Shown in pieces: positions 1 through 64,000 of a stretch of DNA of 64,000 nt. Both the position numbers and the translations under genes were made by a program. Origin of the DNA: Asterias amurensis (Eukaryota; Echinodermata; Asteroidea; Forcipulatida; Asteriidae); NCBI RefSeq assembly GCF_032118995.1, contig NC_092656.1:12576261-12640260 (forward strand), read 5' to 3'. The notes beneath the pieces were generated by a model. It did no database searches. It was not told where the DNA came from and saw nothing but the letters and a program-made list of their open reading frames with translations. The first letter of the stretch is position 1, and each line of letters begins with the position of its first letter.

Positions 1-1934
1 TCAGTGTCTGAATCCTGAGGAAATTGGTCATGTTTACCAAAAATACCTAATTAAAGATTCAGGGACCAATATAATTGTTTCATGTAGGGTGATGAGGGGT
101 TTGCTTCATGTCCAATGCATCGAGACTACCATTGAAAATGAGGCAATCGCAAATCACAAGAGGTACCAGTTTTGAATGCTGCAATGCTAAACCGTCATTA
201 TAAGGCAAAAACAGGCACCTGCCATTTCAAACAAAAAACTGCTGGCAAATATTTTATTGATGCTACCTAAGGACCATAATAAGACCTCTCTTTCACCTGA
301 ATGTCATTGCTCACAGACCTGCACTAGTGACTCTACAGCGACTCAAAGATGTGACGCAAATTTGAGGGTACCCTTAAATGAAGAGTTACTGTTGCCTCTT
401 AAGAGTCTTGGTTTTCCAAAATTTTGAGTTCGTGGTTTAGGTCAGGATACTAACCAAAGACCCTGCAAAATTCATTGCTCTACTGTATTCCACCTTTCAG
501 CAGCAAGCATTTAAACTTTTGTAGTCAAAAATCATCAAAAACGCAATTTTTTCACTAAAAAACACATTTTTGCTATTTTTTCTGTTAGGGAGGTCGGATT
601 GGCCAAATATTGTGCACAGCCTCAAGGCTACCTATGACCCACCTACGACCAAAGTTTCAGCCAAATCCGTTGACCCCCACCTTATCACGGACTGCAAGGT
701 CCTCTCATGGACAGGCTCTTAAGTTTTTAGAGTGAATGTGACCGGAGGTACACTATTTTCAGAGCTGCAAATCTCTGTATCAGGCTGTAAAACCAGTTAA
801 AAATGGTACCGTTAGATTATCTTGAATAAGTGGCGAGACGCTTGCTGTTTGAACCATAAATACATTGCACAAACAAACCCACAGCCGTAATCGAATCTGC
901 CAATTTCCTAAAAGTTTCTTAAGTTCAACCGTCGTTTTCACTTTTTGTCTCGTGTGCATAATTCACGATTGAAAGCTTAAATTTCTGTTTCCGATGATAG
1001 CAGCACTGTATCTTGCTTTCCTAATGGTTGGCCCTAACTGAGTACACAGCGCCCTCAGTGGCCGAATATTTGTGCTCAAACATTTTTTGATGAATATTTT
1101 GAGGAGCTTACATATTCACAACCCGTCCTTCAACAGAATCACAAAACGCGATACTTGCGCCCTCTATCGACATTAAACTAACCATCAGAGTTGCGACGCA
1201 GTGACAACTTTTTCAACATTAAAATGACGTTGTTCAATGGCTTATACCAAACCTCGTTATGTGTACGGACTATTGGAAAACATACAAAGTGTCGGCGATT
1301 GTTGCTCGTAACATTAGTTTACCGGGGAAATAAATCAGAATAAGAAATAGTCGTATGATTTTACAGGCAGGCTTAAAATGGATTTTTGTTCACTTTTGAC
1401 ACAAATCCAACGCTTACCCCTTTTGACTTAGGCGCCCTGTTCTTTGTATATCGCCATGTAAATGCTTTGTTTTATTACTTCTTACTATTATTATTCCATT
1501 TCAACCCAGTTTCGCCATTATTACAATGCTTACCTCTTAAGGATGTTTAATTTTTTCGACTTTGCCAAGAAATGCACTGCTAAAGTAGCTGTTATCTTTT
1601 TTGGTATAATAATAATGTCGATTCACTTGTATGTGCACGATCCACATTTATGATGACGAAACACTTTCCTAGTACTCAGTAATTTTTGTCATCACTTTTC
1701 AAGTTGCAATACGAAGTGCATTATTGCACCAATGCTAAACATTAAAATAGTTTGTGCGATAGATCACAGCCAGTATTATCAAATTTGAACTGCGATTGAA
1801 AAATCGCGAAATCTTGCATTTTGAATTGCTGTCTCCAGCGCGAGTGGCTCAAGACTTGCAAATGGCCATGTTGTGTATAGGGCGCCACCAATTAGTCTGC
1901 GTGTGTGCGTGCGTGCGTGTTGCGTTGCGCAAAA
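1..1934. other. No gene recognised
   Basis: AT-rich DNA without a convincing exon. A short hydrophobic frame starts at 994 but has no good splice donor, so it is not called. No repeat copies shared with the rest of the window were noticed here. Confidence 0.5.
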
Positions 1935-1939
1935 CTTAT

Positions 1940-2100
1940 GACCCATAGACCTTTTCGCAAATACTGGGGCGCGCGCGTAAAGCTTGGAATTAGGTGCATT
2001 GTGGTCTAGCTGGTAGCAAAACTTGATGCGTATCTATCCCACAATGCACCTCATTCAACAGTCTGCGCTTGCGCATTGGTATTTGCGATAAGGTCTATGT
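1940..2100. repeat. Small inverted-repeat element, family J copy 1
   Basis: Imperfect palindrome. The left arm contains CATAGACCTTTTCGCAAATA and the right arm TATTTGCGATAAGGTCTATG; the inner arms carry GGTGCATTGTGGTCTAGCT and its relative. A second copy lies at 43,088-43,230. It is probably a non-autonomous DNA transposon (MITE). Confidence 0.55.
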
Positions 2101-2369
2101 TCATAATTCTGCAAAAACTGATGTTTGTGTCTTTTTGCTCACCAATGCCAGCTGTTCTAGATTGCATTACTTGCATCAAGAACTGCCTCAAATTATTAAC
2201 AAAAAGCACCTTTTCGAGTCTGATCTCGCAACGGGCTGCGCTGCTACATGCTCGTTTACGGAACGACCGCTCACTTCTCCTTGGTTGTGTGGCTGGTGCA
2301 GGAGTGATTTAGCCTCGCTGAGGGCAGCCGCAGTTAGTTCAGCAAAGCCAAGGCAACTCCACCTGGTGA

Positions 2370-2513
2370 GTCCGTCGATCCGACCCCGCGACCGTGTCCG
2401 AGTGTGGTTCCCTCAAGCACTGCTGCTGCAAGATCACCCTGGCGTACTGCAAGACCAAGCCAAGCGGATTTTTGTTCCGTGATTGTGTTGGCAGAGAGTG
2501 TGGATGCCCTTAA
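2370..2513 (+). CDS. Possible 3' exon of a small cysteine-rich peptide
   Basis: The frame is open for 47 codons from just after a TGA (2,367-2,369) to a TAA at 2,511-2,513. The last 36 codons hold eight cysteines in the order C-x6-CCC-x6-C-x10-C-x5-C-x-C, ending C-G-C-P-stop. An Arg-Arg pair lies near the start of the open stretch, as in a cleavage site. Codon use is GC-rich against an AT-rich surround. Such density is unlikely by chance and suggests a disulfide-rich secreted peptide such as a defensin-like, toxin-like or hormone-like molecule. The 5' part is unclear: there is no in-frame ATG, and the nearest AG acceptors have weak pyrimidine tracts. The GGTGAGT at 2,365-2,371 looks more like a donor. 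It may be a partial or decayed gene. I do not recognise the family. Confidence 0.35.
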   Translation, partial: VRRSDPATVSECGSLKHCCCKITLAYCKTKPSGFLFRDCVGRECGCP

Positions 2514-2754
2514 TACATTCAGTTCAAACAGGTTGAAAAACTAAAACATTTTTTTCTCAGACTAAAACATTTTTTTCTCAGAAAATGAACGATTTCAATC
2601 CGTCGAGTTCCAAAAATGAATCTTAATCTAAGAATTACCTTTAATGGAACCCATTTGCTTTCAGTTTCATTTCATATTCAGGGAATCACTGAACATCGAG
2701 AGCTCCGAAATTGCCACCAAAAGCAATGGGGGGGGGGGGGGGGCGTTAAACACA

Positions 2755-2972
2755 TCGGGGCCCAAACTAATAGAGCTGATAAGTTAGCTGAGCATTACGT
2801 TTTTCCCTTGATAAAAACAGAATTACCAACCAAATTTACACGTGGTTTTAAGGATTTGCAAAAAAACAACAACATGTAACAATTGGAAATTTGGTTGGTA
2901 ATCCTATTTTTTACATAGGAAAACATTGCAATGTAGGCACATTTCGTGCTTAGCAGCTATATGAAATTGGGC
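2755..2972. repeat. Foldback element, family K copy 1
   Basis: The left end reads GGGCCCAAACTAATAGAGCTG and the right end GTGCTTAGCAGCTATATGAAATTGGGC, roughly complementary in arrangement. Internal arms around TTACCAACCAAATTT and AAATTTGGTTGGTAA form a strong hairpin. The family K copy at 34,178-34,428 has matching ends (gene-free MITE-type repeat). A poly-G run sits just upstream at 2,729-2,743. Confidence 0.5.
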
Positions 2973-3324
2973 GGAGGAATTTGTCAAATGGTAATACTTG
3001 GCTTTCCCTCTTCCAACTAGGCATGTATATAATACGTTTGACTTTTCTTTTAATAACATTCATCCCATGGACTAAAAATGGCGCCCAGGCATGCGTATTA
3101 CAACATGTATGCAATTTGCAGTCATATTATGGATCTGTTCATAGACATGGTCACTGGTACCTGCAACGCCACAGCCCGGGGCTTCTTGCCAAACCTGGTT
3201 GGAAAACTATGGAAAACCAAGAATGTAGATCGAAAACAGATCGCTATAGTGTTTGTAAAAATCTTTACAAACAGACTATTCTTATTATTCACATCGTTTA
3301 TTTGGAATAGACTTCCTGTGCATA

Positions 3325-3971
<647 letters not shown>

Positions 3972-4026
3972 GGTCTTATTTTCCTTTGTGCCGGTAACTC
4001 CTCGAGTCGGGCTACGTCCCGTAGCC

Positions 4027-4170
4027 TTAGATCTCAAGGGTCTTTCTCAGGATCCTCGCTGTTCCCAAAAGCGCTGCCTTCTGCAACAGATCTACCCTCA
4101 CATTTGTCCCTATTTCATCTAGATGTTTCCCCAGTGCTTTGGGAATGGTGCCAAGTGCTCAAACCACGTT
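4027..4170 (-). mobile_element. Non-LTR retrotransposon fragment (C-terminal end of the reverse-transcriptase ORF)
   Basis: On the minus strand this reads A-L-G-T-I-P-K-A-L-G-K-H-L-D-E-I, then a segment ending L-L-Q-K-A-A-L-L-G-T-A-R-I-L-R-K-T-L-E-I-stop. I recognise this as the conserved C-terminal segment of a LINE polyprotein common in marine invertebrates (variants of ALGTIPK...LLQKAALLGTARILRK). A stop codon just upstream of the ALGTIP stretch shows it is dead. The (TTA)n tract follows at the element's 3' end. Confidence 0.75.
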
Positions 4171-4224
4171 GTTTATTAACAAAACAAAGCTCTATAATGA
4201 CTTATTATGAGTCAAATCACTCTT

Positions 4225-4505
4225 TTTTTTATGCAAGTCGCCAGACACACAAGGCCGGAAGGCCACTTCAAGGTGTGAGCTACAATTATTTTATTCTAGA
4301 GGCCGTTGCCACTTACTTCTAGGACTGAAACAGGGTTACCCCTTTTACAGTTCATATACGGATGTTGCCTTGGGTATCATCTTGAGAAAGCACTACCTCC
4401 CCAATTTTACGTAGCAAGTGTCACGACCGGAACCCGAACCAACTTTCTGATGATCAGAAACACCAGAGCTTGAATCCGGCGCTCTTTAACCGCTCGTCAA
4501 TGACA
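4225..4505 (-). mobile_element. tRNA-derived SINE
   Basis: Reading the minus strand, a tRNA-like head (GAGCGGTTAAAGAGC as the A-box region and GGTTCGGGTTCC as a decayed B box) is followed by a body ending TGGCGACTTGCAT plus an A-run. The body is shared with the plus-strand copy at 61,855-62,019, and the head resembles that of the 32.7 kb SINE, whose body differs. Confidence 0.65.
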
Positions 4506-4692
4506 GCAGAAGGGAACATTATTGCAAACTTAATGACGCCATGCTTAGGTTCTTCTCTGCAGAGTCAACGCATAGCTGGTATTTCACTTTAATATCACTC
4601 TTTGTTTTGTTGTTTCACGGGTTGACTTCGAGTTATTTGAGTGATATTGTTTCAGGTATCTTCATGCAATTTTGAGATTCGAACATCAGTTC

Positions 4693-5083
4693 AAGCCACT
4701 GGACACTATTGGTAATTGTCAATGCAAGTCTTCTCACTAGGTATCTCAACATATGCATAAAATAATAAACCTGTGAACATTTGAGCTCAATTGGTCGTCG
4801 AAGTTGCGAGATAATAATAAAAAAAAAAAAAAAAAAAAAAACCCTTGTCACACGAAGTTGTGCGCTTTCAGATGCAAGTTGATTTCGAGACCTCAACTAA
4901 TACTGAGGTCTCGAAATCAAATTCGTGGAAAATTACTTCTTTCGCGAAAACTACTTTACTTCAAAGGGAGCCGTTTCTCACAATGTTTGATACGACCAAC
5001 CTCTCCCCATTACTTGTTACCAAGTAAGGTTTTATGCCAATAAACATTTTGAGTAACTACCAATAGTGTCCACTGCCTTTAAA
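4693..5083. repeat. MITE family A (orientation b)
   Basis: Full-length copy. It begins near CACTGGACACTATTGGTAAT and ends ACCAATAGTGTCCACTGCC, so the termini are inverted repeats. The internal foldback GATTTCGAGACCTCA / TGAGGTCTCGAAATC is present. The copy is non-coding; short frames inside it are artefacts. Confidence 0.85.
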
Positions 5084-6107
5084 AACAAAAAGGTTAAGCC
5101 TCCAACAACCCAGTAAACCATATTGAGCTTCCGTTCTGGCTGATTGTTTTATGTTGTCGAAAGGCATTTTGGGAAGGAAAAGGGGGCTTTGCAGTAGCGA
5201 TCTTAAGAAAGCAAACGTAAATTGAAACACAAGATAATAAAGTAAAAGAAAAGATTATTTTCCTCCAATAAAATATTTCATTTACTTTTTATTAGCATGT
5301 ATTTAAAACTATTATATTACAGATCTACATTTTTATAAATGAAAACAGATTTAAGACAGGAAGTGCCGACACTCAAGGCGCTGATGGAAGCCATTTATGA
5401 CTTGCGGTTACCATTTAATTTACAGTTAGTGCAACTTAAATGGAACATAGGTCTTTTCGAAACCACGATTGTTTTGACATGGATAGTGCGTGCTTGGCGG
5501 TGGCGCTCGTTTTTTTTTTTTTTTTTGTAGACGAGTGAACGGAGCCTGAAGCCAAGTCCACAGCCGAAGCCGTGGATTCGAAAAGGGCCACACTCTCACT
5601 GCATAGTTTGTTTGGGCGTCATATCATTGAGATGTGCATTAGTAAATTATTACAAACTAGCTGATGAACTTATGCCAACAATATTCGCAATGTGCACGGA
5701 GTCTTGCGAAAACGGAAAAGATGGCTCATTTTGTCAAATTATTAAGGGGAAATTTTCACCGGGGGCCCTGCCACGATCGGGCCAGCTTGGACTGTACAGA
5801 TCATCATGACACGGAACATTGAGTCAAAGACCACTGATCCGGATGCCTTGGGGAGTTTCCAAATTCGGCCTGGGCTTTGGTTCCGGCTTCTGGCTCCATT
5901 TGATTGTAGGAAACACCGTAACAAAATAATGTACACTGTTCCGGAGATGATGACGGGGCCAGACCCGGAACTGGAGCCCAGACCGACGTTTGGAAAAGGC
6001 CCCTGGTCATTTGGACCCAGGAAATGAGTCAACCTGACCACAAAATGGCTACAGTGGTCACCCGTTTTTTTTGTTTTTTTTTTGCACGTTTTTCTTTTTA
6101 AATAATG
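5084..6107. other. No gene recognised
   Basis: AT-rich DNA with T-runs near 5,509-5,526 and 6,065-6,081. The segment 5,750-6,030 is locally GC-rich and open on both strands, but no splice sites or family resemblance were seen. Confidence 0.4.
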
Positions 6108-6235
6108 AGAGACTTTTGAACGCTAGGTGGCAGGTAAATTTCAGTTTGTTTGTAGCTCTGACCATGCGCACATTAACGAGGACAATAATCTTACCGGGTA
6201 AATTTGCTGCCACCTAGCGACCCGAATCTCTCGCC
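6108..6235. repeat. Short inverted-repeat element, family H
   Basis: The ends read CGCTAGGTGGCA and TGCCACCTAGCG, near-perfect terminal inverted repeats around about 100 bp of non-coding DNA that includes a GACCATGCGCACATTAACG segment. A degenerate relative is at 47,683-47,815. Confidence 0.55.
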
Positions 6236-6803
6236 GTTATGATGTACCCACTCACATGAAAGACGAGTTGAATTGGAACTCGTCAATAGGTTTACTTGAG
6301 AAACGCTGCTTGAAGCTTGGAAAAACACAAATGATGTGGTGTTGCACAACGTGTAACATTCGTGAGCTTTTGAAGTGGGTTTTGTTGAATACCTCTTCCT
6401 AGGACTGGATTATGTACAATCGAAACGTCATGGCCTGCAGACGTATTATATAACTATATCGTATTGTTATTGATATTCTGCTGAGTGTAATTTGTAGGAT
6501 ATGAGTGTTATAAACACATGTATTTCTAAAACTTAGAAATAAAATCTATGCGGAAAGAAAGGAACTTGAGCATTCGATGTTTATTTTGAAATGACAAACA
6601 AATTTAAGCGACATGTTTGAACATACCTCAACTTTAGTGTACGCTTAACTGCAGCTATACTTCTAGAAAAACAAAAATGGGATAAGAAATTGCTGTGTAC
6701 TGAAATCTATCAGGACAACAAGACGATTCGGATCAAATTCATAGATAAACAAATTAAGGCAAATCATAATTTTCATTACATACAAATCTCTGAAATGTTC
6801 AAT

Positions 6804-6809
6804 TTTATT
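6804..6809 (-). promoter_or_regulatory. Likely polyadenylation signal of gene A
   Basis: AATAAA on the minus strand, about 130 nt beyond the gene A stop codon at 6,938-6,940. It is the nearest canonical signal seen. Confidence 0.5.
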
Positions 6810-6937
6810 TTTACAAAAAATACTGATTACAATAGAATTGGTCTCCATTCGGTTATCTGAGGAAAGAACGTGACTCTTCGGCCACTATTCTCCCGGGAGC
6901 GTCTGCTAGTTCTCGATGCTCCCAAACCATCAACAAT

Positions 6938-9555
6938 TCAATTCCTTCTCTTGATGACGAAGATTGCTACACCAGCAGCAACACCTACGAGGGCTACGAC
7001 ACCGACCACGATACCGACCGTAGTGCCTGTGGACCCGGCACTGCCGACGATCTGTCCGGGGTTCTTTGCCTTCTCCTCTGTGTTGGGGCTGCTCACGGAG
7101 TCTCCTGCACCGTATGGTCTAGCTGGTCTCTGCTCGACTCTGGGCCTGTAGGATCCATCACCGCCTGCCCCGTAGCCGCCAGTACCGTACGTCCTACCGT
7201 ACCCGCCAGTGCCGTACGTTCCACCGCCTGGGTTGGTACCGTAACCATCGAAGCGACCGGTACCTCTATAGCCATCACGGCCTCCTCCGTAACCACCGCT
7301 AGTGCCTGAACGTCCGGCATAACCATCATACCCTCCGTAGCCTCCGTATGTACCGGGGCCAGCACCATTCGGTGTGTCGCCACCACCGTCGTTAGCGTTA
7401 CCGCCGGCTGCTGCTGCGCCGTTGCCTCCCGTGCCGATGATTGGACTTCCCATACCGTCTCCGTCATTGGAGGTGCCGCCTGCGAAGAACGGGTTCCCCA
7501 ATGCGGCTTGTTTTTCACCAGAGCTTTGTTTCAAAACTCCAGCCTCAAGGAACGCCATGCAACCTGCAACATAAAAAAAAAAAAAAAAAATGAGGAATTG
7601 TAATACAAGAAGGAAGAACAATTCAGTCGTACAAAGTGTGGTATTTGTATTTTTGTAGTTTCTGATTTGTATTTTTGTGTAAAGCCTTTGAGGCAATATT
7701 TAAGGCGCAATATTAATGTTTCCTATTATCATTAGTATTCCTTGAAGATTTGGCATCTTATAAGCATCCGGTGTCGTGATCAGTTGAGACTTGATTTGGA
7801 GTACTTGAATTTAAGCGTATGCCAGTATTAGTAATGTTATGGTTACACTTAAGTTGTAAGAAACATTTTCATTTAAAAACAAGTTGAAAAGCTTAAGACA
7901 ACGTTGGTGGTGGTTGAGGGGAGGGGAGGAGGGGGGGGGGGGCGACCCTCAATAAAAACAACAGATGACGTGAGTGTTCTGAGTTCGACCTGGTTGTGCG
8001 CATGTGCAGCCAAAGTGCCCCGAACAGGAAATGCTGACACATTCCGATGTGCGCATTTCCTTCCAATTAACTAAAAGGTCAGGTTTAAAGTTCACAGACT
8101 GAAGAATCACTGAGTTTACCACTGTTGCGTATGCGTTCAATCAATGTTCATTAGTCTAGTTTTCATTCGGTCTCATGATGGGTGGGGCTGGTCGGGTTTA
8201 GGGGTTTGGATTGGGTTGAGCCAACGAGGCACATTACATTAAGTGAGATTAGAGAGAAACAGTTTGGATTCTGAACATTTTATGACTCATGAGTTAGCCT
8301 ACTCTAGACACACAGAGGACCTTCGCCTGAAGAACAACGAAGTAGAAGACGATTTAAATCACCCTTTAGCTGGGTGAGGCGGAGTACTTATTCGACAGAT
8401 AAGCAGGCCACATGTGACCGCTCTTGGACAGACAGCGGATGTAAGTTATTAGCCGGACTCTGTGAGTCAACCAAATCACGGACCATGGCAGAAACATATG
8501 CTTTTTTAGAAAGTTATCTGGGTTTGTTTTATTGTCGCTGTTTCTGTCAGAAAACTTGGTTGAATATGAAGCAACTGCCGCCCGTATATATGACTGACCT
8601 AAAGGGTGGTATAAAAAGCTTTTTAGTTCCTTGCATTATTGAAAAGCTCAGTAAGACTATGTTTGAGGTGGACCCCATTCTTCACATAATAACAATCGAA
8701 GTATTATAATAAAGCGCCGGTATCTGCCAATACAGGCGCTTATCATGACGCTTGCTAAAAAAGAAAAACGCACTCTAAAGCTGAGCTCCAACTGCTCGTG
8801 AAATACCTCACCCCTCATTTCAAGTCCACATAATGGCAGACCCTTTATTATACAGTTGAGTTGTACACTTTTCCTCATGAAATTGCACAGCGATTTGAAT
8901 ATGTTTGCTGCTAAAATAATACTGTGTTAGGTCTATAGGAACCCGTTGATTTGTTAGCCAAAATTACCAAATGCAAAGAGAGGTAACTTTACCTCCCGGC
9001 ACGTAGTGAGGTAAATCAGACCTTACCTCTTCGGTATGGAGAAAGACACTTGTCTTGTTTCAGGTTGGGGGTAAAGTACTCCCAAAGCCATTTTGTAAAA
9101 ATTTTGAATTCCAACTAAATTTTCATGGTAACTTTCTACAGTTGTAAGACTCCCTGATATCTACAAAGTAACAAGAAACGTGTGTGTTTTAAGTGGAGCT
9201 TTTGCATGTGTCAGAATTATCTTTAAAGCGTATAGAATTTGACAATGATTACTGCTGATGCATTTTGCTCTTTGAGAAAACATAGTTTGCTCTTTCCAAC
9301 CCAATAGTATACGATCAAACAAAGCATATATCGCCTGACATTTCCACAGAGGCAGAGTCTTTCGTGAAGACTAACTCGAGAAAGATTATGAGTGTCGAAA
9401 CGTCAAACCATTAACTAATTTTGCTTTTCATTCCACTCTAAGAAGTTATCAAATGACACAATAAGATCACTCATAAAGACTCTTCACGAAGATTCAAAGG
9501 GTTAAACCCAACCAGACTTACCCATGATAATGGTGATTGCTAGAAAAGACTTCAT
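6938..9555 (-). CDS. Gene A: Gly/Tyr-rich secreted single-pass membrane protein, two coding exons
   Basis: Exon 1 is 9,555-9,522 (34 nt, ATG in AAGATGA context) and exon 2 is 7,563-6,938. The intron has donor GGTAAGT and acceptor TTGCAG and is phase 1. The join gives a 219-residue protein and stays in frame. Residues 1-19 form a signal peptide split by the intron (MKSFLAITIIM then GCMAFLEAG). Residues about 40-165 are low complexity: Gly/Asn/Asp/Ala, then Gly-Tyr-Gly-Gly repeats with Arg and Asp. Residues about 193-215 are a Gly/Ala/Val membrane helix followed by the tail KRRN, which predicts a type I protein with a large outer part. The helix closely matches that of gene B. The function is unknown; candidates are extracellular matrix, skeletal matrix or surface coat. 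Sequence beyond the splice pattern is a prediction. Confidence 0.85.
7564..9521 (-). other. Intron of gene A
   Basis: This 1,958-bp intron carries an A-run-rich branch and acceptor region, a poly-G run near 7,931-7,942 and no other recognised gene. A weak palindrome built of AGGTAA/TTACCT motifs sits at about 8,980-9,035. Confidence 0.75.
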
Positions 9556-9652
9556 CTTGCTGTCTTCTGTCGCTACTACTAGTCAGAGAGTGAAGTTCAG
9601 ACTGACAGCGGGAGACAAGTGTGAAACCGTTCGGCTGAGATTCAAAAACGAT

Positions 9653-9685
9653 GACTGAACTCCTGAGATACCGTCAACTATAAAC
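9653..9685 (-). promoter_or_regulatory. Probable core promoter of gene A
   Basis: On the minus strand a TATA-like GTTTATAG (9,678-9,685) is followed about 25-30 nt later by an initiator-like TCAGTC (9,653-9,658). This is about 100 nt upstream of the ATG at 9,555. Gene B shows the same spacing. Confidence 0.5.
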
Positions 9686-9689
9686 ATTA

Positions 9690-10376
9690 CCCGTTGGTGA
9701 ACAGGAGGAGGGTTCTCATTGGCTAGAAAGTCTCCTTGACTTCCCAGGGATGTTAGAAAATGCTAGGCGCCTATATTTGGGGTGGTGACTTGTGACGGCT
9801 TTCGTAACTTTGGAGGTTGCGTTTTCATGTTTAGACAACGAGCAACCGAGAATGTATTTATTTTCGGAGACTTTATGAATGTATCCTGAATTAAAGCACG
9901 GGGTGTGTTTTATGTTGATTGAGCCGCATTGGAACTTGGATTGGATCAAATAAGAGTTCCCAGATATGGGGGGGGGGGGGGGGGTTCATTTATTGCCATT
10001 ATAACATTCAGAAGCAATTTAACCATGATGCTTCCCTTACTATTGAACTTGTTTCATCATGACATCATCTCAGGCCACGATGAACCCAAAATTGAGCTTT
10101 AACGAAAAAAAAAAAAAAATAAGAACGACGGGTAAAATGACACATAGTGTTGATTCCCGATAACTGAAATAAAAATCCCGTAAATATACTAATTTTGTTG
10201 ATAAGTAATTTTGTTTTGATTTGTTGTTAAAATTTCAAACATCTCTAACTGGTTTAAAGCTTCAATTTTTAACTGTTATTTTATTATTATTTTTTTCACT
10301 CGCAAGTATCATCCTCATATCAAATTTGGCTTTAAATATTGTACTTCTAATGTACTATTTAATTTGTCTTAAAAAC
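9690..10376. other. No gene recognised
   Basis: Contains a 15-bp-scale poly-G run near 9,967-9,984 and an A-run near 10,105-10,119. No exon, repeat family member or RNA gene was seen. Confidence 0.45.
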
Positions 10377-10728
10377 ATTTGACACTTTCCGTAAACAGTG
10401 TCGTTCAAAGGCCCACACTTCGTGTATCACAACTTAAATAATTATAATAACAAACCTGTGAAAATTTAGGCTCAATCGGTCATCGGAATCGGGAGAAACT
10501 AACGGGAAACCTTACCCTTGTTTCCGCACGTTTCGCCGTGTCATGACACGCGTTTAAAATAAATCCATAATTCTCGATGTCTTCTCAAAAAATAAAGCAT
10601 TTCATGGAATAATATTTCATAAGAAGTCTTTCACGATAACCTTCTGTAAACCCCTGTTTGTTATTTGTAAATCTGTGTTGTTTTTTTTTTTACTTTTTTT
10701 CTGTTCCGAAAGTGTCCAATGCATGGCT
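10377..10728. repeat. MITE family D copy 1
   Basis: Begins GACACTTTCCGTAAACAGTG and ends TTCCGAAAGTGTCC. The interior includes TCACAACTT...AATAACAAACCTGTGAAAAT and CGCACGTTTCGCCG. It matches the copy at 23,062-23,425 over its length. It is non-coding and distantly related to family A by the GAGCTCAATCGGTCATCG-like segment. Confidence 0.75.
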
Positions 10729-10969
10729 GTAACTGTATGGACAATGTTAATGATTGTAGATTAGACTCCGATCGAAACCAATGAGTAATCATCTCATGTC
10801 ATACATATAAAATTCAGATTCAAGGCCATACATTAATAATCATCGATGACATTGTCTTCTTACGGCAAAGATTATGTGTGTATTATAAACGCAAATAATT
10901 TAGCTGAGGGCGTGGATGGGGTATAAAGCTGTCACCAAACAAACAAATCTTTCTGTTCCGTCATTTAGA

Positions 10970-11312
10970 CCCTCTTTAACGGATTTGAGTACTTTTTCAA
11001 AATGCTCATAGATTTACCTCATACTTATAGGGTTTTGAAGACGATGATAGTGGAAAGCTTCCCATCAAATCTTACTTACTGAGGTGCTGTAGTTTTTGAG
11101 AAATGAGTAAAATAATGTAATGCAAATACGTTTGTTAATGCTTATAATAGTGTTGGTCTCATGAGACGAAAATTATTTTCATGACATTGGTTTACTCATT
11201 TTCCAAAAACTACAGCACCTCGGCAAGTAATATTTTCAGGGAAGCTTTCTATCATCATTATTATCAAACTGTGAAAGTTTAATGTAAATCTGTGCACATA
11301 CACCCTTTAACA
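10970..11312. repeat. MITE family B copy 1
   Basis: Palindromic element. The left half reads GTACTTTTTCAAAATG...TGAGGTGCTGTAGTTTTTGAG and the right half returns as CAAAAACTACAGCACCTC. Outer ends are degenerate. Relatives lie at 36,025-36,403 and 63,700-64,000. Confidence 0.75.
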
Positions 11313-11484
11313 TGGGTAATCATAGTTGTCAATTATTTTGCTGAAATATTTTGATCCTTTCATTTTGTGAAATAATATAAACCGTGTTCGTTTTAGTGGT
11401 AAGGTTAGACGTTCGTTTTTCACATTTTAAGATTGGACTGATAGGCTTTCGAGTCACAGTGGTTAGGCTCACTTTTATAACTCC

Positions 11485-11655
11485 AGCCGTCGATTTCACA
11501 AAACTCTTCCTAACTTAAGACTTATCTTAGGACTTGGGACGAGTCCCAACCCTGCACTGTAGCATGCAGACTTTAAGATTAATCCTAAGTTAGGAAGAGT
11601 TACTCGTCCTAACTCGAGATAAGACGAGTCCTAACTCTTTGTGAAAACGACGGCG
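11485..11655. repeat. Foldback MITE family E copy 1
   Basis: Long inverted repeat with ends AGCCGTCGATTTCACAAA and TTTGTGAAAACGACGGC. Inner arms are built of TCCTAACTTAAGACTTATC-type motifs around a GCACTGTAGCATGCAGAC centre. Confidence 0.85.
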
Positions 11656-11931
11656 GGCCATCTTAGAACGGGCTTGTCCTGTCTGTTTTTATAATTGTCT
11701 TGCTTGAGTGCCAGTGCCCTGTCTCATTCAATCATTGGTTTACTATTGTTCTAGGTGTCATAAGTTTACATTCGTTGTTTCTTATCCTGTTATATTTCTT
11801 TAGTACGGTAATATTGTATCTTGTACTGCTTGTTGAAAATTTGGCCGAATAAATAAAAATAATAACAATAATAATAACCATTTTGGACGCAACTAATCAG
11901 TCGTTAGTTGAGACGCATAATGGGATATGGC

Positions 11932-12324
11932 TTAAAGGAACACGTTGCCTTGGATCGGACGAGTTGGTCTATAAAAAGCGTTTGTAACCGTTTGTTATAA
12001 AATGTTTATGGTTAGAAAGATGTTTTAAAAGTAGAATATAATGATCCACACAAGTATCTCTCAAAATTGCACGGTTTTCTTTTTACGTCGCGAACTATCA
12101 CGGTCGGCCATTTATGGGAGTCAAATTTGTGACTCCCATAAATGGCCGACCATGTTATTGGACGAGTTAAAAAGAAAACCACGCAATTTCGAGGCATATA
12201 TTGTGTAGATCATTGTATTCTACTTTTACATCATCTTTCTAACCATATGCATTTTATAACAAACTGTCACAAAACCCTTTTCAAAGACCAACTCGACCGA
12301 TCCAAGGCAACGTGTTCCTTTAAG
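11932..12324. repeat. Foldback MITE family F copy 1
   Basis: Near-complete palindrome of about 390 bp. The ends are TTAAAGGAACACGTTGCCTT and AAGGCAACGTGTTCCTTTAA. The centre is a perfect-looking hairpin, GGCCATTTATGGGAGTCA / TGACTCCCATAAATGGCC. The second copy is at 54,364-54,752. TTAA at both ends suggests a TTAA target, as in piggyBac-type elements. Confidence 0.9.
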
Positions 12325-13781
12325 TGAAGGCCATTTAAGTATTCGTAAAAGGCCTTGTTAAACGCATAAATCAATGTTTATTTTTAAAGCCCGCTAGGCC
12401 ACCTGCAAGTTCATGTAATTATGAAGTCGGAAGCTGTTCATTAAGAAAGGCGTAGAACTGAAGCAAATCTATGTCCTTCATGTTTCCCGTTGTCATTTAT
12501 CCTTGTGGCATCATCAATGCCATTAATTATAATTGTACACACTTTACTTTTTTTAATCGGACATGATAAGGGGAGTCTGGGGCTCATTTTTGAAAGATCT
12601 GATTAATATGGCCCAAGCTTTGCATTTGCCTTGTGTTGTCGCAAGATAAAACAATAACCATTGCAAAAGTTACCTTATATCTGAATCCACATTGAGCACA
12701 TTAGAAAAAGATTAAAAATAAACTGAACATGGACGTTAACCGTTTTACGTGTGTTCCGGAGTATTAGATGTTATAAAGTTTTGTTGCTGCCAACAGAGGG
12801 CAGTAGCTGCATTCATTGAGTAGCACAGAGTGTATTAAAAAAATAAGTTAGATTGGATTTTTCGAAAAACACAAAATGATTGACTGTACTGTTTAAATAA
12901 GCAAGTCATTGATAATGAATGCAAATAGATCTTTCCCTATGAGCTGTGGTGGTTCTGAACAGACCGAGTGGCGTACAACACATGATCAATTTGTATCACC
13001 ACTTTTAAAATTAAGACATTCTCAAATCCCATCCAGTATTGTTTCAGATGTTTAATGTGTTGTATAAACCACTGGTAATTAAAACAATGAACTCGCATAA
13101 TATAGCAAACAGTAACACAAACAAAATTCATACTTTTAACTGAAGTCTTTTTTTTAAAGCCTGAAGCATCTGCAATTAACACAAAGTGATCACATGAACA
13201 TTTTAGTGATTTTTGGGGGTAATATTTTTACGTGTGAAAAGCAGACGCTTTGGCAGAGTGTTATAGCTTCGAATCCCGGTCATTTAATTTGTGCCCTTGC
13301 GCCAAGTACTTTACCATAAATGGTTCTGGAATGGCCCAAAGAGTAGGTGACAGGTGCCACTGGTGGCAGTTATTTTGGGCCAATATAACCCACATTGGTT
13401 CAGTGCAGTCTCATCTTGAAGTGTAAATAGGCGACCTATCTTTGTCTCAAAAAGGTTTGATGTTTTGCTTACTGAAACAACCTGTTACACACCTGTGGAA
13501 ATAAAGCTTCAAACTATTTCTACGAATAGTGTTAATCCGTGTCAAGTCCCACCTAGCACCGTCAACACCATGACTGGATTTGCTGTTCAAGCTCTTAATG
13601 AATTAGATTGCTTTGGACCCTTTCAAAAATCTTTTTCCGTCCGGACACTTCTTATCTGTACATGCTGCTTAAAAAAAAAATCGTTCACGAAAATAGCTAC
13701 CGTGGAAATTGAAGCAAGGTTCAGCTGTCACATTTTAGACTTCTTAATTTCAGTGTAATTGACATTGAAAAAGCTTCCTAC
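12325..13781. other. No gene recognised; one tRNA-like remnant
   Basis: Mostly unique AT-rich DNA. Near 13,235-13,290 a B-box-like CTTCGAATCCCGG follows CAGAGTGTTATAGC, which suggests a decayed tRNA-derived SINE head. Nothing else was seen. Confidence 0.4.
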
Positions 13782-13863
13782 CTTTTCCCTTTTGCTCATC
13801 CATGGCATAAACGCCGCCCCAAAAGACATATCATTGCACATCCCCTGCATGGTAAGAAGGGAA
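13782..13863 (-). CDS. Candidate isolated exon, unknown gene
   Basis: On the minus strand an 82-nt stretch is bounded by TATTTGCAG (acceptor) and AAG|GTAGGA (donor). One frame is open for 27 codons and includes MQGMCNDMSFGAAFMPW followed by Met-Ser-Lys-Arg-Glu-Lys. An ATG in TTACCATGC context could also make it a first coding exon. No partner exon was found and no family is recognised. Confidence 0.2.
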
Positions 13864-14152
13864 CTGCAAATATTTATAACAGCTAACATCTTAGCTGCTA
13901 CAAGTAATTTTACTTAACTAACTTTGATTTTTTTTTTTTTTTTTTTTTTTAATGAATACCTTAAGTAGTCCGGTCCTCGGTGTAGCTCCAAGCATTTAAA
14001 GTATTGCAACTATTATTATAGCTGAATGTAGGTCAAGGGTTTATGATGTATTCGGGCTTTAAACCACTGTGATCTAAGTAAAAAAAAACAGTGGTATACA
14101 AATGCCATTTGTATTGTATTTGATTTAGGTACAGATTTCAATTGGGGCTACA

Positions 14153-14500
14153 TTTAAAGGCAGTGGACACTGTTGGTAATTACTCAAAAACAATGATTAG
14201 CAATATAACCTTTGTGAGAAATGGCTCTCTCTGCGGTGATGTAGTTTTCGAGAAAGAAGTAATTTTCAACGAATTTGATTTCGAGACCTCATATATTTAG
14301 AATTGAGGTCTGGAAATCAAGCATCTGAAAGCACACAACTTCGTGTGACAAGGGTATTTTTTCTTTCATTAGTATCTCCCAACTGCGACGACCGATTGAG
14401 CTCAATAATGTTCACAGGTTTGTTATGTTATGCATACAAAATTATGTCAAGTGAGAAGACTGGTGTTTGACAATTACCAATAGTGTCCACTGTCTTTAAA
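14153..14500. repeat. MITE family A (orientation a)
   Basis: Ends AAAGGCAGTGGACACTGTTG and AATAGTGTCCACTGTCTTTA, with the internal TTTCGAGACCTCA hairpin. Full-length and non-coding. Confidence 0.85.
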
Positions 14501-16636
14501 CACTCCAGTGTCTTTAAGTTAGGGTTACATTAGTGTACTTCAGGCTACGTGACAAAGCCTTCAGAAGCACATTCGGTACGTCAACAATTAATTAATGCCA
14601 ATATTTATGTTTACCACTGGTATTTCCTCCCACCCTAAGAATGTAGTATAGACCTACAAATAGTGCATTTCTTTTTTTAAATATCCTTCTAGTGAAAACG
14701 TTCTCAAAGACCTAAAACGTCAACACATTAACGTCATGGGTCAGCACATTTTTGTTAAGGAAAAGTTTAATTTCATTCCTGATTTATTTATTACATTCAG
14801 TCAAAAAAGCATTAGACTTGGCCTCTGGACTGGACATTTCCATTTTATTGCAGATTTTCAATGGCGTCATGTTTCAAAAATAGTGGTCAAAAAGAGTATA
14901 CAACATTTTGAATAATATTGTTAGATTTTGAATACTTACCTACTTCTACAAGGACTCTTTCTATTATATACATATGAAACATTAGTTTGACAATGGGACA
15001 TTATAATGAAACAATTTCTCATCATCCTTCAACCTTCATATCCCCTTAATCCAAAACGTGTAGGTAACAAGGGGAACCTACATGGCTGCTCGACGTCCTC
15101 AACCTGAGTCCCATATCAAACCCTCTCCGTCCCCTGGCTCTTCCTGTTCCCACCGCAAATCTCTGACTCACTCGAGGGTCACCGTGTGAACAGGGGGATG
15201 AACCCATCGAGCTGTTGCAATGACACCCACGGATGATTAAAGCTCAATACACCATCAAAATCCCATTACCCCAGTTTTTTTAAAGGATGTCTTTGTCAAT
15301 GGAAACAATCTTGACAGGGTGAAGAAATCTCAAGCCCAAAGTGGGACAACTTCTACTATGCCAGTTTTTTGATAATATTTGAGGGTAGCGGCACGTTACT
15401 TCATATTGTTTTGCCATACGGTGTCCAATGCGTTTTATTTGTTTTGCATAAATTGGTACACCTTTGGTTGGGGATTTGCATCAGCCAACAGCTTTATCCA
15501 GCTGCCTGTGATAATCTCATAGAAAGTTACCTTAATAAATAAATATAGTGAGAACAGACCCTCCCTTGCACTATTAAAACTGGCTTTAAAGCTTTATTAT
15601 ACTTTGGATAAATACATCTCCATCACCAACGATTCCACTGTTAGTTTTCAAAAAAAATGGGACTCTTTCAAACTATTGGTTCAAGGTTAACTTTGTAATT
15701 TGTTTATTTCTTTGCTGTTAATATTACGTATTTTCAGCGTATCTGTAATATGAGGAGTGGTCTTAAGTGTGAATAACAAATTCCTCTGTGGAAAAAAAAA
15801 AAATAAATAAATAAATAAAAATAAATATGTTTCACAGAACTACTTTATCATCCTTGACTTGTTACATCTTGGACCGTAGTTCTGTCAGAGTGTCGCTTCA
15901 TCAAAACAAACCAAGAGCTTTGGACAACGTGCTTCTTTTCTGAACAACAGTAATCATTGCCATCATAAACACAATATAATATATTCACAGACGATTAAAC
16001 AATAAGTGTTTTGGCATGCGGTTCTTTATTCTTGTTCCTTTTTCTTCGAAGTGAAATGTTTCTCAGAATGCTTTCCTGCAAAATGTTTTTATTGCAATTA
16101 GTCTCAAGGGTTGTGACCATACGTATACTTTCCCTTTAAGTTAACGACTGCGAGGAAACACTCAAATTGAAAAGTTGTCTTTAAACATGTGTAAGTTTGG
16201 AAATTGTCCAAGATTCATCACACTTTTGACCGTGAATCATGCGCCCCGGGAACTATATATGGAAACAATTGCATGGATACAATTAAGGGACACTGGTGTC
16301 ACATTTTGATAGGTGCTTGAAAGATATAAACAGTGTTTAGTATTTTAAAGGAACATTACATAGTTGGTTTTTTGCTAACAAACCGTTTGCTGGCATTGTA
16401 AGCACTTTTTGTTATCCACTATAATTAATAAACGTACAAACTTGTATAAATTTGAGTTTGATCGGCCATCTGGGTCACGAGAAAATTATAGTGAACAACC
16501 GATCTTACATATTTTGCATGACATCGATGAAAAACAAAAATAAATATAACACTTGTTCTTCATCATTCTTAAATCTAGTGCGCTTTGTTTCAAAACCAAA
16601 CGATCAACACAAAGTAACAACCATAACAAATAATGT
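14501..16636. other. No gene recognised
   Basis: About 2.1 kb without a supported exon. A GC-richer patch at 15,060-15,240 has a 35-codon frame starting at 15,082 but no family or splice support. An (AAAT)n-like run is at about 15,798-15,827. Confidence 0.4.
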
Positions 16637-17019
16637 TAAAGGCAGTGACACTATTAGTAACTGTCAAAGACTAGCCCTTGCAGCTGGTGTATCTCAACAT
16701 AAGCATAACATAATGAACCTGTGGAAATTTGAGCTCAATCGGTCATCGAACTTGCGAGATAATAATGAAAGAAAAAAACACCCTTGTCACAGAAGTTGTG
16801 TGCGTTTAATGGTTGATTTCGAGACCTCAATTTCTAAATCTGAGGTCGCGAAATCAAATTCGTGGAAAATTACGTCTTTCTCTAAAACTATGGCACTTCA
16901 GAGGGAGCTGTTTCTCACAATGTTTTATACCATCAACCTCTCCCCATTACTCGTCACCAAGTAAGGTTTTATGCCAATAATTATTTTGAGTAATTACCAA
17001 TGGTGTCCACTGCCTTTAA
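16637..17019. repeat. MITE family A (orientation b)
   Basis: Full-length copy from TTAAAGGCAGTGACACTATT to ATGGTGTCCACTGCCTTTAA, with the internal foldback around ATTTCGAGACCTCA. The 170-codon frame running through it is read through a repeat and is not a gene. Confidence 0.85.
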
Positions 17020-18045
17020 TGATAAACCGTCAGTAGGGCCTAAATTAATCTCAAAATAATCGTACACAAACAAAATGCTATTTTAGTTTGAAGTTACTGT
17101 GTCTTTTTTTAACATTTTAATTCTTGGCTGCAACATTTAAGTTGTAGATACCTTGGCAACTATCCATATACTTCAGTACGAATCCATTAATAATCATGTC
17201 AGTTTGGCTACAAATAGAGCTCGTAGCAAGACATTCGGAGCCGGTTGGGAGGGTCAATGTAGGTAATGCCCCATTATGTTATTTTTTAATAGAAATGTAA
17301 AATAGATTTTCATGGTTTCGGAATAGGCTAACACGTCTGACACCCCCCCCCCATCATTTATTACCGTTCACGCCGCGCAACTCGGCGTTTGAAATGGAAA
17401 ATCTTATCACTATCTGATCACAATGCTTAGAGTTTATAAACCTTTCAGGTAAGTCTGGTTGACGACATTTATTTAAGTAGTATTAGAGAAACTTGTCAAA
17501 CTAGTAAGACCCCTTTTCAATAAGTATTCTTGTTTGTAGTGTGGGGCAGTGCGTGACCGTGACAACAGCTTGCTGAACAGTTTCGTAATTCTAAGATAAC
17601 TTTTATTGGGTTTACATATTGTTGGTAGAATGTCGACATCCATTTCTCTCAGGAGGGTGAACTTTTTTTTTTCTTCAGCGACATTTGTTTCCCGAGATGC
17701 TAATTTTGGAACGAGGCCATTTTGTTTTCTCTCTGTAGAATAACTTCCCCGTGAGACAAGTAATTGGGATTTCACCAAGTCTTACAGCACTTCTAGGCTT
17801 CCGTAGTTTCAATCTCAAAGCTATAATATATATTTCTGCAAGATCTCTCTAAGATCGCAAATTTTAATTTTGTAATTAAAACAAACAAGGAAAACAGGTG
17901 TTCATTAGTTACAAATTGGGTGCATCCATTAGCCTTGACCATAAAACAGGTTTCTTTAAAGGGTTTTTACAATGTTTGTTGTCGTTTGTTTTGTTTATGT
18001 TTTTAAATATGTTGATGTTGATGTTTTTGTTTTTGTTTATGTTTA
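17020..18045. other. No gene recognised
   Basis: AT-rich DNA with a poly-C run near 17,343-17,351. No splice-supported frame and no RNA gene were seen. Confidence 0.4.

Positions 18046-18091
<46 letters not shown>
18046..18091. repeat. (TTG)n microsatellite
   Basis: About 15 perfect TTG units, preceded from about 17,970 by degenerate TTGATG/TTTGTT units. Frames reading poly-Val or poly-Leu here are artefacts. Confidence 0.9.
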
Positions 18092-19050
18092 AATTTTGAT
18101 GTTGTAATATTGATGTTGTTAATGTTGTTGCTCTTTTTTATGTTTTCGTTCATATCAGTTCTTAAATTAAACAAAAATATTATTATTTCAAATATAGAAA
18201 CAAACAAGTTTTACAAATAATATAAATATGTCTGAAAAGAATTCATCTTGCCCAAATCGTGAGCAAAGTTGGACAAGTTTCAAGTCCTCACCGTGTTTAG
18301 CGATGAATCACCTTGAGGGACTGGATGATATAAAGAAAGGCTTTCAAGTGGGACCTGGACGGGAACAGGGGCTTTGATACAACCCTTGTTGGGTTTTGTA
18401 GCCAAACTAATCAGGGACACTGTTTTGGAAAGAGTTAACGCTCGGTTTTAGTTTTTGGCACAGCACATAAATACTATTTTGAGCTGTAATTTTTGAGGTA
18501 ATGTACTCTGTTTGCATGCTACAGCAGCCTGCATTTTCATAGGATCTCCCTGCATCAGAAAAAGAAAAAGTAAATGCACATGGCGCCATCTTTAGACCGG
18601 AAAAAGGCAATATTTCGAATGCGTCTCAAAAGCATCTTCAATCAGAATTTGAAAAAGGATTTTACCGTCCGCATGATAATGGTTCCCAAGATGTATGTTG
18701 AACATATTTTACAAAATATTGTGTCCGACCATAATTTTAAGTACTGAGTATGCGACAAATAAACAGCAAAATATAGTAACCTTCATTTTCGGATTATGAA
18801 AACAAAAAAGAAGAGATTTGAGAGTGCCACACCTCCTGAAGATTACGAGATAAATAATCTCGCAAAAATCGACTTACCGTGATGATTTGTCTCGAAACGT
18901 CGACTTACTGGTGATGTCGACTTACTTTGGTAATTTATTTTACAAATTAAATTTACCGAATGATGATTAAAATGTCGAACTAATAATATCGGACTTTGAG
19001 GTATTGCATGGTTAGGTATCATTGTACAGGTATTGTGTATGTTGAAGTAA
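18092..19050. other. No gene recognised
   Basis: No exon with both splice support and coding character. A minus-strand frame at 18,407-18,610 lacks any domain or partner. Confidence 0.4.
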
Positions 19051-19052
19051 CC

Positions 19053-19213
19053 CTGCCGTCGATTTCACAAAGAGTTAGGACTCATCTTATCTCGAGTTAG
19101 AGTAACTCGTCCTAACTTAGGATTAATCTTAAGGTCTGCATGCTACAGTGCAGGGTTGGGACTCGTCCCAATATTAATCCTAAGTTAGGAAGAGTTTTGT
19201 GAAATCGACGGCA
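19053..19213. repeat. Foldback MITE family E copy 2
   Basis: Ends TGCCGTCGATTTCACAAAG and TTTGTGAAATCGACGGCA, with the usual CTAACTTAGGATTAATC arms and GCATGCTACAGTGCAGG centre. Confidence 0.85.
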
Positions 19214-20578
19214 GAACATTTATCTTGCAAAGTCGATTACTGAGGTGAAAATGTTCACATATGAATTCCTCAAACTTATAAGTTTACATATACCAACGAA
19301 CTTCATAAGTCGATTTTTAAGTTAAAAAAACCCAACAATAACGATTGTATTTTTGAAACAGAGAAATTGAAATCACTACCACAAAGACAACCCAAGCGGG
19401 TGATTCATCCGGCACATGGTGTGGCTGAGTAAGGGTGTGGGTGGAGTGAAGATGGGTGTCATTGCGAGTCATTATAGTGGTAACAAGTTTGAAAAACCTC
19501 AAGACGCACCATATTGAAAAGGTCAATTTAGAGATGCTCTCTAAATCTAAAAATTATGACAGACGGGACTTTGAAGAAGTCCCCTTTATCATACGTGTCA
19601 GGTTGATTAGATCTCTCTCCTTCTCACACGTATGACATGGTGTACTGTCGGAATTAGAGGTCGAGGTTGTAAAACTACCGGAAGTTTTTGATCGAATGTA
19701 TATCTTCTGAATGCACAAACAAAGACAACATTAGGATCATGTAAAACCTTTTCTTTTGTCGAACATATTTGGAAACCTAATACCGCTGCGGCTGTCGAAC
19801 ACGTCTGGAAACGTAGGATTTTAATTTTTGCATGGTGGAAATACAATATATAAAGGTTTTTGGTGACACCAAGTAATAATAACCTCTAAATGAGTTAGGG
19901 TGGTTCTTAAAACAAACGTTGCTTTCAACTCGACGTTTCGATCAGTATGCTCTGATCGTCTTCTGGGGAAGAGCTGTTAAGAAATGTTTAGACACCTTCC
20001 ACGAATTAATTAAACTGCATGCTTTAATTTTGTAGAGCACTGTGAAAAGCCACATCCATGTTTACACATTGTTTTACTGCCCAATTTCTTAGAACCACTG
20101 ATGTCGCCGTTATCTCTTGTTGTTGTTTTAATGGCTACGGTTCATCTGCCATTTTTAATAACTGTATTTAAATGTGCAAAACGAGAAAGTGATTTTTCAT
20201 GCTGGGCATGACGAATGAAGAATTGAAATGAATTGAATTGATCTCAGTGTTGTTTTATATATCAATACCAACAATCGCTGTGGTGTTAAAGCTGGATAAA
20301 AAAGTTATATAATTGCGTTTATTCAATAAAAGATCTCAAAGAGTTACTCGATATTTATATGTTTTTCATTTTGGTGTCTTTGAAACAGCAATCTGGAGGT
20401 CACAGGTTTGTGTTGTGGTGTCTTGCCTCCCCTCTCACCTATGGGACCCTGGTTCGAATCCCACCATGGGTCATTATGTGTACCCACGGTTGTAGCAGTG
20501 CACACATGAAGTTTACACCGTCTATGACCTCTCATCAACCAACTCGTCTGTACACAAAGTCAAAGCCAACACAGACTT
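19214..20578. other. No gene recognised; one tRNA-like SINE remnant
   Basis: Unique AT-rich DNA up to about 20,390. Between 20,393 and 20,520 a CACAGGTTTGTGTTGTGG segment precedes a good B-box match, GGTTCGAATCCC at 20,452-20,463, as in tRNA-derived SINEs. It has no cloverleaf or clear tail. Confidence 0.4.
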
Positions 20579-20579
20579 C

Positions 20580-20812
20580 ACTGTACACGTTTGGTAATTG
20601 TCAAAGAACAGTGCTCCCAGTTGGTGTTTCCCACAGTAAGCATTAAATAACAAGCCTGTTAAAATTTGAGCTCAATTGTTCATCGAAGTTTCATCAGAGT
20701 CGTTTCCAACCATGTTTTATACTACCAACAGCTCTCCAATGCTCGTTCCTAGGTCAGTTTCTAAGTTAATATTTCTTGTGAGTAATTACCAAACGTGTAC
20801 CTTCCCTTTAAA
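20580..20812. repeat. MITE family C, internally deleted copy
   Basis: Starts GTACACGTTTGGTAATTGTC and ends AATTACCAAACGTGTACCTT. It lacks the middle present in the 53,579-53,965 copy. Confidence 0.65.
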
Positions 20813-21199
20813 ACGTCTAAGATTTCTCAGACAAACTTAGGGAAAATACAATCGTTTTTATAGGGCGTGCACTTTACACACGATTATAAACTTATCTGCT
20901 CCGTCAATTAACAATCTTAGAGAGCCTACATGGATAAACATCCTGAAACACGTGTGCTATATCTTATATATATCTCCGGCTGGTGATCAATCAGGTCTGA
21001 TACAGGAACTCCACTATGCCGTTACCTTGGAAACGTCACATCAATACGAACTGAAGATCTCACATGGGTTAGTGGTTTTAATTTGGAAGTGCTACAGACA
21101 GAATGCAGTGGGGATAAGGGCATGTACTATGAGCTTAAAATACATAGTAAGCACTTTTAGAACCGCTTGATTCATTTAAGAATTTTTTTCTTTCAAATA

Positions 21200-21676
21200 T
21201 AAGAGTATATGCTTACGAACAATAAAACAATTTTTTTAGTAATTGTTTGTCACGATTTATATGTTTAAAAAATATATAAAGTTGATTGGGGGGCTGACTC
21301 CGCCTACCCCTTTTGTGACGTCAATCGAGGCAGACTTTGCCTGCAATGCGTATAGTAAACACACGTGCAAAGTACATGTATGTCCAAGTCGTGAGTTGGT
21401 ACATTTCAAAAAGTGTTTTTCTGCATTCAGCAGCAATACACCTGGTCGGCATTGCCGGAAAAAAAACTTGAAACGTACAAACTCACGATTTGGTCCGTAC
21501 ATGTACTTTGCAATTGTGTTTACTCTACGCATTACAGGCAAAGTCTGCCTCGATTGACGTCACGAACAGCGCCCTCTCGGGTCGGGGTCTACTCTTAAAT
21601 TTGTAAATAACATAAGAACTGATTTTTTAAAACCTTAGCTAACTGTTTATTCACATTCCACTCATCAAAACACAAA
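21200..21676. repeat. Inverted-repeat element family G copy 1
   Basis: Each flank carries TGACGTCAATCGAGGCAGAC (or its complement) facing inward, with outer arms including TATATAAAGTTGATTGGGGG and GGGCGCTGTTCG-type sequence. The reversed copy at 37,142-38,026 matches for about 100 bp outside these motifs on both sides. The interior differs in length. TGACGTCA is the consensus CRE/ATF site. Confidence 0.75.
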
Positions 21677-23061
21677 TATTAGTGACAAAATCTTTATTTT
21701 GAAAAAATACCACTTCCAGGTGACTTTAACTATCGAACATTTAATTTAAAAAGGTGGTCGCTTTTTGTTGTAAATTTGCCGAGAAACCTGAGTGTGGTAA
21801 TGCTTCTCAGATTCTTATTTACCAAAAAAATCTGAAATCTCTCTACATAAAACGAGACATTATTTCAAAGTGAATTGATTCTCAAAATTTTTTTTACTAT
21901 CAGATACTGCCGTGTATCTTTTCTAAAAGTTGTAATTTTGTGTAATTTTAAAGTGGTTACAAAATGTGTACGTTACCTCGCAGACGAGGTGAAAGGGTGA
22001 CCACCATGACAAACTAAATACCTTACGGACAGTCGAAATAAAGGACATAGCGATGACTTAGACTGGGATTGCAGGGTCAGACTGAATGTGGTAAGAGACA
22101 AAGCCTTCGGGGACGGTCTTATTCAATAGCTTGGGATTGGGATATTCCACCCGAAATTGTTCCTTTACACAATTAGGTAATGTCAGCCGTAAGGACGTTA
22201 TAAGCTAAGGGTTTTCTTGTTCCGATCTTCGGATGACGCTTTTGAAATCACTTATAAGTCCACAAATAAATATGAAATGAGGAGGTAGACTGGTGGGGTG
22301 ACGGTGTGAACAACGGGTGGGCCTAGAGCCTTTGATCTGAAATCGAAAAACACTGCCTCCTTAGGGATTGTTCCAATATTAACAATCACGTCCACCTTTA
22401 AGATTGATTTATATAACCGATGCTGGGACATGTCGTAGCAACATCAATACCATGGTGGGCATTTGGGCAATTTCGTAGTTACTTCATCTGGATATTCCTT
22501 CTGACACATGGGACTTCACTATATAGGGACTTTTAATTCACAGGATCCGTTGCACTGACATTCAAATCCAGACGTGAGACGGTACGGAATGGTATTTGCA
22601 AACGGGAAAAAGGTGGGGTCTAACATTTTAGTGAACCCCTTAAAAGCTGAATTATGTGCAAGAATGGTTTATTGGTTTCTATGACTGATCTGTTTTTTAT
22701 ATTCATCATCAGTGCGAACATTTACTGTGAAAAGGAACCCTTATTTGCATAATGAAGAATTCATAATTGATTCCAAAAATCTAACCACTCGAGATTATAG
22801 TTTCGTCACATCCACAGTTGGGCAAACCTTTTATTTTAAGAAAAACACACAATCAGTCATCACCCGTTTTGTATGCAATGTTCTTTATTTATAATTAGTC
22901 TTTTACATTATTTAATATTTCATTTATTTTAATAAGCAGGCAGACCTCAATAACGTTATATACAAATAAATTCTGTTTAATTATTGACCATTAGAATGAG
23001 ATTATGAGGGACCCAAACCACACCAAACTTGAACAAATCCCAGTGGTCCTTTACCATGATA
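21677..23061. other. No gene recognised
   Basis: About 1.4 kb of AT-rich DNA without exon, repeat family copy or RNA gene that I can support. Confidence 0.4.
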
Positions 23062-23425
23062 AAGCCACTGGACACTTTCGGTAAACAGTATTGTCCAAGG
23101 CCCACACTACGTGTATCACAACTTCTATATAAAATAACAAACCTGTGAAAATTTAGGCTCAATCGGTCATCAGAGTCGGGAGAAAATAACGGAAAAACCC
23201 TTGTTTTCGCACGTTTCGCCGTATCATGACATGTGTTAAAAATAAATCCGTAATTCCCGATATCGATATTTGACATTGTTTTAATGTTTTCTCAAAAAGT
23301 AAAGCATTTCATGGAATAGTATTTCAAGAGAAGTCTTTCACCATTACCTTCTGTAAACCCGGTAAGTTATTTGTAAATCTGTGTGTTTTTCTTTTTCTGT
23401 ACCGAAAGCGTCAAATGGCTTTAAA
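23062..23425. repeat. MITE family D copy 2
   Basis: Runs from AAAGCCACTGGACACTTTCGGTA to ACCGAAAGCGTCAAATGGCT, with inverted ends. The interior matches the copy at 10,377-10,728. Confidence 0.8.
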
Positions 23426-23430
23426 TGATC

Positions 23431-23603
23431 AGCCGTCGATTTCACTAAACTCTTCCTAACTTAAGACTAATCTTAGGTCTTAGAACGAGTCTCAACTCTG
23501 CACTGTAGCATGCAGACCTTAAGATTAATCCTAAGTTAATAGGACGAGTTACTCGTCCTAACTCGAGATAAGACGAGTCCTAACTCTTTGTGAAATCGAC
23601 CCC
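23431..23603. repeat. Foldback MITE family E copy 3
   Basis: Ends AGCCGTCGATTTCACTAAA and TTTGTGAAATCGACC, with arms and centre as in the other copies. It lies directly after a family D element. Confidence 0.85.
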
Positions 23604-23717
23604 AGTAAATATTGATTAGTACGAAATGATTTTACACTCGACTTTCATATAATGTTTATAAGGGGTAAATATTATTTTAAATAATCTGAATGTGGAATTT
23701 TTGTAAGATGTCTAGGT

Positions 23718-24088
23718 CTGAACCCTGGGTGATCCCTGGGGGATCCCTGGGTACTGTGGGTGATAACTAGATGATCCGTGTGTGATCCGTGTGTGATATG
23801 TGTGTGATCCGTGTGTGATCTGTGTGTGATCCGTACGTGGTCTGTGTGTGATCCCTGTGTGATCCGTGTGTGAGCCATGTGCGATCCCTGGGTGATCCCC
23901 GGGCATTCGCTGAGTGATCCCTGTGTGATCCCTATGTAGTCACTGGGTTATCCCTGTGTGATCCCTGTGTGATCGGTGTGTGTGAGAGCCATGTACGATC
24001 CCTAGGTGATCCCTGGGTGATCCCCGGGCAATCCCTGAGTGATCCCATTGTGACCCCCGGGTAAGCACTGGGTTATCCCTGTGTATTC
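23718..24088. repeat. Minisatellite of about 10-bp units
   Basis: Around 35 degenerate copies of GTGTGATCCN and GGGTGATCCC type units, in two blocks around a repeated GAGCCATGT segment. Both minus-strand frames read His/Thr/Gly-rich repeats, an artefact of the array. Confidence 0.9.
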
Positions 24089-24162
24089 AGCAGTTTCAGA
24101 TTGATTGGCTTCTGACTGGCACCCAAACAATCATTGGCAAAGTAAACAACTATTTGGACAAG

Positions 24163-24240
24163 ATAGCTCAATTGATAGAGCACTGACACGTTAATTTGGA
24201 GCTCATAGGCTCAAATCCAGCTCCAGTTAGTTCCAGGAAA
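24163..24240 (+). mobile_element. tRNA-like SINE head
   Basis: Contains TAGCTCAATTGATAGAGCA (A-box region) and GGCTCAAATCC (B box) about 45 nt apart, as in a tRNA gene. The acceptor stem does not pair well, so a decayed tRNA-derived element is likelier than a working tRNA. Confidence 0.45.
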
Positions 24241-24924
24241 CAAACCACGTGTTTTAAATTAATTTGTCTTGTATATACTAAGATGGGACAATATGGATAC
24301 TTATTTCATTTATAATTATTTTACTTTGAGTGCTGTTGTGCAAAGATATTGTTAATTTATGTTCAATGCCAAGAATTTATTTGTGTATCCTGCACAAAAA
24401 AAATACAATATGTAAATATTCTTCTGTACAAAACAATTAGCGTATTTAGTATATCACATTTTATTATTAGTATTATTTTTTTTTTAGGAATAAGCAAAAA
24501 GCTGAAGTTGGTTGCAGCGCACGATGATCAATCAATCCGAGGGAAACAACAGCTAAAATAAAATAATATAATAATTAAAATAATAAGATATACCTCAGTG
24601 CAGCATTTACTGTAATGGTTTGGTGTCCTTTTTTTAAGTTCAGTTTTTTTTTCAAATTATTTACAGGTATTAAAAAAGTTGCTTTGCCAAAAACAGGCTT
24701 CGATCTTTATTTTCTTTGAAGGCATCCTCCGCAGCTTCTACAAAATTTCTTGCATTTTTGTCTTGTCTTTTTTTTTTTTTTTCGTTCTTACAGACTGTTT
24801 AAAATTTCTCAGCATCATAAAGCTTTCATTGAAATGTTGTTAAAAAGTCACCTACAGCTTGTAGGAATGTCAATAATGTCTGGTTAACATTGTTTCGAGG
24901 TTATTAGCGTTCATAAATATAGGT
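24241..24924. other. 3' flank of gene B, no other gene
   Basis: Very AT-rich. It includes the candidate poly(A) signal of gene B and a T-run at 24,770-24,782. Confidence 0.5.
24716..24721 (-). promoter_or_regulatory. Possible polyadenylation signal of gene B
   Basis: AATAAA on the minus strand, about 205 nt beyond the gene B stop codon (24,925-24,927). Confidence 0.4.
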
Positions 24925-27900
24925 CTATAGCTCGTTGCTAGCCTGGGTGTAGAACCTCATAAACCCGTCTCTCTTCTTTCGGATAGCGAAGATGATACCG
25001 ATGGTCGACACGGACACCAGGGCGAGCACTCCGATGGCAATGCCCACCGCTTGCCCAGCACTTCCCGTGTGCAGCTGGGTATTGCCATTGGTTTGGATTT
25101 TGGAGAGGAAGGATGGATCGTCTTGCAGAGCGCCTCCTGGCTTCTGCTCACCGCTGTTCTGGTCGGTGGATCCGGCGTTACCACCCCCTTGCCCTCCACC
25201 CTGCGCACCGCCTCCCTGTACACCGGTTGCTTTGTTACCCGCTGCACCAGCACCGACGACCGGACTTCCGCCTTGGCCTGCCGTACCGGAGGGGACGCTA
25301 CCGACGGGCACGATAGAGCCCATGTCTGTGTCGCTCCCTTCCTCCTCGCTACTGGAGCTGATTGAGCTATCTGCCTCAGTGGGGATGAAGTACGAGCTTC
25401 CAGTTTGAGGGTTGCCCTGTGGGTTGACGTTGGCACCTTCATCCTGGTCGTCTGGGGTGTCAATATTCAGAGGGTCTTGGAAGTTGTCCATCGTCCCTTG
25501 CGGGAAGCCTGTTGCCATAACAACTAAGAATTTCAAACAGGGAGATGTAAACAGTTAGAACCATTCTTTCAATCCATCTGTGCATGTTACGTTTAATGTA
25601 ATTATACACGATTTTGCTTTTTATGTTGTTTTGTAAACTAGAGGATTTTGGGGTAATGTTGTAGAATGTGCTACACTGTGACAATGTCCTGTTAAAATGT
25701 TGTGTTCAACGATCACGGTGCAAAATTTGTGGATAGACAAACAAATAATTTTGTTATGTTCGTTTAGTCGTCTGGAACACTGAGCATGATACCGGCAACA
25801 CCGACCAATAATAAAAAAGATAAAGGCCGATATGTATGTGGTATAAAACAAAAACAATGTATTTTTCTCAAAATTGAAAGCACGGTAAATGCCATGGTTT
25901 TACTGGATGCAATGTTTGCAAATAAGGTATAATAAATACTACCCGAGAAAAAAACCAAAATCACAACCGAACAAAATCACACCGTCAGTACAAAACCTTT
26001 GTCATTATTGATCCGGGTTCTGTGTCCTGTGGTCTGACCCTATTTGGGTCAGCCTGTTGAGGAAAGTGAGTAAAATGACACATTAACTCGGACTCTGTGC
26101 CAGTTTGACCCATATCTGTGTCATTTTGTGTACACAGATTGCGGGTCATACTGACACCAACATGGGTCAGATCCCATGGAAACCGGATCTAGGTCGAATT
26201 TGACCAGGACGTTTTGCATGTATGTAACACGAACAACATCAACAGCAACAGAGCAGCATCAGGAGCATGAACAGCAATCCCCCCCTCAAACCCCCTCCCC
26301 CCCAAAAAAAAAAAAAAAAACAGCAACACCAACAACAACATCAACATCAATAACAGCAAAAACGAAAAAAAAAAAAAAAAAAGGCAACAGCAACAGCAGC
26401 AGCAACAAAAACAAAAACAACAGCACACTACTTCTTCAACCATAAGATTTCCTCAATGCTGGACTCTTTTACACCCATTTAACGAGTCATGCTTGATGTA
26501 CCTTTGAACTGAGATTCACAAGTTGTCCAACAAAATGTCAGCAAATGTGATTAATTTAACTCTTTGCACGCTGAAGTTCTAGGGTCTCCTTAACATTGAC
26601 TCATAGAGTTGAACAGACCCTCGTGACCTTTCAACTCGTGTTGCGCTTGCGCATCACATTTGTATAGGGCAGCTCTATTTTTTTTATTGCTTCACCAACT
26701 TTCAAAATTCTTAATGTTAGAATCGTAAACATAACGAGTTTCAACTTTTAATGGTGACGTTAATAACACTCCTTTATAGAGGTTATGTGGCAATCAGCAA
26801 ACTAAATATGACTTTCACGTTTACAAGTTTTGATTTTGTTGGGCCTATAAGTATGCTCAGCAGGGGAGTTGACTGAAAAACACACCTAAACTTCGAGTGA
26901 CGAGTTTTACCCACGAAGAGTATGGACCTTCAACATAATAGGTCCATTCAACACAGTAACTTGAAACACTGTGTGGGCGTTTATGCCCACAGAGTGTTTT
27001 CAAAGTGTTAAAGGCAGTGGACACTATTGGTAATTACTAAAAATAATTATTACCATAAAACCTTTCTTGATTACGAGTAATGGGGAGAGGTTAATGGTAA
27101 AAAACATTGTGAGAAACGGCTCCCTCTGAAGTGCTGTAGTTTTCGAGAGAGAAGTAATTTTCAACGAATTTGATTTCGAGACCTCAGATTTAAAATTTGG
27201 AGGTCTCGAAATCAAACATCTGAACGCACACAACTTCATATGACCAAGGGTGATTTTTGTTTCGTTAATATCTCGCAACTTTAGTAACATTTTGTGATTT
27301 TGAAATTTCCTGGAAAGGAGACACTCTTTAAACAAGCTAGCACCTGCTTTTGCCTTGCTGGAAAAAGAAGCTAATTGCAAAGGCAGCCAGGAAAATGTTT
27401 GCCATCAAAAGGAAGCTTGGAAAGCCTCAGATAAAAATTGCATTCCTAAAAAAGAAAATAAATGTGGCAATCTTCTCCTAAGGTTAACTATAGGCTGATA
27501 ATTAAGTTAAAATTAAAACGCACTATAATTTACAACAGGAAGCCCAAAATAGCAAAGAAAAAGCATTTTATGTTCCATCTTATTTAAAACAAGTGTTTGA
27601 GCTTGTGAAACCATTAGCTGTTTTTGTCCATGACATAATGACTGTCAATAAACTTGTCGATGGAGTCATGACCTTTTAACGGTTTATTTCAAGTTTATCT
27701 CGGTAAGCCCACTTGGGTTTACAAAGGTTTGCTTATAGTTGCTTGCACATCCTAAAGCGTAGGAGCCGAGCACGTGGTGACAAGTAAATCCCCAAAATAA
27801 ATGTATAGCTATCTATTAAAAGTACAATTATATAAATTTTACGAAAATCATTGTTAACATCATTTGCACTTTTAAGGCACTGGACACTGTTGACAAACAC

Positions 27901-29359
27901 TTAAATAATTGTTAGCTTTACATTTGACATGGTTATGAGTATGAAGAGAACTGTTGATAGTAAGCAAATTTGTGAGAAACAGCTCCACAAAAATGTTTTT
28001 CTTTGTAAATATGTATTTGTCTCACTCGTAGTACAACACACAGGTTTAAAGCCTTTAGTGGGCATTTGGCAGCACAAGAGAGCCATACGAGTGTTTGTTC
28101 TTTCATAATGACTATTTGAGTTCAAATTTTTACATATTTGTTTATTGTATGCATGTGTTGTGATAATCCCACTGAGAATTATTGGTATTTGACAACTACC
28201 AAAGGTGTCAAGTGCCTTGCGAATTGTCATTCGTACCGAATCAGAACATTAAAAAAAGCAACTGTGACGTATTAACGACACTGGACACTATTGGTGATTG
28301 TCAAAGACCAGTCTTCTCACTTGGTGTATCTCAACATGTGCATAAAATAACCAACCTGTGAAAATTTCAACTCAATTGGTAGTCGAACTTGCGAGCTATG
28401 AATTTAAAGAAAAACACACCCTTGACACACAAAGTTGTGTGCTTTCAGATGCTTGATTTCGAAACCTCAAGTTGTAAATCTGAGGTCTCGAAATCAAATT
28501 CGTGGAAAATTACTTCTTTCTCGAAAACTACTTCACTTCAGAGGGAGCCGTTTCTTACAATGTTTTATATTATCATCCTCACCCTATTACTCGTCACCAA
28601 GAAAGGTTTTATGCTAATAATTATTTTGAGTACTTACCAAAAGTGTCCACTGCCTTCAATAATGTACAATGGTTTGTCATGACCACACTCTGAATTTCAT
28701 TAATCAGAAATTACAGATCGAATCTTCAGAGCATATGCAATGTATAATATGTCATTTCGCAAATTAAAACATTCTCAATTTAATTCTAGTTTAAAAATAA
28801 AAGCAAGGCAGCATTAAGTCATGTTTAACATTGCCAGTTCAAAGTATGTGGAAGTGCATCAATTACAGTGAGCACCCAGACACCTGCGCTTCTAGCATAC
28901 TCGGGCAAAGGAAGTAAGTTAACATGCAGTAAACGTTTCTCTTATTTTGTCAACTGTAACGATATATCTCCGCCAACATAGCTGAAAGTGTAGCTTAGAA
29001 ACATCGCCCTGAGAGCATTAAACGCATAAGTCAGCCTTTATGATTGCACATAAATAAGTAATTTTGCAAGATGCAACAAAGATGCATGAGCTGATCAAAC
29101 ATAACTTGATTGCATTGCCAAGTGACTGTCTCATTTGCGAGAAAACTTGACCAGAAATGTATTAAACTTATCGTTTGTATGGCCTAAATGACAACGGTTT
29201 TGCAAGGGGTGTTGACGATTTTTAACAAATGAAATGCACCTCAACCACAAAACGTCATCCACCAAAACTGCTCCTTCCACCGCAAAACGCGCTGCACAAT
29301 AGCTCAAGCTAAAAGTTGTACCTACCCAAAGACAAGATGCAGCAGCACATAAGTCTCAT
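24925..29359 (-). CDS. Gene B: acidic Ser- and Gly/Gln-rich single-pass membrane protein, two coding exons
   Basis: Exon 1 is 29,359-29,326 (34 nt, the same length as in gene A) and exon 2 is 25,523-24,925. The donor is GGTAGGT, the acceptor TTCTTAG and the intron phase 1. The joined frame gives 210 residues. Residues 1-17 form a signal peptide (MRLMCCCILSL then VVMATG). Residues 24-40 are Asp-rich. Residues 60-80 hold a Ser run followed by three Glu and Asp, with several S-x-E sites of the kind phosphorylated by secretory-pathway Fam20-type kinases. Residues about 85-130 are Gly/Gln/Ala-rich. A membrane helix spans about 170-192 and a tail starts RKKR. The helix aligns with gene A (shared GSAG, VGI, ALV and IF positions). 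An acidic phosphoserine-like, Gly-rich type I protein of about 200 residues resembles sea urchin P16-type skeletogenic proteins. That is an analogy from architecture only. Confidence 0.85.
26235..26440. repeat. AACAGC-rich, A- and C-run low-complexity tract
   Basis: Degenerate CAACAG/CAACAA units broken by C-runs and A-runs. Frames on both strands here (Thr/Lys or Cys/Phe/Leu-rich) are not genes. Confidence 0.8.
27009..27290. repeat. MITE family A, truncated (orientation a)
   Basis: Begins AAAGGCAGTGGACACTATTG and runs past the internal GAGACCTCAGATTTAAAAT foldback. It stops near TATCTCGCAACTTTAGTAAC with no second terminus. Confidence 0.75.
27872..28219. repeat. MITE related to family A, diverged
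   Basis: Ends AAGGCACTGGACACTGTTGA and CCAAAGGTGTCAAGTGCCTT are inverted relatives of the family A ends. The interior is largely different, including the GATAGTAAGCAAATTTGTGAG region. Confidence 0.55.
28274..28659. repeat. MITE family A (orientation b)
   Basis: Full-length copy from ACACTGGACACTATTGGTGA to AAAGTGTCCACTGCCTTCAA, with the internal foldback ATTTCGAAACCTCA / TGAGGTCTCGAAAT. Confidence 0.85.
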
Positions 29360-29451
29360 TTTCAGTCAATCTTTAGCAAGTCCAGGAAGAAAAAGGAGAG
29401 AGAATTCTTGAAGTTGCAGTTGTGTGATACTCTTCACCAGAACACCGTTTA

Positions 29452-29480
29452 AACTGATATAGATGAGAGTAGGTTTATAA
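29452..29480 (-). promoter_or_regulatory. Probable core promoter of gene B
   Basis: The minus strand shows CTTATAAA (29,473-29,480), then TCAGTT (29,452-29,457) about 25-30 nt downstream. This is a canonical TATA-plus-initiator arrangement about 95 nt upstream of the ATG at 29,359. Confidence 0.6.
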
Positions 29481-30459
29481 GTGAGTGCTGGATACAGTTA
29501 ATGCAGCCAAGGGGTTTTATTTTACTCGGGACGTCATACCTCCCTAGACCTTTGGGATGTACTATTTGGCTAGCGCGCCCAGGGTCGTCATAAAACGAAC
29601 TTGTCAGCTTCTTGACTTTCGTTGGATAACAACGAACAAAAAAACCCCAATTCTTCTACAATTGCTCATCTTTTTATGTTTCTATGCAATCCAGATTGTG
29701 TTACCATGAGGTCACAACTCAGGGGAAATGCACGATATCCCTAGATTTTCGACGCCCACAAGTTCATGATTGTTAGGTTATTTATTTATATTTTTTGTTT
29801 ACATGTCTTCTTCAACGATGTAATTTTCAAAGGGAAACTGGGTCACAACTCATGAGTTTTGTAATTCAAAGTTACCCTGGGGAACAGTTGTGTCCCTGTA
29901 CAATAATTTTAAACAACTTTATGTTTTAAATTTAGTATTACATGAACTATTACAGTATAAAATGCCTGGAAAAAAAATAATATTTTTTTCATGGAACAAT
30001 AAACCCTGAGGTAGCCTTGAAGTTTGTGCGCAGGTCTTTGGAAACAAATCAGCATAATAGACCAATTTGAAGTGTCTGGCGACAATTCTGGATTTGATTT
30101 TGGCCGTCTTCCCGATAATAACATCGAACTTGGCTTCGTATCGAGATAGTGTCAGAAGGTCAATCATTTCCATCGTGCCAAACTTCCTGCGTATACTGAT
30201 AAAAAGTACAATCCTGCTATTTTGGTCAAAATTCTGCAGGATTTTTTTTCTTCAGAACAAATGAAAAGAAAAGGTACTTTCTCATCCCGTTTTTGTCGCA
30301 AAAAACATGTAGTTTCACGAACTTTGCTAACACCTTACTGGTCCCTTTCTTTTTAAACAAACTCTTAAAGCAAACATAACAACATTTTCTAAACATTGTA
30401 TGAGGAGTCACTTTGTACCAACACAAGGAGCTCAACCATTTACACAAAAATGTTAACAC
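29481..30459. other. No gene recognised
   Basis: Upstream flank of gene B. Overlapping short frames on both strands around 29,910-30,270 have no domain, splice or codon support. Confidence 0.4.
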
Positions 30460-31980
30460 CAAGAGCCCTCTTGTTCAACATAAACAACCTCATGATCAAA
30501 ACTAGCCTCGTTATCAACACCAAGAGCCTCATGATCAACACAAATCGCCTAATGATCAACACCAGGAGCCCTATGATCAACACCAAGAGCGTCGTGATTA
30601 ACACCAAGAGCCTCATGATCAACACCAAGAGCATAGTGATCAACACCAAGAGCCTAGTGATCATCACCAAGAGTCTTGTGATCAACACCAAGAGCCTCGT
30701 GATCAATACCAAGAGCATGGTGATCAACACCAAGAGCCTCGTGATCACCACCCAGATCCTCGTGATCAACACCAAGAGTCTTGTGATCGACACCAAGAGC
30801 CTCATGATCGACACCAAGAGCCTCATGATCGACACCAAGAGCCTCGTAATCAACACCAAGAGTCTTGTGATCAACACCAAGAGCCTCGTGGTCAACACCA
30901 AGAGCATGGTGATCAACACCAAGAGCATGGTGATCAACACCAATAGCCCCATGATCAACACCAAGAGCATGGTGATCAACACCAAGAGCATGGTGATCAA
31001 CACCAATAGCCCCGTGATCAACACCACAAATCTCATGATTAACAACAAGAGCCTCGTTTTTAACACCAAGAGCCTCGTGACCAACACCAAGAGCCTCGTG
31101 ACCAACACCAATAGCTTTATGATCAACACTTAGACCTCGATGGTCAACACCATTAGCCTCGTCAGCCTCTTGAACAACACCAAGAGCCTCGTGATCAACA
31201 CCAAGAGTCTTGTGATCAACACCAAGAGCCTCGTGGTCAACACCAAGAGCATGGTGATCAACACCAAGAGCATGGTGATCAACACCAATAGCCTCATGAT
31301 CAACACCAAGAGCATGGTGATCAACACCAAGAGCATGGTGATCAACACCAATAGCCTGATGATCAACACCAAGAGCCTCGTGACCAACACCAATAGCTTT
31401 ATGATCAACACTTAGACCTCGATGGTCAACACCATTAGCCTCGTCAGCCTCTTGAACAACACCAAGAGCATGGTGATCAACACCAACAGCCTCGTGATCA
31501 ACACCAAGAGTCTTGTGATCAACACCAAGAGCCTCGTGGTCAACACCAAGAGCATGGTGATCAACACCAAGAGCATGGTGATCAACACCAACAGCCTCGT
31601 GATCAACACCAAGAGTCTTGTGATCAACACCAAGAGCATGGTGGTCAACACCAAGAGCAAGGTGATCAACACCAAGAGCATGGTGATCAACACCAATAGC
31701 CTCATGATCAACACCAAGAGCCTAGTGATCAACACCAATTGCATGGTGATCAACACCAACAGCATCGTAATCAACACCAACAGCATTCTTTACTACACCA
31801 TGAGCCTCATGATCAACACCAAGAGCCTCATGATCAACACCAAGAGGCTCATGATCAACACCAAGAGCCTCAGCTTAAGACCAACAGGCACATGGTCAAA
31901 ACTGAGAGATTTGTGATCAACACCAACATCCTCGTGATCAACACCAACATCCTCGTGATCAACAAAAAGAACCTTGTGAC
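30460..31980. repeat. 21-bp minisatellite with a 282-bp higher-order period
   Basis: About 70 copies of a unit like AACACCAAGAGCCTCGTGATC. Because 21 is a multiple of three, both strands stay open for hundreds of codons (Asn-Thr-Lys-Ser-Leu-Val-Ile on plus; Leu-Leu-Val-Leu-Ile on minus). No start context, signal peptide or splice site supports a gene. A diagnostic block beginning ATAGCTTTATGATCAACACT recurs at 31,111 and 31,393, showing a 282-bp higher-order duplication. Confidence 0.95.
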
Positions 31981-32663
31981 CACAATACCAATATAATTTT
32001 GATCACCAGCAAAGCCTCTTGATCAGGACAGCCAACAGTAAACACCAGCGTTTTAAAACACCGTCAGCACAACCACTGGAGCACCAAAAACACCACCCTT
32101 ATCAACACCACCAATCGACCAATCAACATAGCACTCTCGATATCACCACAGTGTGCAACCACCGGTATTAGCATCGATCATCACAACTTTTGTACTCAAC
32201 ACCATCAACACAACTCTCTTAAAAAAACAACACCACCGCTATCAACACCACCCACCAACCAAACACCACCATAATCGTCGCTATCAACATCGAGGAAAAC
32301 CACTGGTCTCATCGTCAACAACACTTCTATCAACACATAACTAAACACATTCAACTCCTACACATAAAAACAGTGACTACCATCGGCATTTGTATCAGTA
32401 CCTCATTTCTGAGACTCGTCAACACAATCGCCTACCTGTAAGACCAGCTATTCCACCGCAATCAACACCATCAAACTAAAACAATCAACATTGCCGCTAC
32501 CAACAACAACACAACATCCATGAACATTATCAGCACCACCACCACGAAGGACAACCACCGACAATGGCATTAATGTGACGGGACTCAGCACCATAGGACA
32601 ACCAGTGGTAACACCACTACCACCCTTTTTAACATCATCAGCAGACCTTTCCACAATCATTGT
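31981..32663. repeat. Degenerate ACC/ATCAAC-rich satellite flank
   Basis: CA-rich DNA made of decayed ATCAACACCACC-like units, apparently the worn edge of the neighbouring 21-bp array. No gene. Confidence 0.6.
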
Positions 32664-32990
32664 GGAAGTGTCGTGGCCGAGCGGTTAAGAGCACCGAATT
32701 CAAACTCTGGTGTTTCTGATCAGCAGAGTGTGGGTTCGAATCCCCAGCCGTGAAACTAATTGTGTCTTTAAGCAAGACACTTAACCATTGCTTCGTCCTT
32801 CGGATTGGACGTAAAGCCGTTGGTACCATATGTTGTGTAACGCATGTAAAACAACCTAGTGCACTTTTCGAAAAGGGAAGGGGTTTGCCTCGGTGTTCCT
32901 GGCTGTGGCTGCCGTATGCGCCGTAGCATCTTGTAAACACCAACAAACTGTGCTCAATAACTGTGTCTCCACAATTCATCACTGCAATTA
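32664..32990 (+). mobile_element. tRNA-derived SINE, well preserved
   Basis: The head has TGGCCGAGCGGTTAAGAGC (A box, Leu/Ser-tRNA-like) and GGTTCGAATCCC (B box). The body contains CTTCGTCCTTCGGATTGGAC, then GTGCACTTTTCGAAAAGGGA and GTTCCTGGCTGTGGCTGC. I recognise this body as one common in sea star and other deuterostome sequence. The related head occurs in the 4.4 kb SINE. Confidence 0.8.
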
Positions 32991-34177
32991 CCTATCTTTC
33001 TGAAAGTTTGTTACCTTGTTAGGTAGATAAAAGGGACCTGTATCCGCTTAGCTACATCCAGTGACGCCATTTTGCTCCAGATACCACAAAACCAACAGCA
33101 ACTGTGAAAACCTAAATGCATTAATCCTCACAAACGCAACCACCACAAACATGTTTACCAACCCCCTACCAAAAACTTCACAGCCCAGAATCATTAATTG
33201 CGCTTGTTATAACTTCCACTGCCGCAAGCGCTATCGCCACAACATGTAACTGTTGCATCTGCACCCGAAAAACCATGGCCAACACCATCATCTTCAGCCC
33301 CCCACCCCCCGCCACAGTCGCCATCATCATACAAAAACAACCCCCCCCCCCATTCATTAGCACACTCCCCATCACCACCATCAACCCAATGACCACCAAC
33401 ATGCCTCTTCTCATCCACCACCACTGCTTTATTTATCTTTCTTCAGGACCACGCCCCACCCCACAGTTCATGCATATCGTTACATCAACCCAAAACCAAT
33501 TACTCATGCTTCATCACCCATCATAAAGGTACTTCAAATTCCTTGGAGGTTGCTCCTGCGGTAGATCTTTAGATTAAACACATTATGTTCTTGACTTTCT
33601 CTTCGTTGATATCGACTTCTACACGTCACTTTACCCCAGTTAACTTTGTTGGCAGTGAGTCAAGTCATGTTTCCGTCATAATTGAATCCGATCCCCAGAA
33701 AGGCTTCAACTACTTCACATTACTGTCTTGCACAAGATATATTATTCTCTGTAAATCTTAACATTTATGTGACGTAGACTTTGTTATGAACAGTTTTACA
33801 AATAAACACTCTGTACAACGGTCGTGTATGTTCCTTTACCATAGACGTTAAGATGCATTGTCGAACCCACACTAGGTTTTTGAGATTGGATGCTGGCCTT
33901 GAACACATTAAATGTCAATGTAGGTTGCTGTCCGACAGACGAAACTCTGCTTCTCAAACTCGAGCTATTACACGGGTGTGCGGCACCTAAATGTAGCCCG
34001 AGCCCTAAATGTAGCCTGACCTTAATGTAGCCCCAAGACCCTCCTACACCCTCCCACATATATATGTTACATCATTGCTTTCATACAGTTTCATCTTATG
34101 CTGTATTTGCTTTTCGCAAAGCACTATCAGGATGTTTCCTTCTGCATTTTTGAATTTTCCAGCTGTAGTTCAGTTAA
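32991..34177. other. CA/CCA-rich DNA, no gene recognised
   Basis: 33,060-33,530 is another CA-rich degenerate stretch; its minus strand reads Gly/Val/Met-rich, but as a composition artefact. 33,540-34,177 shows nothing recognisable. Confidence 0.45.
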
Positions 34178-34428
34178 GATCCGGGCGCAATTTCATAGCG
34201 CTGCTAAGCACACAAATTTGCTTAGCATTAAATTTCTTCCTCGATAAAAACAGTTATACCAGCCTAAGTTTCTTTTGTTTGATATTGCTTACTATTGGTA
34301 TTCAGCTGCCGTTTGCTTGTCCTAAAAATCACGTGGGAATTTGGTTGACATTCCTGTTTTTATCAAGGGAGAAATGTCATGCTTAGCAAATGTTTGTGCT
34401 TAGCAGCTCTATGAAATTGGGCCCAGGT
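34178..34428. repeat. Foldback element, family K copy 2
   Basis: Ends GGGCGCAATTTCATAGCGCT and AGCTCTATGAAATTGGGCCC are inverted. Inner arms GCTAAGCACACAAATTTGCT and AGCAAATGTTTGTGCTTAGC also pair. Confidence 0.75.
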
Positions 34429-35814
34429 AAATATCTGTATTTCTTTTGAACACTGAGACGCAATATCACAAATACTTCAATCATTTTCTGCAGTACTCTC
34501 GTTTTATTATAAATCCATCAATCATTTCCCCCTTTTATACAGCCTCTGCCGGTCTATTGATATCGTGTTTAAAAAGTATCAATATTCCAATATTGATGAA
34601 TGAATTGCATTAATCATGAATACACCAGCGCTAGTCGAGCGTACAATAACAACGTCACTAATTGTCTAGGTCATGCATAAAACCAGCCGCACTGGCGAGA
34701 ATTATAGCTTAGCAAGGATTCCCCTGAAAGGGGGGGGGGGCGCAATTTTGTTTCAATGTATTTTCAAGCTGTTGATTGGCTTAGTATGGGAGAAACAGAA
34801 GAAACACAATCAGAACCCCCCCCCCTCCTGTCGGCTTATGGGGAGGGGTGTGGCTCGTGGTAACATGCAAAGTGAAACAAAACTTGTTTTTTTTTTTTTT
34901 TTGGGGGGGGGGGGCTGTACCTCTCCTGCCTTATACAAAGATTGATTGCAGTTTTAAAGTCCTCAGTTTCTCTCTTTCTTACCCCTTTTTCAGTGCCTTT
35001 TCTGTATTTGTTGTTATACCTGCTCTCCTTGTGTACAATGTGTCTGTTTAACATAATGTTTTTTTTTTTTTTTTTTTTTTTTTTTGTTTTTTTTTTTTTT
35101 ATGTTGATATCTTTATAGTTATAATAACTGTAAACTGGTTGTGTATATGCGTCCGCAATTCGGGTTTTGGGCCGCGATGTAAGCATTTTGTTTTTAACCA
35201 ATAACAGTAGTACAAGAGCTCCCAAAATTGGTTTAGTATTTGAATGATACAATACTAGTTTTGGGGAATCCTTGTTTAACTCTTGCACCAATGAGATACA
35301 AAAATATAACAAAAACAACGATACCGTTTAACAACAACCACAACAGCAACATCACCAGTTTCAGCATCGGCAGCTGTAGGGCAATTTAAGCGGCAGCAGC
35401 CGACCAAGTTTAGATCGATCATTACCAATACTAACTGCTGGTTTTTACTCCACTGCAGGAGGAAAAGAATGGTATAATGATCCAAAACTGCAATTACAGA
35501 GAATTCTTAGAATCGTTATAACTTAATTACAAGTTTCTTTTCAAAGCACTAGCGGCGCGTCCAATCTGTCAATCTTCATCATCGGGATTATAAATCATCC
35601 CCAGGCTCGGGGAAATTAATAACAACCTCATTCACGTCAAAACGGCAAGGACGTTTGATTTCACACCAGCAACTGCTCTGACCTCTGACCCGATTAAGAA
35701 AGCCAGTTCGGAGACTCGACATTGGCTGTGTCTGACTGTGGCTGCGGCCGTTGCCAAGGATTGCTAAGTGCAGCCTATTATTCCAACGCGTCCTAACGTG
35801 GTAATATTGCATAG
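34429..35814. other. No gene recognised; homopolymer runs
   Basis: Poly-G (34,731-34,740), poly-C (34,818-34,826), a T/G run at about 34,888-34,914 and a 40-bp T-run at 35,060-35,100. Frames crossing these are artefacts. A minus-strand frame at 35,588-35,812 has no recognisable domain. Confidence 0.4.
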
Positions 35815-36771
35815 CCTTGGCCCTAACCGCAACTGTTAATTAGGAAACTTCACAAGTCTCCGGTTAAATTATGGAGTAGTTGTATGACACATGGTATGTT
35901 TAAAGGCAATGGACATTTTTGATAATATTGTCAAAGACCAGTATTCTCACTTGATGATGTATCCTACTAAAACATAACATACACAATCTCTGAAAATGTT
36001 GGGCTCAATTGATCGTCGAATATGTATTCAAGGATTTGGGTACTTTTTCAAAATGTCCACAGACTTACCTCAAACTTACAGGGTTTGAAGATAATGATAG
36101 TGGAAAGCTTCCCTTCAAATATTACTAACTAAGGTTGTATAGTTTTCGAGAAATGAGTTAAACAAGTCACAAAATAATTTTGGTCTCATGAGACCAAAAT
36201 TTTTTTAGCATGTAAAATCCCCTTAACCAGTTATGATATTATACCAAAACCATTACTTTTACTCATTTCTCAAAAACTACAGCACCTCAGTAAGTAAAGT
36301 TTCAAGGGAAGCTTTCTACTATCATAATCTTCAAACTGTGTAAGTTTAATGTAAATCTGTGGAAATTGTGTTTTTTGTTAGGAAAAAGTACATATACCCT
36401 TTTAAGAGAATAGCAAAATAAAAAAAACACCATTGTTGCATGACTTTGTGTGCTTTCAGATGCACACTAAAAGGCGTCAGCTGATACAAAAGTCGTTTGT
36501 TATTTGAGTGAGAAAAAAAGCTACGTTACTCCAGAGGGACCCGTTTCTCACATTGCCATATACTATCAACAGCTCTCCATTGCTTGTTACCAAGTAAATT
36601 TTAAAGCGAAGATTAAAGAGTAATAATAAGAGAAATCATCACCACTAGTGTCTAGTACCTTTAATGCGGTGATCTGGCCTCAGCCTCGGCCATAACCCCA
36701 GCTGCTAATTATAAAATAGTGTAAGTCTCCGGTTAAATTATTGACTAAGTGTATGACACACGGTATGTTTA
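35815..36771. repeat. Nested MITE insertion between about 85-bp direct repeats
   Basis: A family A-type element (35,900-36,664; ends TTAAAGGCAATGGACATTTT and GTGTCTAGTACCTTTAA) is split by a family B palindrome (about 36,025-36,403). The flanks 35,815-35,901 and 36,687-36,771 are themselves direct repeats sharing AAGTCTCCGGTTAAATTAT and GTATGACACA(T/C)GGTATGTTT. Confidence 0.75.
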
Positions 36772-37141
36772 ATAAACCGCATACGAAGAATTCATTTTTT
36801 TAACAACTCTAACAATGATTCTCGTGGTTTTGAAATTAAACGAAATAAGTGCACAGTCACAACCATGTGAACACATCTTGTGTGTGTGTCCACCTTATGA
36901 ATAATATCCTGAAAACCACTGATGAAGCAGTCATCAACATTCTATAGTTCCAACTAACAATCGCTGGGACAATGATGAAGAACAGGGTCCAATTTCACAG
37001 AGCTGCCTCACGGCATGCCCTTTTTTTTGCTGTTTCACGTAGCAAAACATAGTTGCTTAAACGTGCACATCATTTCACGAGCGGTTGCTGGCTTAAAGTC
37101 ACCTGTAAGTGGTAATTTGCCAAAATAAAGCTTTTGTCACT

Positions 37142-38026
37142 AAAATAATGTGTTTTGATGAGTAGAATGAATAAACAGTGTACATAGGGTTACACAAAAA
37201 ATAGTTTTCATTTTGTTTACAAATTTAAAAGAAAACCCGAACCGAGAGGGCGCTGTTCGTGACGTCAATCGAGGCGCGGTATTTGAAGAGAAAATGTGTA
37301 GTCCGGCTCCATACGCTACGTTTGGGTACCTGATCGGAATGGTGCCTACGTACAGTACTACGGTCACGGAGCAGACTGCACGCACTGTATGGCTGCTGTG
37401 CGGACGGTCCATTTGGATGACCCTGAACGGTGAATCGCATGCAGTGCCAACACAAGATAGTGACGCTTGGCGCAAGCTAAAAACATGCCCTCAAAGTTGA
37501 AACAATACCCGATTTTGTTCACGTCAGGCAAATGTTTCTTTAGGTTCCTCACGTCTTTCAGGTACCTTCTTCGACTTCCAACTCGCTTGAAAGTTTGTTG
37601 GGACGGCGTCAAAGTTTAGAAAATAACTTTTCTCTTCATGTCAAATTGTGTGGTGTATTCCGGATTCTCGAAGCACGGCGCCTCGAAGTGGTTGCTTTAC
37701 AGCAATGGAAAAGACGTCGGACCGGACCACTTTGCAAATTTGTAGTTGTTTTGCTGCCTCCAGCAGCAACACCCCTGGTCGACATTGCCGGAAAAATGCA
37801 ACACATAAACTGTTTTTTCAAAACGTTCAAACTCACGACTAGGACTTGCATGCACTTGTGTTCGACGTTCGATCGAGGCAAAGTCTGCCTCGATTGACGT
37901 CACAAGAGTAGGAGTAGGCGGAGTCACCCCCAAACAACTTTATATATTTTTTTTTAACATATAAATTACAAACAATTACTCAACAAATTACTTTATCGTT
38001 CATAAACATATACTCATACTTCATAA
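37142..38026. repeat. Inverted-repeat element family G copy 2
   Basis: Reverse orientation to the 21.2 kb copy. CGTGACGTCAATCGAGG near 37,258 and CCTCGATTGACGTCAC near 37,887 face each other. The interior, including a GCAGCAACACC(C)CTGGTCG(A/G)CATTGCCGG block, is longer than in copy 1. Frames inside lack coding signs. Confidence 0.75.
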
Positions 38027-38082
38027 ATATATAAATATTTGGTTTGCGGTAACACCATGTGTGTATCTACTTGCCAGGTAGA

Positions 38083-38176
38083 GTTGTTCTTAGAGAACTG
38101 TCTTGCTTTATTCTACTGCCGCGGAGTAGATAAACGTTGAGACTAATTCAGAACTGACTCCGCGGCAGTACAGGTA
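38083..38176. repeat. Inverted repeat with SacII-like arms
   Basis: TACTGCCGCGGAGTAGAT and TGACTCCGCGGCAGTACA face each other across about 65 bp. Probably a tiny foldback element. Confidence 0.6.
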
Positions 38177-38391
38177 ATTACGATCCTATAAGCTAAAGTA
38201 GTAGTTCAGTCTAAATAAAAGACTTCAGCTGAAGCCGTGTGCCTTTATAACGCAACAAGCATAAACAGTGGTTTTCCTTCCATCGTTTTTTTTTTGCAAA
38301 TTTGATGGCTTTGAGCCGTGTTTTGTTTTACTTGTTATTTTAATGTATGATGGGATACACCAAGTGAGAATACTGGTCGTTGACAGTAGAC

Positions 38392-38607
38392 CCTTCCCAT
38401 GAAATATTTAAATTGCACTTAGCGCGTGCGCACTTACATTTTGGTTGGCATACTGAGGGAATATCGCGCTGTTTTGTACACGGCTAATGGCTGCGTGATG
38501 CAGACGCGATTGCGCGTCTGCTTAGTGCACAACTATATGGCGTTTGCCAACCGACATGGTCTGCACGCATGCGTGAAGGTAATTAGCATATTTCATGGGA
38601 AGGGTCC
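38392..38607. repeat. Foldback element family L
   Basis: The left end CCCTTCCCATGAAATATTT and right end ATATTTCATGGGAAGGG are inverted repeats. Inner arms TTTTGGTTGGCATACTG and CGTTTGCCAACCGACATG also partly pair. Confidence 0.7.
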
Positions 38608-39855
38608 ATTACCAAAGGTGGCCAGTGATTTTCAGATTTCACTGATATCTTCAGTCGACACTTCAGTTCTTGTCATTCAATCATGACCTAGCTTTTGAAG
38701 ACTAATCAAGACTAGTGACCACAACGACTATGACGAATTAAACAGATTTCTATGATTCACGATGACCCTTTCCACGATGACAGATGGGGACTAAGAATGA
38801 CCTTGTTTTAGGGGTCAAGACCAACAGACATTACGACCAAAAAATGACTCAATGACAAGAGGCACCATCCCAGTCATAACAAAATTACCCATCGACTTAA
38901 GGTCAAGGCTAAGAAGATAGGGGTGAAAATGCAACACCACACTTCCGGGGGATTAGTTTGCTATCTCCTTGACTCTAACCTCCATAACCCTATGTCAGAA
39001 CCGTTAGGTTCACCCAACTGACCAAAAACTACACCTAGAAGTACTCTGTCTGGTTTGCTAAAGATTATAAAGTCTAGATTTTAAGCCTGGTTTCTACTTA
39101 ACATGTACGCTGTACATTCCAGTTTCTTTCATGGCAGACAAGAAACACATCATTTTCTATAATACTATTAAATAAATTTAAGAATTGTATTAACAAACGA
39201 CTTGGTTGGATTATACACTGATGTACTTTTTGTTTGGCTGGCATTTGTTTTAAACCCTTTGCTTGAAAATGCTCCGCATTAGGCTGGTATGACTATAAGA
39301 CAAATTACTGCACTTATCTAGGAAGGATGGATGGCTCATTTTAATTTTTCAGAACAGCTTTATTGGCTGGTTGCTTATGGCAGCCGGCCAATGGTTGCTT
39401 TTGGGGTCCTTTTTTGACAACTTTTTTGAAAAATTACCTTTAAGATCAACAGCAAAAGAAAAGATGTAAGACTGTTTGTAAAAGTGACCGTCTCCTCTTG
39501 AACGTATTCTCTAACGTTGCCGCTGATCAGACTTGTGCAGAAAAGGTTTGTTATTTTTTGCAAATTCGACAATTACCAACAGTGTCCACTGTCCAGTGTC
39601 TTTAAGATGAACATAAACTTGAGAGGCGTTTCCTTGTAGTTCTAGATTTGAATTGGTTATCAACTTATGTAATCTAAACTAACTAACCCATGGGAGCTGA
39701 AGGTAGGAATTTATATTCCTCTAAAACAGTCTAGATGGATGGAGGGAAATGGCATCAAACAACAGCTCCAAAAGAGATGTCGTGCTTGGAATAATGCTTT
39801 TGGGTGGCTCTTTGTTGTTTCCCAAGTTTGGATTCGAACTGTCTCTAGCTACCGG
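38608..39855. other. No gene recognised
   Basis: Unique AT-rich DNA. The only repeat trace is a family A end at 39,575-39,604 (ATTACCAACAGTGTCCACTG). Confidence 0.4.
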
Positions 39856-40024
39856 ACAATCTCGGTAGTCTAGTTTGTAAGACACTGCTCTAGAATTCCA
39901 AGTCTCGTGGGTTCGAATCCAATCCGGGTAATATGCTTGTGATATGTTTTCCACTTGACTCGGGAAAGCACTGAGTATACAGTGCTACAAAAACACACAT
40001 CGGTGTATGGATAAAAACCACAAT
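39856..40024 (+). mobile_element. tRNA-like SINE
   Basis: Has ATCTCGGTAGTCTAGTTTGT (A-box region) and GGGTTCGAATCC (B box) at tRNA spacing, followed by an unrelated body ending ATAAAAACCACA. It differs from the 4.4 and 32.7 kb SINEs. Confidence 0.55.
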
Positions 40025-41821
40025 TAATATAGGTGAGAACAAACATGAGGAAAGCCTGGTTTCAAGCTCAAACACCCCGATAGGAGGAACCAGGTTGGAC
40101 ACACTGGAGGTACATTTACGAGTCAGGAAACTATGTGTCGAAAAGACAGATGCTTGCTACATTATACCCTTTGAGCGGGAAAATAGGTTACGCAAGTAAT
40201 TAGCGCGGGAGAATATCACCCAAACAGCTGCACTGACTTGTTATTTCATTTCATACATCTCTCAGAAAAACAGAACAACAAAGTCAAAATAAAGAGCTTA
40301 TTTCATGTAACTGTTTAAGTTCATCACAATGAAACTGACACGATTCGCTTGATTGAAAATGACAGCATGGTGGATTGTTAATAACTATTTCAATTAGGCT
40401 ACAACTTGGCGCCGTCTTTCTTACCAATGTCGATGCCATAATATTGAACCCTGACCCTGGATTAATCTGCATAATAACTGATCATCTTGGCATCATTATT
40501 TTGACACGTTGTTTCTAAACGCTGACGTTATGAAAACCACCACCAGACAAAACCAATAGTTAAAGAAAGAGAAAATATTCATAATGATTTACGTTATTCA
40601 AAATCAATTGCCCCCCCCCCCATTTGGCCATTTTGGTTACGTATGTAATGTACATTATCCGCCCCCTTTCTTGGAACACTGTCACGCGAAGATCCGCCCA
40701 TTTTAATACATTTTTTAGAGGGCGCTCTTCACCGCTATTTTTCAACAATCATGTGATCATTCATCTCTGTTTTGGGGGCTCCTCTTTCAAATGTGACATC
40801 GTGTTCGTGTAGCCCTTTTTAGGGAGGTTTATTTAAATTCACTTCGAAATCCCACAAAGTGTTTGACATTATATCGGGGCCTACACAGAACGTAGACAGG
40901 GTGTTATGGGGTGACAGCTAATAATGATTAAAAGTATCTTGTATGAGTGTTTCCCTCTGCTTACTTTCTATGCTAAGATTTATGTTTTAATGACAATAAT
41001 CATAAACTGGTCATCAATTTCACATGCAATTTAATTATATTGGAGCACATGAAACTTAGGGATGACCATACGACTGCTGCAAAGCTTTGCGTACATTTGT
41101 TTTTATTCGAACTTTGGTTTGCAGTGAGTTCGCTGCAGAATGTCAGTATTCTTTGCTGGTTGTCCTGTCTTCTCAAGCAAAGAAGCTTTATGCCGCATCC
41201 GCATAAGAGCTAAACGGCTAGATGCTCTTTTGTCAATCAGTACTTGCATATGTTTTTGGTTGTTTAGTTGATCAGTCTAAAAAAGAACCATCAGGGTTCA
41301 CAGTGCAAGTTTCAACATTACTACGTTGGTTTGCTTATTAGTGATTTTGGATTTATAAGGCAGTAGAGAAGTCATCATTTCTGTTTGATTGCCTACCGAA
41401 ACCAGTCAGTTTGAAAATGTTGTCTTTGTATGAGCTGAGAGGTTCTTGTTGTCAAAAACAAATTGACGACGACAACAAATGACTGCACTGCTTTCAGAGG
41501 TGCCATTTTATACATCCACCGGGTCACAGATTACCAACTGTGTCATTTAAGAGATTAGCCAATCAGGACACCGTATTACAAATAACGGCACATGCGCTCT
41601 TTGTATAAAATCCACCAAGTACTATAAATAACCTCAATCAACGGTATCTAAAAGTAGCCCTAACTTATTGTGATTTCATTCTGCGCATGCTCGTCAGATA
41701 TCAATTATATGTTTTTGATCTTTAATCGATAGTTGCCAGTTATCGAAACTGATTGCGCTTTGCACTTTACCGTATTGATTTGAATTTGACCTGTACAAAA
41801 GATTAACCTTAAATGAACACT
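40025..41821. other. No gene recognised
   Basis: No splice-supported exon. Contains a poly-C run at 40,611-40,620. Confidence 0.4.
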
Positions 41822-41927
41822 CACCATGCCTCATCAACCGCCCTCCTTGTACCGTGACCCCGCCCACCCCGGCCGTCCCATCCCGTCCTGGTACCGTTCG
41901 CCGATTCATAGGCATGCTCTTAGTCAT
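41822..41927 (-). CDS. Candidate first coding exon, unknown gene
   Basis: On the minus strand an ATG at 41,927 opens 35 codons, GC- and CpG-rich with Gly and Arg (MTKSMPMNRRTVPGRDG then a Gly/Val stretch). It runs into a strong donor, CATG|GTGAGT, at phase 1, the same phase as the array genes. No signal peptide is present and no second exon was found, so it may be chance or a CpG-rich promoter region. Confidence 0.25.
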
Positions 41928-43087
41928 TAATTGAACCGGTTTCCTTTCAATTAAGAGGATGCATTAGTCCCACATCCTTGAAGAAACAGGGGCATGATTG
42001 AGCTCAGGCAGGGGGACCCGCCAGTCTTCGGGTCAAGGGAGGAAGAAAGGTTAGCAGGTCAAAGGTCAAGGTTTGAACAGTACACGTTCACGAGTGTTTC
42101 TACACCCAGAGTTACCTTTAATTGGTTAATCGAGGGTATGAAAATGACTTCGAACGATACGTGGTTGAGTCACAGATTGTGGCGACACGCCCATCCCATC
42201 AACATGGTCCCCATGCGCAATCTGCCTTCCCTTTGGGCTGGTTTTGCGCATGTCCATCTAAGTGTTTTAGACGCCATTCTTTTTCCCTCCCCCTTCTTGT
42301 ATTGGTCATTTTGATTGATGAAGTTTAGCGACAAATCAAATTAACACATGCTTGGCTTTTGGATAACCCTGGGATGATTCGTTTTAGCATCAATGCTTAT
42401 CCGTACAAAGACACCAATATAAGCTAGCAGGGCGCCCTCTTTCGAGAAAGTGCAACTTATTTACCAAGTTGGTAGGAAAAGTCATTATAGTTCGTGCAAA
42501 CCCTTTCCGGCTTCTGTGATCACGAGCTACACTGTCATTGACTGTACTGCACAAAATAAACCTTACTTATAGTAAAAGTTTTTTTTTTCGTTTGAAGTCA
42601 TGAAACTGGAACTAAAGATTCGAAATTGTATTATTATTAAATTACTAATGTCTTGTTAAATGAAACAGAGGACCCTCAAAAGTTAACAGCACTGTGACTC
42701 GTTGGTCTGCAGATACAGTGTTCAGAGAGGACGATGACAGGTTCGGTTTTAGATGTGGAATGAAAACCTCACATACAACACACAATACAAAGTTAGCAGA
42801 TACACGATGTAAACGACATCTTCAAAGATTTTTAGTTTTTAATACAATAATATTTAACAAGTTGGTAATTTAATAATTCACAATTTTGTGAAAACAAACA
42901 ATAATATTTACTTTCTTGTAATACATATTCCCTGGTTTCCTGGTTATTTGATTTCAATAGAAAGAATAGTCATTTTGGCGACACCAATCAAAGCCCAACC
43001 GAGTCCATATATCGGTTACTGGTTGGTCTGAACAACATCGTCACCGCACTTAACCGATGACCAATGTTTCTGATTGGGGTCGCCAAA
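41928..43087. other. No gene recognised
   Basis: 41,990-42,330 is locally GC-richer with overlapping plus-strand frames but no splice or domain support. The rest is AT-rich. Confidence 0.4.
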
Positions 43088-43230
43088 ACGCACTCCGTAT
43101 CGCAAATACTCGATATGAGTGAAATGGGGTGCATGGTGGTCTAGCTATCGATCATAATTGCACCCCTAGCTATACCAGCATACAACTCATTTCAAAGCTA
43201 GTGCTTGCGCAATATTGGTATTTGCAAAAC
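43088..43230. repeat. Small inverted-repeat element, family J copy 2
   Basis: Contains ATCGCAAATACTCGATATGA, GGTGCATGGTGGTCTAGCT and, inverted, ATTGGTATTTGCAAAACAG, as in the 1.9 kb copy. Confidence 0.55.
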
Positions 43231-44195
43231 AGTTTTAGCGGCAAGTGATGTGAGAGAACGGCGCCCTCGCTCGTTGGAAAGTATTCAGCTCAGTCAATTC
43301 ATTTATTCAAGTTCCTCACCGAAGAACTTTTACACGTCATCAGCCGATATTTTAATATACAAAGTAATACAATAAAATAGTATGGTCTGTTAGTCAGGCA
43401 CTTTAAGTTCTTGATTGTTTCCGCATTGACAAAAATAATGTTATTATTTATATGCAGCCATATTAACTTTGTGACAAAAGAAGTTTGTCAACCAGCGTTT
43501 CAAAATTAACATCGCAATGATCATTACCGCCAGTTACACAAATCCTTTCCAATTTGATGTCAGTCTTGAAAGCGATGCTTGGTAAGTGACATATTTTGAA
43601 AAAGATAAACATGCACGCTCGAAGAGAGACTACCATTGGACGGCTCGCCTGCAAGCATTCGCGTTAGTCTCTTTTCGAGTGTGTTTTATGTAATATTTTA
43701 AGAAAGGACTCACTGACCAAGCAAAGCTAGAAGACTATTATTATCAATCAGTCTTGCTAACTACATGAATCGCCTTAACAAGCGTTTTGCTTACAGGCAC
43801 TGAGACACTGGCAACAATTAAACCGATGTCGAAGAAAGTGTGCTTTCAGAGAGTGTCTTAAGTATGTAGAAAGGTTTTGTGTCCCTGATGTGAATTGAGA
43901 AATTATAAACAAAAATAGTTTAGCTCGAAGCAAAACAATGATTTAACTTTCTGAGTATGACTCCCAACCCCCCGTTGAAGTGCCATGGGAACGATCACAA
44001 ACATTCGATCGTCCCCATGTGGTGTGACGGGTGAGATCCGAACTGAGTTAAGCTATTCCGAATGATGGGTGAATCTGTGTTTGCAGATCATGTTTGGTCC
44101 ACAGAAAAAGAGACCAGTCTATTCATTAACTCTCTACCGCGATGACTTTTGAAGCCAGTGAGATCGAAGATTTTCAAATGATTTATAAACATTGC
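43231..44195. other. No gene recognised; 3' side of gene C
   Basis: No exon or known repeat seen. A partial palindrome near 43,985-44,023 pairs CATGGGAACGATCACAAA with GATCGTCCCCATG. Confidence 0.4.
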
Positions 44196-44201
44196 TTTAT
44201 T
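44196..44201 (-). promoter_or_regulatory. Likely polyadenylation signal of gene C
   Basis: AATAAA on the minus strand, about 128 nt past the gene C stop codon (44,329-44,331). Confidence 0.5.
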
Positions 44202-44328
44202 ACAAGCAATGTATACTACTTCAACTCAATTTAACTTATGTACTCTACAACCGAATATAGATACAAAAAAACGCTGCTACTCTAAGGAGTAAAAATCTGA
44301 TTAAAAGTAAAAATGTCTGTCCAGGTTC

Positions 44329-45942
44329 TTAAACATTAAGACGTGTTGTACCGGCCGTGTTTCTCTGTTGCCTTTTGTAAAATATGTACATCCCGCCTGC
44401 GATCAGGAGGCCTCCGACGACGATACAGGCAAGGGTGACGGATGCTGTTTTCCCCGGGCTGTTCAGTAGACCGACCCCGCCTCCAGCTCCGTAGTCATAT
44501 GAAGAATACTGGGCGTTCGTGCTCCCGTCGCCTGATCCTGAGCCGTCCATATCGTCCGAGTCATCGTCGGTTGCGCCTCCTGCCGCTTGTCCGGCCCCAG
44601 CGGCTGCACCGGGTCCACCGCCGACGCTTCCACTGTTACCACCCGGAAAGGAGGCTCCCCCCGTACCACCGATTCCACCTACTCCACCCACTCCACCCAC
44701 TCCACCCACTCCATCTACTCCACCTACTCCACCCACTCCTCCTGGGTTTCCACCTGCTCCGCCTGGGCCACCTGGGGCACTTGGGCCACCGGCTGCCCCC
44801 GGTTCACCGATGCCGTGTCCAGCACCACCACCACCGAATGGTGGCATGGGGGGTTGTGTCGTTGACGGAGGCTGTGGGTAGTCTACATTTGGTATGTTCA
44901 CGGGTACGTACTGGCAAATCGCTGAAAGATCACACATTATTTTTTGGATTAGTAACTTTTAATCATCATCTTTAAAACTATGATTATACAACAAAAAGGA
45001 CAATATGCAAAGTCAATTACATCCATAATTATGTCACAAATAACTTTGGATACCGTTATGATAATGAGAACTCCGTAAAGGTCAGAAATAAGGCTACCTG
45101 ATTGAGGTTATTTATTTTAGTTGTTTTTTTTTCCAGGAAATTTAGTCACTTTTCAATCTAAATAAAACATGAGCATTGTGTTTCTTTATGAAAATGTGGC
45201 GGAATATTACGACGATTCTCTATTAAAAATTGTCAGTTTGAAAAGAGCAACTTTCTTCCTCAGAAGCTTTCCTAAAAGTAATGTAAACGTTTTTGTCTTG
45301 TTCTGAAAAATTACTTATAAATAAAGTGTGTAATCTCTTTAAGATAGTAGGCCTCACAATTTTATTTTTGATGCATCTAAATACATGTGTCTATTGATGA
45401 AAGCAATCTGGCTGTAGAAATCTGTCAATTATGATAGTTTTGTGGCTTTAGTATTTCATTGAGAGTGTGTTCTATTTAATTAAAACTAGTAATTATCATT
45501 CCTCTGAAGCAAAAACAAGCTTCTATTAAACAAAAGTTAAAAACATGCATACTTTGTGTTTCATGTTAAGACGATAAATTCGTCTTAAGTTTCAACGATC
45601 ACATCTAATTCTCTAATTGTGAGCCGTCTCGCCAATTCATGGATGATTGGTGAAGTCCGCTACAGGCTTTCAGTATTTTGTGTTAAATATATTTGCTGAA
45701 TAATCATGTTCTTAAAAAGAAACATGCAAACAATAATAATTCCGATCAAATCGATCAACGCATCGTAACATAAGTGTATTTCATGACAGTGGGATGTGTC
45801 CCCAATGTATTACCACTTTGAATAAACAAGACTCAAAGAAACCAGTCATTATCTTAATTTATAAGAATGTCACATTATAGATAAAATGATGTATCTTACC
45901 TGCTAATGGGCACAGTGCCAGTATCAATAATAAGTATGTCAT
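44329..45942 (-). CDS. Gene C: Gly-Gly-Val-rich single-pass membrane protein, two coding exons
   Basis: Exon 1 is 45,942-45,900 (43 nt) and exon 2 is 44,921-44,329. The donor is AGGTAAG, the acceptor GATCTTTCAG and the intron (978 bp) phase 1. The product is 211 residues. Residues 1-17 are a strong signal peptide (MTYLLLILALCPLA plus AIC). Residues 21-43 are Pro/Thr-rich. Residues 44-125 are Gly-rich, with a core of Gly-Gly-Val/Ile triplets that is elastin-like or spider-silk-like in composition. Residues 133-140 are an acidic patch (DDDSDDMD), and 141-158 are Gly/Ser/Tyr. A membrane helix spans about 174-196, followed by a tail starting KRQQRN. The GGV tract is the likeliest spot for repeat-length variation. 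The role is unknown; the same gene plan as A, B, D and E argues for one family. Confidence 0.85.
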
Positions 45943-46797
45943 GTTTTACTGCAGGGAGACTCCGTGTGCCTTGTGCACGTAGAAATGATATTGAGAAGTT
46001 GGTAGTTCGGCTCCCGATGGTAGAATGAAACCGATTGCCGCGCTTATTGCCGACTTTTGACGAGCATGCCCATATTAGGGGATTACTTTTTGTTAAGCCC
46101 CTGTGGCCCGATGGTACCTTGTTACACCATGGATGAACTGTGTAGGGTCTGGATAATTGGATTATTCCGCTGCTAGTCAGAAAACCACGAACGATATAGC
46201 ACTTGCGATCTCTAAATCTGGAACGGGAATTCTAAAAATATCGTGGTGACTAGAGTCATCCATGCTCCGATACGATGACCCCCCGTTCGACGTCAGCCGG
46301 TGAACCGCTCTCAATTAAGTCTAACAAATCTCATCCGTGAACACAATAGTAGATTAACTATTTAAAGTAATTACTCCACTTTGTTGTGTTTATCCCTCAC
46401 GTCTCACGTTTTCCCGATTCAAATTAGAGTCTCAACGGTATCGGGGCTCAGGTAATTCTCAACGAATAGTGGAAACTACTCACAATTCATCAAAAAAGGG
46501 TTTCTTATATGTTATCTTTAGGTATCATCTATATTAAGGTATCATGGCCGAGTGATAAATTTAAAGTTCTTGTGGTTACAAGAGCACGGTCACGACACTT
46601 TGTGTCCTTGAGCAGTAAATGGCTACCTGAAAGGGTATAGGTTTCTACTGAGTATGATAGAGCATTATGGACGCCACGGCAAGCCAGGGCTGTAATAATA
46701 TCTTTCGATTTATATAGCGCCTAATAATTAACACTTAATTCTCTGAGCTGTATACTGTCTGAAGGGAGCTGAGGGAGTATTACAAGCACAGTGACCT
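45943..46797. other. 5' flank of gene C; decayed SINE
   Basis: No clear TATA box. Around 46,547-46,700 a sequence starting ATCATGGCCGAGTGATAAAT resembles a worn copy of the tRNA-derived SINE head, with body words such as ACTTTGTGTCCTTGAGCA. Confidence 0.4.
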
Positions 46798-46968
46798 GGG
46801 GTCGATTTCACAAAGAGTTAGGACTCGTCTTATCTAGAGTTAGGACGAGTAACTCTTCCTAACTTAGGATTAATCTTAAGGTATGCATGCTACAGTGCAG
46901 GAGTTGGACTCGTCCTAAGTCCTTAGATTAGTCTTAAGTTAGGAAGCGTTGTGTGAAATCGACGGCAG
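46798..46968. repeat. Foldback MITE family E copy 4
   Basis: Ends GTCGATTTCACAAAGAGTTA and GTGTGAAATCGACGGC, with the standard arms and GCATGCTACAGTGCAGG centre. Confidence 0.85.
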
Positions 46969-47682
46969 GGCCAATATATATATACGGTATTTGCAAAAAA
47001 ACACTTAATAGCAATACGGTATTATTAATCAAAATGTTGAATAGTCTATAGTCTTCAAGTCGAACATGCAACGTTTTCCGGACTCTTGGACAATCATAGA
47101 GATTAGTCCTTGTATACCCCCCCCCCCCCCCCCCGCACACTGCGGTGCAAATAAACTCATTAACAGGAGTTTGCTTTCAACCAACACCAAATCTGCCATA
47201 ATTCGATAAAGGAATGTGAACTAATACCGAAGGAACAATCTTCCCCTCATTTTGCCCCATTTTCACTAGTAGCATTTTTACCTAAATGGCTTTTGAACTT
47301 GTGTTGGGAAATACTTAAATATAACAAAATGAAGTTGATTGTCACATTTTCCTTTGTTTCTACTTTAATAAAATAATCACATCGGTATACTTCGCAGAAA
47401 GATAGTAACCGCTGGTTGAAAGATGGTAATAAAGTATCATCGTATGAAATCACAGATCGACAAAAAGTATAGATCTTCATTAACATGTTTTCGATATCAT
47501 ACTACAGTGACACTTTTTTCATTCATGGTATATTGTTTAAAAGTTTAATACTTGTGTTGTTAACCTACCAAGGTGCTGTAGTAAAATCATATCTCAAATT
47601 GTCTCTGTAAAGGTTACAACAAGTTAGACACAATTGTCATTGATGGTTACTTTTCACAAGAAACTTCTGCTATTTGTTGAAA
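46969..47682. other. No gene recognised
   Basis: Includes a 17-bp C-run at 47,118-47,134; otherwise AT-rich and unremarkable. Confidence 0.4.
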
Positions 47683-47815
47683 TAGGGAACTTTTTTGACG
47701 CTTGGTGGCAGCAGACTTACCAAGTAAAATCCACTGTTCTCGGTAATGTGCGCGTGCTCAGAACTACGTTAACAGTGTACATTTACCTGGTAAGTCTGCG
47801 TTTCAAAGTTTCATA
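47683..47815. repeat. Family H-like inverted-repeat element
   Basis: Ends ACGCTTGGTGGCAGCAGACTT and AAGTCTGCGTTTCAAAGT are loosely inverted. The interior TAATGTGCGCGTGCTCAGA resembles that of the 6.1 kb element. Confidence 0.45.
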
Positions 47816-48022
47816 TTAGGGACTTTTCGTATTCGGCGACGGATGGTTCTGCGACGGTAAAGATGACATTTTGGCGTCATCTGCGCACGCGTCGGCTTTG
47901 AGGACGGTCGTCCCTCAATTTATACGACAGTACTTGGGATGAATCTTCGTCGTGCTGAAAACGACAACGTTTAGCTAAACAACCGTCGCAGAACCACCCG
48001 TCGTCGAAAACGAAAAGTCAAT
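47816..48022. repeat. MITE family I copy 1
   Basis: Left end TTAGGGACTTTTCGTATTCG and right end CGTCGAAAACGAAAAGTC are inverted. The interior has GATGACATTTTGGCGTCATC. The second copy is at 49,439-49,623. Confidence 0.8.
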
Positions 48023-48513
48023 ATTCTCATCAACCGCCGACCTCACCGTGACAAAAACGAACAACATTTCTTTTGCACTTCACCATGTCTTTGAAGAAGT
48101 ACTCATGGGGATCTACAATAACAATTATTACTCCTAATCACTAATTACCAGCATTGACTTTAATAAGTCGCAGCAATAGCCAATAACGGGATGTGAATAC
48201 CGCTTTTTGCATTTTTGTTAACACACTATTTAGTTTTGTGATTCAAATTATATAGGTTTTATTTTTTCGATAGTCTGAGATCATCAAATTAAATTTTGTC
48301 AAATCATGCAACTCATCATAGCAATGTATAGCTGCAGGTGATGATGCTGTCATTTAGTCAAAAACGTGTAACAACAACACCTTTTACTAAATCATACCAA
48401 CTGTTCAACTTGATTTACGTTCTTTAAGGAACTAAAATATCTTAGTGTTCCAATAGATGTTGACGGTCGTCTCAGATCATTTCATTCCATTTGTCCAGTC
48501 TTTATACACATCA
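48023..48513. other. 3' flank of gene D
   Basis: AT-rich with no recognised exon. An AATAAA on the minus strand lies at 48,258-48,263, about 250 nt past the gene D stop, and may serve as its poly(A) signal. Confidence 0.4.
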
Positions 48514-50346
48514 TCATATCAAGGTACAGCAAGTAATGACAGCGAACATTTGCACTAGGAGCATCTTCCAGACCCAACCAAGCCTGATGGAAGACGCAGC
48601 AGAGTTCAAATTGGCGTTCTTCCTCCTGTTCCTTGGTGGCACTTTAAAGTAAGGATTTAGAGGTATGTAGCTTTGCGATCCAGTGCCCAGGCTTCCACCC
48701 TGGCCCCCGCCATGGCTGCTACCTTGGCTCCCGCCCAGGCTTCCACCCTGGCTCCCGCCCTGGCTTCCACCCTGGCTCCCGCCCTGGCTCCCACCTTGAC
48801 TCCAGACCTGACCTCCACCCTGACTTCCACCAAGTCCGCCACCCTGGCCTCCTCCTCCGCCCAGACCGCCACCACCCTGGCTCCCCCCTCCTCCGCCACC
48901 TCCGGTACCAGCCTCGCTCTCACTCTCGGCGACGCTCTCCCCTTCGGGTTCCTCGACTTCCTCCGAAGAATCTCTCCGGACACGGTGGATTCTGTTCTCG
49001 TATCTCTCCACTAAGTCCTCTCGGAGACTCCGTAGATTAATGTTGGAGCGAGTACTGTCGATCGCTGCTCCATGATGTTTAAGTTTGCCTGTGTGTTCGG
49101 CATCCGAAAGCCGAGCATCGGCTGACCCAACTGTGCACACGAGTAGGAAATAAACTATATGGGAGAAAAACTATGAAAATTTAGTTATTAAAAAAAAATA
49201 TATATATACAGCATTTTGTTTTCAGTGCCGTTCGAATGTTTTAATATTCTAAAAAAGTAGATGTTGCGAACTTATTACCATCAAAATTACGTGTGGTATA
49301 AATGCAACCAATTCGTTGCTAAGCCTGACGTTTCGACCCTAACAACTCTACCAGAGTCGAAACTACAGACCATTAACTATGTTTTGTGTAGACACTAAAT
49401 TTAACAAGTAACATTTCATGTAAAGTCGCGTTTTCGATATTAGGGACTTTTCGTTTTCGATGGTCCTGCGACGGCAAAGATGACATTTGGCGTCATCTGC
49501 GCATGCGTCGGCTTTGAGGACGGTCGTCCCTCAATTTCTACGACTGTACGTGGGATGAGTCTTCGTTGTGCTGAACAACCGTCGCAGAACCATCCGTCGT
49601 CGAAAACGAAAAGTCCCTATTATCGCCGCGAGTTCGGAGCGATTATGAGTAGCAACATCGCTGATCTTCGCACGTAATTTGAGAGGCGTTACGCGGTAAC
49701 GCTTCTCAGATTCAAATTATGTTGAGTGCAGAATAACTGATATCTTTCAACATGACTACATTATATCGAAACGAAATGTTTATAAATTTGTCTCACGCAC
49801 TATCGTAAGCTGACGTACGCTGGTAGCAAATGTTTTCCAAACGTACACCTTCTATTTAAAGGCACTGGACACTATTGGTAATTATCAAAGACTAGTCCTC
49901 ACAGTTGGTGTATCTCAACATATCCATAACAAACCTGTGAAAAAATTGAGCTCGATTGTTGAAAGATTGAGCTCAATTGTTCGTCAAAGTTGCGAGATAA
50001 CCATAAAAGAAAAAAACACCCTTGCCACACGAAGTTGTGTGCTTTTAGATGGTTGATTCCGAGACCTCAAGTTCTAAATCTGAGGTTTCGAAATCAAATT
50101 CTTGGAAAATTTACTTCTTTCTCGAAAACTACGTTACTTCAGAGGGAGCCGTTTCTCACATCAACCTCTCCCCATAATAAAGGTCTTATGATGTAGTTAG
50201 TTTGAATAATTACCAACAATGTTCACTGCCTTTAACTCAAGTAAGCCATTTATGCAATCATGGATAGTCATTGATACAAATTGAATTTTAAACTACAGAC
50301 AGTACTCACCAAAGGAGAGCCAAAACCTAGTCTTTACTGGACCCAT
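48514..50346 (-). CDS. Gene D: Gly-Ser-Gln-repeat secreted protein, probably GPI-anchored, two coding exons
   Basis: Exon 1 is 50,346-50,310 (37 nt, donor GGTGAGT) and exon 2 is 49,154-48,514. The acceptor CCCATATAG was chosen over a CACAG 18 nt downstream because it follows a better pyrimidine tract and completes a signal peptide (MGPVKTRFWLSF then VYFLLVCTVGSADA). The intron is phase 1. The product is 225 residues. Residues 27-69 are charged and less repetitive. R70-V-R-R73 is a furin-type site followed by an acidic Ser/Glu block (74-95). Residues about 97-178 are Gly-Gly-Ser-Gln repeats. Residues about 186-202 are basic then small (N-S-A-A-S-S), and the final 15-20 residues are hydrophobic with no charged tail, as in a GPI-attachment signal. 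A plain C-terminal anchor is the alternative. It is the only array member without a basic cytoplasmic tail. Confidence 0.8.
49439..49623. repeat. MITE family I copy 2, inside the gene D intron
   Basis: TTAGGGACTTTTCGTTTTCG and CGAAAACGAAAAGTCCCTA form near-perfect terminal inverted repeats flanked by TTA-type bases. The interior matches copy 1. Confidence 0.85.
49856..50234. repeat. MITE family A (orientation b), inside the gene D intron
   Basis: From TAAAGGCACTGGACACTATT to AATGTTCACTGCCTTTAA, with the internal GAGACCTCAAGTTC / TGAGGTTTCGAAAT foldback. It ends about 75 bp from the exon 1 donor. Confidence 0.85.
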
Positions 50347-50776
50347 AATTCCGAATTCTTCAGTTTCCAAACGTCAAAGTGATAATGGCCATTTGGGATG
50401 TTGAGTTTGTTTGGAGTTGGACTTAGGTGTGGTACCTTAAGACGGATAAGTTCAGTTATCTTGTTAGGATATGGTCAGAAATTCCCGGCCATTGTTTCAG
50501 AATTGTTCACAGGAAAGCATTAGTTTTATGTTAGCCTAGTTGTTTAAATACTCGTAAAAACTGTGCACAAATGATTGTGTATAATAATTTATTAATATTA
50601 CTTGTACCAACAGTTGATAATAATGATGATTTGATAATAATCTGCATACAATTAAGAGATGTTTTTTATTTTTTTTTTCTAAGCCAAGTGGCTCCTTCAA
50701 TCGGCTTCGCGGTCAACCAGTTCCGGGGCTTTCCAGAAAGCATATAGTTCCTTTCATGTATACAGTATAGCAGCCC
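50347..50776. other. 5' flank of gene D
   Basis: No TATA box or other promoter motif could be singled out. AT-rich. Confidence 0.4.
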
Positions 50777-50927
50777 AGCCGTCGATTTCACAAAACTCTT
50801 CCTATAGCTTAAGACTAATCTTAGGACTTAGGACGAGTCCCAACCCTGCACTGTAGCATGCAAACCTTAAGATTAATCCTAGTTAGGAAGAGTTACTCGT
50901 CCTAAATCGAGATAAGACATCTAAATG
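50777..50927. repeat. Foldback MITE family E copy 5, truncated
   Basis: Starts AGCCGTCGATTTCACAAAAC and keeps the CACTGTAGCATGCAAACC centre. It breaks off at TCGAGATAAGACATC before the far terminus. Confidence 0.8.
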
Positions 50928-51772
50928 TTTTGAAAGCGAAACTGAAGTGGAAATAAGCCGAAATGGGCTCAACTGTTGTTGAATAGACGAACACAAAATA
51001 TTTTTTTTTTTTTTTGTAACTCTAAAAACAATGTCCACAAATTAACAACACTTTTCCACCGTTTGAAAATAATGGTAATAAAAGCTTACCAAGAAGGTTA
51101 TTTTAAGTTGAGATTCGAGTGACCTCACAGGAGAATATAATTAAAGACACTTATGTAGGCCTAACAGGCTGTTACATATTTCACACATCAAAGAACCCAG
51201 TGGCACAATTAATCTTTCGCCGGCCATCTGTACAACATTTCAAAGGGCATACTTTTATCATAGTCATAGCTATAAGCCATAATTGTATTTTACCTACGAT
51301 TTTAACACATTTACTGCTGTTCATAACTAGGTATAGGCCTACATGGTTACTCTGGGGCCTTGTCCAAAGCAGATGCGGCTCTGGCTTAAGCCGGATTGCT
51401 GAAATGTCCCATTTGTCAACGTTGTCACTGCAGCCGACGCCCAAAGCTAGCCGTAGGCGAATAGCACATTCGTCGAAGTTCTCATTTTTGTCTTACAGTA
51501 CCCTGTCACAGCGCCCTCTGCTGAGTTTGAGACTGTCGTGTCGTGCAAAAACCATTGTTGACCTTTGACTTTCACGACGTCATATGCGGGTTGCATTTGA
51601 GAAAATTGAGCAAAGTCAGTACATTACACGTACTTTGATGTACCTAAGCTACAACTAACATAATATTGGGGCAGGTTGTGCTTCTTATGGACACACCCAC
51701 TTCCAAGTTTCACGTTTTTGTCACAATATTTGGAAATCAAGTGTCAGTCAATTTAAGGTTTGTTTACAGGGC
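50928..51772. other. No gene recognised
   Basis: Frames on both strands around 51,119-51,568 overlap and have no splice or domain support. Confidence 0.4.
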
Positions 51773-51933
51773 CCAATCCGACAGTACACAAACATTGAGT
51801 GGCTCAGAGTGGAATGGGAGGAATATTATCGCAAGGTCAAATTTGGCGAAGCCAAGTGAAAAGGAACAGTCCAAGTTTTACCGAGCGATAATTATTCCGT
51901 CCATTCCACTCTGAGCCACTCAATATTTGTTTT
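51773..51933. repeat. Inverted-repeat element with long arms
   Basis: CATTGAGTGGCTCAGAGTGG near the left end and CCACTCTGAGCCACTCAATA near the right form almost perfect inverted arms of about 30 bp around about 95 bp, with inner pairing of ATTATCGC and GCGATAAT. A further inverted pair, TCCTTGTCATTTGAT (51,951) and ATCAAATGACAAGGA (52,254), lies outside it. Confidence 0.8.
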
Positions 51934-52844
51934 AAATAACTGACATATAGATCCTTGTCATTTGATGTATTTGTAAAGTACAACATTATGAAAAAATCAC
52001 ACAAATTACTGACAAACATAAATTCTATAGCGCCGCGTAGCGGCAGCAGTGCAATAATCGGATCACAACATTTTGCACAGGTGCTCCTTTGTTTTAGCAG
52101 CCCGCGCCACTGTACTGCTCAATATTGTGAGCAAGGATGATCCAAACTATTGAATGGGAAATGTTAATTATTCCCCATTGGCGAATAGGTCTTTTTGGAT
52201 AGCCGCTGCGGATGGGAGTAATACTGCATGTCACGCGAAGTAAGTTCCACCAATCAAATGACAAGGATTGTATTGCAGTTACAACAACTATAACTGTTGC
52301 CTTCTTCAGTATTTCAGATAATTTAGGGTTACGCCCTTGTTCCAGGAACTCAACGTAATCTGTAGCAAAATGTCAAAAGCAATATGCATTCTGACAATAC
52401 CAATGTACACAACATACTGTTTGTTGCTAGAATCCTTATGACATAATGGTTTCCCAATCCCCCAGAGCTTATAACCATCTTAATGTAATGACTTAAGAAT
52501 GTAAACAACAACTCATGACAGTATCCGGTTATGGTAAAACCGCAGTTACTATCATCCAGTTTTTGAACATTTATGTCACTGTTTCATTAGATGTACTCAT
52601 GCAACAGCCGTCAGCACTTTCCGAGGTCACGCTCATGACCTAACCTTAGCGGAAGTATTTAGTCACATCTGACCTCGCTGGAAACACCCAAAGTTGGCCT
52701 GGCTTTGTAGGCCTATATAATTTATCATATCTTGCACACTCATGAATTATTCTTCTTATGTTAAAAATGACTCCGTTCTAAGTTAGGCTCCTCATGATAG
52801 TTAGATCCATAAATTACAAGGAAGTGTTTATCGAAGGTAACACT
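51934..52844. other. No gene recognised
   Basis: Contains only the outer inverted pair mentioned for the neighbouring element. No exon or RNA gene was seen. Confidence 0.4.
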
Positions 52845-53235
52845 TAAAGACAGTGGACACTATTGGTAACTGTCAAAGACCAGTCTTGTCACTTGGTGTA
52901 TCTCAACAAATACATGAAATAACAAACCTGTGCAAATTTGAGCTCAATCGGTCGTCGAAGTTGAGAGATAATAATGAAAGAAGAAAAAAAAAAACCTTGT
53001 CACACGAAGTTGTGTGCTTTTAGATGGTTGATTTCGAGACCTCAAATTCTTAACTTGAGGTGTCGAAATCAAATTCGTGGAAAAATACTTCTCCCTCGAA
53101 AATCATGTCACTTCAGAGGGAGCCGTTTCTCAAAATGTTTTATACCATCAACCTCTCCCCATTAATCATTACCAAGTAAAGTTTTTTGCTAATAATTATT
53201 TTGAGTAGTTACCAATAGTGTCCACTGCCTTTAAA
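52845..53235. repeat. MITE family A (orientation b)
   Basis: Full-length copy from TTAAAGACAGTGGACACTAT to ATAGTGTCCACTGCCTTTAA, with the internal hairpin. Confidence 0.9.
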
Positions 53236-53578
53236 CACACTAGCACGTATATATCTTCTGATTTGTGCAGTCAAACCCAGTGCTATTTTAAGCTTTTCAA
53301 GTTATTTCCCTTCCTTTACTTTTAATGTCAAACTATAAATAAGTTATTTTGTTGGTTTCACACGTCAACCTCCTCCCTATGCTAAGTAAGTTATTTATAT
53401 CAAGCTAAACAAAGCGTTTACGTGTTTGACTCGAACGAACGCCAACCAACATCACGAGCCCATGCGCTCATGTCAACTGGTAACATTTTAACTGCAAATA
53501 ACATGGACTCTTTTTCTTGTTTTTGATTCCAATTTCAAAAGTATAGTCGTGTGACTCGATGTGCTATGCTGATTTATC

Positions 53579-53965
53579 TTTAAAGGGAAGGTACACGTTT
53601 GGTAATTACTTAAAACAAATATTAACTTAAAAACTGACTTGGTAACGAGCATTGGAGAGCTGTTGATAGTATAAAACATTGTGGGAAATGACTCGCTCTG
53701 AAGTAACGTAGTTTTTGAGAAAGAAGTAATTTCTCACTAAAATAATCGAAGAACTCTAGCTAGAAGTATTTTATTCTCATCTGAAAGCTCACACATTAAT
53801 TGTCAAACAAGGGTGTTCTTTCTTTCATCATGTTCTCGCAACTTCGATGACCAATTAAGCCAAAATGTTCACAGGCTCGTTATTTTATATGGTTAATATG
53901 ATGGGATACCCCAAGTGAGAAGACTGGTTTTTGACAATATTACCAAACAAGTACCTTCCCTTTAA
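53579..53965. repeat. MITE family C, full-length copy
   Basis: Ends TTTAAAGGGAAGGTACACGT and AAGTACCTTCCCTTTAA are inverted repeats. A central hairpin pairs around CTCTAGCTAGAAGT. The body shares words with family A (GAGAAAGAAGTAATTT, CAAGTGAGAAGACTGG), so the two families are related. Confidence 0.85.
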
Positions 53966-54363
53966 GCGAGTTAATGTATACCGTGCACAAGCTTCAATTT
54001 GTCAGCCCTCTGCCAAAAGCAACACCCCTCTGCCGATATGGGATCTAGACGATAATGACGTATTCCGTCGAGCTCATGAAATGAAAAAAGAACAATGTTG
54101 GAAACTTGAGTGTCTGTTTCGGGGGAAGGATATGGTTGGGTTGGGATTGAGTAGGTGGTGTTTGAATCCCCCCCCCCCCCGAAAAAAAAAATATAAAATA
54201 AAAACATGCATAGAACGGTTAAAAAAAAAAAAAAAAAATGTAAAGAACAGTTTTGGTTTCTTTCCGATGAGTCCCCACTTGGTTCACTGTTTTTTCTTAA
54301 TCTCAATATACCTGGTAGGAAATGAAAAATTTACTCATTCTTTTAAAGAATTCTATGCACTAT
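53966..54363. other. No gene recognised
   Basis: C-run (54,170-54,179) and A-runs (54,221-54,237) dominate; nothing coding. Confidence 0.45.
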
Positions 54364-54752
54364 TAAAGGAACACGTTGCCTTGGATCGGACGAGTTGGTC
54401 TATTAAAAGCGTTTGAAACCGTTTGTTATGAAATGCGTATGGTTAGAAAGATGTTTTAAAAGTAGAATATAGTGATCCACACAAGTATCACTCGAAACTG
54501 CACGGTTTTCCTTTTACGTTGCGAACTATCACGGTCGGCCATTTATGGGAGTCAAAATGTTGACTCCCATAAATGGCCGACCGTGTTAGTCGACAGGGTA
54601 AAAAGAAAACCACGCAATTTCGAGGCATATTTGTGTAGATCATTGTATTCTACTTTTACAATATCTTTCTAACCATATACATTTTACAACAAACGGTTAC
54701 AGAACGATTATCAAAGACAACTCGACCGATCCAAGGCAACGTGTTCCTTTAA
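54364..54752. repeat. Foldback MITE family F copy 2
   Basis: Near-identical plan to 11,932-12,324: TTAAAGGAACACGTTGCCTT ends in both senses and a GGCCATTTATGGGAGTCA central hairpin. Confidence 0.9.
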
Positions 54753-55345
54753 CATAATGTGAACGGATGGTATGTTTCAAAGATGAACCCATATGTCCCT
54801 TCCTGGATACCGTACTCAAAACATAAACCAAGCAGTATAAACAATAAACTCATGGTCGTAACTTCCCCCTTCCCTTCCTTCTAACCCCATCTGTTCTTAT
54901 GTTGTTCACTGTCTGCATCGGATGTCCACCCAACCCCTCATGCGTTATCTTAAGAGCCTCTGCAATGTGTACCCGATGATAGGAAAGGAAGGGAAAAGGG
55001 AACTGATGGAAGGCCTGGATTGTGTTGAATTGTGGTGGCAGTTACCCCCAACCCTACCTACCAGGTGTTGCGACCGTTGGAGGTGCGGAGGGGGGGGGGG
55101 GCAGCACCCCAATGTGCTATCCCCTCGGTCTGCATTGTATTTCTCAGTCAGCTAAAGAAGCGCCCACTTCAAGTAGAACAACGGCATCAATACTAAAATG
55201 CAGTCGTAATTTGATCTCAAGCTGTGTTTTGTTTCTGCTACACACCAAGTGTTCCAACACCAACGCCCCTTATGTTTTGTCCTAACCCTTGTCCCGACCC
55301 TAAACTAATTCCAAACCCTCCCCCAGCGTGCATATCACAATGGAT

Positions 55346-55382
55346 GCGTTTGTTTAGCTTCCCTGGGAAGCTAAACAAACGC
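55346..55382. repeat. Perfect 37-bp palindrome
   Basis: Two 18-bp arms beginning GCGTTTGTTTAGCTTCCC with a single T at the centre; no mismatch. It would extrude as a hairpin or cruciform. Confidence 0.95.
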
Positions 55383-56449
55383 TGGCTAAACGAACGACCA
55401 CTCACCGCTCTCGTAGTGACGTCATGCACGTGGGGCCTGCCCCCATGTGACCCACTGCACAAAGGGTTGTCGAAACAAAGCGCAGTCGTGTGTTTTTTTG
55501 TTTCTTGCACAGTTATCCTCACTAAAATACAGTGGTTTTGGTTTGATGTTTCAGTTTTGTAACAAGACTTCAATTTTTGATTTAGAAAATAGTATCGCCC
55601 AGGGAAATTTGTTCTGTGAAAACCAGTAAAAAGATTGTAAGTCCAGATTTGTTTCCTTTCTTTTTCTAACCTACAAACAGTTCCGTTAGATTTGGAAGTT
55701 TACAACTTAAATTCTAGTTCACTCCTAACAACCACACCCCAGTACGTCATTGTGTGACGTAAATTCCACATAAACCCACGCCTATACTTTACAAAAACTT
55801 GCTCCTCTGAAAATTCCAGTGAGCTCGTTTTCTTTACTAATGCAAGACAAGTAAAACAATTGGTCGTTAACACCTTCTTCAAGACTCGAGGTTTTCAAAG
55901 AAATGCAGGTTTCCTTAAAAAAATGCTTTTGGACGATTGGACGGATAATTTTGGTTAACATTACCAAAATACGTATGCAAGCCATGAAGCCAAGAGGTAT
56001 CTCACGTATGACACAATACCTTACCAACAGGATAGCCAATAAGTGGGGTACAATGTTAACAAACAACGAATAGTATGAACTAAAAGGCTTAAAAGCCCAA
56101 AAGATTGAAATTAAAATATTTTATTTCCTTTATATTAATTAATTGTAAACTTCTGCTTTGTCATCATAGTAGTGTACAGAAAAAAACATAATAACGAACA
56201 TTGAAGACATTAATTTGTTAAGAAGAACTGATAAATCAATGTGTTTTTGTGAAAGGCTTGAGAAATATTTTCAAGTACAACAATTTTAGAGTGAGTTGAT
56301 GAGTTATGTAAAAGCAACGTCAACCAAAATAGCAAATAATGTTATCTTTCCTTACCATTACCATACAAAAACTACAATTTTTATTTTGTCAGGTGCGTTG
56401 CATTGTTTTATGTTGCATTATGGTTTACCTGCATGTGTACTCAGAATTC

Positions 56450-56700
56450 TTTGTGAACTTTTGGGTTCTTTGAAAACCCTCAGTTCTTTGAGAACCATGG
56501 GTCCTTTGTGAAACCTCTAGTTCTTTGATAATTTTGTGTTCTTTGGGAACTTTGAGTTATTTGAGAACCTTGGATGTTTGGGAAACTTTTTTGTTTGTTT
56601 GTGTGTGTGTGTGGGGGGGGGGGGGGAGGGGTCGACCGTGAGTTGTATGAGAAAGTGTTGATCTTTGAGAACGTAAATTTATTCAAGTTAGGGAACCATA
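56450..56700. repeat. Degenerate tandem repeat, units near TTCTTTGAGAAC
   Basis: Roughly a dozen units of 15-30 bp containing CTTTG(A/T)GAAC or TTTGGGAAAC variants, interrupted by a GT/poly-G run. Confidence 0.6.
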
Positions 56701-57063
56701 ATCCAGACATTAACGTTTAGATACAAACGGGTTCAGCGAAGGATGTATTTAACAAAAAAAAATAAAAAAAAATAACCAAAATTACTTTTATAAACTTAGA
56801 AAGATGCATATACATTATATAAATTTAATATATACAATTAAAAGCTTGTGTAAAATAACTTCTTGGTAAACGAGTCCAGTGCGTTCGATTTTATGGAAGA
56901 ACAATTTTGCTTCAAACAACTGATTTTATAAATCTGTGTACAACTTGAATATCAGTTTTCATAATAAATGCTAGAAACAATAAGCTGAAAAACTCATATT
57001 ATCTTAAACTTGTCTTTTAAATCAAGTTTGGTGGCGGTACGGAATAGTTCATTGTTCTATTGT

Positions 57064-59109
57064 TCAAGAGATCCGTACCCTTGTAGCTACGAAATAAGCA
57101 ACGCCCCCAATGGTTGTGACGACGACAACCCCACCAATTACTACAACGGCGAGTATTGCTGGGAAGGGTACAGGCTGTGTACGTGGGGCCTTGGGTTCAT
57201 CTTGTGAGATTTGAGCAATGTTATTGGAGATCGTAGGAGACTTTGATTTGGGCCGAACATCTTGTTTTGGTGGTTTAAATCCCGCCCCGTTCATCCTCGG
57301 GTTGAACGCCTCCATCCCGATATCACCCCTCGTGCGGGTGGTCAGGGGTACCGCTGCGGGCCACTCGGTGGGTGCAGGAGGTGGGATAACCGGTGGGATC
57401 CTTGGGTAACCAACGGGATTAGCTGGACCAATATCTGGGTACTTTGGTACCGCAACTGGGTGATACCTCGGAATCGCAGCGGGGGCTCCTCCTGCTCGGC
57501 CCGGGCCGTCTGGGTTCACATGACCCGGGTTGACCGGGATTACGCCGACGCTGGGCCAGGTGTTTCCCGCGCCTACCTCCTCGGAGCTTCCACCAGTCTG
57601 TTCGGCACCATCGGTCTGGCCTGCTAACTCCTGGCTTTCTTGATCGCCAAAGCCATTTGTTTGTTGCTGCCCTCGTTTGCCATCTTCCATACTAATTGGG
57701 AGTGACTCAATGACATATGGAAGGATAAAGAAACCTGTAAATAGGTCAGAGACAAACAAAACAGGAAACAAATATTTTAATGTAGATGAATACAACAGGT
57801 TGATCCAATTAATCAATCAAGAATAACATAATTGTTCTGTTTTAATTCGGACAATTCACTAGGACGCACAGTTGTTCATGCTTATTAGAATAAATATCAA
57901 CAAATGTTGGTGTCTATATTAAAAGTAACGAGGAAGTACATACTAACGGAGTAATTACGTTTATAAATGTTTTCTAGAACTATTTTGGTACATGCATTGT
58001 TCGTATTCAGCGAGTAAGCTGTGTCTGATGCAAAGGATGAAGTTCCTTCCTTCCGACCATTGAAAGGAAAACAATACACCTTTTGTTTTGTTTAATTGAT
58101 TGTTTTAATCCAATCAACGTACATGTGTACATTGCGAAACAAATGTGACAATTTCACTAACAAAACAAAATTGTGGAAGCGTTTTTTTTATGTGTAAGTT
58201 GATGAATCTTACTGCATTGTGAAATATAAACCAGAACTCCTCGAAACCGAGTCTTAGTTGTCATGGCAACAGTTTATACAAAGATAACATATTTTCATTT
58301 CAGAACAAATATGACGTCGTATTGGATTATTTTCTTTTTTTTCTTTTGTGCAATAAATTATCCCAGTTAATTATTATCAGCGTAGAAACAACTGTGACAA
58401 TACTGTTTGATTAGGAAAACAGTCCTGAAAAAGGGTAAACGTTTGATTATCACACACACAAATAATTGGCAATACAAACTTATTTATAGGTTGGAAGTAG
58501 ATCAGCTTGCGATTGTATAAAACACTGAGTAAACATTGAGTTTAATAATATAAACAACATTCAACACAATCCGATAAACATTACTGTTGACAGGTTTCTT
58601 AGATTGTGTTATCTAATAACATTTTACTGCGTGGACCTAACTGGATTTTGGGCTGTTTCTAAAAGACGCTAACACCTTTTTCACAACTTAGTTGTATTGT
58701 TTACTTAAATAATGCATAATACTATTAGAAATAAAACAATCAAACAGTTCTCAAAACCAAAATTGCACATTCCCTTGTATGAAAACAATTATTCAGAGCG
58801 AAGAGTAGCGGTGGCAGAGGCATCTGCATTTTGCCATATTCTACAACAGACCTATTGATATACACAATGGAAACAACAACTCCAGTGTGACCAAAACGTT
58901 GATTAGCAGCATAACAATTTAAAGTCAAATTTAATGAACTTATCAGCAATGACAAACCACAATCCGACTGACCGGGAATGAGTCAGAGTGCCGGTGAATC
59001 TCCAAAGTTGCCATTACATCATCGCATGTGCCCGGTTATAAAACTAAACAAACAATATTTAAGACTTACCTATCACGGCAACTAAGTAAAGGCTTGCTGT
59101 CGACGCCAT
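57064..59109 (-). CDS. Gene E: Pro-rich single-pass membrane protein with RGD, two coding exons
   Basis: Exon 1 is 59,109-59,070 (40 nt; start context AAGATGGCG) and exon 2 is 57,734-57,064. The donor is AGGTAAGT, the acceptor TATTTACAG and the intron (1,335 bp) phase 1. The product is 236 residues. Residues 1-24 are a signal peptide (MASTASLYLVAVI then GFFILPYVIES). Residues about 30-75 are acidic with Gln and Gly. Residues about 80-145 are Pro-rich with Tyr/Ile/Val and PRYHP, PKYP and YPRIPP motifs. R149-G150-D151 is an integrin-binding tripeptide in a polar surround (TRTRGDIGM). Residues 155-200 are Lys/Ser/Asn-rich. A membrane helix spans about 206-230 and a short tail starts TRVRIS. The ectodomain has no similarity to A-D that I can see, yet the gene plan is the same. 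Confidence 0.85.
57735..59069 (-). other. Intron of gene E
   Basis: Plain AT-rich intron. No MITE copy was found, unlike the introns of B and D. Confidence 0.7.
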
Positions 59110-59932
59110 CTTGGATTCAACGTCAATTGGTTTCCACGAAGTTCTTGAGACAAAACAAAATCTTGAGTCACATGAAACAAAAGTCAAAGCTCTTTCCTAC
59201 AGGCATGAATGACTCCCACAAGAAACAAACTCATGTTGAATCGGTACGTACAACTACCGTTTCAAGGGTCTGCAAAACGGATGAATTGATTAGCATCCAG
59301 GAGAATCACGCGGGAAGATTTCTGATTGGTTGCTAGTTAAGCGCAACTTAAGCGCAACTTAAGGGCATCCAGTGTTAATACTCTCTATACATGAGTCAAA
59401 ATGGCAATCTAGAATATGTAATCAAGTTAGATGTATCAGATGTACACGCTGCGAAAATAAGAGATAAACTGACTGGGAACAAACATATATCAGACTGTCT
59501 GTGTGCTTAAATGCATTCGGTATAACTGAATAAAAAGATTGCAGGAGATTCTGTGAAATGCATTTTGATCATCGTCATGAATAACGTCATTAGATCCACG
59601 AGAGAGCCCAATATGAACCCCAGACGTCATTCCTTCCACTTGTGGCTTGTTCGTATAATCAAGACTTCCTTTGAGTTTCGGATTCTAAGCGGTAAAAAAG
59701 AGTAAAACCTATCACTTCATTGTTTTTGTTGACGTGAGTATGAGTATGTCTACGTGCGTTACGGGAGATAGGGTATACTGGCAAAGCTTGACTCTGGGGG
59801 AAATGGGGTGGACGGGGGTAGGTGGGGTCGGAACCACATCCTCCTTTCTTCCTGATCTTAGATGTTTGCCAAGTTTTTGTTTTTACACATTTTGCCAAGT
59901 AAAAACATGAAATGCAGTTAGTTTTCATTTTC
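59110..59932. other. 5' flank of gene E
   Basis: No TATA box identified. A direct repeat of GCGCAACTTAAG is at about 59,341-59,363. Confidence 0.4.
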
Positions 59933-60130
59933 TTTAAAGGCAGTGGACACTATTGGTAATTACTCAAAATAATTATTAGCATAAAACCTTTCTTGGTGAG
60001 GAGTATGGGGAGAGGTTGGTGGTATAAAACAATGTGAGAATTGGCTTCCTCTGAAGTGCCATAGTTTTCGAGAAAGAAGTAATTTTCCTCGAATTTGATT
60101 TCGAGCCGCAGATTTAGAATTTGATTGTGG
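59933..60130. repeat. MITE family A, truncated (orientation a)
   Basis: Starts TTAAAGGCAGTGGACACTAT and is broken inside the central foldback near GATTTCGAGCCGCAG. Confidence 0.75.
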
Positions 60131-60379
60131 TTTTGTTTTCAAAGAACTCGAGAAGGAAACGGGTATACAGTGTAGTTTAAACACATCGGTTATGAGGTAA
60201 AACCAGACCAATATTCTTGCAAAATAAAAACCCATAAAAACGGTATGCCTAACTCTCGGAACCAATTTTTCTCCCTGTGAGCGTTTTATAATAGCTGTTC
60301 CAGAAATTATGTTACTATTTTGTCTTATAATCAACACCATGTAATGCTTAAATCATCACCCACATGGTATTCGTTTGGA
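60131..60379. other. Unrecognised spacer between two MITEs
   Basis: Short AT-rich spacer; nothing identified. Confidence 0.4.
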
Positions 60380-60735
60380 CTTAAAGGCAGTGGACACTAT
60401 TGGTAATTACTCAAAATAATTATTGGCATAAAACCTTACTTGGTAACAAGTAATGGGGAGCTATACTGATGTTACAAAACACCGTGAGAAACGACTTCCC
60501 CTGAAGTAACGTAGTTTTCGAGAAAGAAGTAATTTTCGACGAATTTGATTCCGGGACCTCAGAATTAGTTTTGGAGGTCTCAAAATCAAGCTTCTGGAAG
60601 CACAAAACCTTCGTGTGACATGGGTGTTTTCTGTTATTATTATCTCGCAACTTTGCAACTTTAACGACCAATTGAGCTCAAAATGTCACAAGTTTATTAA
60701 TATATGTTGATATACACCAAGTGAGAAGACTTTGG
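60380..60735. repeat. MITE family A (orientation a), missing its last bases
   Basis: Begins TTAAAGGCAGTGGACACTAT and continues to CACCAAGTGAGAAGACT. The final TIR is lost. Confidence 0.8.
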
Positions 60736-61854
60736 TCAGATTTGTTGTCTGCCACGCTTGACATGTTTTATATTACGTGGACTTCGGTCTGCTCAATCGA
60801 CCGACTAACTACCTCTTGTCCAAATATAAACCGGCCTTGTTCCGATGAATGTCAATAAATAGTTTACTATTTGCAAATTTCACCGTGCACGTCAACGTGG
60901 CGGCACGCACCTTGCACGAGGTAATCATAACCAAAAAGACGAGTTGAACTTCGCGCCAAAAATAACGATCGCTTGGTCTTGGTATACCAGTTTTGTTCGT
61001 ACACAGTTTGTGCACAATTATTCAAATAATTATAAATAATTGACTTAATTTTCCTACGTCACTTGGTGACTTTCATTCTGCTCTGAGATTTCATCAACAT
61101 CAAATGAACACAAAAATCCAGCCACGTGATTTCAGCGATGTCATCGAAGAGTGGAGATGAATTAACAAATATATATATATATATATATTTTTTTTTTGCG
61201 TTATCACCACTTTACAAAACCCTTAATTTACCCATTCTGGTTTTAAGATAGTCAAGTAAGAAGTTCATACAAATTAGATAATTGTCTTCAAGTCGAAATA
61301 AAAACCCTACTAAAATTGCAAATTTGTTTTTATTATTATTTAATACACAATGTGTGACAAGCCAACATGTTAAAACTTTGGTATAAATAATAATAGTCCT
61401 TCGACCAAAAATACTTTCATCTTGAACAATTCAAATATTTAATTACTTATTAATATGTTTTAATTAACAAATTCACAATAAAATTATAATATGTGTCTAT
61501 ATCGTAGTATAACAATGCGAAATGACATTCAGGAAACCGTCCTCGGCAGTAGAAGTGAGTGAGATGTGTTGACGTTTCTGATTTGAGAGCTGCATGTTGG
61601 CATTGGTCTCCCGGTACGGATACAACAAGTAACTATACATAGTTTGGGAATCTTATGAGTTTTTTTTTTAATTTGTATAAACATTGAACATTTCTATGAA
61701 CTTATGAACCAGTTAAAAATACATCTTCTCCATACAATTATTTAAATTAACTATCATTCACACACTAGTTTTAGTCTTAAACGTGAATTTGGGTTAGAAC
61801 AAGAATACGCGCAATCCATCGGGAGCTAGTGCTGTAATCTGCTCTACCGGCCAA
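60736..61854. other. No gene recognised
   Basis: Contains an (AT)n tract at 61,170-61,188 and a T-run. No exon or RNA gene was supported. Confidence 0.4.
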
Positions 61855-62019
61855 GCTTCGTACTGATCATACCCAAGCCTTCGTCTCTATCGACTGTACA
61901 AGGGCTAACCCTGTTTCAGCCCTAGGAGTACGAGGTAATGGCCTCTGGGAAATAATTGAAGCCCACACCTTGTATGTGTCTGGCGACTTGCATTAAAAAA
62001 AATAATAATAATAATTGTT
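61855..62019 (+). mobile_element. SINE 3' part with (AAT)n tail
   Basis: Matches the body of the minus-strand SINE at 4,225-4,395 (for example TGTCTGGCGACTTGCAT) and ends in an A-run plus AATAATAATAAT tail. The tRNA head is missing or too worn to see. Confidence 0.65.
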
Positions 62020-62156
62020 TGTCTCCTAGTGTAGCAATGGGGTCAAAAATCACTATGGAAGTTCTTACGGAACTTGGTAGTCTATCATTATTTACATAAA
62101 ATGAATGGCTCGGGGACTGGTACATAAACATTGGAATAACTCATCGATTTAAGTGT

Positions 62157-62557
62157 CTACTCCGTTCCATCACCTCGCGGAGTTCTGCCTGGTGGCGTTG
62201 TCGTTACGGCTTGCGTGGTTGTCATTGCTATCGTGGTCGTCATCGCTGTGGTCGCCACCGTTGTCGTTGTAGGGGGCATGGTCGTGGTCTTGACCGATGT
62301 GGTGGCTTGAGTCGTAGCTTGAGTCGTCGTGGCTTGAGTTGTGGTCGGCGATGTCGTGGTCGTAGGTTTCTTACATGGATTCTCATTGCTGTCGTCTCCG
62401 TTGTCATCGTCCCCGTCATCGCTGTCATCGTTGCCACTGTCACCGCACTCGGAACTGTCATCGCCGTCGCTGTCATCACGGACAATTCGCTGACGATTCT
62501 TCATGCGACGGAACTTTCTCAGGGGGCGACTATCAGAGATCTGTGCTAAGAAGAGCG
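62157..62557 (-). CDS. Gene F: acidic Asp/Ser block plus Thr-rich mucin-like protein, 5' exon not found
   Basis: The minus-strand exon starts after acceptor TTGTTCACAG and needs one base from an upstream exon, so the intron is phase 1 as in A-E. The first residues (ALFLAQISDS) look like the end of a signal peptide. Then come a very basic stretch (RPLRKFRRMKNRQR), a 35-residue block of Asp/Ser/Asn/Gly with two Cys, and about 60 residues of Thr with Ala, Gln and Pro (TTTQATTTQATT type), a likely O-glycosylated stalk. It ends T-P-R-G-D-G-T-E-stop, giving an RGD near the C terminus. There is no membrane helix in this exon. Either the protein is secreted or a further exon follows; a weak donor, GAG|GTGATG, occurs near the end. 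The ATG exon is expected at higher coordinates, probably beyond 64,000. Confidence 0.65.
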
Positions 62558-63699
62558 CTGTGAACAAAACAGGAATGTGATAGTATTATAAGACAAAATG
62601 TCATATTTGGTTACAAAAGCTATACGTACAAAACAACTTTGGTGATCAAGCTGAAACAATTAAAACAAGTTTTTACCGGGTTACAGACCAATAAATGCTT
62701 AGCCAGGTTGAGACTTAGCTTGAAGGTTTGAAACCAGGATGTGTAAGTTGAATGTCGTACCCATATTTTTTTTCTTTTCTTTTTTCTTTAAGAAGAGATA
62801 CTGTCAGCGGGCAATAATCAGCTCACAGATGGCATCATAATAGGATTGAACTTAGTCAACTTAATATCTAGTATAATAACAGATGTATGGTTGACTCGTT
62901 AATTCCGGCGTTCCGGCCTTGAAAGAAAGTACTCTGTTAGGGCAGTTCCCGAATTCCGGTTGTAATTAAACGGCGCTTCGGGTCTTACGCTTTGGGCTAC
63001 AAAAAGCGATTGTTAAACGGAAAATTAATTGACATTTTGTGGTTTTGTGCAACTCTCATGACAAAACACTGTCCACTATTTTGTAGAACCGAAATGGTTG
63101 ACTACACAACAAGGCGAACCCATTATTGCCGTATAATTCTAGAGGCAAAAATATTTAATGGCAACTTACTCATCAATACACACCGGTGTGTTTCAGTGCT
63201 TGAAAAACTCTATCCAAACAGAGAGGAATTTAAAGGTAATTTGCCCCTTTAATTCAATCGCAGAACATCCCAGTAATTATCCCCGTAAAGTTTGAAATTT
63301 CTCATTCGTACCCATTTCCGGGCCCCAATACTTTCCCCAAAACATTGATTCGAATATGAATTTAGCTGACTCAAACAAACACATCATTGAAAAGTTACAA
63401 ATTCTTATATGTTAATCTCAAAAACATGATGGCTAAACAGTTAAGATTTTTTTTTTTTTTTTTTTTTAAGATATAGGCCTAATAAAAACATGTGTTGCGA
63501 TAGTTTTTTCATTGTTATAATACATGTCAAAATCATGTTTGTTTTCATCGAATCATCATTGAGTATGAGAAGATGTGTCAATATTGCATTATTTCCCGAA
63601 TACCTTAAATGATGAACTGGTTGTTGTTTTCTACATGTTGGTTGACTGATCAGTTTCTAGAAAACAGTCCTATGATAACAGTTTTGGTTGTCAAAAATA
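62558..63699. other. Presumed intron of gene F, no exon found
   Basis: Scanned on the minus strand for an ATG exon ending in G|GT with a hydrophobic start; none was convincing. A T-run is at 63,449-63,469. Confidence 0.4.
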
Positions 63700-64000
63700 T
63701 GGTTTAAAGGGTGTATGTACTTTTTGTAGGACAAACAACACAATGTCCAAAGATTTACACCAAAGTTACACAGTTTGAACATAATGATAGTAGAAAGCTT
63801 CTCTGAAAATATTACGTGCTGAGGTGCTGCAGTTTTGGGGTAATAAATAAAACAATGTCATGAAAATAGTTTTCGTCTCATGAGACGAACATTATTTTAA
63901 GCATTTGCAAACGTATTTTCATTACATTGTTTTTACTAATTTCTCAAAAACTAAGGCACCTCAGTAAGTAATATTTGAAAGGAAGCTTTCCACTACCATT
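63700..64000. repeat. MITE family B copy 3, cut by the window edge
   Basis: Starts TTTAAAGGGTGTATGTACTT. The left half carries TGAGGTGCTGCAGTTTTGGG and returns as CTCAAAAACTAAGGCACCTC. The right terminus lies outside the window. Confidence 0.8.

Follow-up and report, generated by a model that had tools for sequence, protein, structure and literature searches.

A skeleton-linked gene cluster is known from sea urchins, the P16 locus. P16 is described as a surface protein of skeletogenic cells (PMC9811153) and is required for normal growth of the skeleton, its knock-down lowering juvenile spine growth in the sea urchin (PMC4250057). Sp-P16 (SPU_018408) is directly adjoined by Glean3:18406 and Glean3:18407, which three reports place among the most abundant skeletal matrix proteins. 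Both contain 30% Gly, 10% Pro and a C-terminal transmembrane segment, and a secretion signal is clear in Glean3:18407 (PMC2909932, PMC2614417, PMC2527298). P16 itself went undetected in urchin matrices, which was put down to a shortage of tryptic sites (PMC2909932). The names P16rel1 and P16rel2 are in use (PMC4778923). In starfish, the transcript App16 (best match SPU_018408, E = 6e-11) goes up on alx1 over-expression (PMC4750990). A second clustered system of sea urchins is SpTransformer (Sp185/333), with six genes in 34 kb and the leader encoded by exon 1 (PMC3091723).

Here we describe a cluster of five to six adjoining genes in the starfish Asterias amurensis, all on the minus strand, whose products are small low-complexity proteins (Table 1). 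They lie in a stretch of 64,000 nucleotides, referred to as the window. The first coding exons of genes 1-5 each leave phase 1. The introns that follow measure 1958, 3802, 978, 1155 and 1335 nt, carry GT..AG ends in all five cases and, judged by hydropathy only, interrupt the signal-peptide region after residue 11-14. Hydropathy also places a single hydrophobic helix and a short tail at the C-terminal end of genes 1, 2, 3 and 5. The C-terminal hydrophobic stretch of gene 4 has no tail and, read by eye, looks like a GPI signal. Across genes 1-6 the anchor is transmembrane in four, GPI-like in one and absent in one.

Table 1. Coding features of the array, with positions counted from the first nucleotide of the window.
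Feature	Position	Strand	Description
Gene 1 coding exon 1	9522..9555	-	34 nt, MKSFLAITIIM + 1 nt; identical to NCBI protein P0003
Gene 1 exon 2	6938..7563	-	626 nt with stop; Gly-Tyr rich ectodomain, transmembrane helix, tail KRRN; protein 219 aa
Gene 2 coding exon 1	29326..29359	-	34 nt; identical to NCBI protein P0001
Gene 2 exon 2	24925..25523	-	599 nt with stop; Ser-Glu / Gly-Gln ectodomain, transmembrane helix, 18-aa tail; protein 210 aa
Gene 3 coding exon 1	45900..45942	-	43 nt; prediction only
Gene 3 exon 2	44329..44921	-	593 nt with stop; Gly-Gly-Val repeats, Asp/Ser patch, transmembrane helix; protein 211 aa; prediction only
Gene 4 coding exon 1	50310..50346	-	37 nt; prediction only
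Gene 4 exon 2	48514..49154	-	641 nt with stop; basic stretch, Glu/Ser patch, Gly-Ser-Gln repeats, C-terminal GPI-signal-like hydrophobic stretch; protein 225 aa; prediction only
Gene 5 coding exon 1	59070..59109	-	40 nt; prediction only
Gene 5 exon 2	57064..57734	-	671 nt with stop; Pro-rich ectodomain, transmembrane helix; protein 236 aa; prediction only
Gene 6 exon 2 candidate	62157..62557	-	phase-1 acceptor, basic stretch, Asp/Ser/Asn-rich then Thr-rich; no membrane segment

The gene models of the array are confirmed as sound. The predicted proteins of genes 1 and 2 are NCBI A. amurensis proteins, with 100% identity over the full 219 and 210 aa. The joins 9,522|7,563 and 29,326|25,523, which the sequence-only reading had proposed, thus yield spliced products that match the NCBI entries residue for residue. 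The five-gene plan of that reading (minus strand, exon 1 of 34-43 nt, phase-1 intron in the signal-peptide region, exon 2 of 593-671 nt) can be read from the DNA throughout, and its description of these as real genes for secreted low-complexity proteins is supported. In the frame list of the window, genes 1-5 are the only stop-to-stop frames of at least 200 aa outside simple repeats, which exceeds what chance would give. Thirty first-order Markov copies were made from the window with two repeat stretches cut out; their longest frame had a mean of 159 aa and a maximum of 207, and frames of at least 190 aa occurred in two of the 30. A 225-aa frame in the observed count of this test is an artefact of the microsatellite excision. 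With fixed donor and hydropathy thresholds, the proposed exon 1 had the top donor score within 6 kb in all five genes, among 1, 3, 1, 4 and 1 candidates. When 300 random 4 kb stretches were drawn from the same window, 43% held at least one exon 1 candidate and 18% held one whose donor score was at least 8, and any single join is therefore only moderately supported by sequence alone.

A sixth gene with the same acceptor and phase had also been claimed. Its acceptor and phase are as described, but the window holds no convincing exon 1 and the product has no membrane anchor. No exon 1 passed the thresholds in the 1443 nt upstream that lie inside the window, and under relaxed settings all candidates had poor donors. 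The exon 2 peptide of gene 6 has 133 aa and no membrane segment, and a signal peptide was not found within the window. A scan for further members, taking frames of at least 100 aa that were Gly-rich or had a C-terminal helix, returned genes 1-5, simple-repeat frames and a further three that visual inspection marked as spurious: 34015-34386 (+), 27901-28248 (-) and 62100-62549 (+, antisense to gene 6). Of the 38 frames listed, ten others were compared with Pfam and none reached the curated cut-off, the window contained no tRNA and no Rfam match, and no relative of gene 1 was found in the PDB. The motif TATAWA occurs more often in the window than expected (180 against 111). It was set aside, a match within 400 nt upstream being seen in one of five genes only (gene 2).

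Protein searches were restricted to candidates that shared 5-residue words with the query (for gene 1, the 7989 sharing the most). The search with gene 1 found a homologue in Patiria miniata (E = 6.6e-9). This is P0006, a protein of 185 aa with the NCBI name 'circumsporozoite protein-like', which we take to be a compositional mislabel. It has the signal-peptide register, helix and tail of gene 1, whereas its ectodomain is without the Gly-Tyr block and bears GGGDTPD/SPD motifs. Over the last 31 residues 25 are identical, while residues 47-160 align with 21 identities in 58 and 63 gap columns, the ectodomain being largely replaced. G195, G199, G205 and G209 of gene 1 are invariant in four of four sequences and form two conserved GxxxG spacings. 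Gene 2 and its one relative show no contrast in conservation between anchor and ectodomain. The fast ectodomain turnover proposed from the sequence is borne out for gene 1. In that gene the helix survives as well as the gene structure, while across the array the anchors are not of one type. Homology searches had been expected to return orphans or to miss the genes; this is not supported, as genes 1 and 2 are already in NCBI and a single search with gene 1 found the Patiria homologue. A search with the gene 1 anchor (residues 176-219, 94 candidates) returned gene 1 itself and P0004, and the Patiria protein was not recovered. Searches with genes 1, 2 and the gene 1 anchor gave no named protein from beyond starfish; A. 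amurensis, Patiria and unnamed entries alone came back. The published morpholino implies that Sp-P16 begins with MKT (PMC4250057), a stretch too short for comparison.

We tentatively read the array, at somewhat less than even probability, as the starfish version of a P16-type locus, in which skeleton-forming cells make small surface proteins that are anchored in the membrane and probably disordered. The P16-type layout consists of a signal peptide, a short low-complexity ectodomain, one C-terminal transmembrane helix and a short tail. By hydropathy, four of the six genes have it (1, 2, 3 and 5). In layout only, the five genes with a predicted signal peptide and a C-terminal membrane segment, all on one strand in ~52 kb, resemble the Gly-rich cluster described in sea urchins (PMC2909932). 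The signal peptide would deliver each protein to the cell surface, and the single helix (GPI in gene 4) would hold it in the plasma membrane. The flexible Gly-, Ser/Asp- or Pro-rich chain would then face the space of calcite deposition. In the two starfish compared, the helix of gene 1 is near-constant and the chain is free to drift. Lateral packing is therefore probably set by the anchor and its two GxxxG spacings, and outside the membrane bulk chemistry alone may matter.

Several observations weigh against the P16-like reading. According to a brittle star paper, a category of genes to which P16 belongs shows high conservation among the species it used to represent four echinoderm classes (PMC5831733). 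Should P16 be so readily recognised, the absence of a sea urchin match speaks against genes 1 and 2 being P16. In the alx1 study, App16 was not detectable by in situ hybridisation (PMC4750990), and it is at most a candidate counterpart of a gene in this array. The Alx1-type site TAATNNNATTA occurs 5 times where 2.73 are expected, and 14 of 100 shuffles reach 5, which is no enrichment. In the paper on the skeletal proteome of Patiria, the words P16, low complexity and transmembrane are absent from the main text, and no acidic repetitive proteins of the spicule matrix type are reported in the abstract.

The alternative that stands up best is that unrelated or partly related secreted-protein genes lie side by side, for example in a shared regulatory domain. 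The plan would then be the ordinary phase-1 signal-peptide intron joined to convergent low complexity, with genes 1 and 2 the only true duplicates. We regard this as quite possible, although doubtful. Genes 1 and 2 do have anchors of common origin: when helix, flank and tail were each shuffled separately, none of 2000 block shuffles reached their score. For the other nine of the ten pairs among genes 1-5, at least 72 of 2000 did, and anchor homology was not accepted for them. Homology beyond composition is thus seen in one pair of ten, gene 6 having no anchor to compare, and N-termini set no pair apart (best 12 of 500 shuffles). In the full-length comparison, none of 500 shuffles reached the score in five of 15 pairs (1-2, 1-3, 1-4, 2-4, 3-4), which we tentatively ascribe to clustered Gly runs that a plain shuffle breaks up. 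Beyond the 1-2 anchor, the members have only Gly-rich runs in common. Among the best 60 matches listed in a self-comparison of the window, no pair joins exons of two genes. In vertebrates and arthropods, phase-1 introns are in excess near the sites where signal peptides are cleaved, a general trait of animal genes (PMC1626468). Because such introns are common in animal secreted proteins, the gene plan proves no descent, and the claim of one duplicated family shown by a shared plan is not supported. Repeat periods divisible by three, found in all six rows inside second exons, are weak support because 15 of 21 rows outside exons also have them. Against this alternative, all five credible frames share one strand, have exons of nearly the same size and are interrupted by one intron in an equivalent position. 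When the last 60 residues were shuffled more loosely, pairs 3-5, 1-5 and 1-3 were also favoured (1, 2 and 8 of 500), but this advantage disappears once helix, flank and tail are shuffled separately. Old duplicates, moreover, would have lost sequence similarity as well.

A stronger form of the P16 reading, which we consider unlikely, is that the array is the orthologous asteroid P16 locus, part of an echinoderm-wide cluster of skeletal surface proteins. Its members would keep only the Gly-patterned transmembrane helix, the signal-peptide intron and the gene order, and in every lineage the turnover of repeats would have exchanged the mineral-facing chains completely. If so, the conserved functional element would be the membrane helix and not the mineral-facing chain.

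An epidermal or tube-foot surface coat of cuticle or adhesive proteins (mucin-like or podoplanin-like glycoproteins) is improbable. Gly-Tyr, Gly-Ser-Gln and Thr-rich chains fit coats and adhesives, and two weak Pfam matches point the same way: podoplanin (PF05808) for gene 1 (E 0.0029, 18.3 bits, cut-off 30) and MGC-24 sialomucin for gene 5 (E 0.072, 13.9 bits, cut-off 28.5). Both nevertheless lie under the curated cut-off, and the match to podoplanin falls on the helix region (residues 187-217). More improbable still is an immune effector cluster analogous to SpTransformer, with fast repeat-driven diversification: genes 1-5 share its clustering and its two exons with the leader in exon 1, but urchin copies align as variants of one element set (PMC3091723) and the starfish genes do not, a transmembrane helix is present in four members of the array, there is no Pfam match at cut-off, and no urchin entry appeared in the searches with genes 1 and 2.

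Repeat turnover makes echinoderm skeletal proteins hard to follow from class to class. A kept anchor with a free ectodomain offers a handle on counterparts across classes, which could be sought by anchor and locus rather than by chain. The array also raises the question of whether P16-type genes belonged to the adult skeleton programme before larvae gained a skeleton.

Three known systems may be compared with the array. Vertebrate SCPP genes are likewise clustered, low-complexity, secreted and mineral-related, with fast turnover; they differ in having phase-0 introns and several exons, and no homology is claimed. SpTransformer has in common the clustering, the leader exon and the repeat-rich second exon, while the starfish members differ among themselves and are mostly membrane-anchored. 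At the sea urchin P16 locus, Glean3:18406 and Glean3:18407 are given as 36 kDa with pI 11, whereas the starfish proteins have 210-236 aa and, by residue counts, are not strongly basic. A further difference is that asteroids make no larval skeleton (PMC4336488). The likeness lies in the Gly-rich, predicted disordered chain and the C-terminal membrane segment, with a signal peptide in 18407, in genes that sit beside P16 itself.

The exons of this minus-strand array were correctly read one by one, and the observation behind the sequence-only reading is sound. Five exon joins had been predicted. Those of genes 1 and 2 are confirmed by their spliced proteins (219 and 210 aa), each identical over its full length to an NCBI A. 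amurensis protein, while those of genes 3, 4 and 5 stand on sequence only. Each of the latter three genes has a first exon with 37-43 nt of coding sequence and a signal-peptide-like reading, a GT donor and an AG acceptor joined in phase 1, and one second exon of 593-671 nt. A mechanical scan with fixed thresholds and a 6 kb range ranked the proposed first exon first by donor score in 5/5 genes. These three joins are each likely, short of certain, because 43% of 300 stretches of 4 kb drawn at random from the window contain at least one first-exon candidate. Outside simple repeats, the only frames of at least 200 aa in the window are those of genes 1-5. Such lengths are uncommon in Markov copies of the window: two of 30 held a frame of at least 190 aa (maximum 207).

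The genes share the proposed hidden plan in exon structure and approximately in topology, but not in anchor type: hydropathy gives genes 1, 2, 3 and 5 a single hydrophobic helix at the C-terminus, plus a short tail, and gene 4 a terminal hydrophobic stretch without a tail, read as a putative GPI signal. By eye, a basic stretch (HRVRR) resembling a furin-type cleavage site precedes an acidic Ser/Glu patch in gene 4. Gene 6, an exon-2 candidate whose acceptor and phase agree with the plan, is a weaker case than genes 1-5. No first exon passed the scan in the 1443 nt remaining within the window, and relaxed settings gave candidates with poor donors only. Its chain, Asp/Ser/Asn-rich at first and Thr-rich later, has no membrane segment before its stop. 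Gene 6 could be a secreted neighbour or could have its first exon outside the window. A basic stretch ahead of its acidic part resembles that of gene 4 by eye.

A single duplicated family of six members was an over-extension. The anchors of genes 1-5 were compared pairwise with flank, helix and tail shuffled separately (2000 shuffles), to keep hydrophobic composition from producing matches. The pair 1-2 scored above 2000/2000 block shuffles. The best of the other nine pairs was 3 vs 5, whose score was reached in 72/2000. Plain shuffling of the last 60 residues was more favourable to a wider family (1/500 for pair 3-5, 2/500 for 1-5 and 8/500 for 1-3). Over full length it gave 0/500 for 5/15 pairs, a result ascribed to Gly runs, and in the first 40 residues no pair stood out (best 12/500). 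These block-, plain- and N-terminal-shuffle results limit the common descent shown by sequence comparison to the gene 1 and gene 2 anchors. The shared intron has no force as proof of a family, because in the genes of vertebrates and arthropods phase-1 introns generally cluster where the signal peptide is cleaved (PMC1626468).

Homology searches had been expected to miss these genes or to report them as unrelated orphans, and a Patiria miniata relative of gene 1 was nevertheless recovered. With scoring restricted to the 7989 candidates sharing most words, four proteins matched at E up to 10: gene 1 itself, two further entries and the Patiria protein, named 'circumsporozoite protein-like' by NCBI. 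Asterias and Patiria share 8/19 residues in the signal peptide, 21/58 aligned residues in region 47-160 (63 gap columns) and 25/31 at the C-terminus. Glycines 195, 199, 205 and 209 are the same in 4/4 sequences. This contrast between anchor and ectodomain was not seen between gene 2 and P0002, its single relative (87% identity over 203 residues). The suggested rapid turnover applies to the gene 1 ectodomain; what survives is the membrane helix, beyond gene structure alone. Tandem-repeat periods within second exons (genes 1, 3, 4 and 6) are divisible by three in 6/6 rows. They support in-frame slippage weakly, because 15/21 rows outside these exons are likewise divisible.

Repeats also occur in introns and between the genes (table). 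The microsatellite has ~216 copies (99% matching). The minisatellite, also called at periods 42 and 63, lies upstream of gene 2 and leaves several frames open on both strands. Listed pairs of the dispersed family are ~74-88% alike. Two copies of another element are 92% alike, and its match to its own reverse (~84-85%) marks it as fold-back (MITE-like).

Positions of repeats and of the gene 4 basic stretch in the window
Feature	Positions	Orientation	Source
(TAT)n microsatellite	3325-3971		
21-bp minisatellite	30455-31979		
Dispersed ~390 bp repeat	4687-5087, 16636-17019, 28272-28659, 49856-50235, 52844-53234, 60381-60732	both orientations	window self-comparison
Dispersed-repeat copies/parts, gene 2 intron	27008-27281, 28272-28659		
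Dispersed-repeat copy or part, gene 4 intron	49856-50235		
Fold-back element, ~390 bp	11932-12323, 54363-54752		
Basic stretch, gene 4	48958-48987		

Several results count against a P16-like reading. Protein searches with genes 1 and 2 and with the gene 1 anchor found no named protein outside starfish. A passage of a brittle star paper assigns P16 to a category with high conservation in four echinoderm classes (PMC5831733). Should P16 be easy to recognise from its sequence, the absent urchin hit would argue that neither gene 1 nor gene 2 is P16 itself. Alx1-type palindromes show no enrichment in the window, and P16 goes unmentioned in the main text of the Patiria skeletal proteome paper. The passage on brittle stars and the control on repeat periods slightly lower confidence in both a P16-like cluster, i.e., probably disordered membrane-anchored proteins made by skeleton-forming cells, and an orthologous locus. 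They make it slightly likelier that these are unrelated or partly related neighbours, or that they encode surface coat, cuticle or adhesive proteins. Among the matches listed in the open-licence literature, judged by titles and abstract openings, such an asteroid cluster is undescribed.

Sea urchin P16 (Sp-P16) is located at the surface of skeletogenic cells (PMC9811153), and its knock-down reduces spine growth in juvenile rudiments (PMC4250057). The adjoining genes Glean3:18406 and 18407 encode some of the most abundant proteins of the skeletal matrix, with 30% Gly, 10% Pro and a membrane segment at the C-terminus; a secretion signal is clear in 18407 and not in 18406 (PMC2909932, PMC2614417, PMC2527298). 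A starfish transcript with Sp-P16 as best hit (E = 6e-11) goes up upon alx1 over-expression, and in situ hybridisation failed to detect it (PMC4750990). Because of the urchin parallels and this alx1-responsive transcript, the favoured, though tentative, reading of the array by analogy is a P16-like skeletal surface cluster. That it is the orthologous P16 locus of asteroids is unlikely. The sea urchin P16 cluster and the starfish array have similar ingredients, and a link to the known skeletal cluster is plausible.
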